Of a DNA stretch of 59,694 nt, positions 1 to 59,694 are shown in pieces (position 1 is the first letter of the stretch; each line of letters starts with the position of its first letter). The position numbers and the translations under genes were made by a program. The notes beneath the pieces are model-generated. The model ran no database searches. It was not told the DNA's origin and was given only the letters and a program-made list of their open reading frames with translations. The stretch lies in the NCBI GenBank assembly GCA_902784675.1, contig CACZVR010000023.1, positions 1-59,694 on the forward strand, given 5' to 3'. The DNA is from an uncultured Bacteroidales bacterium (GTDB taxonomy: Bacteria > Bacteroidota > Bacteroidia > Bacteroidales > Muribaculaceae).

Positions 1-144
1 GCCCCACTGGTAGTTATAGAGGTAGTCCCAGCGCATCTGGTCCACAACGAGTCCCACAACCAGCTTGGGCCTCTCCACTTGAGCCATGGCACTCAAGGCG
101 ACCACAGCCATCACAACAACAATTACTCTTTTCATGTTCTTCAT
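1..144 (-). CDS. Alkaline phosphatase family protein (PafA-like), N-terminal part
   Basis: The gene starts at the ATG at 144 on the minus strand and runs off the left edge, so only 48 codons are present. They give a Sec signal peptide (basic start, hydrophobic core, cleavage near AMA-Q) followed by RPKLVVGLVVDQMRWDYLY. This opening strand, with the metal-ligand Asp in VDQMR, is typical of Bacteroidetes alkaline phosphatases of the nucleotide pyrophosphatase/phosphodiesterase fold. Such enzymes release phosphate from organic esters in the periplasm. The catalytic Thr/Ser and remaining metal ligands lie outside the window, so the substrate cannot be judged. A second in-frame ATG four codons downstream is an alternative start. 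Confidence 0.75.
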   Translation of the reverse strand, partial: MKNMKRVIVVVMAVVALSAMAQVERPKLVVGLVVDQMRWDYLYNYQWG

Positions 145-190
145 ATCTTAAATTTCTAAAAGACAATTATTTATTAGCTCTTGATAAAAG

Positions 191-215
191 GAAAACAATA
201 AGTACAATAAATACA
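191..215. repeat. Left arm of 25-base inverted repeat flanking the GxxExxY gene
   Basis: This AT-rich arm is made of 9-base units of the type CAATAARTA. Its reverse complement matches 675-699 at 24 of 25 positions, the mismatch being at 202. The arms enclose the GxxExxY gene at 224-658 almost exactly. Confidence 0.8.
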
Positions 216-223
216 ATAATTTA

Positions 224-658
224 TTAACGATATTTATGTACGCTGCGTCCATCAACAGTCAAAATGTTGCGCGTCTGGTCATCATAAAAATATCTTTCAA
301 CATCAGCTTTCTTTCCTGCAAAGTTTACAATAATGCCACAAGGGCATTTGAGAAGGCGCATGTAGTTGTATAATTGTGCCCTCATGTCTCCATTCAGTTC
401 ATCAACCGACTTACATTCAATAACAATGTCTCCTTTGCACAGAAAGTCAACGCGATAAACGGCATTCATTTCTTTTCCATGATAAGTCGGATGAAATGTC
501 AGTTCCTTCTGATAAGAGATTCCTTGTTCTTCAAATTGCAGTCGTAGTCCTTCCTGATAACAATATTCGTTTAGACCTGGTCCCAGTTCTGTGTGAACCT
601 CATACAAGGCTCCAACTATATCAAATATATGCTCCTTGAGAATTTCTAAATTGATCAT
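224..658 (-). CDS. GxxExxY protein (PD-(D/E)XK nuclease-like)
   Basis: This 144-residue protein has the family signature G-L-N-E-Y-C-Y near residue 28 (the GxxExxY motif). It also has a nuclease-like core, VDFLCKGDIVIECKSV near residues 69-84, in which Asp and ExK match the PD-(D/E)XK fold. Family members are common and scattered in Bacteroidetes and their role is not established; nucleic-acid cleavage or a defence-related role is inferred from the fold only. The length is normal and the frame intact. The gene is more AT-rich than its neighbours and is flanked by inverted repeats at 191-215 and 675-699. It shares no obvious operon with the phosphatase gene or lacI. Confidence 0.85.
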   Translation of the reverse strand: MINLEILKEHIFDIVGALYEVHTELGPGLNEYCYQEGLRLQFEEQGISYQKELTFHPTYHGKEMNAVYRVDFLCKGDIVIECKSVDELNGDMRAQLYNYMRLLKCPCGIIVNFAGKKADVERYFYDDQTRNILTVDGRSVHKYR

Positions 659-674
659 TATCAGTTATTTAATT

Positions 675-699
675 TGTATTTATTGTATTTATTGTTTTC
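675..699. repeat. Right arm of inverted repeat flanking the GxxExxY gene
   Basis: This is the reverse complement of 191-215 with one mismatch. It begins 16 bases upstream of the GxxExxY start codon. The flanking bases show no clear target-site duplication. Confidence 0.8.
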
Positions 700-729
700 T
701 TTTTTATTATTTTTTTGTTTTGAAATTGT

Positions 730-1761
730 TTAGAGGTGGCGGGTGGTGCCGCGGACGACGAGGCGGGTTTTGACGATACGTTTTTCGGCGTGGTCGCGGG
801 GCAGGGAGCCCTCCACCAGGCCGATGAGGATCTCGGCCGCCTCTTTGCCCACCTGTGTGCCCCGTTGCTCGACGGTCGTGAGCATGGGGTCGCAGACGGT
901 GGCGCGGAAACCATTGGTGAAACCGCAGATGCTCACCTCGTCGGGCACGCTGAATCCCATGCGTTTAACCACCGCGAGGATGCCGATGGCGGTCTCGTCG
1001 TTGACGGCAAAGAAGGCGTCGGGCCGGTCCTCGGTGCGCATCATCGCCGGGGTGATGCGTTCGGCGTCAGCACGGTTGTCACAGATGCGCACCAGCGAGT
1101 CGTCCACCGTGAGACCGTGCTTGAGCAACGCGTCGCGGTAGCCGTTGTAGCGGTTCTTGCCGATGACCAGATTCATCGATGTGCCGAAGAATGCGATGCG
1201 TCTGCAACCCGTCTCGATGAGGTGCGACACTGCGTTCATTGTGCCCATGTAGTCGTCGACCACCACTCGGCTGGCGTTCAGGGCGGGGCAGATGCGGTCA
1301 TAGAACACCAGAGGCACGCCCACGGCGTCCAGGTGCTCGAAATGGTCATATCGTTCGGTGTCCTTGGCCTGTGAGACGATGATGCCGCACACCTTGTTGC
1401 GGAGCATCTCCTCGCAGATCTGGACCTCACGCTCGTAGCTCTCGTTGCTTTTGGCGACAATCAGATGATAACCCCGTGAAGTGGCTTCGGACTCGATGCC
1501 GTCGAGGATGGACGAGAAATAGTAGTGCACCAGCTCGGGGACAATCACGCCGATGGCGCGTGACGGATTGCGGCGGCTGTGACGCAGTTGTTCGGCAATC
1601 ACGTTGGGAAAGTAATTATGTTCTCTGGCAAATTGCTGAATGGCCTGGCGTCGCTCGCGCGAGATGCTTGGACTGTCGCTCAGTGCCCTGGAAACCGTAG
1701 CCACCGACACGCCCAATTCGCGAGCGATATCCTTCATCGTCAGTTGTCGTTTGTCGTCCAT
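730..1761 (-). CDS. LacI/GalR-family transcription regulator of the starch genes
   Basis: This 343-residue regulator has an N-terminal LacI helix-turn-helix at about residues 8-30 (LTMKDIARELGVSVATVSRA), a hinge near residue 60 and a periplasmic-binding-protein-like effector domain from about 68 (IGVIVPELVHYYFSSILDGI) to the end. The length is standard for the family. It is transcribed away from susC. A near-palindromic LacI-type operator at 1853-1864 lies between the two genes and recurs upstream of the amylase and the transporter operon, so this is the likely regulator of the starch regulon (inference). Bacteroides thetaiotaomicron uses the unrelated membrane protein SusR for this job. The effector is probably maltose or a maltooligosaccharide, but that is not shown by the sequence. 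Confidence 0.9.
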   Translation of the reverse strand: MDDKRQLTMKDIARELGVSVATVSRALSDSPSISRERRQAIQQFAREHNYFPNVIAEQLRHSRRNPSRAIGVIVPELVHYYFSSILDGIESEATSRGYHLIVAKSNESYEREVQICEEMLRNKVCGIIVSQAKDTERYDHFEHLDAVGVPLVFYDRICPALNASRVVVDDYMGTMNAVSHLIETGCRRIAFFGTSMNLVIGKNRYNGYRDALLKHGLTVDDSLVRICDNRADAERITPAMMRTEDRPDAFFAVNDETAIGILAVVKRMGFSVPDEVSICGFTNGFRATVCDPMLTTVEQRGTQVGKEAAEILIGLVEGSLPRDHAEKRIVKTRLVVRGTTRHL

Positions 1762-1825
1762 AATGATGGTAGTTTTATATCTTGAGTTGGTTATTACTGA
1801 AACCTGTAAACGATAATAATTGCTG

Positions 1826-1857
1826 CGAAGATAAGATGAAAAGTTTGATTACGCAAA
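1826..1857 (-). promoter_or_regulatory. Candidate lacI promoter overlapping the operator
   Basis: On the minus strand TATCTTCG (1833 down to 1826) resembles the Bacteroidetes -7 box, and TTTG (1857 down to 1854) sits 20 bases upstream as a -33 box. The -33 box lies inside the operator at 1853-1864, which would allow autorepression. Confidence 0.5.
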
Positions 1858-1864
1858 CGATTGC
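1853..1864. promoter_or_regulatory. LacI-type operator between lacI and susC
   Basis: GCAAACGATTGC fits the near-palindrome GCAAnCGnTTGC with a central CG, the usual shape of LacI-family operators. Its centre is 61.5 bases upstream of the first base of the susC -7 box. The identical core occurs at 10824-10835 and a one-base variant at 27817-27828. A weaker left half-site, GTAAACG, lies at 1806-1812. Confidence 0.75.
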
Positions 1865-1919
1865 ATTTATTTAATTAAAATTTTAACATTATAAAAAAGA
1901 GAGAAAGACAATAATTCTT

Positions 1920-1927
1920 TATTTTTG
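1920..1927 (+). promoter_or_regulatory. susC promoter, -7 box
   Basis: TATTTTTG matches the Bacteroidetes -7 consensus TAnnTTTG. No clear TTTG -33 box is seen at the usual distance, which would suit an activator-dependent promoter. The untranslated leader would be about 120 bases. Confidence 0.55.
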
Positions 1928-2055
1928 CCATGTTTTAATTGCCTTAAAATGGCCATTTGAGACCGTTTCAGTCACCATCATGATCGCTGATGGTGATAGG
2001 TGAAAGTATGAAATTTATTGATTATCAACATACTATTAACTTTAAAAATTTAAAA

Positions 2056-5000
2056 ATGAAGCAGGTAAACATCAGAATTCCGTTTAGGATTCTTACCCTT
2101 GTGATGGGACTTTTCCTGTCACTCGGCGCCTATGCACAGATTACTGTGAACGGCATTGTGAAGGATGCTACCGGCGAACCTGTCATCGGCGCGAGTGTTC
2201 GTGTCGTTGGCACCCAGCAGGGTACAGTGACCGACTTTGACGGTCTCTTCACCCTCGAAGGTGTGCCCCAGGGCGCCAAGCTCCAGATCACGTCTATCGG
2301 CTACGAGGACCACGAGGTCACCGCAGCCAGTGACTTAGTCATCACCCTGGCCGAGAGCACCCAGATGCTTGAAAATCTGGTGGTCATCGGTTATGGTGTA
2401 GTTAAGAAAAACGACTTGACCGGTTCGGTAGCGGCACTCAAGCCCGATGCCAAGAACAAGGGTGTCGTTGTGAGCGCGCAGGACATGCTCGCCGGTAAGG
2501 TTGCCGGTGTGAGCGTGACCAGCAACAGTGGTGCTCCTGGCGATGGTTCAACCATCCGCATCCGTGGTGGTTCGTCACTGAACGCCAGCAACAACCCCCT
2601 CATCGTGATCGATGGTATCGCCATGGATAACAACGGTGTGAGCGGTCTGTCCAACCCCCTGTCACTGGTTAACCCCCAGGACATCGAGAGCTTCAACGTG
2701 CTGAAGGACGCATCGGCAACCGCCATCTACGGTAGCCGTGGTTCTAACGGTGTCATCATCATCACCACCAAGAAAGGTCGTCGTGGTCAGCGTCCCTCCG
2801 TTTCCTATAACGGTAGCGTGACAATGAGCATGAAGAAGAAGACCATCGATGTGATGGACGGTGACGAGTACCGTGATTTCATCAGGAAGTCTTTCGCTGG
2901 CGACTCCCGCGAGGAGACCGCCCTGTCGCTGCTGGGCAATGCCAACACCGACTGGCAGAGCGAGATCTACAAGACGGCATGGAGCCATGACCACAACTTG
3001 ACCGTAGCCGGTTCGGTGGGCCAGATTCTGCCTTACCGCGTTTCGATGGGTTACACCGATCAGGAAGGTATCCTCAAGACTTCGGACTTCAAGCGCTACA
3101 CCGTTGCTCTGAACCTGAATCCCTCTTTCTTTGAGGACCACCTGACGATGAACCTTAACGGTAAGCTGGCTTGGACCAAGTCACGTTGGGCCGACACCGG
3201 TGCTGTGGGTAATGCCGTCCGCATGGACCCGACGCAGCCCATTTACAGCAATGACCCGATGTATAAGAATGTGGATGGCTATTTCGAGTGGTTGCAGGTG
3301 AACAATGCAGACCCCGCTTGGCCCTACACCAAGAACGGTAACGCCCCCTACAACCCCGTGGCAATGCTCGACAACCATGACAACACGGGTTGGGCTCACA
3401 CGTTCATCGGCAGTGCCGACATCGACTACAAGATCCACGGTTTTGAAGATTTGAGACTCCACCTCACCCTGGGTGGTGACTTCACCGGTGGTCACGGTCA
3501 CAACAACAGCACCTGCTATTCTAACACCTCCAACTACTGGGGCAACAACAGCAGGTACACCCAGAGCAAGGAGAATTTGCAGTTGAGTACCTATGCTCAG
3601 TACTACAAGGACTTTAACGATCTGCACCACTTCGACATCATGGCCGGTTATGAGTGGCAGCACAACTGGCGCAAGGAGTATAACGAGTCATGGGGTACCT
3701 ATCCCAATGATTCTCAACTCTTCTACACCGCCACTGACAGTGAGAATGCGCTCAACGTAGTTCCTGGCCAGTGGATTCCCGGAGCTACTTACCACGTTGG
3801 CGATCCCAAGGCCGGTACCATCTACGGTGACGGTGTTTATTACCAGTTCAATGGTCTGGGTTACCGCACCGAGAATTTCCTGGTATCGTTCTTTGGCCGT
3901 ATGAACTACAGCTATGCTAACCGCTATCTGTTGACCTTCACCATGCGTTATGATGGTTCGTCGCGTTTCAAGAAGCACTGGGCATTGTTCCCCTCGGCAG
4001 CCTTCGCTTGGAAGATCAACGAAGAGGACTTCATGAAGGACGGTCCTTTCAGCGACCTGAAGCTGCGCCTCGGTTGGGGTAAGACCGGTCAGCAGGAAGG
4101 CATCGGTGACTACAACTACTTCACCAACTATGTGATGAGTAACGGTAGTGCAGGTTCGTTCTATGACATTATGGGTGACGGTACCAAGGCTAAGCCCAAT
4201 GCCTATAACCCCTTGCTGAAGTGGGAAACCACCACGACGACCAACGTCGGTATTGACTGGGGTGTTATGAACCAGCGCCTGAGCGGTAGCATCGACTGGT
4301 ATTATCGCAAGACCACCGATCTGCTCAACAGCGCCACCCTGCCGGCATTGTCCAACTTCCGTGACGTGTTCATGAAGAACATCGGTTCGTTGCGTAACAC
4401 CGGTATTGAGCTCTCGTTGAACTGGAAGGCCATCTCCACCAACGACGTTTTGTGGACCATCGACTATAACCTGACTTATAACAGCAACAAGATTACCGAG
4501 TTGGTTGGTGATGATCCCAACTATATCGTGCCTCACGGCAACATCTCGGTTGATAACCAGGTACAGGCTCACGTCGTGGGCTATCCTGCTAGCTCGTTCT
4601 ACGTTTACCAGCAGGTCTATGACCAGAATGGCCATCCCATCGAGGGCCAGGTGGTTGACCGCAACGGTGACGGTGTGATCAGCAACTCGGACAAGTACTA
4701 CTACAAGTCGCCGCACGCTCCCGTAACCATGGGTCTGGCATCGCGCCTCGACTGGAAGAATTGGGACTTCGGTTTCAACTTGCGTGCCAGCATCGGCAAC
4801 TACCTGTTCAACAACGTGATGCAGAGCCGACACAACGTCAGCAATGCCGCTATGCTGGAAGAGATTGGTGGTAAATATCTGGTTAACCGTCCCATCGATA
4901 TGGTTAAGTTGGGTTGGCAGACCTATGATGTCAAATCATTGGAGACCGACTATTGGGTACAGAATGCTTCGTTCCTCAAGTGTGACAACATCACCCTGGG

Positions 5001-5190
5001 TTACAGCTTCAATAATCTGCTCAAGCGTGGCAGTTACAATGGCATCGGCGGACGTCTCTACGCTACCGTTTCCAATGTGTTCTGCATTACCAAGTTTAAT
5101 GGTATCGATCCCGAGAACTCCGGTGGCATCTGTGGTGATATCTTCCCGCGTCCCATCTCGTTCATCCTCGGTTTGAGCCTGAACTTCTGA
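2056..5190 (+). CDS. susC: SusC-type TonB-dependent receptor for starch oligosaccharides
   Basis: This 1044-residue outer-membrane transporter pairs with the SusD gene 39 bases downstream. The start at 2056 gives a signal peptide ending GAYA-Q; an upstream in-frame GTG at 1990 would put a poor leader before it. A carboxypeptidase-regulatory-like domain (about 29-105, ITVNGIVKDATGEPVIGASV) is followed by the plug domain, with NLVVIGYG near 110 and the SusC signature SATAIYGSRGSNGVIIITTKKG near 215-235. A beta-barrel fills the rest and ends in LGLSLNF with a terminal Phe. SusC proteins import oligosaccharides through the outer membrane using TonB energy. The substrate, alpha-glucan, is inferred from the susE, susF and amylase genes that follow. 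Confidence 0.95.
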   Translation: MKQVNIRIPFRILTLVMGLFLSLGAYAQITVNGIVKDATGEPVIGASVRVVGTQQGTVTDFDGLFTLEGVPQGAKLQITSIGYEDHEVTAASDLVITLAESTQMLENLVVIGYGVVKKNDLTGSVAALKPDAKNKGVVVSAQDMLAGKVAGVSVTSNSGAPGDGSTIRIRGGSSLNASNNPLIVIDGIAMDNNGVSGLSNPLSLVNPQDIESFNVLKDASATAIYGSRGSNGVIIITTKKGRRGQRPSVSYNGSVTMSMKKKTIDVMDGDEYRDFIRKSFAGDSREETALSLLGNANTDWQSEIYKTAWSHDHNLTVAGSVGQILPYRVSMGYTDQEGILKTSDFKRYTVALNLNPSFFEDHLTMNLNGKLAWTKSRWADTGAVGNAVRMDPTQPIYSNDPMYKNVDGYFEWLQVNNADPAWPYTKNGNAPYNPVAMLDNHDNTGWAHTFIGSADIDYKIHGFEDLRLHLTLGGDFTGGHGHNNSTCYSNTSNYWGNNSRYTQSKENLQLSTYAQYYKDFNDLHHFDIMAGYEWQHNWRKEYNESWGTYPNDSQLFYTATDSENALNVVPGQWIPGATYHVGDPKAGTIYGDGVYYQFNGLGYRTENFLVSFFGRMNYSYANRYLLTFTMRYDGSSRFKKHWALFPSAAFAWKINEEDFMKDGPFSDLKLRLGWGKTGQQEGIGDYNYFTNYVMSNGSAGSFYDIMGDGTKAKPNAYNPLLKWETTTTTNVGIDWGVMNQRLSGSIDWYYRKTTDLLNSATLPALSNFRDVFMKNIGSLRNTGIELSLNWKAISTNDVLWTIDYNLTYNSNKITELVGDDPNYIVPHGNISVDNQVQAHVVGYPASSFYVYQQVYDQNGHPIEGQVVDRNGDGVISNSDKYYYKSPHAPVTMGLASRLDWKNWDFGFNLRASIGNYLFNNVMQSRHNVSNAAMLEEIGGKYLVNRPIDMVKLGWQTYDVKSLETDYWVQNASFLKCDNITLGYSFNNLLKRGSYNGIGGRLYATVSNVFCITKFNGIDPENSGGICGDIFPRPISFILGLSLNF

Positions 5191-5229
5191 TTTAGTTGAC
5201 ACATTAACTTATAAATTAGTCAGAATACA

Positions 5230-6903
5230 ATGAATAAGTTTTTCAAATATATATTGAGTGCTGCAGTGGTGCTGTTGATGGCTGGAGGTCTGTCCTCTTG
5301 CATCAATGACCTGGATGTGGAGCCTATCGATCCAGCGCTGCAGAGCGATGTCACCGCCGAGGAGATTTTCAACAAGTGCTATTCGGTGTTTGCCACCTCG
5401 GGCCACAATGGTGGTGATGATGCTAAAGATATCGATAAAATCAATGACGCTGGTTTCACTCATCTGTATCGCCAGATGTGGAACTCCAATGAGTTGACCA
5501 CCGACGAGGCCCTGTGCAGCTGGAGTGATGGCGGTATCAACGATTTCAATTACAACACCTTTGATGCCGGCCATTCGATGATGGTTGGTTACTACTACAG
5601 GCTGTGTCTGGGTATCACCTTCTGCAACCAGTATCTTGACATGTTTGCTGACCATGACGCCACGATGACTGCCGAGATTCGTTTCCTGCGTGCCTTCCAG
5701 TATTATCTGTTGACCGACGCGTTTGGAAATGTGCCCTTCAGTGATACCTTCACGGGTGATTCTCCCGAACAGTACACGCGCACCCAGGTGTGTGAGTTCA
5801 TCGAGAAGGAGCTCAAGGCCATCACTGGCGAGGACGCTAGCGACAATGGTAATATCCTGAATGATCCTAGTCCCAAGAAGTATGGTCAGGCTGGTTATGG
5901 CCGCGTTGACAAGGCTGCTGCCTGGATGCTGCTGGCTCGCCTGTATCTGAACAGTGAGGTTTACACTGGCACTCCCCGTTGGCACGATGCTGCTGACTAT
6001 GCCAAGAAGGTGATCGACTCGCCTTACAAGCTGAACACCAATGGCTATGCAGGAAATGGTATCGACGGTGTTTATCGTGAGTTCACCGCCTATCAGATGC
6101 TCTTCATGGGTGACAACAGCACGACTGATGCTGCCTATGAGGCCCTGTTCCCTGTTATCCAAGACGGTCTGCGCACCACCTCGTGGGGTGGCTCGGAGTT
6201 CCTGATTGCTTCGACGGTTGACGATGCCGTTCGTCCTTATCGCTATGACGAGACCGAGGTCAACGGTCTTTATGACAACAATGCTTGGGCTGGCAACCGT
6301 GCACGTCCCGAGTTGGTTCGTCTGTTCTTCCCCAACGATGATGCTCCTGAGGCTCATGCCTATGATGTGTATGAGGTGGCCGAGGACGACCGTGCGTTGT
6401 TCGAGACCATGGGTCACACGCTCGACATCACCGATCCTGCTAACTTCAAGTATGGTTTTGCCGTTGCCAAGTTCAACAACTTCAAGTGTGACGGCAGCAA
6501 GGGCAGCAGCATCACCTTCCCCGACACCCATCTGTTCTACATGCGTGTGGCTGAGGCCTATCTGACCTATGCCGAGGCACTCACCCGCGAGAGTGGTGGT
6601 GTCGCTCCTGCCGATGCAGTGGCAGCCATCAATGCAATCCGTGGCCGTGCCCACGCCTTGGAGCGCAACCGCTACACCCTCGACCAGATTCTCGATGAGT
6701 GGGGCCGTGAGTTCTACTTCGAGGGCCGTCGCCGTGTGGATTTGATCCGCTTCAACAAGTTTGGTGGCGACACCGGCTACCAGTGGCAATGGAAGGGTGG
6801 CGTGTATGCAGGCCGTGATTTCCCTGCCTACCGCAATGTATTTGCCATCCCTCACGATGACCTGATTGCTAACTCCAAGTTGACGCAGAATCCCGGTTAT
6901 TGA
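5230..6903 (+). CDS. susD: SusD-type starch-binding outer-membrane lipoprotein
   Basis: This 557-residue RagB/SusD-family protein has a lipoprotein signal ending LSS-C at Cys 24. SusD is the surface lid of the SusC transporter and binds the glycan. Visible family features are the TPR-like helical first half (LRAFQYYLLTDAFGNVPF near residue 155, then AAAWMLLARLYLNSEVYTG near 230) and the C-terminal AINAIRGRAHALERNRYTL...EWGREFYFEGRRRVDLIRF block near 470-515, a hallmark of the family. The length is normal. It lies 39 bases after susC and 42 before the SusE gene, so one transcript is likely. Confidence 0.95.
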   Translation: MNKFFKYILSAAVVLLMAGGLSSCINDLDVEPIDPALQSDVTAEEIFNKCYSVFATSGHNGGDDAKDIDKINDAGFTHLYRQMWNSNELTTDEALCSWSDGGINDFNYNTFDAGHSMMVGYYYRLCLGITFCNQYLDMFADHDATMTAEIRFLRAFQYYLLTDAFGNVPFSDTFTGDSPEQYTRTQVCEFIEKELKAITGEDASDNGNILNDPSPKKYGQAGYGRVDKAAAWMLLARLYLNSEVYTGTPRWHDAADYAKKVIDSPYKLNTNGYAGNGIDGVYREFTAYQMLFMGDNSTTDAAYEALFPVIQDGLRTTSWGGSEFLIASTVDDAVRPYRYDETEVNGLYDNNAWAGNRARPELVRLFFPNDDAPEAHAYDVYEVAEDDRALFETMGHTLDITDPANFKYGFAVAKFNNFKCDGSKGSSITFPDTHLFYMRVAEAYLTYAEALTRESGGVAPADAVAAINAIRGRAHALERNRYTLDQILDEWGREFYFEGRRRVDLIRFNKFGGDTGYQWQWKGGVYAGRDFPAYRNVFAIPHDDLIANSKLTQNPGY

Positions 6904-6945
6904 TGCAATCGTAATGTCTAACATTAAATAAATGACAATAAGAAC

Positions 6946-8142
6946 ATGAAAAAGATATTTTTATCATCACTGATGCTGCTGTGCATGGCTCTCGTGTTCA
7001 CGGCATGCGAGGATGACCGCGATTCCAATCCCACGCTGGTGAAGCCCACCGGGTTCAAGCTCAACAACCCTGTGAACACGCTGGTTGATTTGGCCGTTTC
7101 TGAGGGTATTCCCTTGGCTTGGTCTCAGCCCGACTTCGGTGGCTGGCCTGCGGCTTGTGAATATCAGCTCGAGGTTTCCCCCTACGCTGACAAGTGGGAA
7201 CGGACTACCGACGATGCGGCTGCCGACACTACCGGTGCCACCATCGCTGACTATGCAGTGTTGAAGGCTGTATATGCCGCTTGCAACGGTGTCATGGATG
7301 CCGAGGACCTCAACAAGGCCTTGAACCGCATCTTCATGTGGGAAGAGGGTAATGTGCCCGAGAAGCAGACGGTGTATGTGCGCTGCCGTGCCATCACCGC
7401 TGGTCTTGACGAACCGATTTACTCCAATGTGGTAAGCTTGGACGTGAATCCCTACTATGTTGACCTGAGCAGTGAAGTCAGCACCGAAGTCGAAATCTGG
7501 TACCTCGTTGGTGCTGGTATCGGCTCTGCTGACTGGAACAATGACGCTGCTGCTGTCGGCTCGGGTGGTCTGGTTCCGATGTATCCCGTCTTTGACACCG
7601 ATGGCTCTGTAATCCCTGGTGAGATTCAGTATGTGGGCTACTTCACTGCCGACATGCAGTTCAAGCTGATTAAGAACCCCGGTAGCTGGGATGACCAGTG
7701 GGGTATGGGTGATGGCGCCTATGTGAAGAACGATGGCGGTAGCGGTAACCTGACTGTTCCTGGTGAGGGCTACTACATGATCCACCTCAACACCGCAACC
7801 GACGTGCTCACAATTGAGCCTTATGAGGGTGCTGTTGGCGTTTACACCATGATTGGTATGCCTGGTGATTATCAGGGCTGGGATACCGGCGCTAACCTGA
7901 TGAATGGCATGAGCACTTCCGTCGAGAACCACGACTGGTACTTGAAGGGTGTGACCTATGAGGCAACTGCGCTCAAGTTCGCTGCCGACAATGCTTGGGA
8001 TGTGAACTGGGGTGCCGAGGGCTTCCCCTATGGCCAAGGCGTGCAGAACGGTGCAAACATTCCCATCGCTGCAGGCACCTATGATGTTTACTTCAACGAC
8101 ATCTTGGGTACTTACAACTTTGTTCCGGTATCGGTAGAGTAA
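6946..8142 (+). CDS. susE: SusE-like starch-binding surface lipoprotein
   Basis: This 398-residue lipoprotein has its signal ending FTA-C. CEDDRDSN after the cysteine is acidic, like the surface-export signal of Bacteroidetes lipoproteins. The N-terminal part (about 30-165) is a SusE-type immunoglobulin-like domain (PTGFKLNNPVNTLVDLAVSE). From about 185 come two starch-binding modules, one starting EIWYLVGAGIGSADWNN and the other YTMIGMPGDYQGWDTGA. Both modules recur in the next gene. SusE and SusF bind starch at the cell surface but do not cut it. The position after susC-susD is the canonical one. Confidence 0.88.
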   Translation: MKKIFLSSLMLLCMALVFTACEDDRDSNPTLVKPTGFKLNNPVNTLVDLAVSEGIPLAWSQPDFGGWPAACEYQLEVSPYADKWERTTDDAAADTTGATIADYAVLKAVYAACNGVMDAEDLNKALNRIFMWEEGNVPEKQTVYVRCRAITAGLDEPIYSNVVSLDVNPYYVDLSSEVSTEVEIWYLVGAGIGSADWNNDAAAVGSGGLVPMYPVFDTDGSVIPGEIQYVGYFTADMQFKLIKNPGSWDDQWGMGDGAYVKNDGGSGNLTVPGEGYYMIHLNTATDVLTIEPYEGAVGVYTMIGMPGDYQGWDTGANLMNGMSTSVENHDWYLKGVTYEATALKFAADNAWDVNWGAEGFPYGQGVQNGANIPIAAGTYDVYFNDILGTYNFVPVSVE

Positions 8143-8165
8143 ATTATTAATTGAGTTCTCAGTCA

Positions 8166-8210
8166 TCAGTTTTCAGTTGTCAGCGACCTGCGCAATCAAC
8201 TGAAAACTGA
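8166..8210. repeat. Perfect 14-base inverted repeat between susE and susF
   Basis: Arm 8166-8179 (TCAGTTTTCAGTTG) and arm 8197-8210 are exact reverse complements separated by 17 bases. A further partial copy follows at about 8214-8227. The transcript would form a stable hairpin between the two coding regions, with no T-run directly after it. It may be an mRNA stabiliser, a partial terminator or a dispersed repeat. Confidence 0.8.
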
Positions 8211-8243
8211 GGGCTGAAAACTGAAAACAATAAGAAATAGAAA

Positions 8244-9323
8244 ATGAAGAAGTTTTTATATATCGCAGCAACCGCCTTGTTGCTGGCAAGCTGTACCGAG
8301 GACTTCAAGGACTGGGCCGAGCCCCAGAGCAATCCTCAGGGTGAAGTGATCTCCTTCGGCAACGGTTCGGTGGCTCCTGCTGGAGTGATTGACTTTGCTC
8401 AGGTGACCGAGGAGCGTGTCAAGGTGTGTGACATCACCGCTCCCTCCACCAGTGACACTACCTATTTCGCTGAATCCACGATTTACCTCAATGGTCAGCC
8501 TTTCGTGCTTGGTACTGACGGTACCGTTGATGCCAAGGAACTCGAGGCTTATGTGATTTCGCTCTATGGCAAGGCTCCCGAGCCTCGCGTTCTCACCGCT
8601 CAGGTTGAGTGGCTGATGACCAATGGCACGACGTCCACAAGAATCAAGAGCGACCCGTTTGAGATTACCGTGATTCCCGCTCCTGTCGCAGTTCCCGACT
8701 TGTGGTATCTGGTTGGCTCATGCATCGGTGACGGCTCATGGGGCAATGAACCCGCTAAAGTGGGCACCGCATTGATTCCCATGTACAGCCAGGCCGATGA
8801 TGACTTCATGGTATTGACCTATGTTGGTTACTTCCCCGCTGGCCAGGGCTTCAAGCTCATCCACCAGCCCGGCAATTGGGAAGAGCAATGGGGCATGAAG
8901 GACGGCGAATTCGTGAAGAACGACGGTGGCAGCAGCAACATCGAGGTGGCAGCCGACGGTTACTATCAGTTGACCTACGACATGAACACCGAGACGCTGA
9001 CCATGACGCCCTATGATGGCCTTGTGAATGTATACAACATCATGGGTATGCCTGGCGGCTATCAGGATTGGGATCCCGGAGCAACGCTCATGACTCCCAT
9101 GAACACTGTGGTCGAGAACCATGACTGGGTGAAGGATCTGACCTTCGAGGAGAATTCCGAGCTCAAGTTTGCTGCCAACGGTGGTTGGGATGTGAACTGG
9201 GGCAGCAACACCTTCCCTGTGGGTTCTGGTGTTGCTAACGGTGCGAACATCCCCGTTGATGCCGGCTCCTACAAGATTGTCTTCAACGACATCCTGGGCA
9301 AGTACTATTTCATCGCTCAATGA
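8244..9323 (+). CDS. SusF/SusE-like starch-binding surface lipoprotein
   Basis: This 359-residue lipoprotein has its signal ending LAS-C, followed by TEDFKD. After a short N-terminal domain, the region from about residue 152 has the same two modules as the preceding protein: DLWYLVGSCIGDGSWGN and YNIMGMPGGYQDWDPGATLM. It ends in an almost identical ANIPVDAGSYKIVFNDILG block. It is clearly a paralogue of the upstream gene through its C-terminal 200 residues, so starch binding is likely. It is shorter than B. thetaiotaomicron SusF (485 residues) and lacks a third module. It is the last gene before the terminator at 9345. Confidence 0.85.
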   Translation: MKKFLYIAATALLLASCTEDFKDWAEPQSNPQGEVISFGNGSVAPAGVIDFAQVTEERVKVCDITAPSTSDTTYFAESTIYLNGQPFVLGTDGTVDAKELEAYVISLYGKAPEPRVLTAQVEWLMTNGTTSTRIKSDPFEITVIPAPVAVPDLWYLVGSCIGDGSWGNEPAKVGTALIPMYSQADDDFMVLTYVGYFPAGQGFKLIHQPGNWEEQWGMKDGEFVKNDGGSSNIEVAADGYYQLTYDMNTETLTMTPYDGLVNVYNIMGMPGGYQDWDPGATLMTPMNTVVENHDWVKDLTFEENSELKFAANGGWDVNWGSNTFPVGSGVANGANIPVDAGSYKIVFNDILGKYYFIAQ

Positions 9324-9344
9324 TGAAAACTGATTGAACATATT

Positions 9345-9395
9345 GCGACGGGTTGCCCGCATCATCTGGGCAGGTAACCCGTCGCTCTTGTATTT
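9345..9395 (+). terminator. Terminator after the susCDEF-like operon
   Basis: GCGACGGGTT (9345-9354) pairs exactly with AACCCGTCGC (9376-9385), with an internal GCCC/GGGC pairing. A T-rich stretch (TCTTGTATTTT) follows. The next gene has no clear promoter, so some read-through is possible. Confidence 0.75.
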
Positions 9396-9429
9396 TAGAT
9401 TATTATTCTTTTTAATAACCAAAAACGAT

Positions 9430-10722
9430 ATGAAAAAATTATTTACGCTTTTTGCAATGACGATGATGCTCGCTTTCAGTTCGCAAGCGGCATACTACAT
9501 CGTGGGATCAGATCCCTTCGGTAACTGGAATCCTGGTGCTGGTGTCGAGATGCAGGCTCAGTCCAACGGTACTTACACCTACACGGCGACCATCTCGGGC
9601 ACGATTTGGTTCGTAATGGCCGACAATCTGGATCCTGACTGGGGTATTTTCAATCCCAATTACCGTATTGGTCCGCTGAACGGTGATGAGACCATCACTG
9701 TTGACCAGGGTTGGATTACTACCCAGAAGTCGGGCGGTGACAATGGCGCTTACAAGTTCACCGGTACAGGCTCAGAGTACAAGATCACCTTTAACCCCCA
9801 CATCTGGAAATTCAAGATTGAGGGTGACCAGGGTGACACCTCCATCAAGACCTACACCGTTGCCGGTACTCCTGCAAGCCTCTTTGGCACTGAGTGGGAC
9901 CCCCAAAACACTGATAATGACATGACTGCCTTGGGCAACGGTAAGTATGAGCTCCGCAAGTATGGTTGTGAGCTGGGTGGCGAAGTGGCCTTCAAGGTGG
10001 TTGGTAATCACGATTGGGGTAACGCTTGGCCCAGTGATAACTATGTCTGCCCTGTGCCCGAGAGTGGCATCTATGACGTAGTGTTCACCTTTGACTCAAT
10101 CACCAACGAGCCTGGTATCGAGTTGACCATGTCAGGCAGCATTGATGTCCGCACTGGTGATCTCTTCATCCTGGGTGAGGTGAACGGCAATGGTTGGGAT
10201 CCCAGTGTGGGCTATCCCATGCAGACCGCCGACGAGATCGTCTTCACTGCCGACATCGAGACCTATGGTGAGAACATCGACGAGAATGACGGTCTGGGCT
10301 ACAGCTTCTTCTCGTTTACCACCAAGTTGGGTGAGAACAGCGACGACTGGGGTGGCATCGGTGCCTTCCGCATCGGCGCCCTCGAGGACGGCTTCATGCT
10401 CACCGAGGACCTGTTCGGTGTTCCCGTGGGTATGGGCAACTTCGGTTCGACCGCGAGCTTCAGGGTTCCCGCTGGTTCCTATCAGCTGACCGTTAACCTT
10501 GATGAGAAGACCATGATCATCAACAAGGCCGGTGGCGTACAGCCTGTCGCTGGTGATGTGAATGGTGACGGCGAGGTGAACATCGGTGACCTGAATGCTG
10601 TTATCGCATTGATCCTGTCCAACAACTACACCGCTGCCGGCGATGTCAATAACGACGGCGAGGTGAACATCGGCGACATCAACGCCATCATCAACATCAT
10701 TCTTGCTAAGCCTGCCGAATGA
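9430..10722 (+). CDS. Secreted multi-domain protein, likely alpha-glucan binding, with dockerin-like C-terminus
   Basis: This 430-residue protein starts at 9430, because the signal peptide MKKLFTLFAMTMMLAFSSQA begins there and the frame upstream is not signal-like. There is no lipobox cysteine. Three beta-rich modules are visible: about 22-135 (YYIVGSDPFGNWNPGAG), about 140-235 (YTVAGTPASLFGTEWDP...FKVVGNHDWGNAWP, like the X25 module of amylopullulanases) and about 240-370 (DLFILGEVNGNGWDP). Two calcium-binding dockerin-like repeats end the protein (DVNGDGEVNIGDLNAVI, then DVNNDGEVNIGDINAII). No catalytic motif is seen. Position and the X25-like module suggest starch binding (inference). It follows the susCDEF terminator by about 35 bases. 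Confidence 0.7.
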   Translation: MKKLFTLFAMTMMLAFSSQAAYYIVGSDPFGNWNPGAGVEMQAQSNGTYTYTATISGTIWFVMADNLDPDWGIFNPNYRIGPLNGDETITVDQGWITTQKSGGDNGAYKFTGTGSEYKITFNPHIWKFKIEGDQGDTSIKTYTVAGTPASLFGTEWDPQNTDNDMTALGNGKYELRKYGCELGGEVAFKVVGNHDWGNAWPSDNYVCPVPESGIYDVVFTFDSITNEPGIELTMSGSIDVRTGDLFILGEVNGNGWDPSVGYPMQTADEIVFTADIETYGENIDENDGLGYSFFSFTTKLGENSDDWGGIGAFRIGALEDGFMLTEDLFGVPVGMGNFGSTASFRVPAGSYQLTVNLDEKTMIINKAGGVQPVAGDVNGDGEVNIGDLNAVIALILSNNYTAAGDVNNDGEVNIGDINAIINIILAKPAE

Positions 10723-10750
10723 GTTGATTGATCAATTCTGACCTTTTCAA

Positions 10751-10786
10751 GGGGATGTGTCATCACGATGGCGCATCCCCGTTTTC
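10751..10786 (+). terminator. Terminator after the secreted dockerin-type protein
   Basis: GGGGATGTG (10751-10759) pairs with CGCATCCCC (10772-10780), with one G-T pair, followed by GTTTTC. Confidence 0.75.
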
Positions 10787-10823
10787 TTGATCGATAGAAC
10801 CGAAATCACCGTTGTGGCGGCCT

Positions 10824-10835
10824 GCAAACGATTGC
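10824..10835. promoter_or_regulatory. LacI-type operator upstream of the alpha-amylase
   Basis: GCAAACGATTGC is identical to the operator at 1853-1864, extended by matching flanks to TGCAAACGATTGCAT. Its centre is 63.5 bases upstream of the amylase -7 box. Confidence 0.75.
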
Positions 10836-10871
10836 ATATTGATTTTTTTCAACAAAAAAATGCCCTTAGAC

Positions 10872-10900
10872 TTTGGTTTGCAGATAATTTGCTATATTTG
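10872..10900 (+). promoter_or_regulatory. Alpha-amylase promoter
   Basis: The -7 box TATATTTG is at 10893-10900. Two TTTG copies at 10872-10875 and 10877-10880 are possible -33 boxes; the first gives a 17-base spacer. The leader to the ATG at 10950 is about 45 bases. Confidence 0.6.
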
Positions 10901-10949
10901 TAGTTTAGATATTTACAACAAGAGATAACCACTAAAACCATATTGAGCA

Positions 10950-13007
10950 ATGAAAAAGATTTTTACTACTGCACTGGTTGCAATGTTGCCGCTGTTGATG
11001 CTGGCACAAGGATGGCCCAATCGCTATGAGGGCGTGATGTTGCAGGGCTTCTATTGGGACTCGTTCAGCGACACTCGTTGGACGAAACTTGAGGCGCAGG
11101 CCGATGAGCTCGCCGAGTTCTTCAAGCTGGTATGGATTCCGCAGAGTGCCTCGACCGGCGGCACCTCGATGGGCTATGACGACTTGTACTGGTTCTCGAA
11201 CTATAACAGCTCGTTCGGCACCGAGACGCAGTTACGCTCGATGATCAACACGTTTAAGGACAAGGGCATCGGCACGATTGCCGACGTGGTTGTCAACCAC
11301 CGCAAGAGCAACAGCGGTTGGTTCGGCTTCCCCACCGAGGTCTATAAAGGTGTGACCTACTCGATGTCATCGACCGACGTCTGCTCGACCGACGACGGAG
11401 GCAAGGCGCTGGCCGAGGCCAACCGTCTGGGTCTGCAATTGGGTAACCCCGACACGGGTGAGGACTGGGACGGAATGCGTGACCTGGACCACAAGAGCGC
11501 TAATGTGCAGCGCTGTGTCAAGGCCTATCTGGATTTCCTGCTCAAAAATCTGGGCTATACCGGTTTCCGCTACGATATGACCAAGGGCTATGCCGCCTCT
11601 TACACCGGCATGTATAACTCAGACGCGCAAGTCGAGTACTCGGTGGGTGAGTATTGGGACGGTTATCTGCCGGCCGTGAAGAACTGGATTGACGGCACCA
11701 AGGTGGATGGCGTGGTGCAGAGCGCCGCGTTCGACTTCCCGTTCCGCTACACCATCCGCGATGCGGTCAACAATAACAAATGGACCAATCTGGCCGGTAG
11801 CGGCAAGGGCCTGTGCATGGAGACCAACTACAAGCGCTATGCGGTGACCTTCGTCGAGAACCATGACACGGAGTACCGCAGTGCCAGCGCTCCTCAAGAC
11901 CCCATCTTGAGGAACATCGAGGCGGCCAATGCCTATCTGCTGTGTATGCCCGGCACGCCTTGCATCTTCTTGAAGCACTGGATCAGCTACAAGGAGGCCA
12001 TCAAGCAGATGATTTATGCCCGCCAGCTGGCAGAAATCACCAATACAAGCACAACCAATAACATGGCCAACAGTCAGGGCAGTAATTATTACGTGCAGCG
12101 CACTGTGGGCAACCGTGGCGCAGTCCTTGTTGCCATGGGTGGCACTGCCTACACGATACCCGCTTCCTATGTCATGGTGGTCAGCGGCACCAACTACCGC
12201 ATCGCCTTGAGCAAGACTACCGAGACCGCTTGGGCGAGCAAGCCCAGCGGCGAGTATGAGGGCGCATTTGACGTGACGCTCACCGCCGTGAGCCAGACCG
12301 ATGGCGCTCAGCTCGTCTATACCCTCGACGGCAGCGAACCCACCGCCAGCAACGGCACCAAGGTGGCCGACGGCGCCACCATCAACATCAACGGCACCAA
12401 GACCCTCAAGGTGGGTCTGCTGATTGGCGGCAACGTGAGCGGTGTCATCACCCGCAAATATGTTGTTGACACGTCGGTGTTCGAGCCCTATGAGATCACC
12501 GTCTTCCTGAAAGACCCGACTGTTGCTCCCAACAACTGGAGCACTGTTAACTACTACACCTGGGACAGCGGCAACGTGCAGCACAACGGCAACTGGCCCG
12601 GTGAGAAGATTACCGACACCCAGGTGGTGAACGGCGTCAAGTTCTACTACAAGAAGTACATGATCACTTCCAAGGATTTCTACATGAACTTTGTGTTCAA
12701 CCAGGGTCCCAGCAATGTGCAGACCGTTGACGTGACCGACGTGAAGACAACCTCATTCTTTGAGGTGACGACCCAGACCAACAAATATGAAGTTGCCGAT
12801 GTGACTGACATCTACCTGCCCTATCTGGATGGTGGTATCACGGGCGACGTGAACGGCGACGGCGAGGTGAACATCGGTGACTTGAATGCGGTAATCACCA
12901 TGATTCTGTCCAACAGCTCGGAGGCTGCCGGCGACGTGAACGATGACGGCGAGGTGAACATTGGTGATGTGAATGCGATTATCGGCATCATCTTGTCAGC
13001 TAATTAA
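10950..13007 (+). CDS. Secreted GH13 alpha-amylase with starch-binding and dockerin-like modules
   Basis: This 685-residue enzyme would hydrolyse internal alpha-1,4 bonds of starch outside the cell. The signal peptide ends near MLAQ-G and has no lipobox, unlike the surface lipoprotein SusG. The GH13 triad is visible: Asp 209 in GFRYDMTKG, Glu 234 in SVGEYWDG and Asp 306 in VENHDTEYR. After the barrel come a chitobiase-C-terminal-like module (about 430-505, VYTLDGSEPTASNG), a CBM26-like starch-binding module (about 510-620, YYTWDSGNVQHNGNWPG) and two dockerin-like repeats (about 632-685). It has its own promoter and LacI-type operator. The galactanase gene starts 15 bases after its stop. Confidence 0.93.
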   Translation: MKKIFTTALVAMLPLLMLAQGWPNRYEGVMLQGFYWDSFSDTRWTKLEAQADELAEFFKLVWIPQSASTGGTSMGYDDLYWFSNYNSSFGTETQLRSMINTFKDKGIGTIADVVVNHRKSNSGWFGFPTEVYKGVTYSMSSTDVCSTDDGGKALAEANRLGLQLGNPDTGEDWDGMRDLDHKSANVQRCVKAYLDFLLKNLGYTGFRYDMTKGYAASYTGMYNSDAQVEYSVGEYWDGYLPAVKNWIDGTKVDGVVQSAAFDFPFRYTIRDAVNNNKWTNLAGSGKGLCMETNYKRYAVTFVENHDTEYRSASAPQDPILRNIEAANAYLLCMPGTPCIFLKHWISYKEAIKQMIYARQLAEITNTSTTNNMANSQGSNYYVQRTVGNRGAVLVAMGGTAYTIPASYVMVVSGTNYRIALSKTTETAWASKPSGEYEGAFDVTLTAVSQTDGAQLVYTLDGSEPTASNGTKVADGATININGTKTLKVGLLIGGNVSGVITRKYVVDTSVFEPYEITVFLKDPTVAPNNWSTVNYYTWDSGNVQHNGNWPGEKITDTQVVNGVKFYYKKYMITSKDFYMNFVFNQGPSNVQTVDVTDVKTTSFFEVTTQTNKYEVADVTDIYLPYLDGGITGDVNGDGEVNIGDLNAVITMILSNSSEAAGDVNDDGEVNIGDVNAIIGIILSAN

Positions 13008-13022
13008 TTCAACCGCTCAATC

Positions 13023-14381
13023 ATGATGAACACAAGCCGGATTATAGCGCTGTTGGCGCTGATATTGACCAGCCTCACCATTCATGCTGCCGTGAAGGGC
13101 GACGTGAACGGTGACGGCGAGGTGAATATCGGTGATCTGAACAGCATCATTACGGTGATTCTGGAAAATCGCGATGACCCCGCTGCCGATGTGAACGGCG
13201 ACGGTGAGGTGAACATCGGTGACGTGAATGCCGAGATTGCATTGATTCTGGGCGGAGGCGAGCCCGAGCCTTATGACGGACCCATCGTGGGCGGTGACAT
13301 CTCGATGCTGACCAAGTATGAGACCCACCAGCGCTGGGCGTTGCGCTATGGCATCACCACCGCGCATTACTATGACATGAACGGTCAGGTCATTGACGAT
13401 GTCATCACCTGGACCAAGCAGCAGGGATGGAATGCGGCACGCGTGCGCCTGTTTGTGAATCCCGCCAATGCGTCGGCCGAGGACAGGGGCCAGGGCGTGA
13501 TCCAGAACCTCGACACGGTCAAGGTGCTGGGTGCGCGCATCAAGGCAGCCGGCATGCAGTTCATGCTCGACTTCCACTACAGCGACAGCTGGGCCGACCC
13601 CGTCAAGCAGTACACACCTGCCGAGTGGGCCGATTTGGACGACGAGGCATTGGTGAACAAGGTCTATGAGTACACCCGTGATTGCCTGCGTGCCCTCAAG
13701 GCTGCTGGGGCTACCCCCGACTATATCCAGACGGGCAACGAGATCAGCTACGGCATGCTGTGGGGACCTGTGGGAACACCGACCGCCCAGCTCAAGAAGT
13801 GCTACATGGGTGATGAGGCCAATTGGGGTCGTTTTACTGATTTGCTCAAGGCTGCAGGCCGTGCATGCCGTGAGGAGTGCCCGAATGCTAAAATCATCCT
13901 GCACACCGAGCGTGTCGCCAAGACCAGCATCTTGGTCAACTTCTACAACCAGATGCGCAACAAGCAAGTGGACTATGACATCATCGGCTTGAGTTATTAT
14001 CCTTACTACCATGGCAACCTGTCAACGCTTGCCGTCGCATTGGTCAACATGAGGAATTCGTTCCAGGATAAGGATGTCATGATAGTGGAAACGGGCTACA
14101 GCTACAAGTACAAGGTGGGCGACCAGGATTTTTCCTCGATCTGGCCGCTGACCTATGCGGGGCAGAAACAGTTCACTGTCGATTTGATGAACGAGCTCAA
14201 GAACTACCCCCAGGTAAAAGGACTCATGTGGTGGTTCCCCGAGGCTAACGAGTATGGCTTGGGCGGCAGCTATTGGAACCAATTGCACGTCAATGACCAG
14301 TGGTATAATGCCGGCCTGTGGGACCATGCCACTGGACGGGCGACACCGGCCCTGTACGAACTCAAGAACTTTGTGGAGTAA
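13023..14381 (+). CDS. GH53 endo-beta-1,4-galactanase with N-terminal dockerin-like repeats
   Basis: This 452-residue secreted enzyme of family GH53 hydrolyses beta-1,4-galactan side chains of pectin. A signal peptide (about 1-21) is followed directly by two dockerin-like repeats (about 25-75), then the catalytic barrel from GGDISMLTKYE. It has FMLDFHYSDSWADP, the acid/base Glu in TGNEISYGMLWG and the nucleophile Glu in MIVETGYSY. The length fits GH53 plus the extra module. It starts 15 bases after the amylase stop, so it should share the amylase promoter. A galactanase in a starch cassette is a substrate mismatch. It is not lipidated. Confidence 0.92.
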   Translation: MMNTSRIIALLALILTSLTIHAAVKGDVNGDGEVNIGDLNSIITVILENRDDPAADVNGDGEVNIGDVNAEIALILGGGEPEPYDGPIVGGDISMLTKYETHQRWALRYGITTAHYYDMNGQVIDDVITWTKQQGWNAARVRLFVNPANASAEDRGQGVIQNLDTVKVLGARIKAAGMQFMLDFHYSDSWADPVKQYTPAEWADLDDEALVNKVYEYTRDCLRALKAAGATPDYIQTGNEISYGMLWGPVGTPTAQLKKCYMGDEANWGRFTDLLKAAGRACREECPNAKIILHTERVAKTSILVNFYNQMRNKQVDYDIIGLSYYPYYHGNLSTLAVALVNMRNSFQDKDVMIVETGYSYKYKVGDQDFSSIWPLTYAGQKQFTVDLMNELKNYPQVKGLMWWFPEANEYGLGGSYWNQLHVNDQWYNAGLWDHATGRATPALYELKNFVE

Positions 14382-14398
14382 GGCTGGGTGAAACGAAA

Positions 14399-14438
14399 AC
14401 AGGAGGATGCGCCGATGTTCATCCTCCTGTTGTTATTT
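14399..14438. terminator. Terminator between galactanase and methyltransferase genes
   Basis: ACAGGAGGATG (14399-14409) is the exact reverse complement of 14420-14430, followed by TGTTATTTTA. It lies between convergent genes and may serve both, since A-rich sequence also precedes it. Confidence 0.8.
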
Positions 14439-14451
14439 TAAAAAACCAAGT

Positions 14452-15081
14452 TCACTTGGGCTTGCGGGCTGTGATGCAGATGAAGTGGCGCGACTCGTCG
14501 TGCCGTGAATTGATGTCGGTAAATCCCAATTCTTTGAGGGGCTCTGTGATTTCATCAATGGTGTAAACCAGCATTCCCACAGCATGCTCCATCTTCCTGC
14601 AATTCGGGTCAAGGCCATCCATCTCGTTGGCAATCACGCAGATGCCACCCGGCTTGAGCACCCTGAAAATCTCTGCCAGACCTTCCTCGAGGATGGGCCA
14701 GAAATACACGGTCTCGAATGCGGTAACCAAGTCAAATGAGTCCTTGGCGCATTGTAGCTGATTGATGTTGCCGCCGATGAGATAACACTTCTTGTCAACT
14801 ATCTCGCGATAGTTGAGTTCGTGGGTGACCTCCAGCGCCAGTTTGGAACGGTCCATGCCGGTGACCTTGCCGTTAGGGCAACGCTTGAGCAGTCGGGCGA
14901 TATTGGCTCCGCCACCGCAGCCCACGTCGAGCACGTTGGCATCCTCGCCGATTTGCAGTTCATCTAACACCCAATTGGGGAGCGCCTCATGTTTCTTGCC
15001 GTTCATGGCCTTCAAGGCCAGCTTGCCCCAAAAACCTCTGGGGTGACTTGCTCGCAGGTAATATCTGATGAGGTTTGCCAT
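14452..15081 (-). CDS. Class I SAM-dependent methyltransferase
   Basis: This 209-residue protein has the Rossmann-fold methyltransferase motifs: motif I VLDVGCGGGANIARLL near residue 52, the acidic residue after strand 2 (VTGMDRSKLA) and FRVLKPGGICVIANE near 140. It belongs with the small UbiE-like methyltransferases, but no feature shows the substrate. It lies 49 bases downstream of the neopullulanase on the same strand and could be co-transcribed with it. There is no signal peptide, so it acts in the cytoplasm. Confidence 0.85.
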   Translation of the reverse strand: MANLIRYYLRASHPRGFWGKLALKAMNGKKHEALPNWVLDELQIGEDANVLDVGCGGGANIARLLKRCPNGKVTGMDRSKLALEVTHELNYREIVDKKCYLIGGNINQLQCAKDSFDLVTAFETVYFWPILEEGLAEIFRVLKPGGICVIANEMDGLDPNCRKMEHAVGMLVYTIDEITEPLKELGFTDINSRHDESRHFICITARKPK

Positions 15082-15130
15082 GTTGTAGTCTTCTCTAAGG
15101 AGTGATTGATTTGGCTTGAGTTCTCGCGAA

Positions 15131-16996
15131 TCAGAATTCCAGGACGAGAGTACCGCGCGAGGGCAGGGTCAGTATGCCGCCGGTGAGGCTGACGCTCTGG
15201 CCGGTGGGCACATCGCGGGCGATGGTGGCATTGTCGAACACCTCTTTATAACGGTCCAATTTCATCTGCCGCTCTTGCGTGGTGCCGTTAATGATGGTCA
15301 CGGCATGGCGGCCCTTGTGGGTGCGCGCGATGACATAGATGCCGTTCACCGGGATGAACTGGGTCATTTTTCCCTTGATGATGACATCGTTATTCTGTCG
15401 CCAGTGCAACAGTGCACTCAGCCAGTTGAACATATCGTTTTGGGCAGGAGTGCGGCCTTCGGCAGTGAAGGCATTCTGCTTGTCGCCGGGGAAACCGCCC
15501 GGGAAGTCCTTGCGCACGTTGCCGTCGGTCACCTCCTTGGTGCCGTTCATGAGCACTTCGGTGCCGTAGTACAACTGCGGGATGCGATTGATGGTCAACA
15601 GCAGGGCAAGCGCTTGCTTCAAAGCGGGAGCATCTTGTCCGTTGCGCAGGAAGCGGTCGGTGTCATGATTCTCGATGAAGGCCATCACGCTCGACGGGTT
15701 GGGGTAGAGGTAGTCGTGGCACAAGCTGTTATACACGCGGTTGTATCCGTGCCACCATCCGTCGGTCTCCTCGTGCTTGGCGCTGTCCACTTTCTCATAG
15801 AAGGAGAAGTCCATCACCGTGGGCAGGTAGCTCTCGGGTTTGCCCATCTTGTTGCCCTTTTGCCAGGCAGCGGTATAGGCAGGATTCTCCACCCAGGTCT
15901 CGCCCACAACGTTGAAGTTGGGATACTCGTCGTTGAGCACTTTCATCCAGCGCGCCATAGCGTCGGCGTAGGCATAGGGATAGGTGTCCATGCGGATGCC
16001 GTCGATGCCCACGGTCTCGATCCACCACACGCTGTTCTGGATCAGGTAGTTCATCACATGCACGTTGTGGTGATTCAGGTCGGGCATGGTGCGCACAAAC
16101 CAGCCCTCCACAGTCTCCTTGAGGTCCACCTCGCTGGCATAGGGGTCCATGACGGGTGTGAGTTTGTAGCTGGTCTGCAGGTAGTTGTTCTCGTAGTCGG
16201 GCTGGTTGAACCAGTCACGGGTGGGCATATCCTTCAACCAGGGATGATGGCTGCCGCAGTGATTGAAAATCATGTCCATCACCACCTTGAGGCCGCGGCT
16301 GTGTGCCTCGTCACACAGGCGACGATACTCCTCGTTGGTGCCAAAGCGCGGATCCACCTTGTAGTAATTGGTCGTGGCATAGCCGTGATAAGTCGAGTGA
16401 TTGTGGCCATCGGGTGAGTTGTTCTCCAGCACGGGGGTGAACCACAGGGCTGTCACGCCCAGTTGGGTGAAGTAATCCAGGTGCTGGCGAATGCCCTCGA
16501 TGTCGCCGCCGTGTCGCAGGCTGGGCTGCGTACGGTCATTCTTGTAGGCCTCCATGCCCGCAATCTGGTTGTTGGCGGGGTTGCCATCGGCAAAGCGGTC
16601 GGGCATGAGCATGTAGAGAACGTCGGCATTGGTGAAGCCGCGGCGCTCACTGCCGCGTTTTTCGCGAGCCTTGAGCTGATATTTCACCACCTTCTTGTTG
16701 CGGCCTTGCTGGAACTTGAGTTCCATCGTGCCGGGCTGGGCATTGCGGGTGTCGAAATACACGAGCAGATAGTTGGGCGAGTCCACCCTCACCACGCTGT
16801 CGATGGTCACACCGGGATATCCGGTGGTCACCTCGGCGCTACCGATACCCTCGCCATACACCATCAGCTGCACACTGGGAATGGTGTTGATGCCCACAAA
16901 CCAGTCGGTGGGCTCGATGCGGTCAACGTTGACTTTGGCAGCCTGAGCCGTAAACACGCTCATCGCCACAGCAAGCATAAAAAATATCTTCTTCAT
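15131..16996 (-). CDS. susA: SusA-type periplasmic neopullulanase/cyclomaltodextrinase (GH13)
   Basis: This 621-residue GH13 enzyme cuts imported maltooligosaccharides in the periplasm. I start it at 16996 (MKKIFFMLAVAMSVFTAQA), because the 23 codons upstream cross the promoter at 17023-17054. An N-terminal cyclomaltodextrinase-type domain (about 20-110) precedes the barrel, which opens VLYMLMPDRFADGNPANNQI. The triad is Asp 337 (DGIRMDTYPYAY), Glu 366 (VVGETWVEN) and Asp 445 (FIENHDTDRF). A short C-terminal domain ends in GTLVLEF. In B. thetaiotaomicron susA sits beside susB and susC; here it faces the susC block from the opposite strand. Confidence 0.92.
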   Translation of the reverse strand: MKKIFFMLAVAMSVFTAQAAKVNVDRIEPTDWFVGINTIPSVQLMVYGEGIGSAEVTTGYPGVTIDSVVRVDSPNYLLVYFDTRNAQPGTMELKFQQGRNKKVVKYQLKAREKRGSERRGFTNADVLYMLMPDRFADGNPANNQIAGMEAYKNDRTQPSLRHGGDIEGIRQHLDYFTQLGVTALWFTPVLENNSPDGHNHSTYHGYATTNYYKVDPRFGTNEEYRRLCDEAHSRGLKVVMDMIFNHCGSHHPWLKDMPTRDWFNQPDYENNYLQTSYKLTPVMDPYASEVDLKETVEGWFVRTMPDLNHHNVHVMNYLIQNSVWWIETVGIDGIRMDTYPYAYADAMARWMKVLNDEYPNFNVVGETWVENPAYTAAWQKGNKMGKPESYLPTVMDFSFYEKVDSAKHEETDGWWHGYNRVYNSLCHDYLYPNPSSVMAFIENHDTDRFLRNGQDAPALKQALALLLTINRIPQLYYGTEVLMNGTKEVTDGNVRKDFPGGFPGDKQNAFTAEGRTPAQNDMFNWLSALLHWRQNNDVIIKGKMTQFIPVNGIYVIARTHKGRHAVTIINGTTQERQMKLDRYKEVFDNATIARDVPTGQSVSLTGGILTLPSRGTLVLEF

Positions 16997-17022
16997 TTTG
17001 GTTATTGGTTTTATTCTATCTG

Positions 17023-17054
17023 CAAATATAGCACATTTCGCTCTCCCCACCAAA
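17023..17054 (-). promoter_or_regulatory. susA promoter
   Basis: On the minus strand the -7 box TATATTTG occupies 17030-17023 and the -33 TTTG occupies 17054-17051, with a 20-base spacer. A degenerate LacI-like half-site centred near 17087 is too weak to call an operator. Confidence 0.7.
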
Positions 17055-17187
17055 TTCACACTCAAAAACCACCCAAACTACAGGATCGCCTGCATCAGTC
17101 AACCGAGAATGTCTCTTCAAGTCATGCTTCTCAGGCCCCTCATTGTGCACAAGAATTATACGAAATCAAAGCCCCTTTAAAATCTGA

Positions 17188-17220
17188 TTTTGTGCTATAA
17201 ACTCATTGTGTTGCACAAAA
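17188..17220. repeat. Inverted repeat upstream of the ATPase gene
   Basis: TTTTGTGC (17188-17195) and GCACAAAA (17213-17220) are exact reverse complements with 17 bases between. The repeat lies about 50 bases upstream of the ATPase -7 box and could be a regulator site or a terminator for a transcript from the left. Confidence 0.5.
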
Positions 17221-17266
17221 GCATTCTTTTTTATGCAATAAAGTTGCTTAATTGAGTGGAATGTGC

Positions 17267-17274
17267 TATTTTTG
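17267..17274 (+). promoter_or_regulatory. ATPase gene promoter, -7 box
   Basis: TATTTTTG matches TAnnTTTG 23 bases before the ATG at 17298. No good TTTG -33 box is seen. Confidence 0.5.
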
Positions 17275-17297
17275 CCGAGAATTAGGTTAATGAGAAA

Positions 17298-18542
17298 ATG
17301 AAAAGCATTATACTCAATCAGCGTCGAGAACGTGATGAACTCTTATCGCGTTCCTATCTCAATCGGCATACAAGTGTTGATCCAGGGCAGTTGTTGTCAA
17401 GTCCTTTCATCAAGTTGATTACGGGTCCCCGACGGGCAGGTAAATCCACTCAGGCTTTATTGATGCTTAGGGGAAAGAGTTTTGCCTATCTCAATTTTGA
17501 CAGTCAAATGTTGCTTGATGCCTGGAATGCTGACCTCGTCATGCGTTTGCTTGATGATGTTTATCCTGGCTATGAGTATCTTTTGCTGGATGAGGTCCAG
17601 AACCTGAATGCTTGGGATCTGTGGGTGAGTGAACTCTACCGCAAAGGGGTGAATATGGTAATCACGGGAAGTAACGCAAAGATGCTTTCTAGCGAGATGG
17701 CGACGGTGCTCACTGGTAGATATCTGCAAGTTGAGATGTTGCCTTTTGGCCTTTCAGAATTCTTTGAATGGAACGGTCTTGATCTAAATTCATTGAAGGA
17801 TGGCGATAATAATGACGCATTGGCCCTTACCGATGACTATTTGAGAAATGGCGGCTATCCCGAGTTGCTGAACTCGCGCAACTTGATTCGTAATTACCTT
17901 GATACCTTGTTTGATTCTATCGTTTGGAAGGACGTCGTCAAACGTCATCGTGTCCGCAACACGTCCGACTTGAATAATTTGGCCATGTATCTCGTTTCAA
18001 ATATTGGTGCTCCTATCAGTATCAATGAACTGACGCGGAATCTTGGAATCTCAAGTGTTAATACGACACGTAAGTATATGGATTATCTGCACGAGCCATA
18101 TCTTTTCTATTATTTGTCTCGTTATAATAATAAGTTGAAACTAATGCAGAAGGCACCTCGCAAGGCCTATATCGTGGATAATGGATTTGTGCAGGCAAAG
18201 GCTTTTTCAATGAGCGAAAATTTAGGGCTTCTGCTTGAAAATCAGGTTTTTGTGGAGTTGCTGAGGCGCGGTTATGATACAGAAAAGACCTTATTTTATT
18301 ATCGGTCACGCAACGACAAAGAAGTGGATTTTGTCCTTCGTGAGGAGAATCACGTTAAAGCTCTTGTTCAAGTGTGCTATGACATGAACAATGATAAAAC
18401 CGAGAAGCGTGAAGTGGGCAGTTTGGTCGAATGTGCTGGAGAACTGCACTGTGGCAACCTTTTTATTGTGACCATGAACAACAAGCGCACTATCCTGAAA
18501 GACGGTCTTACTGTCAAGGTCATTCCAATTACCGAATTCTAG
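17298..18542 (+). CDS. AAA+ ATPase with DUF4143 domain
   Basis: This 414-residue protein has a Walker A motif GPRRAGKST near residue 47 and a Walker B-like YEYLLLDEVQN near 95. The ATPase half is followed by a C-terminal DUF4143 domain (about 200-370) with a nuclease-like FYYRSRNDKEVDFVLRE near 340. Such proteins are abundant in Bacteroidetes and archaea; their function is not established. The gene looks more AT-rich, with different codon use from its neighbours, and stands alone under its own promoter, so recent acquisition is plausible. A DNA- or toxin-related role would be speculation. Confidence 0.88.
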   Translation: MKSIILNQRRERDELLSRSYLNRHTSVDPGQLLSSPFIKLITGPRRAGKSTQALLMLRGKSFAYLNFDSQMLLDAWNADLVMRLLDDVYPGYEYLLLDEVQNLNAWDLWVSELYRKGVNMVITGSNAKMLSSEMATVLTGRYLQVEMLPFGLSEFFEWNGLDLNSLKDGDNNDALALTDDYLRNGGYPELLNSRNLIRNYLDTLFDSIVWKDVVKRHRVRNTSDLNNLAMYLVSNIGAPISINELTRNLGISSVNTTRKYMDYLHEPYLFYYLSRYNNKLKLMQKAPRKAYIVDNGFVQAKAFSMSENLGLLLENQVFVELLRRGYDTEKTLFYYRSRNDKEVDFVLREENHVKALVQVCYDMNNDKTEKREVGSLVECAGELHCGNLFIVTMNNKRTILKDGLTVKVIPITEF

Positions 18543-18633
18543 TACATTCACGATGGATTGGTGAAATGCTTCTTGTGGGTTAAATGATGAGATAAGTAAA
18601 ATATAATTGTGTTTTAAATATGTTGATTTTGTG

Positions 18634-19215
18634 ATGAAAAAGAAAGTATTGTATATCCATGGATTCTGCAGTTCGGCTCAGACAGCGACGGCCGGGCGAT
18701 TGCGTGAGGTGTTCAGTGACACTTGTGAGGTGCATGCCATCGACGTGAATCATCATCCCGCCGAATCAATTCGGCGCATCGAGGAATATGTAGCCGAGCA
18801 TGGCATTGAGTTGCTGGTGGGGACATCGCTGGGCGGCTATTACACGTTGTGTGCCGATGTGCCCTGTACCAAGGTGGCGGTCAATCCCGCGACCGATCCC
18901 GAGGTGTCGCTCAATCATCCCGAGATGATGGGGCACTTGCGCTATTTTAACCCTCGTCAAGACGGCAACTGGTATTTTGACTTTGGCCCTGAGAATCTGT
19001 TGGAGTTCCGTGGCATTCCGTTCCATGTCACCCCCGATACTTATATCTTGTGCAGCGACCATGATGAACTGCTGGGCGACAACCGTGCCGCTTGCCGTGC
19101 CCTGGTGCTGCCCGAGCACTTCAGTGAGACATCACAAATCGGTCACCGCATGGACCCGTCATTCACCGAGCCGGGCACGGGTGACCTGTGGCGTCTGCTG
19201 CAGCAGTTGCTGTAA
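18634..19215 (+). CDS. YqiA/YcfP-like alpha/beta hydrolase
   Basis: This 193-residue protein starts at 18634, giving MKKKVLYIHGF; upstream in-frame codons do not match the family. It has the HGF oxyanion strand, the nucleophile elbow GTSLGG (Ser near residue 71), an Asp in CSDHDELLGD and a likely catalytic His in SQIGHRMDP. This fits the small esterase family UPF0227. The natural substrate is unknown. It is monocistronic and ends at the hairpin at 19252-19283 that it shares with convergent murF. Confidence 0.82.
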   Translation: MKKKVLYIHGFCSSAQTATAGRLREVFSDTCEVHAIDVNHHPAESIRRIEEYVAEHGIELLVGTSLGGYYTLCADVPCTKVAVNPATDPEVSLNHPEMMGHLRYFNPRQDGNWYFDFGPENLLEFRGIPFHVTPDTYILCSDHDELLGDNRAACRALVLPEHFSETSQIGHRMDPSFTEPGTGDLWRLLQQLL

Positions 19216-19251
19216 TGAAAACCTGCAAGCCCTAGGCTCGCAATGCATAGA

Positions 19252-19283
19252 CACGCCACCCGATAGACAGTTCGGGTGGCGTG
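19252..19283. terminator. Hairpin between convergent hydrolase and murF genes
   Basis: CACGCCACCCGA (19252-19263) and TCGGGTGGCGTG (19272-19283) are exact reverse complements with an 8-base loop. It lacks a strong T-run but is well placed to terminate both transcripts. Confidence 0.7.
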
Positions 19284-19307
19284 CTGTGATGATAAGTGGC
19301 GTGTGCC

Positions 19308-20621
<1,314 letters not shown>

Positions 20622-20643
20622 GTTCAGTACATTTTATTTACCG

Positions 20644-20651
20644 CAAAAGTA
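20644..20651 (-). promoter_or_regulatory. murF promoter, -7 box
   Basis: The minus strand reads TACTTTTG, a match to TAnnTTTG, 22 bases upstream of the murF start. Confidence 0.55.
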
Positions 20652-20674
20652 CTTAAAAAGCGGATTATTTTATA

Positions 20675-20682
20675 TAATTTTG
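20675..20682 (+). promoter_or_regulatory. ddl promoter, -7 box
   Basis: TAATTTTG matches TAnnTTTG 31 bases before the ddl ATG. It lies 23 bases from the murF -7 box on the other strand, so the two promoters face away from each other with overlapping upstream regions. Confidence 0.6.
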
Positions 20683-20713
20683 CACCGAATTTTAATGTGT
20701 GCGCAATAATACA

Positions 20714-21715
20714 ATGGAGACAACCAAGAGAACTATAGCCATCGTGTGTGGTGGCGACTCCTCGGAATATGAGGTTTCCCTTCGTTCGGCCGAGGGTATC
20801 AACTCTGCGTTTGATCATGATCGTTATGAGGTCTATATCGTCATGATCAGGAAGAATGACTGGCATGTTAATCTGCCCGACGGACAGCAGCCTGTCATCG
20901 ACAAGAATGACTTTTCGTTCATCAAGGACGGTCAGAAAATCCGTTTTGACTATGCTTATATCACCATCCACGGCACTCCGGGCGAGAATGGTGTGCTGCA
21001 AGGTTATTTCGATATGATAGACTTGCCATATTCGACCTGTAATGTGCTGGTCGAGGCGCTGACGTTCCACAAGTTCGCACTGAACAACTATCTGAGGGCT
21101 TTCGGTTGCTCGGTGCCCGACAGCATCCAGGTGCGTCGCGGTGTGGCTCACGGCTGGACGGCCGAGAAGGTCAAGGATTATCTGGGTATGCCCTGCTTTG
21201 TCAAACCCACTGCCGACGGCTCAAGCTTCGGTGTGACCAAGGTGAAAAGCTGTGACCAGTTGGACGATGCCATGGAGTTCGCCTTCAAGCAGTGCGACAA
21301 CGTGATGATTGAGCGCTTCCTGGACGGTACCGAGGTCACCGTGGGTTGTTACAAGACCAAGAACAAATCGGTTGTCTTCCCCGTGACCGAGGTGGTGACC
21401 GACAACGAGTTTTTTGACTATGATGCCAAATACAACGGTCAGGTCGAGGAAATCACCCCTGCCCGCATCAGCGACGAGTTGACTGCCGCTTTACAGGCCG
21501 AGACGTCACGCATCTACGACATCCTGCACTGCAACGGCATCATCCGCATCGACTACATCATCACCAAGAATCCCGACGGCAGTGACCACATCAACCTGCT
21601 GGAGATCAACACCACTCCCGGCATGACCGCCACCAGTTTCATCCCCCAGCAAGTCCGCGCCGCCGGCCTCTCCCTCACCGACGTCCTCACCGACATCGTC
21701 GAGAACCAATTTTGA
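20714..21715 (+). CDS. ddl: D-alanine--D-alanine ligase
   Basis: This 333-residue ATP-grasp ligase makes D-Ala-D-Ala for peptidoglycan. I start it at the ATG at 20714 (METTKRTIAIVCGGDSSEYEVS) rather than the GTG five codons earlier. The family motifs are present: GGDSSEYEVSLRSA near residue 13, the ATP-grasp FVKPTADGSSFGV near 170, MIERFLDGTEVTVG near 200 and INLLEINTTPGMTATSFIPQQ near 295-315 with the metal-binding Glu and Asn. The length is typical. It is divergent from murF, the next enzyme to use its product, and ends at a strong terminator. Confidence 0.95.
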   Translation: METTKRTIAIVCGGDSSEYEVSLRSAEGINSAFDHDRYEVYIVMIRKNDWHVNLPDGQQPVIDKNDFSFIKDGQKIRFDYAYITIHGTPGENGVLQGYFDMIDLPYSTCNVLVEALTFHKFALNNYLRAFGCSVPDSIQVRRGVAHGWTAEKVKDYLGMPCFVKPTADGSSFGVTKVKSCDQLDDAMEFAFKQCDNVMIERFLDGTEVTVGCYKTKNKSVVFPVTEVVTDNEFFDYDAKYNGQVEEITPARISDELTAALQAETSRIYDILHCNGIIRIDYIITKNPDGSDHINLLEINTTPGMTATSFIPQQVRAAGLSLTDVLTDIVENQF

Positions 21716-21731
21716 AATTAATAAATACAGT

Positions 21732-21769
21732 AAAAACCGCCACTGAGCTTAATGCTCGTGGCGGTTTTT
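21732..21769. terminator. Terminator after ddl
   Basis: AAAAACCGCCAC (21732-21743) pairs with GTGGCGGTTTTT (21758-21769), and an inner GAGC/GCTC pairing closes the loop. A and T tracts on either side make it bidirectional; the pullulanase gene converges from the right. A short repeat, CTTAGCGC-CTTAGCGT, follows at about 21780-21795. Confidence 0.88.
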
Positions 21770-21801
21770 ATTCTTTGCGTCTTAGCGCCTTAGCGTGAGG
21801 A

Positions 21802-22362
21802 CTAATTGTGGATGATTAGTGCAGACTGGGCGGGGATTGTGATTTTGGAACCTTTAACAACACCGATGCCTTGTTGGTCGCACTTGATGTTGCGGCACAC
21901 GACTGTGTAGGTGCCGTCGGGGACTTCGATGGTGCGGGCGCGCTTGTGGGCGTTGAAAGCGACGTAGATGTCGCCCCACTGTTCACCGGGCACTCCGCGG
22001 CCATTGATGTGATAGGCCACAAGACAGTTCTCGGTGGGCAGGAAGTCCAGATTCTTGCGCACCATGTCGGCACTGCCCATGTGGAAGGCGGGATGGGCTT
22101 TGCGCAGGGCAATCAGGTTCTTGTAGTAGTCCATCACTTGCGGGTAACGCTCCAGGTTGTCCCAGTCCAGATGGTTGATGCTGTCGGGGCTCTCATAGCT
22201 GTTGTGCACACCTTTCTTGTTGCGCAGCATCTCCTCGCCGCTGAGCATGAACGGCACGCCTTGTGAGGTCATGACCACGGTTTGTGCCAGCAAGTCGAGA
22301 CGGATGAGTTCATCTTGGGTGATGCCCTTGACGCTGGCCTTGAGGCGGTCCACAAGACACAT
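21802..22362 (-). pseudogene. pulA: Type I pullulanase, 3' part after frameshift
   Basis: This frame encodes the C-terminal part of the pullulanase begun at 23657. The in-frame codons start upstream of the ATG at 22362, with CHDD at 22374-22363. That is GH13 conserved region IV, carrying the transition-state-stabilising Asp. It continues MCLVDRLKASVKGITQ, MTSQGVPFMLSGEEMLRNKKGVHNSYESPD and a small C-terminal beta domain. The match to pullulanases resumes exactly where the upstream frame loses it, so this is one gene broken by a single indel, not a separate gene. Independent translation from 22362 would give a fragment with no complete active site. Confidence 0.85.
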
Positions 22363-23657
22363 GTCGTCGTGACAAGTTCGTAGTTCACGCCGGGATGCTG
22401 GATGGCTCCCACGATGCCGAACTTGATACTCTCTTCGTAACCCTTGACACCACCCAGGAAGGCAGCCTTGCTATTGCTGTCCCATGGGCCGCGCAGGCCA
22501 TCACGCATGCAGTCGCTGAAGGCGGCGATGCCCGGCATCTTGCTGATGTTTGCCTTCATGGCCAGCTCACCCGAGTAGGCGCAGCTGCCGGCACTCCAGC
22601 CCTCGCCATAGATGAAGATGTCATCGGGCACGGCCTTGCGAATGGCGTTCATCGTCTCGATGTCATGCACACCCATCAGGTCGAAGCGGAAACCGTCGAT
22701 ATGATATTCATCCACCCAATATTTCACGCTCTCGATCATGAATTGGCGCATGCCTTCGCGCTCACTGGCCGTCTCGTTGCCGCAACCGCTGCCGTTGCTG
22801 TAAGTGCCATCGGCGTTCTTGCGGTAGAAGTAGTCGGGACGCGTCAGCTGGAAGTTGCTCTCGTCGATGTTCCAGGTGTGGTTATACACCACGTCGAGGA
22901 TGACCTTGATGCCTGCCTTGTGCAGCGCCTGGACCATCTGCTTGAACTCGTTGATGCGCACCTCGGGCTTGTAGGGGTCGGTCGAGTAGCCACCCTCGGG
23001 CACATTATAGTTCACAGGGTCATAGCCCCAGTTGTACTGCGGCTCGTTGAGGCGTGTCTCATCGACCGAGGCATAGTCAAACGACGGCAGGATGTGCACC
23101 GCATTCACGCCCAGTTCCTTCAAGTGGCTGATGGCGCGCGGCTCGGTCAGGGCCAGGAACTTGCCCTTGTAGATGAAGTCGCCGGACTCGTCAATCGAGA
23201 AGTCGCGGTGGTGCATCTCATAGAGGATAAGGTCTTTGGCAGCAATGGCGGGACGCTTGTCGGCAGCCCAGCCCTGAGGATTGGTCTGCGTCATGTCGAC
23301 GATGGCGCCACGTTTTCCGTTGACGCCCACAGCAGTAGCCCAGATACCGGGGCACTCCCCCTTGAACTTGCCGCCGTATTTCACGTCAAACGTGTAGAAC
23401 TGACCTTTCAAATCACCCTTGACAGTGGCTTGCCACAGGGTGCCGCCCGTCTTCTCGCGTTTCATGTTGACCGTTTTGACGGGCTTGCCGCCCTTGCCCT
23501 CCTTGTAGATGCGCAGTTTCACTTGCTGGGCGTCTTGGTTGGTTTCTACCGAAAAAGCGCTCGCGCGCGGGGTGTAATCCACCCCGGTGCGAGCGTTAAG
23601 GAATTGTGGTAAGAGTAATGCCATGATTATCGTTACCAGTGATATGAGCTGTTTCAT
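22269..23657 (-). pseudogene. pulA: Type I pullulanase (GH13_14), 5' part, frameshifted
   Basis: Pullulanase cuts alpha-1,6 branches. The first about 426 residues are normal: signal peptide, N-terminal beta domain, the type I signature YNWGYDP near residue 240, nucleophile Asp in DGFRFDLMGVHD near 340 and acid/base Glu in IYGEGWSAG near 365. After GVNYEL the frame slips and about 36 unrelated residues precede the stop. One missing base at 22375-22379 (TACGAACTTGTCAC where pullulanases would need one more base before TGTCAC) explains it. No slippery heptamer is seen, so a sequencing error or true inactivation is likelier than programmed frameshifting. The start shares one base with the malQ stop (TAATG). 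Confidence 0.88.
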
Positions 23658-26338
23658 TATCGTCCGCTTTGCGAGATGAGTTCTTTCACATGGGCGTTAA
23701 ACTCACTGGCTTTCATCAACTGCTCGATGGTCATGTGCATGCGGTAGCGCCAGTAGTGACGCGGATTGGCCGGGATGTTGATGCGCTCGGCATCGGCATC
23801 GGCCAGACGCAGTTTCTCGTCGATAGCGAGCCAGTCTTGCAACGAGAGCAAGGTCAGCATCGACGGGCAGTTGAGGTGGTTGCGCACGATCTCATCGGCA
23901 AGCCAACCGGGCAGCGGATGCGGTGCAGCGTCGGGATGCCACAGTGAGGAGCCGTAATACTCCTGGGTGCGGTCCCAATCCTCATCCCACCACTGTCGCA
24001 TTGTGGGCATGTCATGGGTCGAAATGGTGGCCACGCTGCGATAGGGGTTTGTGCTCAGGTTGCCGAACTTGATGTGGTTGTCTTTAGGCATCGATTGGAT
24101 CTCAAGGCTCAAGATGCGCAACTCGTTCATCACCCATGCCACGCAGTCGGGCACCATGCCCAGGTCCTCGGCACACACGAGCATGCGTGTCGCCTGCACC
24201 AGTTTGGGCAGCTTCTTCATTGCCTCGTGATACCAGAAGTCGTTGTTGCGGTGATAGTAGTACTCGTTGTAGAGCTTGTTGAACGCGGCCTTGTCGTTAT
24301 CGTAGAGTGCCTCGTAGATAAAGTCGAACTGCACCGAGATGCGCGGATGGTAGAGCGCCGGATTTTTGCGGTCGCGCACGAACAGCACGTCGCTGATGAG
24401 GGCATACAGGCCGTCGCGAATCCAGATGTCATCCTCGCTCTCCTTGCCGCGGAAGGCGGCTTCCACCTTGCGCTGGGTGTCATACTCGGGCTTCATGCGA
24501 TAGATGTCGTCATGCACACGCTCGACATATTTCTCGCGCACCGTGTCGGCCCATTTGCCAAAGATGCGTTCCAGCACCCAATCGGCGATGAACGGTTGGG
24601 TCATCAGTTCCTCTTGGAAGTTCAGGCCGTAGCTGCGGATCTCTTGGGCGCTCATGCCTTGCGAGGGCGAGAACTGACCCAGCAGGCCATGCACAGCGTT
24701 GATGGGAATTTCCCAGATGCGGAAAAAGCCAAGCACATGGTCGATGCGGTAGGCGTCGAAGTACTGCGACATTTTGCGGAAGCGTTTTACCCACCACTTG
24801 CAGCCGTCGGCAAGCATCACATCCCAGTTATAGGTTGGGAAGCCCCAGTTCTGGCCGTTGGTCGAGAATGCATCGGGCGGGGCACCGGCTTGTCCGTTGA
24901 GGTTGAAGTATTTGGGCTCTACCCATGCCTCCACACTGTCGCGGCTGATGCCGATGGGAATATCGCCCTTGAGTACGACGTGCTTGCTTTGTGCGTACTG
25001 GTGAGCGGCGTGCATCTGCTTGTCCAGATAATACTGGACGTAATAGGCCAGGCTCACCTCCTTGTAACTGTTGGTGCGCGGGTTGGCCATAGCCTTACGC
25101 TCCTCGTCGCTGAATGAGTGGTGCGAGGGCCATTGACTGAAGGTTGCCGTGCCATACAGGTCGCGGTAGTGGCAGAAGGCGGCATAGGGCACCAGCCAAT
25201 CCTCGTTGGCCGTGAAGAATGCCTTGAATTCGTCGCTCTTGAGCACTTTCTCTCCTTCTTGCTTGAACAAGAGCTTCATGTATTCACGCTTGGCGTTATT
25301 CACACGCTCATAGTCGATTTGCGGCAGTGCGTTCAGTTCCTTGCGCAGCTTCTCGAACTCGGCGGCGCGTTTCTTGTCGGTCAATTTGGGCAACTGGCGC
25401 AGGTCCAAGTACTGCGGGTGCAAGGCATAGATGCTGATGCTGTTGTAGGGATAGCTGTCGCTCCAGGTGTGGGTGATGGTGGTGTCGTTGATGGGTAACA
25501 CCTGCAGGGCACGCTGGCCTGTGCTGGCCACCCAGTCCACCATGAGCTTGAGGTCACCGAAGTCGCCCACGCCGAAACTGCCCTCGCTGCGCAGCGAGAA
25601 GATGGGGACCACAGTACCCGCCAACTTGGCGGGATACAAGGGGAAATAGGCCTGCTGCAACTCATAGATGATGTGCTCACCGTCTTTCAGAACAGGCATC
25701 AGCACCGTGCGGTTGTCACCGGTTTCCCAAATCACGGCCTTTCCCTTTCCGCCCATGATGACGAACTTGAACTCAATCATCGCCTTCTTGAATGCAGCGC
25801 CGTCGAGCGAGATGACCCACTCGTTGTGGTTGTGCTCGGTCATGTTGAGCGCTTTAGCCTCATCCCAGTCGCCCAGGGCCGGCTCGTTGCCCACTATACC
25901 CAGGACTTCGCCTGTGCGCAACTGTGGAGCGCGCACCTTGAGTTGGATGCAGGTGGTATATTTGACCTTGGCCATCGTCTGCAGTTTGCGCAGGGCCACA
26001 CAGTCGGTGAATGCCGAACTGTAGAGGTAGCTGTCGTCGGGCAGGTCGTTCCAGTGGTCAAAGGTGATGTAGCGGTTTGCTTTGGCAGTGTTCAGGTCCA
26101 GGCGGTGGGGAATGACAATCCACTCGTGGCGCACTTCTTTGCCGTCGCGCTCAACGCTGTAGTAATAGTCGATTTGACCGGCCTTGGCCGACACGTCCAG
26201 GTCACATTTCCATGTCTTGTCGGTGGCGGGTTTCATGGCATGGGACGCCACTTTCTCGCCACTGGCGCTGTTCACGATATTGAGTACCATGTTCTCACCG
26301 TAAACGGTGCCGTACTCGATGTTGAATCTTATTTTCAT
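23657..26338 (-). CDS. malQ: 4-alpha-glucanotransferase (amylomaltase, GH77) with N-terminal CBM20 modules
   Basis: This 893-residue cytoplasmic enzyme transfers glucan chains between maltooligosaccharides, releasing glucose. The first about 260 residues hold CBM20-like starch-binding modules; the clearest is RTGEVLGIVGNEPALGDWDEA near 140. The GH77 barrel follows (VPIFSLRSEGSFGVGDFGDLKLMVDW near 265). Catalytic residues are visible: nucleophile Asp in DAYRIDHVLGFFR, acid/base Glu in LVCAEDLGMVPDC and the stabilising Asp in ISTHDMPTMRQWW. The long plant-DPE2-like form is usual in Bacteroidetes. It lies between the transporter and pulA, with 30 bases to the first and a one-base overlap with the second. 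Confidence 0.95.
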   Translation of the reverse strand: MKIRFNIEYGTVYGENMVLNIVNSASGEKVASHAMKPATDKTWKCDLDVSAKAGQIDYYYSVERDGKEVRHEWIVIPHRLDLNTAKANRYITFDHWNDLPDDSYLYSSAFTDCVALRKLQTMAKVKYTTCIQLKVRAPQLRTGEVLGIVGNEPALGDWDEAKALNMTEHNHNEWVISLDGAAFKKAMIEFKFVIMGGKGKAVIWETGDNRTVLMPVLKDGEHIIYELQQAYFPLYPAKLAGTVVPIFSLRSEGSFGVGDFGDLKLMVDWVASTGQRALQVLPINDTTITHTWSDSYPYNSISIYALHPQYLDLRQLPKLTDKKRAAEFEKLRKELNALPQIDYERVNNAKREYMKLLFKQEGEKVLKSDEFKAFFTANEDWLVPYAAFCHYRDLYGTATFSQWPSHHSFSDEERKAMANPRTNSYKEVSLAYYVQYYLDKQMHAAHQYAQSKHVVLKGDIPIGISRDSVEAWVEPKYFNLNGQAGAPPDAFSTNGQNWGFPTYNWDVMLADGCKWWVKRFRKMSQYFDAYRIDHVLGFFRIWEIPINAVHGLLGQFSPSQGMSAQEIRSYGLNFQEELMTQPFIADWVLERIFGKWADTVREKYVERVHDDIYRMKPEYDTQRKVEAAFRGKESEDDIWIRDGLYALISDVLFVRDRKNPALYHPRISVQFDFIYEALYDNDKAAFNKLYNEYYYHRNNDFWYHEAMKKLPKLVQATRMLVCAEDLGMVPDCVAWVMNELRILSLEIQSMPKDNHIKFGNLSTNPYRSVATISTHDMPTMRQWWDEDWDRTQEYYGSSLWHPDAAPHPLPGWLADEIVRNHLNCPSMLTLLSLQDWLAIDEKLRLADADAERINIPANPRHYWRYRMHMTIEQLMKASEFNAHVKELISQSGR

Positions 26339-26365
26339 AGTCCTTAGTTTTTAGTCCTCAGTTGA
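26339..26365. repeat. TTAGTCC heptad repeat
   Basis: TAGTCC-TTAGTTT-TTAGTCC with a degenerate continuation fills the gap between malQ and the transporter gene. Copies of the same motif lie at 28956, 45194 and 47625. Confidence 0.6.
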
Positions 26366-26368
26366 TAG

Positions 26369-27694
26369 TTATGCGTTGTGTTTCTTGTCCTCGATGATGA
26401 ATACGCACACGGCGCCCACCACGAGCAGGATGCCTGCGAGCAGGAGCATGTTGCCCTGAATGCTGCCCATTGCCGCCAGGATGACGCCACCCAGAGCGGC
26501 AGCGACAATCTGCGGGATGCAGATGGTGCAGTTGAACAATCCCAGTGCGGTGCCCATGCGGCTGCTGCCCTCAAAGGCGTTGGTCACCAGCGTGAACGGC
26601 ATGGCCAGCATGGCTGCCCAGGCGAAGCCGATGAGGAAGTAGGGCACAAACAGCATGTACTGGTTGTGGATGAAGGGTACCATGGCAAAGCCGATGCCGC
26701 CGATGACAAGACTCAGGGCATAGGCCACCTTGATGTTCTTGAAGCGCGGCAGTACAACAGCCCACAGCACACTGCCGATGGCTTGCACGGCAAACAGGAT
26801 GCCCACCCAGTTACCGGCTTTCTGATAGCCCTCGCTGGCGGCATCGGTGGTGTTCCAAACGGTGTCGGCGATGGTGCCGTTGGTGTAGGTCCACATGTAC
26901 ATGAATGCAGCCCAGCAGAAGAACTGAACCAGACCTACCTCAAAGAATACCTTGTAAGCGTGCTTCTTTTGTGCAGGGCTCATCTCGGAAGAGGCTTCTC
27001 CCTTGCCCTCGGAGTTGGCCGCAGCGTTGAACTCGGCCATTTGCTGCGGTGTGTACTCCTTGACATTGCTGATGGTGTAGATCACGCACAGGATGAGGAT
27101 GGCAGCGCCCACATAGAACGACCACTTCACACTGTCGGGCACAACGCCCTCGGGGGCGATGTTGGCAATGCCGATGGCGGTGAACAGGAAGGGGAAGATG
27201 TAGCCCACCAGTGAACCTGCGTTGCACAGGAAGGACTGGATCGAGTAGGCTTTGGCCTTCTGTTTCTCGTTTACCATGTCGCCAACCATCATTTTGAAGG
27301 GCTGCATGGCCATATTGATGCTCGTGTCAAGGAACATCAGGGCAATCAGTCCAAAGGTCATTGCGCCTGCAACGGTCAGTCCGAACGAGCCGGCGTTGGG
27401 CAACAAGCACATCACGATAATGGCGGCCAGCGCACCGATGAGCAGATAGGGGATGCGGCGGCCCCAGCGTCCAAGCCAGGTCTTGTCGCTGAAGTAGCCT
27501 ACCAATGGCTGCACAACCATACCCATGAGCGGCGGCAGAATCCAGAAGTAACTCAAATCATGCGGGTCGGCACCCAATGTCGCGAAGATGCGGCTGATGT
27601 TGGCGCTTTGCAGTGCATAAGCGATCTGCACGCCAAAGAATCCAAAGCTGATATTCCACAGCTGGTTGAATTTCAAATCCGGTTTTGTTTTCAT
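26369..27694 (-). CDS. Maltose-type MFS sugar transporter (SLC45/GPH-like)
   Basis: This 441-residue inner-membrane protein has about 12 hydrophobic segments. Its N-terminus, NQLWNISFGFFGVQIAYALQ, and the loop SDKTWLGRWGRRIPYLLIG (MFS signature after helix 2) are typical of the bacterial maltose/SLC45-like group found in Bacteroidetes alpha-glucan loci. It would import maltose or maltooligosaccharide with protons for the cytoplasmic MalQ. It is the first gene of an operon with malQ and pulA, behind a LacI-type operator (27817-27828) and a clear -7 box. No B. thetaiotaomicron Sus protein has this role. Substrate choice is inferred. Confidence 0.9.
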   Translation of the reverse strand: MKTKPDLKFNQLWNISFGFFGVQIAYALQSANISRIFATLGADPHDLSYFWILPPLMGMVVQPLVGYFSDKTWLGRWGRRIPYLLIGALAAIIVMCLLPNAGSFGLTVAGAMTFGLIALMFLDTSINMAMQPFKMMVGDMVNEKQKAKAYSIQSFLCNAGSLVGYIFPFLFTAIGIANIAPEGVVPDSVKWSFYVGAAILILCVIYTISNVKEYTPQQMAEFNAAANSEGKGEASSEMSPAQKKHAYKVFFEVGLVQFFCWAAFMYMWTYTNGTIADTVWNTTDAASEGYQKAGNWVGILFAVQAIGSVLWAVVLPRFKNIKVAYALSLVIGGIGFAMVPFIHNQYMLFVPYFLIGFAWAAMLAMPFTLVTNAFEGSSRMGTALGLFNCTICIPQIVAAALGGVILAAMGSIQGNMLLLAGILLVVGAVCVFIIEDKKHNA

Positions 27695-27752
27695 AATAGA
27701 TATATTTTTAGGTTATTGTGATGATTTTTCGTTATTAGGGCTTTAGTACCTA

Positions 27753-27760
27753 CAAATATA
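27753..27760 (-). promoter_or_regulatory. Transporter-malQ-pulA promoter, -7 box
   Basis: The minus strand reads TATATTTG, identical to the amylase -7 box. No clear -33 TTTG is seen. The leader is about 60 bases. Confidence 0.6.
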
Positions 27761-27816
27761 ACGATGATTGTTGAATTTTACTTTGATATAATGTGCATTA
27801 AGCCTAAAAAAACAAT

Positions 27817-27828
27817 GCAACCGATTGC
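27817..27828. promoter_or_regulatory. LacI-type operator upstream of the transporter operon
   Basis: GCAACCGATTGC differs by one base from the operators at 1853 and 10824. Its centre is 62.5 bases upstream of the -7 box at 27760-27753. A half-site, AACGGTTGCA, follows at 27833-27842. It lies between this promoter and the 3' end of an acyltransferase gene, which does not need it. Confidence 0.7.
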
Positions 27829-27872
27829 ATAGAACGGTTGCACATGTTGGAATTTCCTCGTTTGATGTGTTG

Positions 27873-28955
27873 TCACTTGCGTTTCAGCAGGCCGGCGATG
27901 GGGCGGGTGAAGAGGCGGTTGACAGCCCATGCAAGCAGGATGTCGATGGGAAGGATCAGCCACACAATGATACCGGGAGCAGCGGCACCGAACAGGTCGG
28001 TGGCGACAATCTCGTAAACCCCTTGGACCCCGATGTGCGCCATCACAGGCTCGAACAACCAGTTATAGACCAGCGCGGCAATCCCTTGCAGCATGAATAT
28101 CTCGTAACTGATGTCTCCTAGCCATTGCAATGGTCTGGATGACAATATCTTGCCGATGAAACCTTCGCGCCTGTCATAGAGCAGACTGACGACCAGAATC
28201 AGTGCCACGGGCAACCACCACAGGATGGCGTCGCTCCAGGGAAGCAAGTTCTCGCTGCTGGAACGATAGACGAGAACTGTCGCCGACAGCAGCGCGATGG
28301 CTAGCAGTTCGGCATCGGTGCCATTGCTCTGCTTGCCGAAGGTTTTCCATGATTTGATCTTGGGCAGAAGGCTGACCAGCGCCATGCCGATGACAAAGTC
28401 GATGATTCTCACGGGCGGGAAGACATACAGCGCAGTGCGGTCATAATCGTCGCTGCCTGCAAGAACGGCGATGACAACCAGCGCAGCCACTGCCAGAATG
28501 ATGGCTTTGTATCGCAGCCGCAACGGCATGAACCATCTGGCTAACAGCGGATAGCACAGGTAACAGAACAGCAGTGTGCTCAAGAACCAGGAGAACTTAT
28601 TGTAGGAGAAATAAATGGAGTGGGTGAGTGACCAACTCTGCAGCAGGGTGGCGTTCAGGACAAGAGATACGGGCTCAACGGCGAGTATGCCAATCAGCGC
28701 CAGCCCAACAATCCACATGGCCAGTGCAAGCCAGTGCAGGGGATAGAGTTTGGCGGCATGTCGCCAAGCGAATTGACGGTAGGAGGGGCCGTCCAGTTGT
28801 TGGAACTGATGCTTCATCGCCAGCAGGAAACCGCTCGCCATGAGGAAGAACGAGACACCTGCCCAAGTCATCTCCTCAAGGCCGGCAACACCCACGTGGA
28901 ACAGCACGATCATCAGCGCGAAAACGGCGCGCCACCCGTTAATCGTTTTTATCAT
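27873..28955 (-). CDS. Acyltransferase-3 family membrane protein
   Basis: This 360-residue integral membrane protein of the acyltransferase-3 family (OatA/NodX type) acylates sugars, often of surface polysaccharides. MIKTINGWRAVFALMIVLFHVGV at the start holds the family's N-terminal helix with the conserved R and H, and GVSFFLMASGFLLA follows near residue 33. About ten membrane segments are visible. It is a tandem paralogue of the upstream gene, which ends only 2 bases before this start. The two may acylate the polysaccharide made by the divergent cluster at 30211, but that is inference. Confidence 0.87.
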   Translation of the reverse strand: MIKTINGWRAVFALMIVLFHVGVAGLEEMTWAGVSFFLMASGFLLAMKHQFQQLDGPSYRQFAWRHAAKLYPLHWLALAMWIVGLALIGILAVEPVSLVLNATLLQSWSLTHSIYFSYNKFSWFLSTLLFCYLCYPLLARWFMPLRLRYKAIILAVAALVVIAVLAGSDDYDRTALYVFPPVRIIDFVIGMALVSLLPKIKSWKTFGKQSNGTDAELLAIALLSATVLVYRSSSENLLPWSDAILWWLPVALILVVSLLYDRREGFIGKILSSRPLQWLGDISYEIFMLQGIAALVYNWLFEPVMAHIGVQGVYEIVATDLFGAAAPGIIVWLILPIDILLAWAVNRLFTRPIAGLLKRK

Positions 28956-28984
28956 TTTTAGTCCTTAGTTTTTAGTCCTTTAGT
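28956..28984. repeat. TTAGTCC heptad repeat at the junction of two acyltransferase genes
   Basis: TTTTTAGTCCTTAGTTTTTAGTCC spans the last codons of the upstream acyltransferase (encoding GLKTKD and the stop) and the gap before the next start. The repeat therefore supplies the stop codon. Confidence 0.6.
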
Positions 28985-30025
28985 GGTCAGTCGGCGGTGG
29001 AAGTAGGCATTTATCGGGCGGGTGAACCACCTGTTCACCACCCACGCCAACGGCAGCAACAGCGGCAAGGCGAACCACGCCAGGTGGTTGTAGAGGTTGA
29101 GCCCGAAGTGGCCCATTGCTGGTGCCACAACGAAACCGAAAAGATGAAACACCACGAATTGCAGCACGTAGACCTCAAAACTGATGCTGCCTAACCATTG
29201 CAGTGGTCGCCATTGCAGCAAGCGCCCGATGGCACCTTCCTGCCCGTTGAGCCATGCCAAGGCTACCAAAATCGCCCCTTGGGGCAGCAACCAGATGAGC
29301 ACGTCTTCCCACGGCTTGACCCATGTCGTCGCCACGTTCACGCCGATGGCCACAGCCAGCGAGAGCAGAGCTACGGCCTCGATGAGCGTTGCCGTGCGGT
29401 AACCCACGCGTGGCCAGCGCTGCCGCAGGATGCGGTACAGATGAAACAGCGACAGCCCCACAACGATGTCGAGCACATGGGACAGCGGGTTGACAAACAC
29501 CGCTTCGCGCCCGGGAATGTCGAGCGGAAGCAGGATCACAGCCAGCGCGACGGCCAGCACAGCGGCCAGCAAGACCTTGTGTCGCAGCCGCCACCGCCCC
29601 AACCAGTGGGCCATGAAGGGGTAGATGAGATAGCAGAACAGCAGGGCACACAGGTACCATGCCACAGGATTAATGCCGTAGTGGATATCGTGGGCGGGAA
29701 ACCAGGAATGAATGAGCAGTGCACTCAATGCTGTCGCACCCCAATCAAACCATGACGGTCGGCAAATGAGCGCCAGAATCACCAGCAGCGCGAGGCCCAA
29801 CCAATGCAAGGGATAGAGCCTGACGGCATGGCTGAGCGTGAATCGCTTGTATTCGCTGGCAGTGAGTCGCTCAAATGGATGCCGCATCGCCAGCAGGAAC
29901 GTGCTGGAGAGGAAAAAGAAGGTCACACCGGTGACAGCCACGTTCCAAATCCAGCCCACGCCGGCATGGAACAAGACTATCGTGACCGCCATGAGTCCGC
30001 GCCATGAATTGATTGTCTTGATCAA
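28958..30025 (-). CDS. Acyltransferase-3 family membrane protein (tandem paralogue)
   Basis: This 355-residue membrane protein parallels the next gene down: MIKTINSWRGLMAVTIVLFHAGV against MIKTINGWRAVFALMIVLFHVGV, then VTFFFLSSTFLLAMRHPF and LYPLHWLGLALL. It is a recent-looking tandem duplication that has since diverged. It probably transfers an acyl group to an exported glycan. Its last codons lie in a TTAGTCC repeat, so the true C-terminus may once have been different. It is first of the two-gene operon and divergent from the flippase gene at 30211. Confidence 0.87.
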   Translation of the reverse strand: MIKTINSWRGLMAVTIVLFHAGVGWIWNVAVTGVTFFFLSSTFLLAMRHPFERLTASEYKRFTLSHAVRLYPLHWLGLALLVILALICRPSWFDWGATALSALLIHSWFPAHDIHYGINPVAWYLCALLFCYLIYPFMAHWLGRWRLRHKVLLAAVLAVALAVILLPLDIPGREAVFVNPLSHVLDIVVGLSLFHLYRILRQRWPRVGYRTATLIEAVALLSLAVAIGVNVATTWVKPWEDVLIWLLPQGAILVALAWLNGQEGAIGRLLQWRPLQWLGSISFEVYVLQFVVFHLFGFVVAPAMGHFGLNLYNHLAWFALPLLLPLAWVVNRWFTRPINAYFHRRLTTKGLKTKD

Positions 30026-30158
30026 GCCTTCTCGTTTTGATACCTGCCAGTGCGGCAGGAAAGATTAGCTGCGAAGTTACAAACAAATGGCGAAAGAGCC
30101 TCAAAAAAAAACGACAAATTTGGCATTTTGCCTTCGCAGTGCAACAATAGTAAATGAT

Positions 30159-30193
30159 TTTGCATTCGGCTTACACAAATTTTTGTATTTTTG
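30159..30193 (+). promoter_or_regulatory. Promoter of the exopolysaccharide cluster
   Basis: The -7 box TATTTTTG lies at 30186-30193 and a TTTG -33 candidate at 30159-30162 (23-base spacer, slightly long). It supports the flippase start at 30211 rather than an in-frame codon at 30154. Confidence 0.55.
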
Positions 30194-30210
30194 CAGCCGT
30201 AAAACAAGAA

Positions 30211-31656
30211 ATGGCTGTAAACACTGGTCATAGTGTGGATGGACGCGTTACCAAGTTCTTGAAGGACGTCGGCGTCTATGCGATAGGAAACATCGGCTCC
30301 AAGATCATCACGTTCTTAATGGTGCCGTTGTATACCTACTTCGTGCATGACACTTCCGATTTCGGCTATTATGACTTGTGTCTGCAGGTGTGCTTGCTGC
30401 TCATCCCCTTCGTCACCTTGCAGCTGCGCGACGGCGCCTTTAGGTTCTTGCTTGACTGTGACGAAACTGTTCAGCGCAAACGCATTGTCTCCTTTGTCTC
30501 CCGCACGTTGGCTGTGACCTTATCGTTGTCGGCGTTAGCTACGCTGGCATTTGTCTTGTTCACCGATATCAATTACCTGGGCTATGTGCTCGGCTTGCTG
30601 GTGGCCATGTCGTTGCAGGAGGTCTATTCCCAGGTCTTTCGTGGCTTGGGCAACAACCGCGCTTTTGTCGCTGTGGGCATCCTGTCGGCATTGGGCATCG
30701 GCGTGTTCAGCATTCTCTTTGTCGCAGGATTGGGGTGGGGCATCAAGGGTATTTTCCTGGCCAACATCCTTGCCCGTGTGCTTGCGCTGTTGCTTGTGGA
30801 GAGTAAGGTGCACCTCATCGTGCACAACACCCGCTGGTCGATTGACACCCGCCAGGTGGCGCGCGACATCATCCGTTACACATTGCCCCTGCTGCCCGGC
30901 TCGTTGTGTTGGTGGCTCACCGGCAGCAGTGACCGCCTGTTCATCAAGTATTTTCTGGGTCTGGACATCAATGGCGTGTATGCGGTCGCCATTCGTTTCA
31001 CGGGCATCATCAGCACGCTGGCGATCATCTTTTACCAGGCTTGGCAGGAAACTGCGATTCTGCAATACCACACACCTGACCGCAACCGCTTCTTTTCCAG
31101 GATGTTCAATGGCTACATCTTTTTGCTCTCGGCCATCTTGGTGGGCTATGTGTTCCTGCTCAAGGTCAACTATGGCTGGCTGGTGGCCAGTGAGTACAGC
31201 GAGAGCTTGAATTACATCTATCCTCTGGGCGTGTCGGCGGTGATTTTTGCCATTGCGGCCTTCTTTGACATGGGCTACCAGTGTGCCAAGGACACCAAGC
31301 GCACCCTCCCTGCCATCGTGCTGGCCGCCATCGTCAATGTGGTGCTGAATTTCCTGTTGATCAAGCCGTTGGGTGTGTATGGCGTCATCGTCACTCAGCT
31401 TGTATCCTACCTGGTGCTTGTCGTCTATCGCTGGTATGACATGAAGCGTTATTTCATCTTGAAAATCGACAAACGCTCGGCGGTGCCTGTTTTGGTGGTC
31501 CTGTTGAGCGCTGTCCCCTTCTATTACAGTCCCGGCATGTGGTTTGACATCACCTTTATGCTGGTTGCCCTTGCAGTCATCGCATGGGCGTGCGGCAAGG
31601 AGTTGCGCGAGATGTTGATGTCAAAAATCACCAAATCTGGCGAAGCCACAAAATAA
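30211..31656 (+). CDS. wzx: Polysaccharide flippase (Wzx/RfbX type)
   Basis: This 481-residue multi-pass membrane protein of the MVF/PST flippase family would flip lipid-linked repeat units across the inner membrane. FLKDVGVYAIGNIGSKIITFLMVPLYTYFV at about residues 14-43 is the typical first helix region; about 12-14 hydrophobic segments follow. I use the ATG at 30211 because the promoter lies between it and the earlier in-frame codon. It is the first gene of the exopolysaccharide cluster and is separated from wza by a hairpin with a T-run at 31665. Confidence 0.88.
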   Translation: MAVNTGHSVDGRVTKFLKDVGVYAIGNIGSKIITFLMVPLYTYFVHDTSDFGYYDLCLQVCLLLIPFVTLQLRDGAFRFLLDCDETVQRKRIVSFVSRTLAVTLSLSALATLAFVLFTDINYLGYVLGLLVAMSLQEVYSQVFRGLGNNRAFVAVGILSALGIGVFSILFVAGLGWGIKGIFLANILARVLALLLVESKVHLIVHNTRWSIDTRQVARDIIRYTLPLLPGSLCWWLTGSSDRLFIKYFLGLDINGVYAVAIRFTGIISTLAIIFYQAWQETAILQYHTPDRNRFFSRMFNGYIFLLSAILVGYVFLLKVNYGWLVASEYSESLNYIYPLGVSAVIFAIAAFFDMGYQCAKDTKRTLPAIVLAAIVNVVLNFLLIKPLGVYGVIVTQLVSYLVLVVYRWYDMKRYFILKIDKRSAVPVLVVLLSAVPFYYSPGMWFDITFMLVALAVIAWACGKELREMLMSKITKSGEATK

Positions 31657-31664
31657 TTGGGCAC

Positions 31665-31706
31665 TTGTTTCGTTTATTACATGTAAATATAGACGAAACA
31701 ATTTTT
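31665..31706 (+). terminator. Hairpin with T-run between wzx and wza
   Basis: TTGTTTCGT (31665-31673) pairs exactly with ACGAAACAA (31693-31701), followed by TTTTT. This resembles an intrinsic terminator or attenuator inside the cluster. An AT-rich loop of 19 bases makes it moderate in strength. Confidence 0.6.
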
Positions 31707-31713
31707 CAACCGT

Positions 31714-32520
31714 ATGAAATCTAAAATAGTTTTGATGCTGGTTGCATCGTTCATGTTGTTCTCATGCTCTTCAAATAAGGACAACACGCTAGCCTATTTC
31801 AATAACTTGGGTGACACGCCCAACGGCAAACTGCCTAGTCCGCCGAGTTCCTATCCTATTCTTGTCCAGAGCGACGATGAACTGGTCGTCTCCATCACCT
31901 CGGCTGTGCCCGAGGCCACTGCGGCTTACAACCTGCCGCTGGAGAATCCTGCGACTCGCAACGCGTTGCGCATGGCGACGCAGCCGCGCACCCAGACCTA
32001 CATCGTTGACCAGCAGGGTGACATCATGTTGCCGATATTGGGACGCATCCATGTGGGTGGCAAGACCACTAGCCAGATTGCCGGTGAAATCACGGCGATG
32101 GTGGAAAAAGATGTGAAGGACCCCTATGTGAAAGTGGACATCGTGAACTTCACCGTCGACGTCATGGGCGAGGTGAAAATGCCGCAGCGCGTCACTGCCG
32201 AGCGCCAGCACTTCACGGTGCTTGACGCGCTGGCACAGTGCAACGACTTGACCGAGTATGGCAAGCGTGACCGCGTTTACGTCATCCGCAACGAGAACGG
32301 TGAGCGCACCTATCACCGCCTGGACCTCACCAGCAGCGAGGTGTTCTCTTCGCCCTATTTCTATCTGCGTCAGAACGATGTCGTGTATGTGGAGCCCAAC
32401 CAGATCCGCATCGACAACTCAAAGTATAACCAGAACAACGCTTTCAAGCTTTCGGTCATCTCGACCATTGTGAGCAGTGTGTCGGTGATTGCATCACTCG
32501 TCATCGCGCTCACCCGCTAA
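31714..32520 (+). CDS. wza: Polysaccharide export outer-membrane lipoprotein (Wza type)
   Basis: This 268-residue lipoprotein has its signal ending LFS-C near residue 18. A polysaccharide-export domain (YPILVQSDDELVVSITS near 50, then TYIVDQQGDIMLPILGRIHVGG near 95) and a soluble-ligand-binding beta-grasp domain (VDVMGEVKMPQRVTAERQHFTVLDALAQ near 150) follow. A C-terminal hydrophobic segment is near 245-265. It would form the outer-membrane exit channel for the polysaccharide and work with the downstream kinase, 21 bases away. Confidence 0.92.
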   Translation: MKSKIVLMLVASFMLFSCSSNKDNTLAYFNNLGDTPNGKLPSPPSSYPILVQSDDELVVSITSAVPEATAAYNLPLENPATRNALRMATQPRTQTYIVDQQGDIMLPILGRIHVGGKTTSQIAGEITAMVEKDVKDPYVKVDIVNFTVDVMGEVKMPQRVTAERQHFTVLDALAQCNDLTEYGKRDRVYVIRNENGERTYHRLDLTSSEVFSSPYFYLRQNDVVYVEPNQIRIDNSKYNQNNAFKLSVISTIVSSVSVIASLVIALTR

Positions 32521-32541
32521 CGTAAAACAAAATACCAAGAC

Positions 32542-34821
32542 ATGGCAAAATTCAATACACCGCCCACTGCCCAACAAGAGGAGCAGATCATGGATTTCAG
32601 TGCGTTTGTGCGCAAGTATAAGCGCTACTGGTGGCTGTTTCTGCTGTCCCTGTTGGCTTGCATGACGCTGGCGTTCGCCTACCTCAAGTATGCCCAGCGC
32701 GTGTACAACATCAAGTCGGTAGTGCTCGTCGCTCAAGACGACAACAGCGCCGGTGCTGGTGCCAACCTGCTCAAGAGCATGAAACTCATGGGGCAGGGCA
32801 GCAAGGTTGATGACGAGATGATCGTTTTCTCGTCACAGGAACTCTGTACTCAAGTTGCCGAGCAACTCAAGCTCAACCGCTCCTATGTCGAGGACAGGGG
32901 ATGGCTCAAGCCCAAGAAGGATCATTACAACACCTCGCCCATCGAGGTGCTTGCCCCCGAGGAGATGTTCGACACGCTCTCGACAGTGACTTTCCAGATC
33001 GATGTGGACAAGAGTGGCAAGGCCAATATCAAGGCTCGGAGCGGAAATACAAAGCTTGCTGATTTGAAGGACGTCGCTTTGCCCGCAACGGTAAAGACGA
33101 GCTATGGCGTCTTTGGCATCCAGCCCACCAAGAATTTCAAACAGGGCAAGCCCTGTCACATCAAGGCCAGCCTGGCGGGTAACCAGTTGCGTGGCGAGGC
33201 GTTGAACCGCCGCATCAAGGTGAAACTCGTCACCAAGAAGTCTAACGGTATTGACCTGACACTTGCCGAGACCAACAAGTCTCGAGGAAAGGACATCCTC
33301 AACAAGCTCATGGAACTCTACAACGAGCGTGGGCAGAAGGAGAAAGACGAGCAGGCCATCAACACTGCCAAGTTCATTGATGAGCGTCTGGCGCTCATCT
33401 ACAAGGGCTTGACCAGCAGCGAGGCCGACATTGAGTCCTACAAGCGGGCCCACAAGATCGTGGATCCCGAATTGCAGATCAAGAGCTCGGTCGCCAAGCA
33501 GGAGAAGGCCGACCAGGCGATCATCAAGCTTGAGACCAATAGGCAACTGCTGGGCATGGTCAGGGACTTTGTGAGCAATCCTGCCAACAAGCACAGCTAC
33601 ATCCCCTTTGAGGTGGACTCCAGTGCAGCATCGGGAGGCATCAAAGCTTATAACAATCTGCTGGCCAAGCGTCAGGAGTTGGCGCAGTCGGCCAAGGGCG
33701 ACAACCAGGCCCTCAAGCAGATTGACGAGCAGTTAGAGACCATGCACGGCAATGTGCTGCAGGGTCTGAACTCGTCAATCAGGGGCGTTGACGTGCAACT
33801 GAGCAAAGCCCGCAGCCAGGCCAACCAGAGCGCCGGCGAGTTGGGCAAGGTGCCCACCGAGGAGCGCGAGGCACGCGAGCTTTTGCGTCAGCAGGGCATC
33901 CAGAACACGCTTTACACCTTCTTGCTCGAGAAACGCGAGGAGAACGCGCTGGTGCTTGCTGCCACAACGCCCAAGGGCAAGATCGTGGATCACGCCTATG
34001 CACAAAGCACCCCCATCAGCCCTAACCGCTTGGTCACTCTGGCGCTGGCACTGATGGCCGCGCTGATGTTGCCCCTGTTGCTTGTGTACCTGAAGGATCT
34101 GTTCACCACCAAGTTCTCCAACCAGGAGGAACTGGAAGAAATTTCCCAAGTGCCCTTCATCGGCCACGTTCATCACAACCGCCACAAAACGGCACTTGTC
34201 GTCAAGGACGGCAAGACCTCCTCTATCGTGGAACTCTTCCGCTATATCCGCAACAACTTGCAGTTCTTGCTCAACAAGGAGGACGACAAGGTCATCCTGG
34301 TCACCAGCAGCGTCAGCGGCGAGGGCAAGTCGTTCATCAGCACCAACATCGCATCGTCGTTCGCCCTGCTGGGGCGTCGCGTGGCCCTCGTGGGCATGGA
34401 CATCCGTTCACCCAAGTTGGCGTCGCAGAGCAATGTCACCCTCGACCAGATTGCACAGCCATGCAAGGAGGTCAAGGGACTGGACGTGTTTGTCGGCGGA
34501 GCTATCCCGCCCAACCCGTCAGAGCTGTTGCTGGGTGACCGCGTGAAGGACTTCTTCCGCGATCTGCGTGAGCAGTACGACGTGATTATCGTGGACTCGG
34601 CGCCCGTTGCCCAGGTGAGCGACAGCTTCGCGCTGGACAAGTACAGTAACGCCACGGTCTATGTCACTCGCGCCAACTACACCAAGCGCAACCTCATCAA
34701 GTTCATGAACCGCATCGCTGCCAACAAGCAGCTCAAGAACATGTGCGTTGTCTTGAACGATACCAAGCCTTCAGGAGACAATACCTATGGCTATGGTTAC
34801 GGCAAGACCAAGGAAGATTAG
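32542..34821 (+). CDS. wzc: Chain-length determinant tyrosine kinase (Wzc type)
   Basis: This 759-residue inner-membrane protein sets polysaccharide chain length and export by cycles of autophosphorylation. The Wzz domain begins near residue 14 (IMDFSAFVRKYKRYWWLFLLSLLACMTLAF, first membrane segment) and a coiled-coil-rich periplasmic part spans about 240-480. A second membrane segment is near 490-515 (LVTLALALMAALMLPLLLVYL). The kinase domain has Walker A SVSGEGKSF, Walker A' VALVGMDIRSP and Walker B YDVIIVDSAP. A short C-terminal tyrosine cluster, TYGYGYGK, is present. Domain order matches the fused Gram-negative type. Confidence 0.93.
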   Translation: MAKFNTPPTAQQEEQIMDFSAFVRKYKRYWWLFLLSLLACMTLAFAYLKYAQRVYNIKSVVLVAQDDNSAGAGANLLKSMKLMGQGSKVDDEMIVFSSQELCTQVAEQLKLNRSYVEDRGWLKPKKDHYNTSPIEVLAPEEMFDTLSTVTFQIDVDKSGKANIKARSGNTKLADLKDVALPATVKTSYGVFGIQPTKNFKQGKPCHIKASLAGNQLRGEALNRRIKVKLVTKKSNGIDLTLAETNKSRGKDILNKLMELYNERGQKEKDEQAINTAKFIDERLALIYKGLTSSEADIESYKRAHKIVDPELQIKSSVAKQEKADQAIIKLETNRQLLGMVRDFVSNPANKHSYIPFEVDSSAASGGIKAYNNLLAKRQELAQSAKGDNQALKQIDEQLETMHGNVLQGLNSSIRGVDVQLSKARSQANQSAGELGKVPTEEREARELLRQQGIQNTLYTFLLEKREENALVLAATTPKGKIVDHAYAQSTPISPNRLVTLALALMAALMLPLLLVYLKDLFTTKFSNQEELEEISQVPFIGHVHHNRHKTALVVKDGKTSSIVELFRYIRNNLQFLLNKEDDKVILVTSSVSGEGKSFISTNIASSFALLGRRVALVGMDIRSPKLASQSNVTLDQIAQPCKEVKGLDVFVGGAIPPNPSELLLGDRVKDFFRDLREQYDVIIVDSAPVAQVSDSFALDKYSNATVYVTRANYTKRNLIKFMNRIAANKQLKNMCVVLNDTKPSGDNTYGYGYGKTKED

Positions 34822-34855
34822 CCTCTGATAGAACCTACCGGAGAGGGAATTGCCC

Positions 34856-36346
34856 ATGGATAGATTTCTCATCATTGTCGCCTTAGGTTGTGCGCTGCTG
34901 TTTTTCGTCATCCGCGAGGGTGGCCGCATGACCAAATCCCGCTTTTATGAGATCATCATCGCAGTTTACACCTTCTCGTGCAGTTTCGCTCGTCTGTATG
35001 TGCCCTATGTCAATGCCGGTGGCGAGGAAAGCGCAGGCGGCTCCTTCGGCCCGACAGGCGGTGTGTGGCCCTTCTATGTTCTCTCGTTCTTGTTGCTGTG
35101 GATTATCGCAGTTGAGAAGTCATGGCGCATCAGGAGACCTAAACTGGTGGTGATGGGCATCATGGTGGCCTATGCCGTTTACACCTTGATTAACCCCTAC
35201 TGTGTTTCTCGAGTGTACTCCATTATTGAGGTGATTTATTTTCTGTCCTTCGCCATCTTCATTTATATGTTCTCTAACAGCTTCAATGTGAAGATGGTGG
35301 TGAATGGTATTTATATGGGCTTGGCGGTGACAGTGGCGCTTCACTTCCTGCTGTGCCTTTGCTACCCTGTGATGAACATGGAGGGTGTTGTCAAACTGTT
35401 TGACAGTGATGCGACCACGCGCAGCGAGGAACGAATCGGTGCGGTGGGTACCATGGGCCACCCTAATGTGTTGGGAACCTATGCATCCTACTATTTCACC
35501 TTCTTTGTGGCCTGTTTCATCACCAATTACAAGCGTCGCGAGAGTGCCATTCTGGCTGGGTTAGCGTTCATCGTTATTGTGTTGAGTGCCAGTCGCAGTG
35601 CGTTGTTGGCATCGGCTTTCGCCCTTTTGGCCATTGTCGTGTTCTATGTTTTTCGCCGTCACAAGTTGTTGAGTGTAGCAAGTATCCTCAAGGGCATCGT
35701 GCCGCTGGCGATCATCATCGCCTTGCTGCTCACGGGTCCGTTGAGTTTCCTGTTCAGCAACTTGGAGGATCTCGACGAGATGACGACCTCACGCCTGTTG
35801 CACTACTATTGCGGCTACGAGATTTTCCTTGACCACCCGTTGGTGGGTGTCAGTATGAACAACCATCTGTTTTACCTGATTGAGAACAGTTCGGCTGTCA
35901 TCTTCGAGCAGGTGTTCGACATGACCGATATATGGCGTCCCGAGGATTATTTGTTCATCACACCCATCCACAACATCTGGATTATCATGATTGTGGAGTT
36001 GGGTCTCATAGGTTCGCTGCCCATCATGGCTATGGTCGTCTATTACATTGCGACTTTCAAGCGACGAACGCTGATGTCGGCCAACCGCTACTATAACATC
36101 ATCAACATCACTGGACTGGGTATTGTCTGTTGCCAGTTGGTGCAGGGCAGTAGCGACTGGGCACCATTGACACCGCAGGTGTTGAACCTGTCGCTCATGT
36201 TCATTGTGCTGTCACTCAACAGGCACTACCGTGCCGAGGTGTATCCCGAGTTTGAGTCGGTCGAGGAAGCCAAGCGGAATATGCGCAGACAACAGAACCA
36301 AGCCGAGGAAGAGGAGGAAAACGCGATTGAAATTCAGGCCACATGA
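34856..36346 (+). CDS. O-antigen ligase/polymerase-like membrane protein
   Basis: This 496-residue membrane protein has about 11-12 hydrophobic segments and a large periplasmic loop. The segment RIGAVGTMGHPNVLGTYASYYF near residue 195 and SASRSALLASAFALLAIVVF near 243 match the O-antigen ligase (Wzy_C/WaaL) family, in which Arg and His residues of the loop act in glycan transfer or polymerisation. It is the best candidate for the repeat-unit polymerase here. I start at the ATG at 34856, preceded by GGAGAGGG, not the TTG two codons earlier. It overlaps the next gene by 4 bases. Confidence 0.82.
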   Translation: MDRFLIIVALGCALLFFVIREGGRMTKSRFYEIIIAVYTFSCSFARLYVPYVNAGGEESAGGSFGPTGGVWPFYVLSFLLLWIIAVEKSWRIRRPKLVVMGIMVAYAVYTLINPYCVSRVYSIIEVIYFLSFAIFIYMFSNSFNVKMVVNGIYMGLAVTVALHFLLCLCYPVMNMEGVVKLFDSDATTRSEERIGAVGTMGHPNVLGTYASYYFTFFVACFITNYKRRESAILAGLAFIVIVLSASRSALLASAFALLAIVVFYVFRRHKLLSVASILKGIVPLAIIIALLLTGPLSFLFSNLEDLDEMTTSRLLHYYCGYEIFLDHPLVGVSMNNHLFYLIENSSAVIFEQVFDMTDIWRPEDYLFITPIHNIWIIMIVELGLIGSLPIMAMVVYYIATFKRRTLMSANRYYNIINITGLGIVCCQLVQGSSDWAPLTPQVLNLSLMFIVLSLNRHYRAEVYPEFESVEEAKRNMRRQQNQAEEEEENAIEIQAT

Positions 36347-37464
36347 GAGATGTTTCACAGCACATATTGTTTCTTGCGACCGAATATGATGCGCCCGGCA
36401 TGCACCCTTATGCCATCAACATCATCAACAGCCTGTGGCAAGCAGGCGACCATGTGCTGATTGTGACGCGTTACGGCGCTGAATCCGAGGTGTTTCCCGA
36501 TATTCCCGATGACAGTATTACTTGGATAGACTATCCTGCCGGCAAGGTGCAACGCGCCGTGTTCAGGTATTTTCCCAAGCGTTTGAACCGTGCCATTGAC
36601 CAGGTGCTCGACACCCGTGACATCGGCCTTATCTATTCGTTGACGGGCGAGCTGGTGCTTGCTCCGTCCATTCGCCGTCTTCAGGCTCGCGTCCCTGTCC
36701 TTTACACGGTGCATGACGCCGTTTATCATGACTACAAGTTCAACTCTCCCGTGGCGTGGCTCAAGGACCGTCTGATTATCGCATTGCCGCAACAGCAACT
36801 GTTCAATCGCACGCTCAACAAGGTTACTAACAGCCATGAGCAGTTGGACTACATCACGCGTCATTACCCTGGGCATCAGGTGAGCTATGTGCCGTTCCCC
36901 ACACTTGTCAATCCCGCCATCGACAAGGGCGGCCTGCAAGTCGAGGAACTGAAGCACGTTGCCGATGGTTATATCTTGTTCTTCGGCACGGTGCAACATT
37001 ACAAGGGTGTGCATCTGTTGTGCGAGGCCTATCGCACTCATCCCGAATTGCAGAGTCGCGCGCTGGTGATAGCAGGGAAGGGCGACTTGCATTTTGACGG
37101 ACACGTTGATGGGCATGATGTGATTCACATCAACCGCTTTATCGACGACAGCGAGTTGCGTGACCTGTTCACCCGTGCCGCTGTCGTGGTCTATCCTTAT
37201 ACCTCGGCCACCCAGAGCGGTGTCACCTCCATTGCAGCCCGTTTCGGGCGTCCGATGGTGCTGAGCGACCTTCCGTTCTTTACCCAGACGTGCAGCGGAG
37301 CCACAGGAGTGGAATTTTTCCCAAGTGGGAATAGTGAGGCTCTTGCTCAGGCGATTAGCCGCAGTCTGGACTCGACGGCGTCTACCATTGCGCTCTATGA
37401 TCAATTATACAGCCCTGAAGCCCTTCGCGCTGCGCTCGAGGAGGCTATCGGCAAGATGTTGTGA
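36343..37464 (+). CDS. GT4-family glycosyltransferase
   Basis: This 373-residue cytoplasmic glycosyltransferase has the two-domain GT-B fold. The N-terminal LFLATEYDAPGMHPYAINIINSL is typical of GT4 acceptor-binding domains. The donor-binding half has YILFFGTVQHYKGVHLLCEAY near residue 210, ALVIAGKGDLHF near 240 and VVVYPYTSATQSGVTSIAARFGRPMVLSD near 285, corresponding to the EX7E-type region (with S/T replacements). Donor and linkage cannot be told. It overlaps the polymerase-like gene by ATGA, so the two are translationally coupled. Confidence 0.86.
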   Translation: MRDVSQHILFLATEYDAPGMHPYAINIINSLWQAGDHVLIVTRYGAESEVFPDIPDDSITWIDYPAGKVQRAVFRYFPKRLNRAIDQVLDTRDIGLIYSLTGELVLAPSIRRLQARVPVLYTVHDAVYHDYKFNSPVAWLKDRLIIALPQQQLFNRTLNKVTNSHEQLDYITRHYPGHQVSYVPFPTLVNPAIDKGGLQVEELKHVADGYILFFGTVQHYKGVHLLCEAYRTHPELQSRALVIAGKGDLHFDGHVDGHDVIHINRFIDDSELRDLFTRAAVVVYPYTSATQSGVTSIAARFGRPMVLSDLPFFTQTCSGATGVEFFPSGNSEALAQAISRSLDSTASTIALYDQLYSPEALRAALEEAIGKML

Positions 37465-37522
37465 GAATTAAACTGCGTGACCTCTTGTTGGTCTAATTGA
37501 TGATAACCTAAATGAATCGATT

Positions 37523-39220
37523 ATGAAACGAATCAATTACTATAGCTGTTTGGCGATATTGCTGTGCCTGACATCCCTTGTGGGTCAGGCCAGGACCTTT
37601 ACTGTCAACGTCGATGCCGTGAGAGGCGATTTGACCCTGGAGTTGCGCAAGATGTGCGCCAAGGCTGGCTATGACGATACGGTGGAACTCTACTTCGGCA
37701 AGGGCACCTACACTATCGACGGCACCATCATCTTCAAGAGCAATGTCGTCATCAAGGGCGAGGGTCGGGATAACACCACGATTATCCTCGACAATGGCCG
37801 CAACCGCAATGGTCAAAAGGCTTTCACCGATGACACTTACTTCAAAATTCATGGTGTCTTGAAGCACCCTGTGACCTTCGCGATGAGTGATTTGACGATC
37901 CGACTCAAGGAGCACAAGGGTGTCTGGTGGGAGAATCAGGTGTGTCATGCCGTCAAGATTTACCATGCTAATCGCGTGGACATCCATGATGTGGAGAGTT
38001 ATATGCAGAATGCAATCATCACCAATTTTGACCTGCGTGTGTGCTCCAATGTCAATGTGACCGACTGCATCATCAGCAATTACAACAATTGCAGTGCTGG
38101 CGGCTGCTTGTGGATTCGCGGTGAGATGCACAACATCAACATCAAGAACAACAAGTTCTATAAGTATGGAAAGGACGAGACACTGGGCATTTATGACCGT
38201 GTGGTTGACACCAGCGACAAAAATATCCGTGGCAAGGCTGTCCGCACCGACATCTTTGTGGAGAACAACGAGTTTCATTACGGAGACTATAAGGGGAAAG
38301 GCAACCCCAAGAATCCCGAATCCAACTGCGACATGCTGTTCAGCCTGATGACCGACCACAAGAAGAGTGCCGACTGCTGCACGACGCGCAATTTCCACAT
38401 GCGTGGCAACAAGTTCTATATCAACGATGTGACCACGCGTTGCATGTACATCGGCTTTGATCCCGCCGATGAGCACGAGGATATCTATATCGAGAACAAC
38501 GAGATCATCAACGGTGATGTTGGCCGCGATTACAGGTACTATCACAAGGACATCGAGGTGCATGACCTGAGTTCCTGTGGTGACCCGATTCACATCTTCG
38601 GCAACACCATCCGCAACAAGGCGCTTGTGCTCAACAACAGCGGCGAGACGGGTTACATGTTCTTGCAGACACGCGGTGGCGTCGTTCACGTGACGGGCAA
38701 CAAGATTCTCAACGAGGTGACGCGCGACAAATTTTCGGGCAAGCCTTACGGCATGCAACTCATCTGGTGCCAGGTCGAGGGTGGTGACGTCACCCTGACC
38801 GACAACGTGTGCAAGGGCCTGAGTTTCATCGCCTTGGTAGGCGGTGGTGACGGCACGCCGTTGTTCTCCCTCAAGGCCCGCAACAACTACTTCGAGGGCG
38901 ACACACGCATCTACAGCCACAAAATCAAACAGATGAACCTCGATTTTACCGGCAACACCTTCAAGAGCAATGGCAAGGATTTCTTTCTGCAGGAGTTCGC
39001 TTCCAGGGGTACGGTCGTCTTCAACCTCAATCATGTCACTGTCTCGACGGGTGACGGCCAGTTCATGACTCATTGGGGCAAGAATTCGACCCATGACTAT
39101 CGTTTCGACCGCTTGGAGGTGAAAAACAACATCTTCCGTGGTGTGAAAAATGAGCGTGAAATGTTCAAGAACGTCACCAACGTGAAAAAACGCAACGTGA
39201 AATCCAATAGCATTATGTGA
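37523..39220 (+). CDS. Secreted right-handed beta-helix protein
   Basis: This 565-residue protein has a signal peptide (MKRINYYSCLAILLCLTSLVGQA) and then a parallel beta-helix of repeated short turns rich in N and G, such as NVVIKGEGRDNTTIILDN near 75 and IYIENNEIINGDVGRD near 315. Such folds occur in pectate-lyase-like enzymes, alginate epimerases and polysaccharide-binding proteins. In an exopolysaccharide cluster it may trim or modify the product in the periplasm. No catalytic signature is certain. It starts 59 bases after the glycosyltransferase and stops 8 bases before the next ATG. Confidence 0.82.
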   Translation: MKRINYYSCLAILLCLTSLVGQARTFTVNVDAVRGDLTLELRKMCAKAGYDDTVELYFGKGTYTIDGTIIFKSNVVIKGEGRDNTTIILDNGRNRNGQKAFTDDTYFKIHGVLKHPVTFAMSDLTIRLKEHKGVWWENQVCHAVKIYHANRVDIHDVESYMQNAIITNFDLRVCSNVNVTDCIISNYNNCSAGGCLWIRGEMHNINIKNNKFYKYGKDETLGIYDRVVDTSDKNIRGKAVRTDIFVENNEFHYGDYKGKGNPKNPESNCDMLFSLMTDHKKSADCCTTRNFHMRGNKFYINDVTTRCMYIGFDPADEHEDIYIENNEIINGDVGRDYRYYHKDIEVHDLSSCGDPIHIFGNTIRNKALVLNNSGETGYMFLQTRGGVVHVTGNKILNEVTRDKFSGKPYGMQLIWCQVEGGDVTLTDNVCKGLSFIALVGGGDGTPLFSLKARNNYFEGDTRIYSHKIKQMNLDFTGNTFKSNGKDFFLQEFASRGTVVFNLNHVTVSTGDGQFMTHWGKNSTHDYRFDRLEVKNNIFRGVKNEREMFKNVTNVKKRNVKSNSIM

Positions 39221-39228
39221 TAACCGCC

Positions 39229-40212
39229 ATGGCTCAGGAACGCATTCACCAGCTGGACTACCTCAAGGGCATCTTCATCTTGTTGATGGTGCTGTTTCAC
39301 CTTGCCCTTGTCGAGCAGACCTATCCGGTCTTGCGCGAGGCGGTTTACACGTTCCACATGTCGGCGTTCCTCATTATCTCGGGCTACCTCGCCAATGTGG
39401 ACAAGCAGCCGGTGGCGTTTGGCAAGGGATTGGCGCGCATTGCCGTTCCTTATCTGCTGTTCGAGGCGCTCTACATTCTCATGCAGTTTTTCTTGGGCGG
39501 CAGTCTGGGCGCTCACAACGCCATCGAGAGCCTCACGGCGACCGACTTTGTGACGCGTGTCTTGACTATGCCCACGGGTCCCTATTGGTACCTGCACACG
39601 CTGGTCATCTGCACCGCGGTCTATTGGCTTGTTTATCGCGTGCTGCACCTGCAGGGTATCTCGGGACTCGCGTTGTCGGGACTTCTCCTGTACGGCTTGT
39701 CGCTGGTCATCGTGGGCTTGGATTGGAGCAATGTCATCTATTTCTTGATTGGCGTGTTCATCTTGCGCAGCGGTTACTCCTTCCTCAAGGTCATCACCCC
39801 GTCGTTCATCGCCATCCTGCCGCTGGCTGTCCTGTTTGCCTATCGTGAGAACTACATCAGCGGGTCGTTGGCAGGCGTTGCTATCACGGTGCTGGTTATC
39901 AGCCTCTTGCTTGCCGTTTATCCCTATTGTTTCAAGGTCGTGCGTGACGGCCTGTGCTATATCGGGCGCAACTCGCTTGCCATCGTGGTCTTCTCGCCGA
40001 TTTTCACGATTCTCACCAAGAAGATGGCGCCTTACTTCAGTTTCGACCCCTCGGCTATCACTTTTGCGGTGATTGCCCTCGTCTTGATTGTGGCTTGCTG
40101 CTTGGGGTGTGCGTGGCTGTCCGACAGATTACATGTCAGCCGTTTCGTCTTTGTCCGTGACCGTTTTTACCATCCGTTCATGGACTGCGGTGACCCCGTT
40201 GACAATGGGTAG
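39229..40212 (+). CDS. Acyltransferase-3 family membrane protein in the exopolysaccharide cluster
   Basis: This 327-residue membrane protein begins at the ATG at 39229 (MAQERIHQLDYLKGIFILLMVLFHLAL). It has the conserved R/D-Y-KG-I and FH motifs of the acyltransferase-3 family in helix 1 and FHMSAFLIISGYLA next. About ten membrane segments are visible. It probably O-acetylates the polysaccharide or its lipid-linked unit. Its last 35 bases overlap the end of the convergent SGNH gene. Confidence 0.87.
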   Translation: MAQERIHQLDYLKGIFILLMVLFHLALVEQTYPVLREAVYTFHMSAFLIISGYLANVDKQPVAFGKGLARIAVPYLLFEALYILMQFFLGGSLGAHNAIESLTATDFVTRVLTMPTGPYWYLHTLVICTAVYWLVYRVLHLQGISGLALSGLLLYGLSLVIVGLDWSNVIYFLIGVFILRSGYSFLKVITPSFIAILPLAVLFAYRENYISGSLAGVAITVLVISLLLAVYPYCFKVVRDGLCYIGRNSLAIVVFSPIFTILTKKMAPYFSFDPSAITFAVIALVLIVACCLGCAWLSDRLHVSRFVFVRDRFYHPFMDCGDPVDNG

Positions 40213-41125
40213 TGGAGAAAGAGCCTTGACCCGTTACAGCCTTTAATTTAGCGACGAGGTCGCAAGTGAATTCCTTGGCGCCAACGGCGTTGAGATGTTC
40301 GCCGTCCACAAAGTAGCGGTCGTTGTGCACATATTTCGGATCTTGGGAGAAATCCAGCAGGAGGATGCCTCGTTGGTCGCACAACTCCTTGACGGGTTGT
40401 GTCAGTCCCTCTTCCATGCCATACCAACTGGGTGAAACCACGAACACAAAGCGCGTCTCGTCATCGGCCTCGTCAATCATGTGACACAGACAAGACAGTT
40501 TGAGTGAATCCACTTGATGTTCCATGGTTTCACTGGGATTGATTTTCATGTGATCAAATTCACCTTCCAATGGCTGAAATCCGTTTCTGCCGTCATCTTG
40601 GGCGAGCCTTAGGCAATCTCCCAGAATTTGGATGAAGCGTGAATTGTAACGATACATCTGGCTTATCATCTTGTATTTCTCGGTCGCACTCACCGCCTCA
40701 AAGATGTCGGCGATGCCGTCGCGGCCATAGTAAGGCTTGAGCCAACCTAGGTATTTGCAGTTGTCTTCTCCGTTGTAGATGTCATAAAGCGGCATCACAT
40801 CATAGAGCACTATCCTGGGATGATAACGCTGGCCGATGAGGTGGAATCGCCCGTAATTCAAGATGGCGCCGTTGCCGTCCTGACCGCAGTTATAGCAAGA
40901 TAGTCCGATGGAGTCTGTGATGATGGCTGGGTCATAGTGGTGAATGGCGCGTGAGGAGCCGAAGACGAGAATGTCCTCGCTCGTGCGGTTGCAGATGTAT
41001 TCGTTACGGGCCGTGTCGCCGCTGTGGGCGCACCCCGTGAGGTGTGAAAACACCAGCCCTGTCACCTCGTCAAGTAAGACGATGATAAGAAAGAATGCGG
41101 CTATTTTGATGAGGTGATCTTTCAT
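40178..41125 (-). CDS. SGNH-like acyl-transfer partner of the MBOAT protein (DltD/AlgJ-like)
   Basis: This 315-residue protein starts at 41125 with one N-terminal membrane helix (LIKIAAFFLIIVLLDEVTGLVF) and a periplasmic domain. The nucleophile block ILVFGSSRAIHHYDP near residue 50 and the C-terminal FVDGEHLNAVGAKEF near 275 (DxxH dyad) match the SGNH hydrolase fold. Such proteins pair with MBOAT membrane proteins to place acyl groups on exported polymers, as in alginate and teichoic acid modification. It lies 5 bases after the MBOAT gene. The family has no specific name I can support. Confidence 0.8.
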   Translation of the reverse strand: MKDHLIKIAAFFLIIVLLDEVTGLVFSHLTGCAHSGDTARNEYICNRTSEDILVFGSSRAIHHYDPAIITDSIGLSCYNCGQDGNGAILNYGRFHLIGQRYHPRIVLYDVMPLYDIYNGEDNCKYLGWLKPYYGRDGIADIFEAVSATEKYKMISQMYRYNSRFIQILGDCLRLAQDDGRNGFQPLEGEFDHMKINPSETMEHQVDSLKLSCLCHMIDEADDETRFVFVVSPSWYGMEEGLTQPVKELCDQRGILLLDFSQDPKYVHNDRYFVDGEHLNAVGAKEFTCDLVAKLKAVTGQGSFSTTHCQRGHRSP

Positions 41126-41130
41126 TGCGG

Positions 41131-42546
41131 TCAAAATTTGGCATAGATGAACTGGTCGGCACCGAACACACCGCATAGCAGAATTAGCACCAGTGTGATG
41201 ATACTGGCTGTCCAGCGCACGGCTGCCCGCCTGTTGCCCAGCAAACGGCAACGCTTCGGGAAAAACTCGTCAAGGATATCCTTAGCAAACAACAGTCCGA
41301 CACCCATCACCATCAGCAGTAGGTCAGTATGGGTGGGAAGGAAGATGGAGTGGGGAAGCGACGGGTCAAATATCCTGCCAATGACGCGGCAGGCATCGCC
41401 CAGCGTGGGCATACGGAAGAAAATCCAAGCGAAGTTGACGATCATGAAGGTGATGACAATCTTGATTGTCTTGCCCACGCTGCCATAGCGGCATTGCTGC
41501 TGCCCCAACATCTTTTCAATGATCTGGCAGACACCGTGCATGATGCCCCACATGATAAAAGTCCAGTTGGCGCCATGCCAGACGCCGCTGACCAGGAAGG
41601 TCACAAAGATGTTCCAGTAGCAGCGGAGGCGGGAACAACGGTTGCCGCCCAGCGGGATGTAGATGTAATCTTTTAGCCAGGTCGAGAGGGAGATGTGCCA
41701 CCGCCGCCAGAAGTCGGTCACGCTTACCGCCAGATAGGGGCGACGGAAGTTCTCGGTCAACTCAAAGCCCAAAGCCTTGCCCACACCGATAGCCATGAGG
41801 GAATAGCCCGCAAAGTCGGCATAAATCTGTATGGTGTAGAGCACGCTGGCGACGAAGCATGACAGTCCCGAGTAGTTCATGTAGTTGGGCAAAACCGTAT
41901 CGACATACAGCGCTACCCTGTCGGCAACGACCACCTTCATGAACATGCCCCACAGGATCATCCTTAACCCGGCGGTCACCATGGGACGGTCATATTGGGC
42001 GCGCAGGCGTTTCAACTGGGGAATGACAAGCGATGCCTTGTTGATGGGGCCCGACAGGATGCTGGGGAAAAACGAGATGAACAGGGCGTAGGTGAGAAAA
42101 TCCCGCTCGGCTTCGATGCGTTTGTGATGCACATCAAGCAGATAACCCAGCGCTTGGAAGGTGAAAAATGAGATACCGATGGGTATCGCCCAGTTCAACC
42201 CCGAGAGATGAAATTGCAACCCTGCCACCGACAGCGCCTGTGATACAGTGTCATTGATGAAGTTGAAATACTTGAAAAAAGCCAGCGGTAGCAGGGCCAG
42301 TATCACACCTGCCGTTACCAACGCCTTGCGTTGCTGGGTGCATTCCAGAGACAGCGCAGCAAGATAGGTCACCAGGGTCACTCCCAGCAATATCAGCGCG
42401 TAAACCGGCTTCCATTGCAGATAGAGCAGATAACTCACCACCAGCAAGAACAGGTTCCTCGCCTTGCCACATCGTGCCGGAATGGCATAATAAAGCAAGA
42501 AGATCAGCGGAAACAGCACTATGAATTGCAGTGAATTGTAAATCAT
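41131..42546 (-). CDS. MBOAT-family membrane O-acyltransferase
   Basis: This 471-residue membrane protein of the AlgI/DltB family passes acyl groups across the inner membrane. The start at 42546 gives MIYNSLQFIVLFPLIFLLYY. Family blocks are NWAIPIGISFFTFQALGYLLDV near 135, FADFAGYSLMAIGVGKALGF-like sequence near 235 (YADFAGYS), WRRWHISLSTWLKDYIYIPLGGN near 280 and the catalytic-His block FLVSGVWHGANWTF near 320. It pairs with the SGNH gene. A -7 box (TACCTTTG) lies at 42582-42575 on the minus strand. Confidence 0.93.
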   Translation of the reverse strand: MIYNSLQFIVLFPLIFLLYYAIPARCGKARNLFLLVVSYLLYLQWKPVYALILLGVTLVTYLAALSLECTQQRKALVTAGVILALLPLAFFKYFNFINDTVSQALSVAGLQFHLSGLNWAIPIGISFFTFQALGYLLDVHHKRIEAERDFLTYALFISFFPSILSGPINKASLVIPQLKRLRAQYDRPMVTAGLRMILWGMFMKVVVADRVALYVDTVLPNYMNYSGLSCFVASVLYTIQIYADFAGYSLMAIGVGKALGFELTENFRRPYLAVSVTDFWRRWHISLSTWLKDYIYIPLGGNRCSRLRCYWNIFVTFLVSGVWHGANWTFIMWGIMHGVCQIIEKMLGQQQCRYGSVGKTIKIVITFMIVNFAWIFFRMPTLGDACRVIGRIFDPSLPHSIFLPTHTDLLLMVMGVGLLFAKDILDEFFPKRCRLLGNRRAAVRWTASIITLVLILLCGVFGADQFIYAKF

Positions 42547-42574
42547 GATTGTACCACGGCTCTTGGACTGATTG

Positions 42575-42582
42575 CAAAGGTA
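42575..42582 (-). promoter_or_regulatory. MBOAT-SGNH operon promoter, -7 box
   Basis: The minus strand reads TACCTTTG, matching TAnnTTTG, 28 bases upstream of the start codon. No good -33 box is seen. Confidence 0.5.
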
Positions 42583-42671
42583 CATCGTTTTGCCCGAAAT
42601 CAGCCTGTTTTTACAATAAAATTCATTTGCGGTGCGTTAATCAAATAGTTTGAAACCGAACCGGTGTTTTC

Positions 42672-44129
42672 ATGAAAAGTACTCTACTTATCTATTCTTT
42701 GCTCATAGTCTCTTCCTTGCTGCCATCGCGAGCGCAGACCGGTTTGCGCCCGCGTGGCGACGTGAACTGCGATTGGGAGGTGAACGTGGGCGACGTGAAC
42801 GCGCTGGTGGACTCGGTGTTAGCCGGTGCAAACTACCATTCACTCTACACCTATGCCCATGACTTGAACGGCGATCAGGAAATCAATATCGCCGACATCA
42901 ACAAACTCGTCGAAGCCATCTTGGGAAAAGAATTGCCCCCGATGCCGTCCTATTCGGGAACGCTGCCCGTGCTGTTCATCAACACCGAGGGCCATCATGA
43001 CATCGTGAGCAAAGAGGAGTACCTGCACGCCGACTGGTGGCTCGACAACATGGGAAATGAGGACTTCCAATCCCTCGGCTCGCCTGATGCTCCGCTGGGA
43101 ACTCAAATCAAGGGACGCGGCAACGCCACTTGGACTTATGTTGACAAGAAATCGTTCAGACTCAAGCTGGACGCGAAGCAAGCACTGATGGGAATGCCAT
43201 CTAACAAGCATTGGAACTTGATGGCCTATCCCGATTCTTGGATGGGCAAAATCAGTGACGCACTCTCCTTTGAAATCGGGCGCCGCATGGGCATGGCATG
43301 GAATCCGCTTCAACAACCTGTTGAGGTGGTACTTAACGGACAGTACATCGGGCTGTATTTTCTGACCGAGAAAATCCGTGTGGATAAGAATCGCGTCAAC
43401 ATCGTTGAGCAAAAGGACAACGAGATTGATTCTGCTTTGGTGACTGGCGGCTGGCTGCTGGAACTGGACAACTACGTTGAACCAGGCCAGATTGTCATTG
43501 ATGAGGATGATAACCAGCAGATAAGATTCACGCCACATTCCCCTGAGGTATTAAGCGATGTGCAACGCAATTATATCACCTCATTTCTTATGGAGGCCGA
43601 CTCCGCTATCTTTGTAGAGAACAAGGCTGACCGCACTTGGGAAAAATTTATTGATATAGATGCCTTGGCCGTCTTTTACATTGTTCAAGAGGTGATTGAT
43701 AACCCCGAGGCGTTCTCGGGCAGTTGCTATATGAGCAAGGAGCGTGGTGACAGCACCCGATTGGTGTTCGGTCCCTTGTGGGACTGTGGCAGTTCCTTTC
43801 AGCGCTACTCGAGCAGCTATCAGTTCGACAAGTTCATCTATGAGGAGTTGCCCAGCTATTGTCAATCACATTGGATTGCCGAAATTACGAAATTCCCTCA
43901 TTTCCAAGAGGTGGTGAGAGCTCATTGGCAGCGGTTCTACAACGAGGTCTATCCTGCGATGGATGCTTTTATCGATGCCTTTGGGGGGCAGGTCGAGTCC
44001 GCGGGCAATGCCGACTTTGTTCGCTGGCCGCAATACTCTGCTAACCAGATTCCAGCCAGGCTTAACGCTTTCTATCGTCCGAGCTTCCACCGCAAGGTCG
44101 CTTGGCTCAACAGCCAGTGGGGCAATTAA
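42672..44129 (+). CDS. CotH-family protein with N-terminal dockerin-like repeats
   Basis: This 485-residue secreted protein has a signal peptide (about 1-21) followed by two dockerin-like repeats (RGDVNCDWEVNVGDVNALVDSV near 27, DLNGDQEINIADINKLVEAI near 65). A CotH domain then starts near 95. CotH proteins are atypical kinases that phosphorylate secreted proteins. Visible blocks are KGRGNATWTYVDKKSFRLKL near 150, VLNGQYIGLYFLTEKIRVDKNR near 222 and LVFGPLWDCGSSF near 360 (the DxD-like region is not obvious). It sits alone on the plus strand in the exopolysaccharide cluster; its stop overlaps the stop of the convergent glycosyltransferase. Confidence 0.85.
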   Translation: MKSTLLIYSLLIVSSLLPSRAQTGLRPRGDVNCDWEVNVGDVNALVDSVLAGANYHSLYTYAHDLNGDQEINIADINKLVEAILGKELPPMPSYSGTLPVLFINTEGHHDIVSKEEYLHADWWLDNMGNEDFQSLGSPDAPLGTQIKGRGNATWTYVDKKSFRLKLDAKQALMGMPSNKHWNLMAYPDSWMGKISDALSFEIGRRMGMAWNPLQQPVEVVLNGQYIGLYFLTEKIRVDKNRVNIVEQKDNEIDSALVTGGWLLELDNYVEPGQIVIDEDDNQQIRFTPHSPEVLSDVQRNYITSFLMEADSAIFVENKADRTWEKFIDIDALAVFYIVQEVIDNPEAFSGSCYMSKERGDSTRLVFGPLWDCGSSFQRYSSSYQFDKFIYEELPSYCQSHWIAEITKFPHFQEVVRAHWQRFYNEVYPAMDAFIDAFGGQVESAGNADFVRWPQYSANQIPARLNAFYRPSFHRKVAWLNSQWGN

Positions 44130-45193
44130 TTGGGAAAAAGTTGCTGGCGGGTGGCAGCGGCAATGGTGTTCCAATTGTATTTTTCAAGGTCATAGTGCTG
44201 GCGCTCGTCGGGGCTGTCAAGCAGGCGTGTGATAGCGGCACACAACGCGTCGACGTCGGCAGCGGCGAAATAGTCGTGTTGGGGTAACTCCACCTGGTGA
44301 GTGCCGGGGATGTCGCTGCACAGCACGGGCAGTCCGTAGGCCATCGCCTCGAGCAGCACCATTGCAAATCCCTCGTTGACCGATGGCAAGACCAAAGCGC
44401 GTGCGTGGCTGTAGAGCTGGCGCAGGTCCTCGCCTGTGGTGAATCCCGTGAAAATGACTTTCCGGTTGATGTCTAATCGTTCCAGCAGGTTGCGATAGGA
44501 ATCGTCGTGGTCGCTGGCACCGGCGATGACCACTTGGGTCACCTGTGGCAAGCGGTTGGCTGCCTCAACCAGGTATTCCAGGCCTTTCTCGGGTGTGAGA
44601 CGTCCCACGGCGAGCAGGTATTCCCTCGGTTTGATGCCGTGTTTATCGAGAAATGAAAATTCCGTGCTGCGGGTCACGGGGTCGATGCCGTTGGGGATGA
44701 AGACGCTTTTGTCGAGGACTCTGCATTTCTCCATCTGGTGCTTGTTGACAAAGATGACACGGTTGCTGAACCGGAGTGAGATGCGCTCGCACTGGCGCAG
44801 CAGCCAACGAGCCATGGCGCTCCACTTGTCGTGCTCATAGTTGGGGCTGTGATAGGTGAGCACCACGGGCAGACCCATGAGGCGCAACAACGGCGCGAAC
44901 ATGCCGGGCCCGATGTTGTGGACATGAACCACGTCGGGACGGTGAAAAGCAATGTGCAGCACGCTCAGGAAAGTGTGCCACACGGCTTCAAAACCCTTGA
45001 TGCGTGTCGAGGGCAGGTCGATAAATTCAATGTCGGGGAACGTCTGCGCCGATTGCTCGGTGAGGTAGGCACGACGGCGGTAGAGGCGCACATGGACATT
45101 TTCCATGTGGGTATACAAGTGATAGCTGTGAACCTCGACACCGCCCTGGATGCCAGGGAAACCGCGTGTTCCTATCACCGCTATCGTTTTCAT
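44126..45193 (-). CDS. GT4-family glycosyltransferase (DUF1972-type N-terminus)
   Basis: This 355-residue GT-B glycosyltransferase starts MKTIAVIGTRGFPGIQGGVEVHSYHLYTHM, typical of the rhamnosyl/fucosyl-type enzymes with a DUF1972 N-terminal domain. The donor half has YLLAVGRLTPEKGLEYLVEAANRLP near 185 and the EX7E motif as ALVLPSVNEGFAMVLLEAMAYGLPVLCSD near 275. It probably extends the polysaccharide repeat unit. The stop TAA shares bases with the CotH stop on the other strand. Confidence 0.9.
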   Translation of the reverse strand: MKTIAVIGTRGFPGIQGGVEVHSYHLYTHMENVHVRLYRRRAYLTEQSAQTFPDIEFIDLPSTRIKGFEAVWHTFLSVLHIAFHRPDVVHVHNIGPGMFAPLLRLMGLPVVLTYHSPNYEHDKWSAMARWLLRQCERISLRFSNRVIFVNKHQMEKCRVLDKSVFIPNGIDPVTRSTEFSFLDKHGIKPREYLLAVGRLTPEKGLEYLVEAANRLPQVTQVVIAGASDHDDSYRNLLERLDINRKVIFTGFTTGEDLRQLYSHARALVLPSVNEGFAMVLLEAMAYGLPVLCSDIPGTHQVELPQHDYFAAADVDALCAAITRLLDSPDERQHYDLEKYNWNTIAAATRQQLFPN

Positions 45194-45290
45194 AAGTTTT
45201 TAGCTTATAGTCCTTAGTCTCTAGTCCCTAGTCCCTAGTCCTTAGTTGTTGGCAAGTACCAACTCCTAACTTCTAACTCCTAACTGAATC
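45194..45290. repeat. Heptad repeats (TTAGTCC and TAACTCC types) between two minus-strand genes
   Basis: The gap holds CCTTAGT-CTCTAGT-CCCTAGT-CCCTAGT-CCTTAGT type units, then CTAACTT-CTAACTC-CTAACTG units about 20 bases later. A GTTGG/CCAAC hairpin lies at their junction. This gap contains no gene. Confidence 0.7.
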
Positions 45291-45293
45291 GGA

Positions 45294-46301
45294 TTAGTCC
45301 CAGCAGATGTCTTGGCCCTTGCGGATGCGCCATTTGTTCTTGAGTATCCACTTGATGGGAACCCATGGACGGCGCACCATGTCATGACGCTCGGTAACAA
45401 TGAAGGCGCAGTTGCGCTTGCAGTTGCGCACTTTCTCCATGGCCTCGCGAGCCTTGTCGCTGGCCATGATGTTCTCGAAGGAGTCTTCCTTGATGTTGCC
45501 GATGATCCATTCCTCGCCGCTGCCGTTGCAGGGGGTGACGTTGCCCCAGGGGTCGATAAAGAAAAAGTCGCTCAACGCGCCGCAGGGGGGGCGATACTCG
45601 TCGGTGTCACCGCGCAGACGGCGGTGAATCGAGCGGTTGAAGTAGGCGCGGCCATAGTCTTTCAGGCGGTCCTTGATGTGTCGACGCTTGCTGGTGAGCA
45701 ATGCCTTGACAAAGAGCTCATGCTGACGCAAGGCCTCCTCGCTCTCAATCTGGTTGTCATCCTTGTGGAAATACCAGGAGTTGTGGACTGCCGAGTTACC
45801 CAATTCCACGTCAAGTGCAACGCACAGGTCGTACAGGTGCAGCAGGTCCATGTAGTTGTCGGGTGAGATGACGACCGAGAAACCGATGTTCTTGCACTTG
45901 GTCTTCTTGAGCTCCAGCATGGTGCGCAAGGCGTGGTCAAAGCCGTCCTTGATGCCGCGTTTGGCGTCGTTGATCTTGGGCAGACCCTCGACACTCACGC
46001 GGATGAGGATGTTGGGATATTTGTTGGCGAGTTCAACGATTTTCTTCGTGTTGTAACCGTTGGTGCTCAGCTCCAACAGACTTGATTTAGGATATAGGAT
46101 TTCGAAAATCTTATCGATATCAGGACGCAACGTGGGTTCGCCGCCCGTGATGTTGATGCGCAACCCCGCGGGCAGTTTCTCATAGTAGGAGGAGTCTATT
46201 TCTTCGTTCGGGTTGGTCTGGAACTTCCAGATATTGCACATGTTGCACTGCGCGTTGCATCTGAAAGTGGTGATCAGACTGCCCTGAATCACATTTTTCA
46301 T
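45294..46301 (-). CDS. Radical SAM/SPASM-type protein
   Basis: This 335-residue protein has the radical SAM cluster motif CNAQCNMC near residue 15 and NITGGEPTLRPDIDKI near 49. A C-terminal SPASM-like cysteine region (PPCGALSDFFFIDPWGNVTPCNGS near 240, with more cysteines in RNCKRNCAF near 292) could bind extra iron-sulphur clusters. Related proteins modify peptides or sugars or help sugar biosynthesis. Position between glycosyltransferases suggests a role in making an unusual sugar or glycoconjugate, but the substrate cannot be read. It is complete. Confidence 0.85.
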   Translation of the reverse strand: MKNVIQGSLITTFRCNAQCNMCNIWKFQTNPNEEIDSSYYEKLPAGLRINITGGEPTLRPDIDKIFEILYPKSSLLELSTNGYNTKKIVELANKYPNILIRVSVEGLPKINDAKRGIKDGFDHALRTMLELKKTKCKNIGFSVVISPDNYMDLLHLYDLCVALDVELGNSAVHNSWYFHKDDNQIESEEALRQHELFVKALLTSKRRHIKDRLKDYGRAYFNRSIHRRLRGDTDEYRPPCGALSDFFFIDPWGNVTPCNGSGEEWIIGNIKEDSFENIMASDKAREAMEKVRNCKRNCAFIVTERHDMVRRPWVPIKWILKNKWRIRKGQDICWD

Positions 46302-46392
46302 TGCTATCGTCGATAAGCGTTATTACACCTATTTAACTAATGGGTGCATGGAATTATTGTGCAAAAGTAATAAAAAAAGTGAAAACAGTGCC

Positions 46393-47592
46393 TCAACTGC
46401 GATAAACCTCGCTCATTAAATGGCGTATGTGTGCGTCGGGCGCGAAACGCTGTAGGGCTTCGCCGGCAATCTTGTCGTGGTTCCACTGCTTGGCCATCGA
46501 CGTGGTGATGGCGTCGGCGAGCGACTCCTTGTCAAAGGGCTGGAAGATGATGCCGTTCTCGCTGTTGATGAGTTCGGGGATGCCGCCGATGTCGGACCCT
46601 GCCACGGGAGTGCCTGCACACAGTGACTCGACGACGCTCAACGGGTTGTTCTCATAACATTGCGAGGGCATGACACTCAGTTGTGCTCCAGCTAGCAGAT
46701 GTGCCACCTCGGGGGCTTCAAGCATGCCCAGGAATTCAATGTTCTTGCAGCCGGCATATTTCAAGCGCATTTCGGGCTCTAGGGTGCCGGTGCCGGCCAC
46801 TTTCAGGCGATAGGGTAGGCGACTGGCGACTTCCAGCAGGTTCTCGATGCCTTTCTCGGCCGAGATGCGTCCCACAAAGCAGTAGTAGTCCTCGCGCGCC
46901 GCATTGGGATCCAGCGCTTGATATTGCTGCAGTTTGACAGGGTCAAGGAAATTGTTGAGCACGATGAATTTTCGGGAATCAAAACCTCCGGACTTCATCT
47001 TGTCGGCCATGAACTGGCTGGGGCAGATGAACATGTCGGTGTTCTTCTCCAGCCTGCTGCGATTCCACTTGAGCGCTTCAAGCCAAGCCACCACGCTGGC
47101 GGGCAGCGAGCCTTTCATGCAGCGGTGGGTAATGACATTGCTTTTGGCGCCGTCAAAGCATTTCTCGCAGGGCTTGCCTGCCAGCAGGCAGTCATAGCGG
47201 GGGCACAGCAGTTTGTAGTCATGCAACGTCCACACCACGCGGATGCCTCGCTTATGGGCCAACTCGCCAACCACGGGCGAGAGGTAGCTGTGGATGTTGT
47301 GCATGTGCACCACATCGGGCTTGAAATCGTCGAGCACGGCCTCAAAGCGGTCTTTCACATCGCCCAGACCCAGAGTGCGCTTTAAGGCTGTCCACTGTTC
47401 AGATTTGCTTCCCGAGAAAGACACCCTGCTGGCGAACTGTTCTTGATAGTGAGCCTGAAGATTCTCGGGGTATTCCATGGCAAACACCTGAGTCTCGACG
47501 CCGTTCTCGCGCAGCAGCGACTCGGTATTGAGGACGACGACGCAGTCGCCACCCCGGGGATAATAAAACTTATTGACCAGCAGAACTCGCAT
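46393..47592 (-). CDS. GT4-family glycosyltransferase
   Basis: This 399-residue GT-B glycosyltransferase has an N-terminal MRVLLVNKFYYPRGGDCVVVLNTESLL and VVHMHNIHSYLSPVVGELAHKRGIRVVWTLHDYK near 95. A cysteine-rich CPRYDCLLAGKPCEKC insertion is near 130. The donor half has YYCFVGRISAEKGIENLLEVASRL near 240 and the EX7E-type MPSQCYENNPLSVVESLCAGTPVAGSD near 315. The Cys motif occurs in a subgroup of GT4 enzymes from polysaccharide loci. It is the last gene of the exopolysaccharide region. Confidence 0.9.
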   Translation of the reverse strand: MRVLLVNKFYYPRGGDCVVVLNTESLLRENGVETQVFAMEYPENLQAHYQEQFASRVSFSGSKSEQWTALKRTLGLGDVKDRFEAVLDDFKPDVVHMHNIHSYLSPVVGELAHKRGIRVVWTLHDYKLLCPRYDCLLAGKPCEKCFDGAKSNVITHRCMKGSLPASVVAWLEALKWNRSRLEKNTDMFICPSQFMADKMKSGGFDSRKFIVLNNFLDPVKLQQYQALDPNAAREDYYCFVGRISAEKGIENLLEVASRLPYRLKVAGTGTLEPEMRLKYAGCKNIEFLGMLEAPEVAHLLAGAQLSVMPSQCYENNPLSVVESLCAGTPVAGSDIGGIPELINSENGIIFQPFDKESLADAITTSMAKQWNHDKIAGEALQRFAPDAHIRHLMSEVYRS

Positions 47593-47624
47593 TCTTTATA
47601 ACGAAATTTGAATTAAGGATTAGA

Positions 47625-47668
47625 AGGCGCATGCCAACTAAGGACTAAAAACTAAGGACTAAAGACTG
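47625..47668. repeat. AGGACTAA heptad-type repeat between ychF and the glycosyltransferase
   Basis: CTAAGGACTAAAAACTAAGG and ACTAAAGACTGA are reverse-complement forms of the TTAGTCC repeat at 26339, 28956 and 45194. The repeat ends 4 bases before the ychF stop codon. Confidence 0.6.
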
Positions 47669-47671
47669 ATT

Positions 47672-48442
47672 TCACACGTTAAACCTGAACACGACGATGT
47701 CGCCGTCCTGCATGACATACTCCTTGCCCTCGATGTGCATCTTGCCGGCTTCCTTGACGGCAGCCTCGCTGCCATAGTGGATGTAGTCGTCATACTTGAT
47801 GATCTCGGCACGGATGAAACCACGCTCAAAGTCGCTGTGGATCACACCGGCACACTGTGGAGCCTTGCTGCCGCGGCGGAAGGTCCATGCCCTCACCTCC
47901 TTGGGTCCGGCGGTGAGGAAGGTCTCAAGATTGAGCAGGGAATAGGCGGCCTTGATGATGCGGTTCACACCGCTCTCTTCCAAGCCGATTTCGGCCAGGA
48001 ACATCTGGCGCTCCTCATAGTCCTCCAGTTCGGCGATTTCACTCTCGGTTTGGGCTGCTACCACCAATATCTGGGCATTCTCGTCTTTCACGGCCTCGCG
48101 CACGGCGTCAACATAGGCGTTGCCGCTCACGGCACTCTTGTCGTCCACGTTGCACACATACAGCACCGGCTTGTTGGTGAGCAGGAACAGCTCATGGGCG
48201 ATTTTCTCCTCGTCCTTGTTGATGAGTTCCACGGTGCGGGCGCTGCGACCCTGCTCCAGGGCTTCTTTATATCGTTTCAGCACTTCATACTGTGCTTTGG
48301 CCTCACGGTCACCACCGGTCTGAGCCTGTTTCTGCACGCGGTTGATGCGGCTCTCGATAGTCTCCAGGTCGCGCAGTTGCAACTCCAGGTCAATGACTTC
48401 CTTGTCGCGCACGGGGTCCACGGTGCCGTCAACATGGGTCAC
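47672..48442 (-). pseudogene. ychF: YchF/OLA1 ATPase, 3' part after frameshift
   Basis: This frame carries the C-terminal two-thirds of YchF: DPVRDKEVIDLELQLRDLETIESRI, PVLYVCNVDDKSAVSG (the base-recognition region, NVDD), a coiled-coil, and the TGS domain from ETFLTAGPKEVRAWTFRRGSKAPQCAGVIHSDFERGFIRAE to DGDIVVFRFNV. Its open frame begins at a GTG that is actually Val of the NVTHVDG block, so it is a continuation and not an independent gene. Apart from the indel, the protein is complete and well conserved. Confidence 0.85.
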
Positions 48443-48777
48443 GTTTTATCGTCGTCAAAGCAGCGCAGCACATGGATGATGGCATCGGTCTCGCGGATAT
48501 TGCCCAGGAACTTGTTGCCCAGGCCCTCGCCACGGCTCGCACCCTTGACCAGGCCTGCGATGTCGACGATCTCGACCGTGGTGGGCACGATGCGTGCCGG
48601 GTTCACCAGCTTGGCAAGTTCGTTGAGGCGTTCGTCGGGCACGGTGATGACGCCCACGTTAGGCTCGATGGTGCAGAAAGGGAAGTTGGCCGATTGCGCC
48701 TTGGCATTCGACAAGCAGTTGAACAGGGTGGATTTGCCCACATTGGGCAGCCCCACGATTCCACATTGTAATGACAT
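48439..48777 (-). pseudogene. ychF: YchF/OLA1 ATPase, 5' part, frameshifted in an A-run
   Basis: The start at 48777 ([20 protein letters not shown]) has the P-loop GLPNVGKS, then [39 protein letters not shown]. The frame ends at codon 113, directly before the block that normally continues NVTHVDG. On the coding strand GATAAAACGTGACCC has four As (plus 48444-48447); one more A gives DKNVTHVDG and two fewer give DNVTHVDG. YchF is an almost universal Obg-related ATPase. A homopolymer miscount is the simplest explanation, though a real mutation is possible. Confidence 0.87.
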
Positions 48778-48808
48778 AGTTTTATATCTTTGTTTTGTTT
48801 TTGTGCCG

Positions 48809-48816
48809 CAAAGGTA
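48809..48816 (-). promoter_or_regulatory. ychF promoter, -7 box
   Basis: The minus strand reads TACCTTTG (TAnnTTTG), 31 bases upstream of the ychF start. Confidence 0.55.
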
Positions 48817-48931
48817 CACTTTTCCCGTTATACTCACAAATATTATTATTAATGTACTGAAATGGGATGGCTGGAAACACTTTTTTGCATTTTGAGCAAT
48901 AAGCCGAAGAAAAATGCGTTATTATGGTTAA

Positions 48932-49681
48932 ATGGACCTGGCTAAGCTGAAACATATCGCAGCGCTGGTGCTGCTGTTGGTCTGGGGATGCGCACTCGCG
49001 CATGCCCAGGATAATGACATGATCCTGAACCGCCCCTATGCCGATGCCAAACGCCTGCATCTCGGCTTCTCGGTGGGCATGAATTTTCAGAATCTTGCCA
49101 TCACCAACAACGGCATGGTCACCGATGACGGCGAGGAGTGGTATGCCGACGTGTCGGCTATCTCGCCGGGTTTCAGCGTGAACGTGCTGGCCGATTACCG
49201 CATCGCCACTCACTTCAACCTGAGGCTCTCGCCGGGCCTGTTCTTCGGCAACAAGGTCGTGCGTTTCCTCAACCATCGCGGCAATCCCGATTGGGCCGAG
49301 CAGAGCCACTACAAGCAGAGCCAGAACGTCAAGTCGACCTATATTGTGGTGCCGCTTGACCTCAAGATGAGCGCCAAGCGTTATCACAACATGCGCCCCT
49401 ATTTCACGGGTGGTGTGATGTTTGTGGGCGACCTGGCCAAGGACCGCAGCGAGCAGTTCAAACTCAAGCACAGCGACGTGATGCTCACCGTGGGCATGGG
49501 ATGTGATTTCTACATGCCGTTCTTCAAACTTTGCCCCGAGGTGAAGTTCTGTTTCGGCTTGAAGGACCTGCTGCAGCGCAACCGTCCTGACTTGGAAGAC
49601 AACCCTGAGGTTTATCGGTTTACCGAGAGCGTGGACAAGATAACAAGTAACATGGTGGTAGTGACCTTCTTCTTTGAATAA
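48932..49681 (+). CDS. porT: T9SS outer-membrane protein PorT
   Basis: This 249-residue protein has a signal peptide (cleavage near AHA-Q) and a small beta-barrel. Sequence such as LHLGFSVGMNFQNLAI, INVLADYRIATHFNLRLSPGLFFG-like strands and the end MVVVTFFFE match PorT/SprT. PorT is an outer-membrane component needed for type IX secretion. It lies directly before porP and the gldKLMN genes, 11 bases from the porP ATG, and no promoter match is obvious upstream. The conserved end and context make the call firm; overall barrel similarity alone would be weaker. Confidence 0.88.
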   Translation: MDLAKLKHIAALVLLLVWGCALAHAQDNDMILNRPYADAKRLHLGFSVGMNFQNLAITNNGMVTDDGEEWYADVSAISPGFSVNVLADYRIATHFNLRLSPGLFFGNKVVRFLNHRGNPDWAEQSHYKQSQNVKSTYIVVPLDLKMSAKRYHNMRPYFTGGVMFVGDLAKDRSEQFKLKHSDVMLTVGMGCDFYMPFFKLCPEVKFCFGLKDLLQRNRPDLEDNPEVYRFTESVDKITSNMVVVTFFFE

Positions 49682-49692
49682 CGCGTGGAGTG

Positions 49693-50676
49693 ATGACATT
49701 ATTCCTGCATGACATAAAACGACTGCTGGTTCTCGCAACGATGAGCGTTGCGGTGGTCATGGGCGCATGGGCACAGTCCGATGCCGCCTTTTCCCACTTC
49801 TGGGTGGGACCCAACTACTATAACCCCGCAGCAGCCGGTGAGCACAGCGCGATTCACATGAACGTGGGCAGTCGCCTGCAATGGGTGGGCTTCAAGCGTG
49901 CCCCGATGAATTTCTACGTCACCGTCGACATGCCCTACAAGTTGATGCAGCACCGCTTTGGTGTCGGTGTGAAAGCCGAGTTCGAGCGCATCGGTCTGTT
50001 CACTAACACGCGCATCGGCGCCCAGATTGCCTGGAAACGCCGCTTCGGCAAGAAGACCCTCAGCGTCGGCATTCAGCCGGGCATTTACTCTCAGGTGTTC
50101 CACGGCAAGGATGCGGTCACGACCGATGATAATTCACAAGGTGATGACCCCGCTATCCCCATCATGAAGGACGTCTCGGGTACGTCGTTCGACGCCAACG
50201 TGGGCGTTTTCTTCACCCATCCTCGCTATTGGGCGGGATTTGCAGTGACCCACGTCACGTCTCCGCACATCGAGTTGAAGGAAAGGCGCGAGTCGGTCGA
50301 AGCCTGGGAATTTAATGTGAGCCCCGGTTATTATTTTACCGCTGGCGGCAATATTCCGATTAATAACACGTTATTTGAAATACAGCCCTCGGGCATGTTC
50401 GCCATGTACCAGAAGGCGTGGACAGCACAGATTGCCACCATGTTGCGCTACAACCGCATGCTCAACGTGGGTGTGGGTTATCGCTGGAAGGATGCCGTCA
50501 CGGCATTCATCGGCGTGAATCTCAAGGATGCCTACATCGGCTATGCCTATGACTACCCGGTGACCTCGATCAGCAAGGCAACCTTCGGCAGTCATGAGGT
50601 GTTTGTCACCTATAACGTGAAGCTCGATGACCGAGAGAAAAACAAGAACAAACAAAAAAGCGTACGCTTAATGTGA
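49693..50676 (+). CDS. porP: T9SS membrane protein PorP/SprF family
   Basis: This 327-residue outer-membrane barrel has a signal peptide ending WA-Q and the family opening SDAAFSHFWVGPNYYNPAAAGE. It continues RLQWVGFKRAPMNFYVTVDMPYK, SVGIQPGIYSQVF and FFTHPRYWAGFAVTHVTSP. PorP/SprF proteins associate with GldK/PorK and attach secreted proteins or gliding adhesins. The start at 49693 avoids an upstream GTG. It is followed 4 bases later by gldK, so one operon is likely. Confidence 0.93.
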   Translation: MTLFLHDIKRLLVLATMSVAVVMGAWAQSDAAFSHFWVGPNYYNPAAAGEHSAIHMNVGSRLQWVGFKRAPMNFYVTVDMPYKLMQHRFGVGVKAEFERIGLFTNTRIGAQIAWKRRFGKKTLSVGIQPGIYSQVFHGKDAVTTDDNSQGDDPAIPIMKDVSGTSFDANVGVFFTHPRYWAGFAVTHVTSPHIELKERRESVEAWEFNVSPGYYFTAGGNIPINNTLFEIQPSGMFAMYQKAWTAQIATMLRYNRMLNVGVGYRWKDAVTAFIGVNLKDAYIGYAYDYPVTSISKATFGSHEVFVTYNVKLDDREKNKNKQKSVRLM

Positions 50677-50680
50677 GAAT

Positions 50681-52123
50681 ATGAAGAAACTAATTTTGAT
50701 ACTGTTGGTCGCTGTAGCGACCGTCTCGTGCGGGTCAATCCGCAAGGGTGGTACCAACGGTGGCGAGGTCACTGGTATCGGTGCTATGTCATTTAACGAG
50801 ACCACGCCCTATGGCATGGTGCTCGTTGATGTGGGCTCGATGCGTGAGGGTCCCAACGAGCGCGACTCGGTGTGGGGCATTGACTCCACCGCACACGGCA
50901 TCTCGGTTGACGCCTTCTGGATGGACGAGATGGAAGTGAGCAATTCCAAGTACAAGCAGTTCGTTTACTGGGTGCGTGACTCCATCATCCGTGAGCGCCT
51001 TGCCGACCCCAACTACGGCGGCAACGAGGAGTTCAAGATCGAGGAGGACAAGGACGGCAACCCCGTGACACCTCATCTGGATTGGAGCAAGAGCATCCCC
51101 TGGAAGAACCCCAGCGAGGATGAGGAACGCGCCATCGAGAGCGTTTACCGCATCAATCCCATCACGGGTGTGAAAGAACTTGACGCAGCGCAGATGAACT
51201 ATCGCTACGATGTCTATAACCTGACCGAGGCCGCCAAGCGCAAGCACCGCTTCGACCCCGAGCGCCGCGACTACAACACCGACCACGAGGTGGACTACAC
51301 GATGCCCACCATCAGCAAGGACACGGCATGGGTCGACGACGAAGGACGCATCGTTCGCGAGACTATCACACGCCCCCTGCAGAGCGACTTCGACTTCTTG
51401 AATACCTACATCGTCAACATCTACCCCGACACCACCTGCTGGGTCAACGACTTTGAGAATGCCTATCAGGAGCCCTATGTGCGCATGTACTTCGCCAACG
51501 GCAACTACAACAACTATCCTGTCGTGGGTGTGAGCTGGGAGCAGGCCAATGCCTTCTGCCACTGGCGCACCGAATTCCTCAAGAGGTCCCTCGGCGGACA
51601 GGGCATCTATGTCGAACCGTTCCGCTTGCCCACCGAGGCCGAGTGGGAGTTCGCCGCTCGTGCCGGACAAAACAAGAACAAATATCCCTGGGAGGGTGAC
51701 CTTCCCTTGACGGTCGACGAGGGCTGCTTCTATGCCAACTTCAAGCCCGACGAGGGCAACTACGTCAAGGACGGTTACATCATTTCCTCACCCGTCGGCA
51801 CCTATGAGCCCAACGATTACGGCCTGTATGACATGGCTGGTAACGTGAGTGAGTGGACCTCCACAGCCTACACCGAGAGCATCGACCGCATGACCGACGA
51901 CATCAACCCCGAGTACCGCTACTATGTGGCTCAGGAGGATCCCTACAAGATGTCGCGCAAGATCGTGCGTGGCGGTTCCTGGAAGGATGTGGTGCACAAC
52001 CTGCGCTCCGACCTGCGCATGTGGGAATACCAGAACGAGCAGCGCAGCTACATCGGTTTCCGTTGCGTCCGCTCCAAGGTGGGTATCGTCAAGGGCAAAC
52101 GCAAGAACTGCTGCAAGGATTGA
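50681..52123 (+). CDS. gldK: T9SS ring lipoprotein GldK/PorK
   Basis: This 480-residue lipoprotein has its signal ending TVS-C near residue 17. It has the formylglycine-generating-enzyme-like fold, with MDEMEVSNSKYKQFVYWVRD near 85, YPVVGVSWEQANAFCHWRTEFLK near 275, RLPTEAEWEFAARAGQNKNKYPWEG near 310 and GLYDMAGNVSEWTSTAY near 380. GldK with GldN forms the large periplasmic ring attached to the outer membrane in type IX secretion. The FGE fold is structural here, not an enzyme. Length is as expected. The neighbours porP and gldL confirm identity. Confidence 0.96.
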   Translation: MKKLILILLVAVATVSCGSIRKGGTNGGEVTGIGAMSFNETTPYGMVLVDVGSMREGPNERDSVWGIDSTAHGISVDAFWMDEMEVSNSKYKQFVYWVRDSIIRERLADPNYGGNEEFKIEEDKDGNPVTPHLDWSKSIPWKNPSEDEERAIESVYRINPITGVKELDAAQMNYRYDVYNLTEAAKRKHRFDPERRDYNTDHEVDYTMPTISKDTAWVDDEGRIVRETITRPLQSDFDFLNTYIVNIYPDTTCWVNDFENAYQEPYVRMYFANGNYNNYPVVGVSWEQANAFCHWRTEFLKRSLGGQGIYVEPFRLPTEAEWEFAARAGQNKNKYPWEGDLPLTVDEGCFYANFKPDEGNYVKDGYIISSPVGTYEPNDYGLYDMAGNVSEWTSTAYTESIDRMTDDINPEYRYYVAQEDPYKMSRKIVRGGSWKDVVHNLRSDLRMWEYQNEQRSYIGFRCVRSKVGIVKGKRKNCCKD

Positions 52124-52177
52124 CGTGTTCAACAGTAAATAATTCATCACACTCATTATTATATTCTTCAAGCAACA

Positions 52178-53143
52178 ATGGGAAAAGTAAAAAAATATAA
52201 AAAGAAAGCAGGCCGTTTCCTCAATAGCGACAGCGGCCAGCGGTTTTTCAACTTTGCCTACAGTATCGGTGCCGCAATCGTGATCTGGGGTGCGTTGTTC
52301 AAGATCTTGCACTTGCCAGGCGGTAACACATTGTTGTGTATCGGTATGGGTACCGAGGTGCTCATGTTTATCCTCACGGCTTTTGACAAGCCCGAGAAGG
52401 AGTACCACTGGGAAGAAGTATTCCCCGTGCTCGCCAGCAAGGACCCCGAGGATCGTCCCGACTTCACCGGCGGTGGCGGTATCATCATCGGCGGTGCAGG
52501 CGGTAATGAGGGCGGTGACGTCACCGTCAACGTGGCCGAGGCCAAGAGCGCTGTGGGCTTGCCCCAGGGCGTGAACCTGAGCGAGGAGGACACCATGTCG
52601 TTGAGCGAGAGCATCGCCAAGATGGCTGCCGCCAGCGACCAGCTCTCACGCATGGCCGAACTCACCGATGCCACCCAGCAGTACCTGAGTCAGATGGCAG
52701 GCATCAGCGAGCAGATGCAGAAGCTACAGGCCACTACCACCGCGTTGAACGAGGTGAGCCAGACCTTGCTGGGCAGCTACCGCGCCATCACCGACAACAG
52801 CCAGAACATCACCGAGAGCTCGACGGGCTATGTGGACCAGATGCAGGCGCTCAACCAGAACATTAGCGGCCTGAACACCATCTACGAGATCCAGCTCAAG
52901 AGCATCTCGTCGCAACTCGAGAACATCGACCGCGTGAACCGCGGACTCAAGGATATCCGCGACATGTACGAGAAGAGCGCTGCCGAGAGTGCACACTACT
53001 GTGATGAGACCGAGAAGATGGCACGCTACATGAAGCAGCTCAACAGCGTCTACGAGAAGATGGTCAAGGCCATGACCGTGAACATGTACCGTCCCATGCC
53101 GGGCATGCCCAACATCGAGCCCGACAACGACCAGGACGCGTGA
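52178..53143 (+). CDS. gldL: T9SS motor membrane protein GldL/PorL
   Basis: This 321-residue inner-membrane protein has two N-terminal membrane helices (FAYSIGAAIVIWGALFKILHLP near 27-48 and TLLCIGMGTEVLMFILTAF near 50-70) with the conserved Glu in MGTEVLMF. A glycine-rich stretch (near 105-125) and a long cytoplasmic coiled-coil region rich in Q and S follow. GldL and GldM form the proton-driven rotary motor of type IX secretion. It starts 54 bases after gldK. Confidence 0.96.
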   Translation: MGKVKKYKKKAGRFLNSDSGQRFFNFAYSIGAAIVIWGALFKILHLPGGNTLLCIGMGTEVLMFILTAFDKPEKEYHWEEVFPVLASKDPEDRPDFTGGGGIIIGGAGGNEGGDVTVNVAEAKSAVGLPQGVNLSEEDTMSLSESIAKMAAASDQLSRMAELTDATQQYLSQMAGISEQMQKLQATTTALNEVSQTLLGSYRAITDNSQNITESSTGYVDQMQALNQNISGLNTIYEIQLKSISSQLENIDRVNRGLKDIRDMYEKSAAESAHYCDETEKMARYMKQLNSVYEKMVKAMTVNMYRPMPGMPNIEPDNDQDA

Positions 53144-53204
53144 ACCGCAATACGATAACGAGAACCATTCCTGTTTTTTTACACGACAGTAGAGAATAAG
53201 ATAG

Positions 53205-54785
53205 ATGGCAACATCAAAAAATAAGAGCGTGAACCGCATGTCGCCGCGTGAGAAGATGATCAATCTCATGTACATCGTCTTGACGGCCATGCTTGCACTG
53301 AACGTGTCGAGCGATGTGCTCAACGGCTTCAGTCAGGTGGAAGACGGTTTGACGCGTTCTAACCGCACGATCACAGCGCGCAACCAGGGACTCTATGGTC
53401 AACTCCAAGCCTTCAACGAGAAGAACCCCGAGAAAGGCAAGGTGTGGCTCGACAAGGCGACCGAGGTGGTGCGTGAGACCGACGCATTGTATAACTATAT
53501 CGACTCGCTCAAGCTCGAGATTGTGCGCCATGCCGATGGCGAGGATGGGGACGTGAACAACATACGCAACCGCGACAATCTGGATGCTGCCAGCGAGGTC
53601 ATGCTCGCCGCAACAGGTGGCAAGGGCAAACTGCTCAGGGCGCGCATCGACAGGTATCGCCAGTTCGCGACCTCCTTCCTCGAGGATCCCGAGAAGCGCA
53701 AGAACCTGGAGACCGCACTCTCGACCGTTCCGCCCAAGACGACCAAATATGATATCAGCAAGAAGGTGTGGGAAGAGATCATGTTCGACAACATGCCCTG
53801 CATCGCCGCTGTCACCCTCTTGACCAAGTTGCAGAACGACGTGCGCTATGCCGAGGGTGAGGTCCTGAACCAGATGCTCACCAACGTCGACTTGGGTGAC
53901 CTGCGCGTGAACCTGGTCAACGCCTTTGTGGTGCCCGACTCGCGCATCGTCATGCGTGGCACCAAGTACAGTGCCCAGATCGTGCTGGCCGCCATCGACA
54001 CCACCCAGCGTCCTGTCGTCTATGTCAACGGCAGCCGCCTGGCCAACAACACCGGCCTCTATGAGGTGGGAACCAGCAAGGCTGGCACCTATGACTACTC
54101 GGGCTGGATCGAGGTGTTGGGACGTGACGGCAGCATCACCAAGCGTGACTTCAAGTCAAGCTACACCGTCATCGACCCCTTGGCAACCATCAGCGCCACG
54201 ATGATGAACATGCTCTATGCCGGCATCAACAACCCCATCAGCATCGCTGTGCCGGGTGTGCCGCAAAACAGCATCAGCGCCACGATGACCAACGGAACGC
54301 TCACCAAGAGCGGCGACGGATGGATCGCACATCCCACCAAGGTGGGTGCCGAGTGTGTCATCTCGGTAACTGCCGAGATGGACGGACAGCGCACCAACGT
54401 GGGCAGCACCACATTCAGGGTGCGCAAGTTGCCTGACCCCACGCCCTTCATCACCTACAAGGACGCCAATGGACAGCCCAACCGCTACAAGGGCGGCAAA
54501 CCCTTCTCCAAGGCGCTGCTCATGGCGGCTGGCGGACTTGACGCGGCCATCGATGACGATTTCTTGAACATCGATTACAAGGTCATCTCGTTTGAGTGCG
54601 TCTTTGTGGATGCCATGGGTGACTATCACCCCGAGGTGAGCAACGGCGCCCAGTTCTCCGAGCGACAGAAGGAGCGCATGCGTCGCCTGCAGCACGGCAA
54701 GCGTTTCTACATCCGTGGTGTCAAAGCCACCGGCCCCGATGGAATCACCCGCGAAATCTCTCCCATGGAGATTATCATCAACTAA
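53205..54785 (+). CDS. gldM: T9SS motor protein GldM/PorM
   Basis: This 526-residue protein has one membrane helix near residues 17-38 (KMINLMYIVLTAMLALNVSSDVL) with the short cytoplasmic start MATSKNKSVNRMSPRE. A long periplasmic part of four immunoglobulin-like domains follows. NARNQGLYGQL-like helical sequence near 60, YSAQIVLAAIDTTQRPVVYVNG near 255 and PDPTPFITYKDANGQPNRYKGG near 410 are family blocks. GldM transmits motor motion to the GldK-GldN ring. Length matches the family. It lies between gldL and gldN. Confidence 0.96.
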   Translation: MATSKNKSVNRMSPREKMINLMYIVLTAMLALNVSSDVLNGFSQVEDGLTRSNRTITARNQGLYGQLQAFNEKNPEKGKVWLDKATEVVRETDALYNYIDSLKLEIVRHADGEDGDVNNIRNRDNLDAASEVMLAATGGKGKLLRARIDRYRQFATSFLEDPEKRKNLETALSTVPPKTTKYDISKKVWEEIMFDNMPCIAAVTLLTKLQNDVRYAEGEVLNQMLTNVDLGDLRVNLVNAFVVPDSRIVMRGTKYSAQIVLAAIDTTQRPVVYVNGSRLANNTGLYEVGTSKAGTYDYSGWIEVLGRDGSITKRDFKSSYTVIDPLATISATMMNMLYAGINNPISIAVPGVPQNSISATMTNGTLTKSGDGWIAHPTKVGAECVISVTAEMDGQRTNVGSTTFRVRKLPDPTPFITYKDANGQPNRYKGGKPFSKALLMAAGGLDAAIDDDFLNIDYKVISFECVFVDAMGDYHPEVSNGAQFSERQKERMRRLQHGKRFYIRGVKATGPDGITREISPMEIIIN

Positions 54786-54815
54786 TCGAAACAACACAAT
54801 ATCAATAACGAGAAT

Positions 54816-56390
54816 ATGAAAAGTCTTAGATTGATTATCGCCCTCCTGCTTGTCGGTATCGCCATCAGTGGCTATGCCCAAGATCCCAGAAAGAGGGGGA
54901 GTGGCAATGCCGATAAAAAGACTGAGTCCGTTGATAAGAAGGGCTCGAATAGCTCTAGCAGTTCCTCTTCATCATCCGGCGGTAATTTGCAACTCACTTC
55001 GCCCTCTGGCTCAAAGGACTTGACGAAACCAAGTGAGCCCACAGGTTCAAGGGATGTGTCTGGTTCAAGGGATGCGTCTGGCTCAAGGGATGTGTCTGGT
55101 TCAAGAGACCCCGAGAGGTCAAAGGAAGCCGAGATGTCAAGAGAGTCGTCCTCGAGGGAACCTTCAAAAGAGCCCTCTATGGAATCTTCCAGAGGGTCGA
55201 GAGAGGCTTCATCTTCAAGCGCCGGACGCCCCCAGGTGTCAAGGTCGGGCTCATCTTCGGCTTCGGGCAATGTTTCGTCTGGCGTCTCCAGGCGTGGACA
55301 AAGTGCCGGGTCTAAGCGAGGCAAGAAGGAAGGTGCCGAAGGCATCACCGACCGTCAGCAGTCGTTCTATGAGGTGAAAGAGCCCAGCGATGCCGACCTC
55401 CAGTGGATGAAGGTCATCTACCGCGAGGTGGACCTCAGAAAAGGCAAGAATGCAGCCCTGCTCTATCCCGAGATGCCCAACCAGGATGGTGAGAACCTTT
55501 ACTTCATCATCATGCGACTGCTTGCCAAGAACAAGATTTCGGCCTATGACTATCAGGACGAGATCTTTGATGAGAAGCACAAGGTCAATGTGGGTGAGAT
55601 GTTCGACAACTACGGCATCTACTACACCGAGGCCAAGGGCAGCACCCAGAAGGCTCCGCTCTATGACTTCGAGGACGCCGACATCCGTGCCAACCAGGTG
55701 CTCAGCTACTATATCATCGAGAAATGGGAGTTCGACACCCGCAGCAACCAGATGAAGGCTCGCGTCGAGTACCTGTGCCCCGTCCTCCATCAAGAGGATG
55801 ACTGGAGCGGCGAGACCGGTCGCTATCCCATGTTCTGGGTGAAGCTCAATGACATCCGCCCCTACATGGCTCGCCAGTATGTCTTCACCGACGATGACAA
55901 CAACCTGGCACGCTACAGCATTGACGACTTCTTCAAGCTCAACATGTACACTGGCAGCATCATCAAGACCAAGAACCTGCGCAACCTCTCGCTCAAGCAG
56001 ATGTTCCCCGAGGAGGAAGCCTACAAGCACGCCCAGGACAGCATCGAACAGCGTCTGCGCAGCTTCAACCAGGATTTGTGGGTGCCCGCACTGGACGTTC
56101 TGCAGGCTCGCGCCGAGGCCGAGGAGAAAGCCCGTGCCGAAGCCGAGGGTGAACTCACCGAGGATGAAGAAGGTGCCGAGAAGGTAGAAACCGACGGCGG
56201 TAACGACGAGGAGAAGGAGAAAGTGACCCGCACCACCAAGCGTGGCAGCAAGTCCAAGGACACCAAGTCCACTTCCAAATCCAAGTCAAAGGCCAAGACC
56301 AAGAAAACCAAAGTTAAAGAGCGCAAGCCCAAGACAAGCACCCAGACGGTCAACACCGGCGTCCGCTCAGTGCGCAGCCGCCGCAACTAA
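54816..56390 (+). CDS. gldN: T9SS ring protein GldN/PorN with unusual low-complexity ends
   Basis: This 524-residue protein has a signal peptide ending GYAQ. The conserved GldN core is about residues 180-430 (SDADLQWMKVIYREVDLRKGKNAALLYPE and VEYLCPVLHQEDDWSGETGRYPMFWVK). Between the signal and the core lies a Ser/Arg/Glu/Asp-rich stretch (about 25-175), including SSSSSSSSS and repeats of GSRDVS from an 18-base tandem at 55044-55109. A Glu- then Lys/Ser/Thr-rich tail (about 430-524) follows. Family proteins of known length are about 340-360 residues, so both additions are extra. GldN binds GldK in the periplasmic ring. The gene ends at a terminator. Confidence 0.93.
   Translation: MKSLRLIIALLLVGIAISGYAQDPRKRGSGNADKKTESVDKKGSNSSSSSSSSSGGNLQLTSPSGSKDLTKPSEPTGSRDVSGSRDASGSRDVSGSRDPERSKEAEMSRESSSREPSKEPSMESSRGSREASSSSAGRPQVSRSGSSSASGNVSSGVSRRGQSAGSKRGKKEGAEGITDRQQSFYEVKEPSDADLQWMKVIYREVDLRKGKNAALLYPEMPNQDGENLYFIIMRLLAKNKISAYDYQDEIFDEKHKVNVGEMFDNYGIYYTEAKGSTQKAPLYDFEDADIRANQVLSYYIIEKWEFDTRSNQMKARVEYLCPVLHQEDDWSGETGRYPMFWVKLNDIRPYMARQYVFTDDDNNLARYSIDDFFKLNMYTGSIIKTKNLRNLSLKQMFPEEEAYKHAQDSIEQRLRSFNQDLWVPALDVLQARAEAEEKARAEAEGELTEDEEGAEKVETDGGNDEEKEKVTRTTKRGSKSKDTKSTSKSKSKAKTKKTKVKERKPKTSTQTVNTGVRSVRSRRN
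55044..55109 (+). repeat. 18-base tandem repeat in gldN
   Basis: Three full units of GGTTCAAGGGATGTGTCT (second with one change, third with one change) and a partial fourth encode GSRDVS, GSRDAS, GSRDVS and GSRD. The unit is a multiple of three, so copy-number change would keep the frame. Confidence 0.85.
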
Positions 56391-56420
56391 CCCGCCGCGA
56401 TCTTATCTAATGATATTGAT

Positions 56421-56456
56421 GTTGCCCAGGCCTCAAGGCTTGGGCAACACTTGTTT
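56421..56456 (+). terminator. Terminator after gldN
   Basis: GTTGCCCAGGCC (56421-56432) pairs with GGCTTGGGCAAC (56437-56448), with one G-T pair, followed by ACTTGTTTTT. It ends the T9SS operon. Confidence 0.85.
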
Positions 56457-56503
56457 TTGAAATGGCGTTTTTTTAAGGGAAAGATAAAAAAATCAAATTT
56501 TTC

Positions 56504-56535
56504 TTTGTCCATTGGGGAAAGAATGAGTAACTTTG
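56504..56535 (+). promoter_or_regulatory. rpsU promoter
   Basis: TTTG at 56504-56507 and TAACTTTG at 56528-56535 are separated by 20 bases, a good match to the Bacteroidetes consensus. The transcript leader would be about 175 bases, unusually long. Confidence 0.75.
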
Positions 56536-56551
56536 CGGCGCTAAAAATCGG

Positions 56552-56639
56552 AAGGAGGTTGTAAACCCTGATTTAAGACACTGATTATCAATACATAACT
56601 CAAATTGGCATCGCTCGGCACGTGACTCACCGGCGATGC
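56552..56639 (+). promoter_or_regulatory. rpsU leader with strong Shine-Dalgarno motif and hairpin
   Basis: AAGGAGGT at 56552-56559 is a full match to the anti-Shine-Dalgarno end of 16S rRNA, yet no start codon of a real gene follows it. A perfect 7-base stem, GCATCGC (56608-56614) with GCGATGC (56633-56639), lies 50 bases later, extended by CGG/CCG. Together they look like a leader for control of S21 synthesis. The role is inferred. Confidence 0.5.
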
Positions 56640-56719
56640 GTCATCCATGCGGGTCACAAAACAGGAGATTATCCAAACAATTAAATACAACAAAAACATT
56701 AAAACAAAACAAACTTATT

Positions 56720-56911
56720 ATGATTATTGTTCCCGTTAAGGAAGGCGACAACATCGAGCGCGCCCTCAAGAAATTCAAGAGAAAAACCGAAAAGACTGGT
56801 GTCATCAAGGAATTACGCACCCGTCAGGCATTCCAGAAGCCCTCTATCACCAACCGCAAGAAGATGATGAAGGCCGTGTATGTGCAGCAGCTGCGCAACC
56901 GTGAGGAGTAA
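56720..56911 (+). CDS. rpsU: 30S ribosomal protein bS21
   Basis: This 63-residue basic protein starts at 56720 (MIIVPVKEGDNIERALKKFKRKTEKTG), the family's N-terminus; the in-frame codons before it are leader sequence. It has RQAFQKPSITNRKKMMKAVYVQQLRNREE at the end. bS21 sits beside the 3' end of 16S rRNA on the small subunit; in Bacteroidetes it helps mask the anti-Shine-Dalgarno sequence. Directly upstream the sequence is A-rich with no Shine-Dalgarno motif. It is followed by a clear terminator. Confidence 0.96.
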   Translation: MIIVPVKEGDNIERALKKFKRKTEKTGVIKELRTRQAFQKPSITNRKKMMKAVYVQQLRNREE

Positions 56912-56933
56912 TCACGCTCGACACGATATTCAA

Positions 56934-56973
56934 GACAGGAGCAGGCAGTTTTGCCCGCTCCTGTCATTTTTTT
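56934..56973 (+). terminator. Terminator after rpsU
   Basis: GACAGGAGC (56934-56942) pairs exactly with GCTCCTGTC (56957-56965), followed by ATTTTTTT. Confidence 0.9.
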
Positions 56974-57082
56974 GGCCTAAAATTTGCAATTAAGAAAAAT
57001 AGTTGCTAACTTTAGCACGTCAAAACTGAACATGTCGCCCCACGGGGCGGCTGCGAGATTTTAGTATGACAAGAGTTTGCCT

Positions 57083-57994
57083 ATGAACGCAACAGTCGAA
57101 AGATTCCTGCTATACCTGCGCAACGAGCGCAACCTGTCATGGAGAACGGTGGACCTGTACCGCCGCGACCTCGACCAGTGGGTATCCTATGCGACTGCTG
57201 GCGGTCATCCCCTTGATGTAGCTTCAGTCACCTCGGGCGACTTGCGCGCCTGGCTCATCGAGCGATCGTCGCACGGCGATTGCCCCGGCACCCTGCGCCA
57301 CAAGGTGCAGGCCCTCAGGGCGCTCTATCGCTACCTGCTGCGGCGTGGCGAGGTGACATCCAATCCCGCCGCTCAGGTTGAACTCGCCAAGTTGCCCAAG
57401 CCCTTGCCTCGCTTTGTCCGCGAGCAGACCGTCAACACGGTCCTCGATGCCGACATCGACATGCAGGACTTCACCCAGGTGCGTGACCGCCTCATCGTCA
57501 TGCTCCTGTATGAAACGGGCATCCGCTTGAGCGAGCTCATCGGCTTGCAGGATGCCGCTGTCGATGTGACGAAGCGCGAGCTCAAGGTGCGTGGCAAGCG
57601 CGACAAGGACCGCATCGTCCCCTTCGGTGATGAGTTGGTGCAGTGGATCGAGACCTATCGAGCCTTGCGCGCCACCGTCGGTGCCGAGTGCGGCAACCTG
57701 CTCATCACGCTCAAGGGCAAGCCGCTCTATCCGTCGCTGGTCTATCACGTCGTGCATGACTCGTTGGCTCAGGCCGGCGGCAACGGCAAGCTCAGCCCGC
57801 ATGTGCTGCGTCACACCTTTGCCAGCGTCATGCTCAACCATGGCGCCGAGCTCAACAGCGTCAAGGAACTCTTGGGACACGAGAATCTCGCAGCGACACA
57901 GGTTTACACCCATGTGACACTCAGTGAATTACAACACAATTATGAACTCGCCCATCCACGGGCACTAAAAAAAGGAGGTTATTATGGATATTAA
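57083..57994 (+). CDS. Xer-type tyrosine recombinase
   Basis: This 303-residue site-specific recombinase has an N-terminal SAM-like DNA-binding domain (VERFLLYLRNERNLSWRTVDLYRRDL near 4-29) and a C-terminal catalytic domain. Catalytic positions are visible: Arg in TGIRLSEL near 153, Lys in VRGKRDKDRI near 175, HxxR in HVLRHTFAS near 245, and the His and nucleophile Tyr in LLGHENLAATQVYTHV near 265-278. The length fits XerC/XerD, used for chromosome dimer resolution. Conserved position beside rpsU, hpf and tuf supports a housekeeping, not mobile-element, role. The start is the ATG at 57083. Its stop overlaps the hpf start. Confidence 0.92.
   Translation: MNATVERFLLYLRNERNLSWRTVDLYRRDLDQWVSYATAGGHPLDVASVTSGDLRAWLIERSSHGDCPGTLRHKVQALRALYRYLLRRGEVTSNPAAQVELAKLPKPLPRFVREQTVNTVLDADIDMQDFTQVRDRLIVMLLYETGIRLSELIGLQDAAVDVTKRELKVRGKRDKDRIVPFGDELVQWIETYRALRATVGAECGNLLITLKGKPLYPSLVYHVVHDSLAQAGGNGKLSPHVLRHTFASVMLNHGAELNSVKELLGHENLAATQVYTHVTLSELQHNYELAHPRALKKGGYYGY
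57972..57978 (+). promoter_or_regulatory. Strong Shine-Dalgarno site of hpf
   Basis: AAGGAGG with a 5-base gap to the ATG at 57984. Such full matches are rare among the starts checked here; the other notable one is in the rpsU leader. Confidence 0.7.
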
Positions 57995-58274
57995 GATCAA
58001 TGCCATCCACTTCGAAGCAACCGAGAAACTGAATGACTTCATCAACAAGAAAGTCGAGAAACTGGGTAAGTATAACGAGGAGATCTCTAATGCCGAGGTC
58101 ATTCTCAAAGTAGTGAAACCCGAGACTGCCATGAACAAGGAGGCGTCAGTGCGCCTGAACGTACCCCGCAGCGAGGACCTCTTCGCCAGCAAGGTGGCCG
58201 ACACTTTCGAGGAGGCAATCGACAACTGTGCCGATGCCCTCAAGCGCCAGTTAGAAAAAGGCCGCAACCGCTAA
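57984..58274 (+). CDS. hpf: Ribosome hibernation promoting factor (short HPF/YfiA family)
   Basis: This 96-residue protein has the short HPF fold: MDIKINAIHFEATEKLNDFINKKVEKLGKYN, ILKVVKPETAMNKEASVRLNVP and EEAIDNCADALKRQLEKGR. It binds the 30S subunit in the stationary phase and blocks translation, favouring dormant ribosomes. It lacks the long C-terminal dimerisation tail. The start ATG overlaps the end of the recombinase gene by 11 bases, so translation is coupled and the Shine-Dalgarno site lies in the recombinase coding sequence. Confidence 0.93.
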   Translation: MDIKINAIHFEATEKLNDFINKKVEKLGKYNEEISNAEVILKVVKPETAMNKEASVRLNVPRSEDLFASKVADTFEEAIDNCADALKRQLEKGRNR

Positions 58275-58887
58275 TCTAGTCCAGGTCATATTAGAAGACA
58301 TAGGGCGTCCCCTGCCAGCACACCGCTGCCGGCAGGGGACGCAATTCCATCCCCACTGCAAATCCGGCGCCACACAAGCCACCCCACAGTGAAACAGCCA
58401 CCCGTCAAACAGGCCCGATGCCGCTGAATGTGCAGGCCTTAGGTCCGCAAAAGGCCGACGGCCTTTACTTGTGTCAACACCATGGCGCGAGGGCCGAAGG
58501 TCCTCGTGGCTTGGTGACGAAGGACCCGGCTCGCACGGGCCCCGCAGGGGGCCACTAAGGAATAGGGGAGTGTGTAACAAGGCAAAGCCCATGAATGATA
58601 AATTTTAATTGAAAAATTTGTTTAATTTCCCGTGCGCAGCACGGTCCTTTGTTCTAGGAGAGAGATCTTGTGCCCCTCTTGCTCCTGGTCTATGAAACTA
58701 CGCAGCCGCCTGGCCGCAATTTTCTTCCCCCTTATTTATATTATTAATGTATGTTCCCCGGCGTTGTGCAAACATCGTGCAAAATGTCATGGACAACCAG
58801 TTTAACTATAATCAATTGATTGTCATTATTTTGTGTGCAATACTGGCAACCCGTTGAAAAGTTTTTTAAAAAAAAAGTTCAAAAAAG
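58275..58887. other. Non-coding stretch with a series of small hairpins
   Basis: No credible gene is seen. Five compact stems lie in the first 370 bases: 58305-58342 (12-base perfect stem), 58450-58466 (AAAGGCC/GGCCTTT, loop GAC), 58488-58506 (8 base pairs with one G-T, loop GAA), 58538-58553 (GGCCCC/GGGGCC) and 58631-58643 (CGTGC/GCACG, loop GCA). The first could terminate hpf. The rest, to 58887, is AT-rich and leads to the tRNA promoter. It does not look like RNase P RNA, tmRNA or SRP RNA by their conserved segments. Confidence 0.6.
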
Positions 58888-58918
58888 TTTGTCAGTTCAG
58901 AAAAAGGTCGTAATTTTG
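58888..58918 (+). promoter_or_regulatory. Promoter of the tRNA-tuf operon
   Basis: TTTG at 58888-58891 and TAATTTTG at 58911-58918 have a 19-base spacer, the best promoter match in the window. The A/T-rich tracts just upstream would suit an UP-type element. Confidence 0.8.
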
Positions 58919-58965
58919 CACCCGCTAACGAGAACGCCCCGTATCTCAATAGCGCAACGATAGAT

Positions 58966-59039
58966 GCCTCTTTAGCTCAGTTGGCCAGAGCACGTGATTT
59001 GTAATCTCGGGGTCGTTGGTTCGAATCCGACAAGAGGCT
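58966..59039 (+). tRNA. tRNA-Thr (TGT)
   Basis: It is 74 bases long, with a GCCTCTT/AAGAGGC acceptor stem, D arm GCTC/GAGC, anticodon loop TTTGTAA giving anticodon TGT, and T arm GTTGG/CCGAC. No CCA is encoded. The anticodon stem CGTGA/TCTCG has a central T-T mismatch. Confidence 0.95.
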
Positions 59040-59053
59040 CAAGATAACACAAT

Positions 59054-59136
59054 GGGTAGATTCCAGAGTGGCCAAATGGGGCAGACTGTAAATCTGCTGC
59101 GTCATCGCTTCGGTGGTTCGAATCCATCTCTACCCA
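59054..59136 (+). tRNA. tRNA-Tyr (GTA)
   Basis: It is 83 bases long, with a GGGTAGA/TCTACCC acceptor stem, anticodon loop CTGTAAA giving GTA, and a long type II variable arm (GCGTCATCGCTTC region). The T loop is TTCGAAT. Confidence 0.95.
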
Positions 59137-59144
59137 CAGGTTTT

Positions 59145-59217
59145 GCGGAAGTAGCTCAGTTGATAGAGCATCAGCCTTCCAAGCTGAGGGCCGCGGGTTT
59201 GAGCCCCGTCTTCCGCT
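59145..59217 (+). tRNA. tRNA-Gly (TCC)
   Basis: It is 73 bases long, with a GCGGAAG/CTTCCGC acceptor stem and anticodon stem CAGC/GCTG closing the loop CTTCCAA, giving TCC. No CCA is encoded. Confidence 0.95.
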
Positions 59218-59233
59218 CAAGAACAAAGAAATT

Positions 59234-59305
<72 letters not shown>

Positions 59306-59427
59306 CAAAATGTAGAACGCTTCGCCTCTCACTGATTGCGGGTTAAGTTATCAATAGGGGGTGAAGTGATTTACGCAATAAGGTAGACTAAACACTTATC
59401 ATTCAATTTTATATAACAACTAAAGTT

Positions 59428-59694
59428 ATGGCAAAAGAGCATTTTGAAAGAACAAAGCCGCATGTTAACATCGGTACCATTGGTCACGTTGACCACGGTA
59501 AAACTACCCTGACCGCCGCTATCACCACCGTACTGGCTAAGGACGGTGATATCTCTGGTGACAACGTTCGTTCGTTCGACTCGATCGACAACGCTCCCGA
59601 GGAGAAGGAGCGCGGTATTACTATCAACACCGCTCACGTTGAGTATGAGACCAAGAACCGTCACTATGCTCACGTTGACTGCCCGGGCCACGCT
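59428..59694 (+). CDS. tuf: Elongation factor Tu, N-terminal part
   Basis: The first 89 codons are present and run off the right edge: [32 protein letters not shown] with the P-loop GHVDHGKT, the switch I region [14 protein letters not shown] (Thr of GITI) and the DCPGHA motif of switch II. EF-Tu brings aminoacyl-tRNA to the ribosome. It is preceded by four tRNA genes that are probably co-transcribed with it. No strong Shine-Dalgarno sequence is seen. Beyond the window, secE-rpoB-type genes often follow in this phylum, but that cannot be seen. Confidence 0.97.

What the first reader, a model, noticed from the sequence alone, without database searches (positions are those of the whole stretch)
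1853..27828. Three LacI-type operators at a fixed distance upstream of three starch promoters
GCAAnCGnTTGC occurs at 1853-1864 (susC), 10824-10835 (amylase) and 27817-27828 (transporter-malQ-pulA). The operator centre lies 61.5, 63.5 and 62.5 bases upstream of the first base of each -7 box, on whichever strand is transcribed. Such a fixed upstream position is typical of activator binding, whereas most LacI-family proteins repress by overlapping the promoter. The starch system would then be driven by one LacI-family activator instead of the SusR type known from Bacteroides. The sites and spacing are seen; the activator role and link to the regulator at 730-1761 are inferred.
Basis: partly seen in the sequence, partly recalled or inferred. 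Interest (0 to 1): 0.75.

Follow-up and report, generated by a model that had tools for sequence, protein, structure and literature searches.

The report
LacI-type activator sites in starch regulon
In a rumen bacterium and its relatives, one sugar-sensing DNA-binding protein of a family best known for switching genes off appears to switch starch-digestion genes on, by docking at a fixed distance upstream of each gene's start signal.

Summary
The three operators and spacings (61.5, 63.5, 62.5) are exact; a fourth operator, at 15606, is inside a gene. Genome-wide there are 12 sites: seven stand 61.5-64.5 upstream of starch-type genes, one 72.5 upstream of a winged-helix gene, four inside genes. 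In 61 genus genomes, operator plus box gives 351 matches against 3 reversed controls; 128 of the 150 listed lie at 60.5-63.5. In 80 named loci 151 boxes fall at 60-65 (0.3 expected). The spacing recurs across the order. lacI is found in 59 of 61 genus genomes; one without it keeps malQ but has no operator-box pair. In 36 of 80 loci one operator serves lacI and susC alike. Target promoters are poor in the -33 element; no second operator suggests looping. Best reading: a LacI-family class-I-type activator of starch use, perhaps autorepressing in some lineages. LacI regulators in sus loci, and LacI-family activators, are in print; this geometry was not found in nine searches. Activation, binding and inducer are inferred, not measured; absence of SusR was not tested.

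The parts
730..1761 (-). LacI/GalR-family regulator (343 aa), divergent from susC
   Evidence: Pfam LacI HTH PF00356 5e-16 and Peripla_BP_3 PF13377 4e-35; no NCBIfam equivalog cut-off reached; match in 59 of 61 genus genomes, own included
1853..1864 (.). operator GCAAACGATTGC, centre 61.5 upstream of the susC -7 box
1920..1927 (+). susC -7 box TATTTTTG
1990..5190 (+). SusC-type TonB-dependent receptor
   Evidence: Pfam Plug and TonB barrel
5230..6903 (+). open frame in the SusD position (family not scanned)
   Evidence: name by position only
6946..9323 (+). two SusE/SusF-type proteins (6946-8142, 8244-9323)
   Evidence: Pfam SusF_SusE
9334..10722 (+). X25 plus dockerin protein
   Evidence: Pfam
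10824..10835 (.). operator GCAAACGATTGC, centre 63.5 upstream of the amylase -7 box
10893..10900 (+). amylase -7 box TATATTTG
10950..13007 (+). alpha-amylase with CBM26 and dockerin
   Evidence: Pfam
27817..27828 (.). operator (GCAATCGGTTGC on the transcribed strand), centre 62.5 upstream of the MFS -7 box
27753..27760 (-). -7 box TATATTTG of the MFS-malQ-pulA unit
26369..27694 (-). MFS transporter, probably of sugar
   Evidence: Pfam MFS_1; NCBIfam sucrose symporter far below its cut-off
23657..26338 (-). MalQ, 4-alpha-glucanotransferase GH77 with CBM20
   Evidence: Pfam
21802..23657 (-). type I pullulanase, in two overlapping frames (22269-23657 and 21802-22362)
   Evidence: TIGR02104 positions 9-421 and 441-603, each piece below the whole-protein cut-off
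15606..15617 (.). fourth exact match, inside the cyclomaltodextrinase gene, no -7 box: probably chance

Best explanation
The LacI-family protein at 730-1761 is the dedicated activator of the alpha-glucan regulon. As a dimer on the 12-bp palindrome it stands about 62 bp upstream of the -7 box, upstream of the -33 element. From there it helps polymerase onto promoters that mostly lack a good -33 element (class-I-like activation). Its sugar-binding domain presumably senses maltose or a maltodextrin. Shown: sites, spacing, conservation, gene content, co-occurrence with lacI, weak -33, no second operator. Inferred: binding by this protein, activation, inducer, polymerase contact. In Prevotella-type loci the same operator would also activate lacI (positive feedback). 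In a few other lineages it overlaps the lacI promoter, which suggests autorepression.
For: Own genome: 7 sites at 61.5-64.5, all before starch-type genes. Genus: 60 of 61 genomes, 351 matches against 3 reversed controls; 128 of the 150 listed at 60.5-63.5. Named loci: 114 of 120 distinct sites have a box at 60-65; 151 boxes in that bin against 0.3 expected, at most 4 in any other 5-bp bin from -200 to +200. susC-side box at 60-65 in 78 of 80 loci, lacI-side in 37, both in 36. Order, own genome left out: 41 matches at 59.5-64.5, 6 at 65.5-70.5, 9 at 71.5-76.5, 15 over the twelve spacings 47.5-58.5 (p 3e-12 if spacings were uniform). lacI-like match in 20 of 23 pattern genomes against 46 of 134 others. 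G043 (86% complete) has no lacI match at E 1e-60 and no pattern; its bare operators (4) are at control level (6), yet malQ is kept. TTG at the -33 place: 8 of 97 operator-promoter clusters against 41 of 186 control clusters, p 0.003; TTTG 5 of 97 against 25 of 186, p 0.04; neighbouring window 6 of 97 against 16 of 186, p 0.64. Second operator within 300 bp: 6 of 120 sites against 113 of 2000 random places. Flavobacterium IR1: a lacI insertion behaves like susC and transporter insertions (PMC9131120, passages).
Against: No binding, expression or deletion data. A minor peak at 53.5-55.5 (13 of 150; 10 of the 13 are the second side of a divergent pair) is out of helical phase. In L105, L106, L108, L212 and L213 a lacI-side box lies at 24.5-25.5, a repressing position, so the protein may act both ways. 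A second position one turn out (73.5-74.5) is seen beside lacI in distant families (6 boxes), but 14 of the 28 boxes of that call lie at other distances, and order-wide it barely stands out (9 against 6; reversed controls 2 each). The other order-wide windows also exceed their reversed controls (15 against 2), so some excess is mere promoter neighbourhood. Orthologous promoters are not independent; clustering leaves 97 groups, chosen within 59-66. Control promoters are unverified boxes, and the 0.3 expected is from the mean box density of whole loci, not of AT-rich gaps. The lacI insertion in IR1 could be polar on the transporter downstream, and its orthology was not tested.
Confidence: 0.8

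Rival explanations
1. The LacI protein is a classical repressor that acts from upstream, by looping or by blocking another activator, and maltose releases it, as with MalR of Firmicutes.
For: Most LacI-family proteins repress; pneumococcal MalR represses starch genes from operators of nearly the same sequence, CGCAAACGTTTGCG (PMC4451989, passages).
Against: The operator centre lies about 62 bp upstream of the -7 box and does not overlap it; few boxes lie at overlapping distances (5 at 20-30 of all boxes counted). No excess of second operators for a loop. Near-fixed spacing over non-homologous promoters and weak -33 elements fit activation.
Confidence: 0.1
2. Dual regulator (not exclusive of the best explanation): activator of the starch genes and repressor of its own gene in some lineages.
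For: lacI-side boxes at 24.5-25.5 in L105, L106, L108, L212 and L213, where the operator would cover the -33 region.
Against: In 37 of 80 named loci the lacI-side box is at 60-65 instead; in 39 of 80 there is no lacI-side box within 10-120.
Confidence: 0.35
3. The site is read by another protein (a LacI paralogue, a PurR-like or CcpA-like factor), not by the adjacent lacI product.
For: The palindrome is shared by several LacI subfamilies (E. coli PurR recalled; pneumococcal MalR). In one distant genome the site stands 62.5 from boxes before both crcB and purC.
Against: Operator next to lacI in 80 of 80 loci, co-occurrence in genus and order, genus targets nearly all starch-type.
Confidence: 0.06
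4. The spacing is a chance pattern of AT-rich promoters.
For: Operator promoters are AT-rich, and order-wide all spacing windows exceed their reversed controls.
Against: Reversed-pattern controls 3 against 351; a sharp peak at one distance.
Confidence: 0.001

Closest known systems
MalR of Firmicutes (S. pneumoniae)
   Same: LacI family, near-identical palindrome, controls maltodextrin genes including pulA and amyA2 (PMC4451989, passages)
   Different: MalR is a repressor of the mal regulon; here the site geometry is that of an activator
SusR of Bacteroides thetaiotaomicron
   Same: controls the starch utilisation genes of the same phylum, as an activator (PMC3878776, passages)
   Different: [quoted passage not shown] here a LacI-family protein and one short palindrome
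LacI-type regulators in sus loci of B. fragilis and B. uniformis
   Same: predicted LacI regulator and MFS transporter in a sus locus, no SusR (PMC11633381, one passage)
   Different: that passage gives no operator, spacing or mode; it also names GH65, which I did not look for here
CcpA, AraQ and MalR1 as activators
   Same: LacI-family proteins bound upstream of the promoter, predicted or reported to activate, with helical phasing discussed (PMC6882875, passages)
   Different: they are dual regulators with broad regulons, and the bifidobacterial sites are said not to be at one particular distance; here nearly one distance serves a pathway regulon
Flavobacterium IR1 lacI23
   Same: LacI gene between susC and a maltose transporter gene; insertion gives the same phenotype as susC and transporter insertions (PMC9131120, passages)
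   Different: phenotype scored as colony colour on fucoidan; polarity not excluded; operator not in the passages seen; orthology not tested

Membership tests
LacI/GalR family | N-terminal LacI HTH plus periplasmic-binding-protein-like domain | tested here: met
   PF00356 and PF13377 above cut-off; CcpA, PurR and LacI structures matched by sequence
LacI/GalR family | short palindromic operator with central CG | tested here: met
   GCAAnCGnTTGC within 400 bp upstream of lacI in 80 of 80 loci; binding itself not tested
a named LacI subfamily (CcpA, CytR, RbsR, MalI, Cra and others) | score above the curated NCBIfam cut-off | tested here: not met
   best CytR 197 bits against cut-off 436
MalR (Firmicutes) | repression of maltodextrin genes | not testable with these tools
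   site geometry argues against it
SusR | membrane protein with periplasmic sensor, direct-repeat sites | tested here: not met
   LacI-type domains cover residues 8-340 of 343; single palindrome
class I activator | site upstream of the -33/-35 element at a fixed distance | tested here: met
class I activator | activity recurs at full helical turns | tested here: inconclusive
   6 boxes at 73.5-74.5 beside lacI and a 9-bp shift for the winged-helix gene, but order-wide only 9 against 6, and an out-of-phase 53.5-55.5 group
class I activator | weak -33/-35 element at target promoters | tested here: met
   8 of 97 against 41 of 186 clusters, p 0.003
class I activator | contact with the polymerase alpha C-terminal domain and loss of expression without the protein | not testable with these tools
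   needs bench work

The most novel reading that the evidence does not exclude
Across Bacteroidales, and perhaps wider in Bacteroidota, starch use is commonly run by a dedicated LacI-family class-I-type activator that stands in for SusR. In Prevotella-type loci one symmetric operator drives lacI and susC in opposite directions at near-equal distance, giving positive feedback and so possibly an all-or-none starch switch.
Probability: 0.5. Interest if true: 0.72.

Novelty: new variant of a known kind. Interest (0 to 1): 0.6.

Why it matters
Starch is a main food of rumen and gut Bacteroidales, yet outside SusR its control is poorly known. A regulon with an exact operator and a nearly fixed spacing gives a direct way to predict starch genes in uncultured genomes. 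It gives a clean test of how a LacI-family protein can work as an activator, and a simple inducible-promoter design rule for Prevotella and relatives.

Tried and rejected
Looping repression: second operators (up to 1 mismatch) within 300 bp occur at 6 of 120 sites against 113 of 2000 random places, so no enrichment. Repressor positions: boxes counted from -200 to +200; apart from 24.5-27.5 on the lacI side in a few lineages nothing stands out. A second helical position (about 73.5) beside lacI in distant families is weak order-wide (9 against 6) and kept only as a hint. Phylum scan: 8 of 392 genomes, own included; 5 of the 7 others have a single match. Order scan: the 29 loci kept stand for 28 distinct sites (of 41 matches); 18 of 28 have a susC or alpha-glucan gene downstream; the other 10 do not (SprB repeat, subtilase, CotH, CinA, crcB/purC, an MFS transporter, an ABC-ATPase that looks like UvrA by eye, two frames without a Pfam match, one without an ORF) and are partly chance, the reversed control gave 3. 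SusR absence could not be tested for lack of a SusR query. The listing was cut by the tool at 150 of 351 matches (28 genomes), so the histogram rests on those. Note 2 says about 360 against 4; recounted it is 351 against 3. In one search the winged-helix query was translated one base out of frame, so that row found nothing; one search used the right frame.
Full report
WHAT IS THERE. The window is contig C23 of a 2.70-Mb, 131-contig genome. Its nearest named relatives by the regulator are rumen MAGs labelled Muribaculaceae, Prevotellaceae or Bacteroidales; Candidatus Sodaliphilus fimicaballi is 72% identical. The genus name Sodaliphilus is therefore an inference. The operator GCAAnCGnTTGC occurs 4 times in the window, where shuffles give 0.10. 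The fourth, at 15606, is inside a cyclomaltodextrinase gene and has no box.

THE REST OF THE GENOME. 12 sites in all, against 1 for the pattern read backwards. Eight have a box on the correct side: seven at 61.5-64.5 and one at 72.5. All seven precede starch-type genes: SusC, amylase, MFS-malQ-pulA, and on other contigs two GH13 amylases with CBM26 and dockerin, a 1913-aa protein with X25 and CBM26 modules and an 831-aa protein with X25 modules; the last two have no catalytic Pfam domain. The eighth precedes a 67-aa winged-helix protein (PF10771). A like protein (Pfam in one, by eye in the others) has the same arrangement in three genus genomes, at 63.5 in two and 72.5 in one, so the same gene shows two spacings 9 bp apart. 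The remaining four sites are inside open frames.

THE GENUS. In 61 genomes, operator plus box at 46.5-76.5 gives 351 matches in 60 genomes, against 3 for the reversed control. Of the 150 listed, 128 lie at 60.5-63.5, 13 at 53.5-55.5 and 9 elsewhere. Of 30 distinct operator-promoters read in 45 genus loci, 29 lead to a protein matching an own regulon protein (MFS 8, SusC 7, the rest GH13 or X25 types; a few weakly, 23-36% identity) and the thirtieth is the winged-helix gene. The regulator is found in 59 of 61 genomes and in 30 of 30 of the best-quality ones; 7 of the 59 show one stop in the aligned stretch with a full-length open frame, probably the terminal stop. G043 (86% complete) has no match at E 1e-60 and no operator-box pair; its four bare operators are at control level (6), yet it keeps malQ. 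G040 (67% complete) has no regulator match but has the sites, which may be incompleteness.

NAMED RELATIVES. A scan with the regulator gave 80 loci (the best 80 of 82), including Xylanibacter brevis, Segatella copri, Hoylesella loescheii and Hallella multisaccharivorax. They hold 120 distinct operators; 114 have a box at 60-65, and 151 boxes fall in that bin where 0.3 are expected from the mean density. All 80 have an operator within 400 bp upstream of lacI; 78 have the susC-side box at 60-65, 37 the lacI-side box, 36 both. The 37 carry Prevotella-group labels in nearly every case. The loci closest to the window's own have no lacI-side box.

WIDER. In 158 order-level genomes (own left out of counts) there are 41 matches at 59.5-64.5 (reversed control 3), 6 at 65.5-70.5 (2), 9 at 71.5-76.5 (2) and 15 over the twelve spacings 47.5-58.5 (2) (p 3e-12 for the peak if spacings were uniform). 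A regulator match (E up to 1e-50, paralogues not excluded) is in 20 of the 23 pattern genomes and 46 of 134 others (p 3e-6). 18 of 28 distinct non-own sites with loci lead to susC, GH13, GH57, MalQ, phosphorylase or debranching genes. Beside lacI in 29 loci of distant genomes, with operators of up to 1 mismatch, 28 boxes were found: 8 at 60.5-63.5, 6 at 73.5-74.5, none between these, and 14 at other distances. In the phylum 8 of 392 genomes match, own included; one of them (G263) again has a lacI next to a susC.

HOW IT WORKS. A repressor would be expected to overlap the promoter; here the site lies well upstream. Near-fixed spacing over non-homologous promoters is what a protein-polymerase contact needs. 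After clustering, 97 operator promoters have TTG at the -33 place in 8 cases against 41 of 186 control promoters (p 0.003; with TTTG 5 against 25, p 0.04; with a wider window 13 against 47, p 0.02), with no difference in a neighbouring window. There is no excess of second operators for a loop. In Flavobacterium IR1, insertions in susC, in a lacI gene and in a maltose transporter gene give the same loss of response (PMC9131120, passages); an activator predicts that, though polarity is possible. I conclude activation at about 0.8. Binding, inducer and contact are inferred.

RESULTS THAT DO NOT FIT NEATLY. The 53.5-55.5 group is out of phase; 10 of its 13 are the second side of a divergent pair, six of them lacI itself. 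In L105, L106, L108, L212 and L213 the lacI-side box is at 24.5-25.5, where the operator covers the -33 place and would repress. The protein may therefore be an activator that represses its own gene in some lineages. The order-wide windows outside the peak also exceed their reversed controls.

WHAT IS KNOWN. SusR activates the B. thetaiotaomicron sus genes; of the 11 other regulators of Bacteroides sugar use listed there, the four LacI-family ones concern uronate-type sugars (PMC3878776, passages). LacI regulators in sus loci without SusR are mentioned for B. fragilis and B. uniformis (PMC11633381, one passage). Firmicutes MalR represses from a near-identical operator (PMC4451989, passages). 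CcpA and bifidobacterial AraQ/MalR1 are described as activating from upstream sites (PMC6882875, passages); a LacI-family survey gives Cra and PckR as dual (PMC4052901, passages). S. copri DSM18205 has an incomplete starch system whose susC did not respond to beta-glucans or a polysaccharide mixture; the passages do not give it on maltose (PMC11784079, passages). I found no report of this operator spacing or of a LacI activator of sus genes in the listings of searches, nor in the passages read; these cover open-licence PMC papers only.

VERDICT. A real, strongly conserved regulatory architecture; a new variant of a known kind (a LacI-family regulator used as a dedicated upstream activator of a polysaccharide system).

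Noticed in passing
window 21802-23657 (-): The type I pullulanase is split over two overlapping frames that match successive parts of TIGR02104 (9-421 and 441-603): a frameshift, real or from assembly.
   Followed up: partly
L015 4827-5030, L240, L241, L242: A small winged-helix protein (PF10771) is a recurrent member of the regulon, with operator spacing 63.5 in two genomes and 72.5 in two, own included; a natural 9-bp shift.
   Followed up: partly
window 9334-14381 and L013, L016, L017: Dockerin type I domains end or begin several starch enzymes and a GH53 galactanase of this genome (in L016 just below the Pfam cut-off); no cohesin was looked for.
   Followed up: no
L177 1565-1576: In a distant genome one operator stands 62.5 from -7 boxes before both crcB and purC; perhaps a PurR-like factor, or chance.
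   Followed up: no
L105, L106, L108, L212, L213: Operator 24.5-25.5 from the lacI -7 box, a repressing position, suggesting that lacI autoregulation changed sign between lineages.
   Followed up: partly
operator promoters, -54 to -8 of the -7 box: Operator promoters are AT-richer than controls throughout, most between operator and -33 (GC 0.23 against 0.34 at -43 to -36); perhaps an alpha-subunit binding tract.
   Followed up: no
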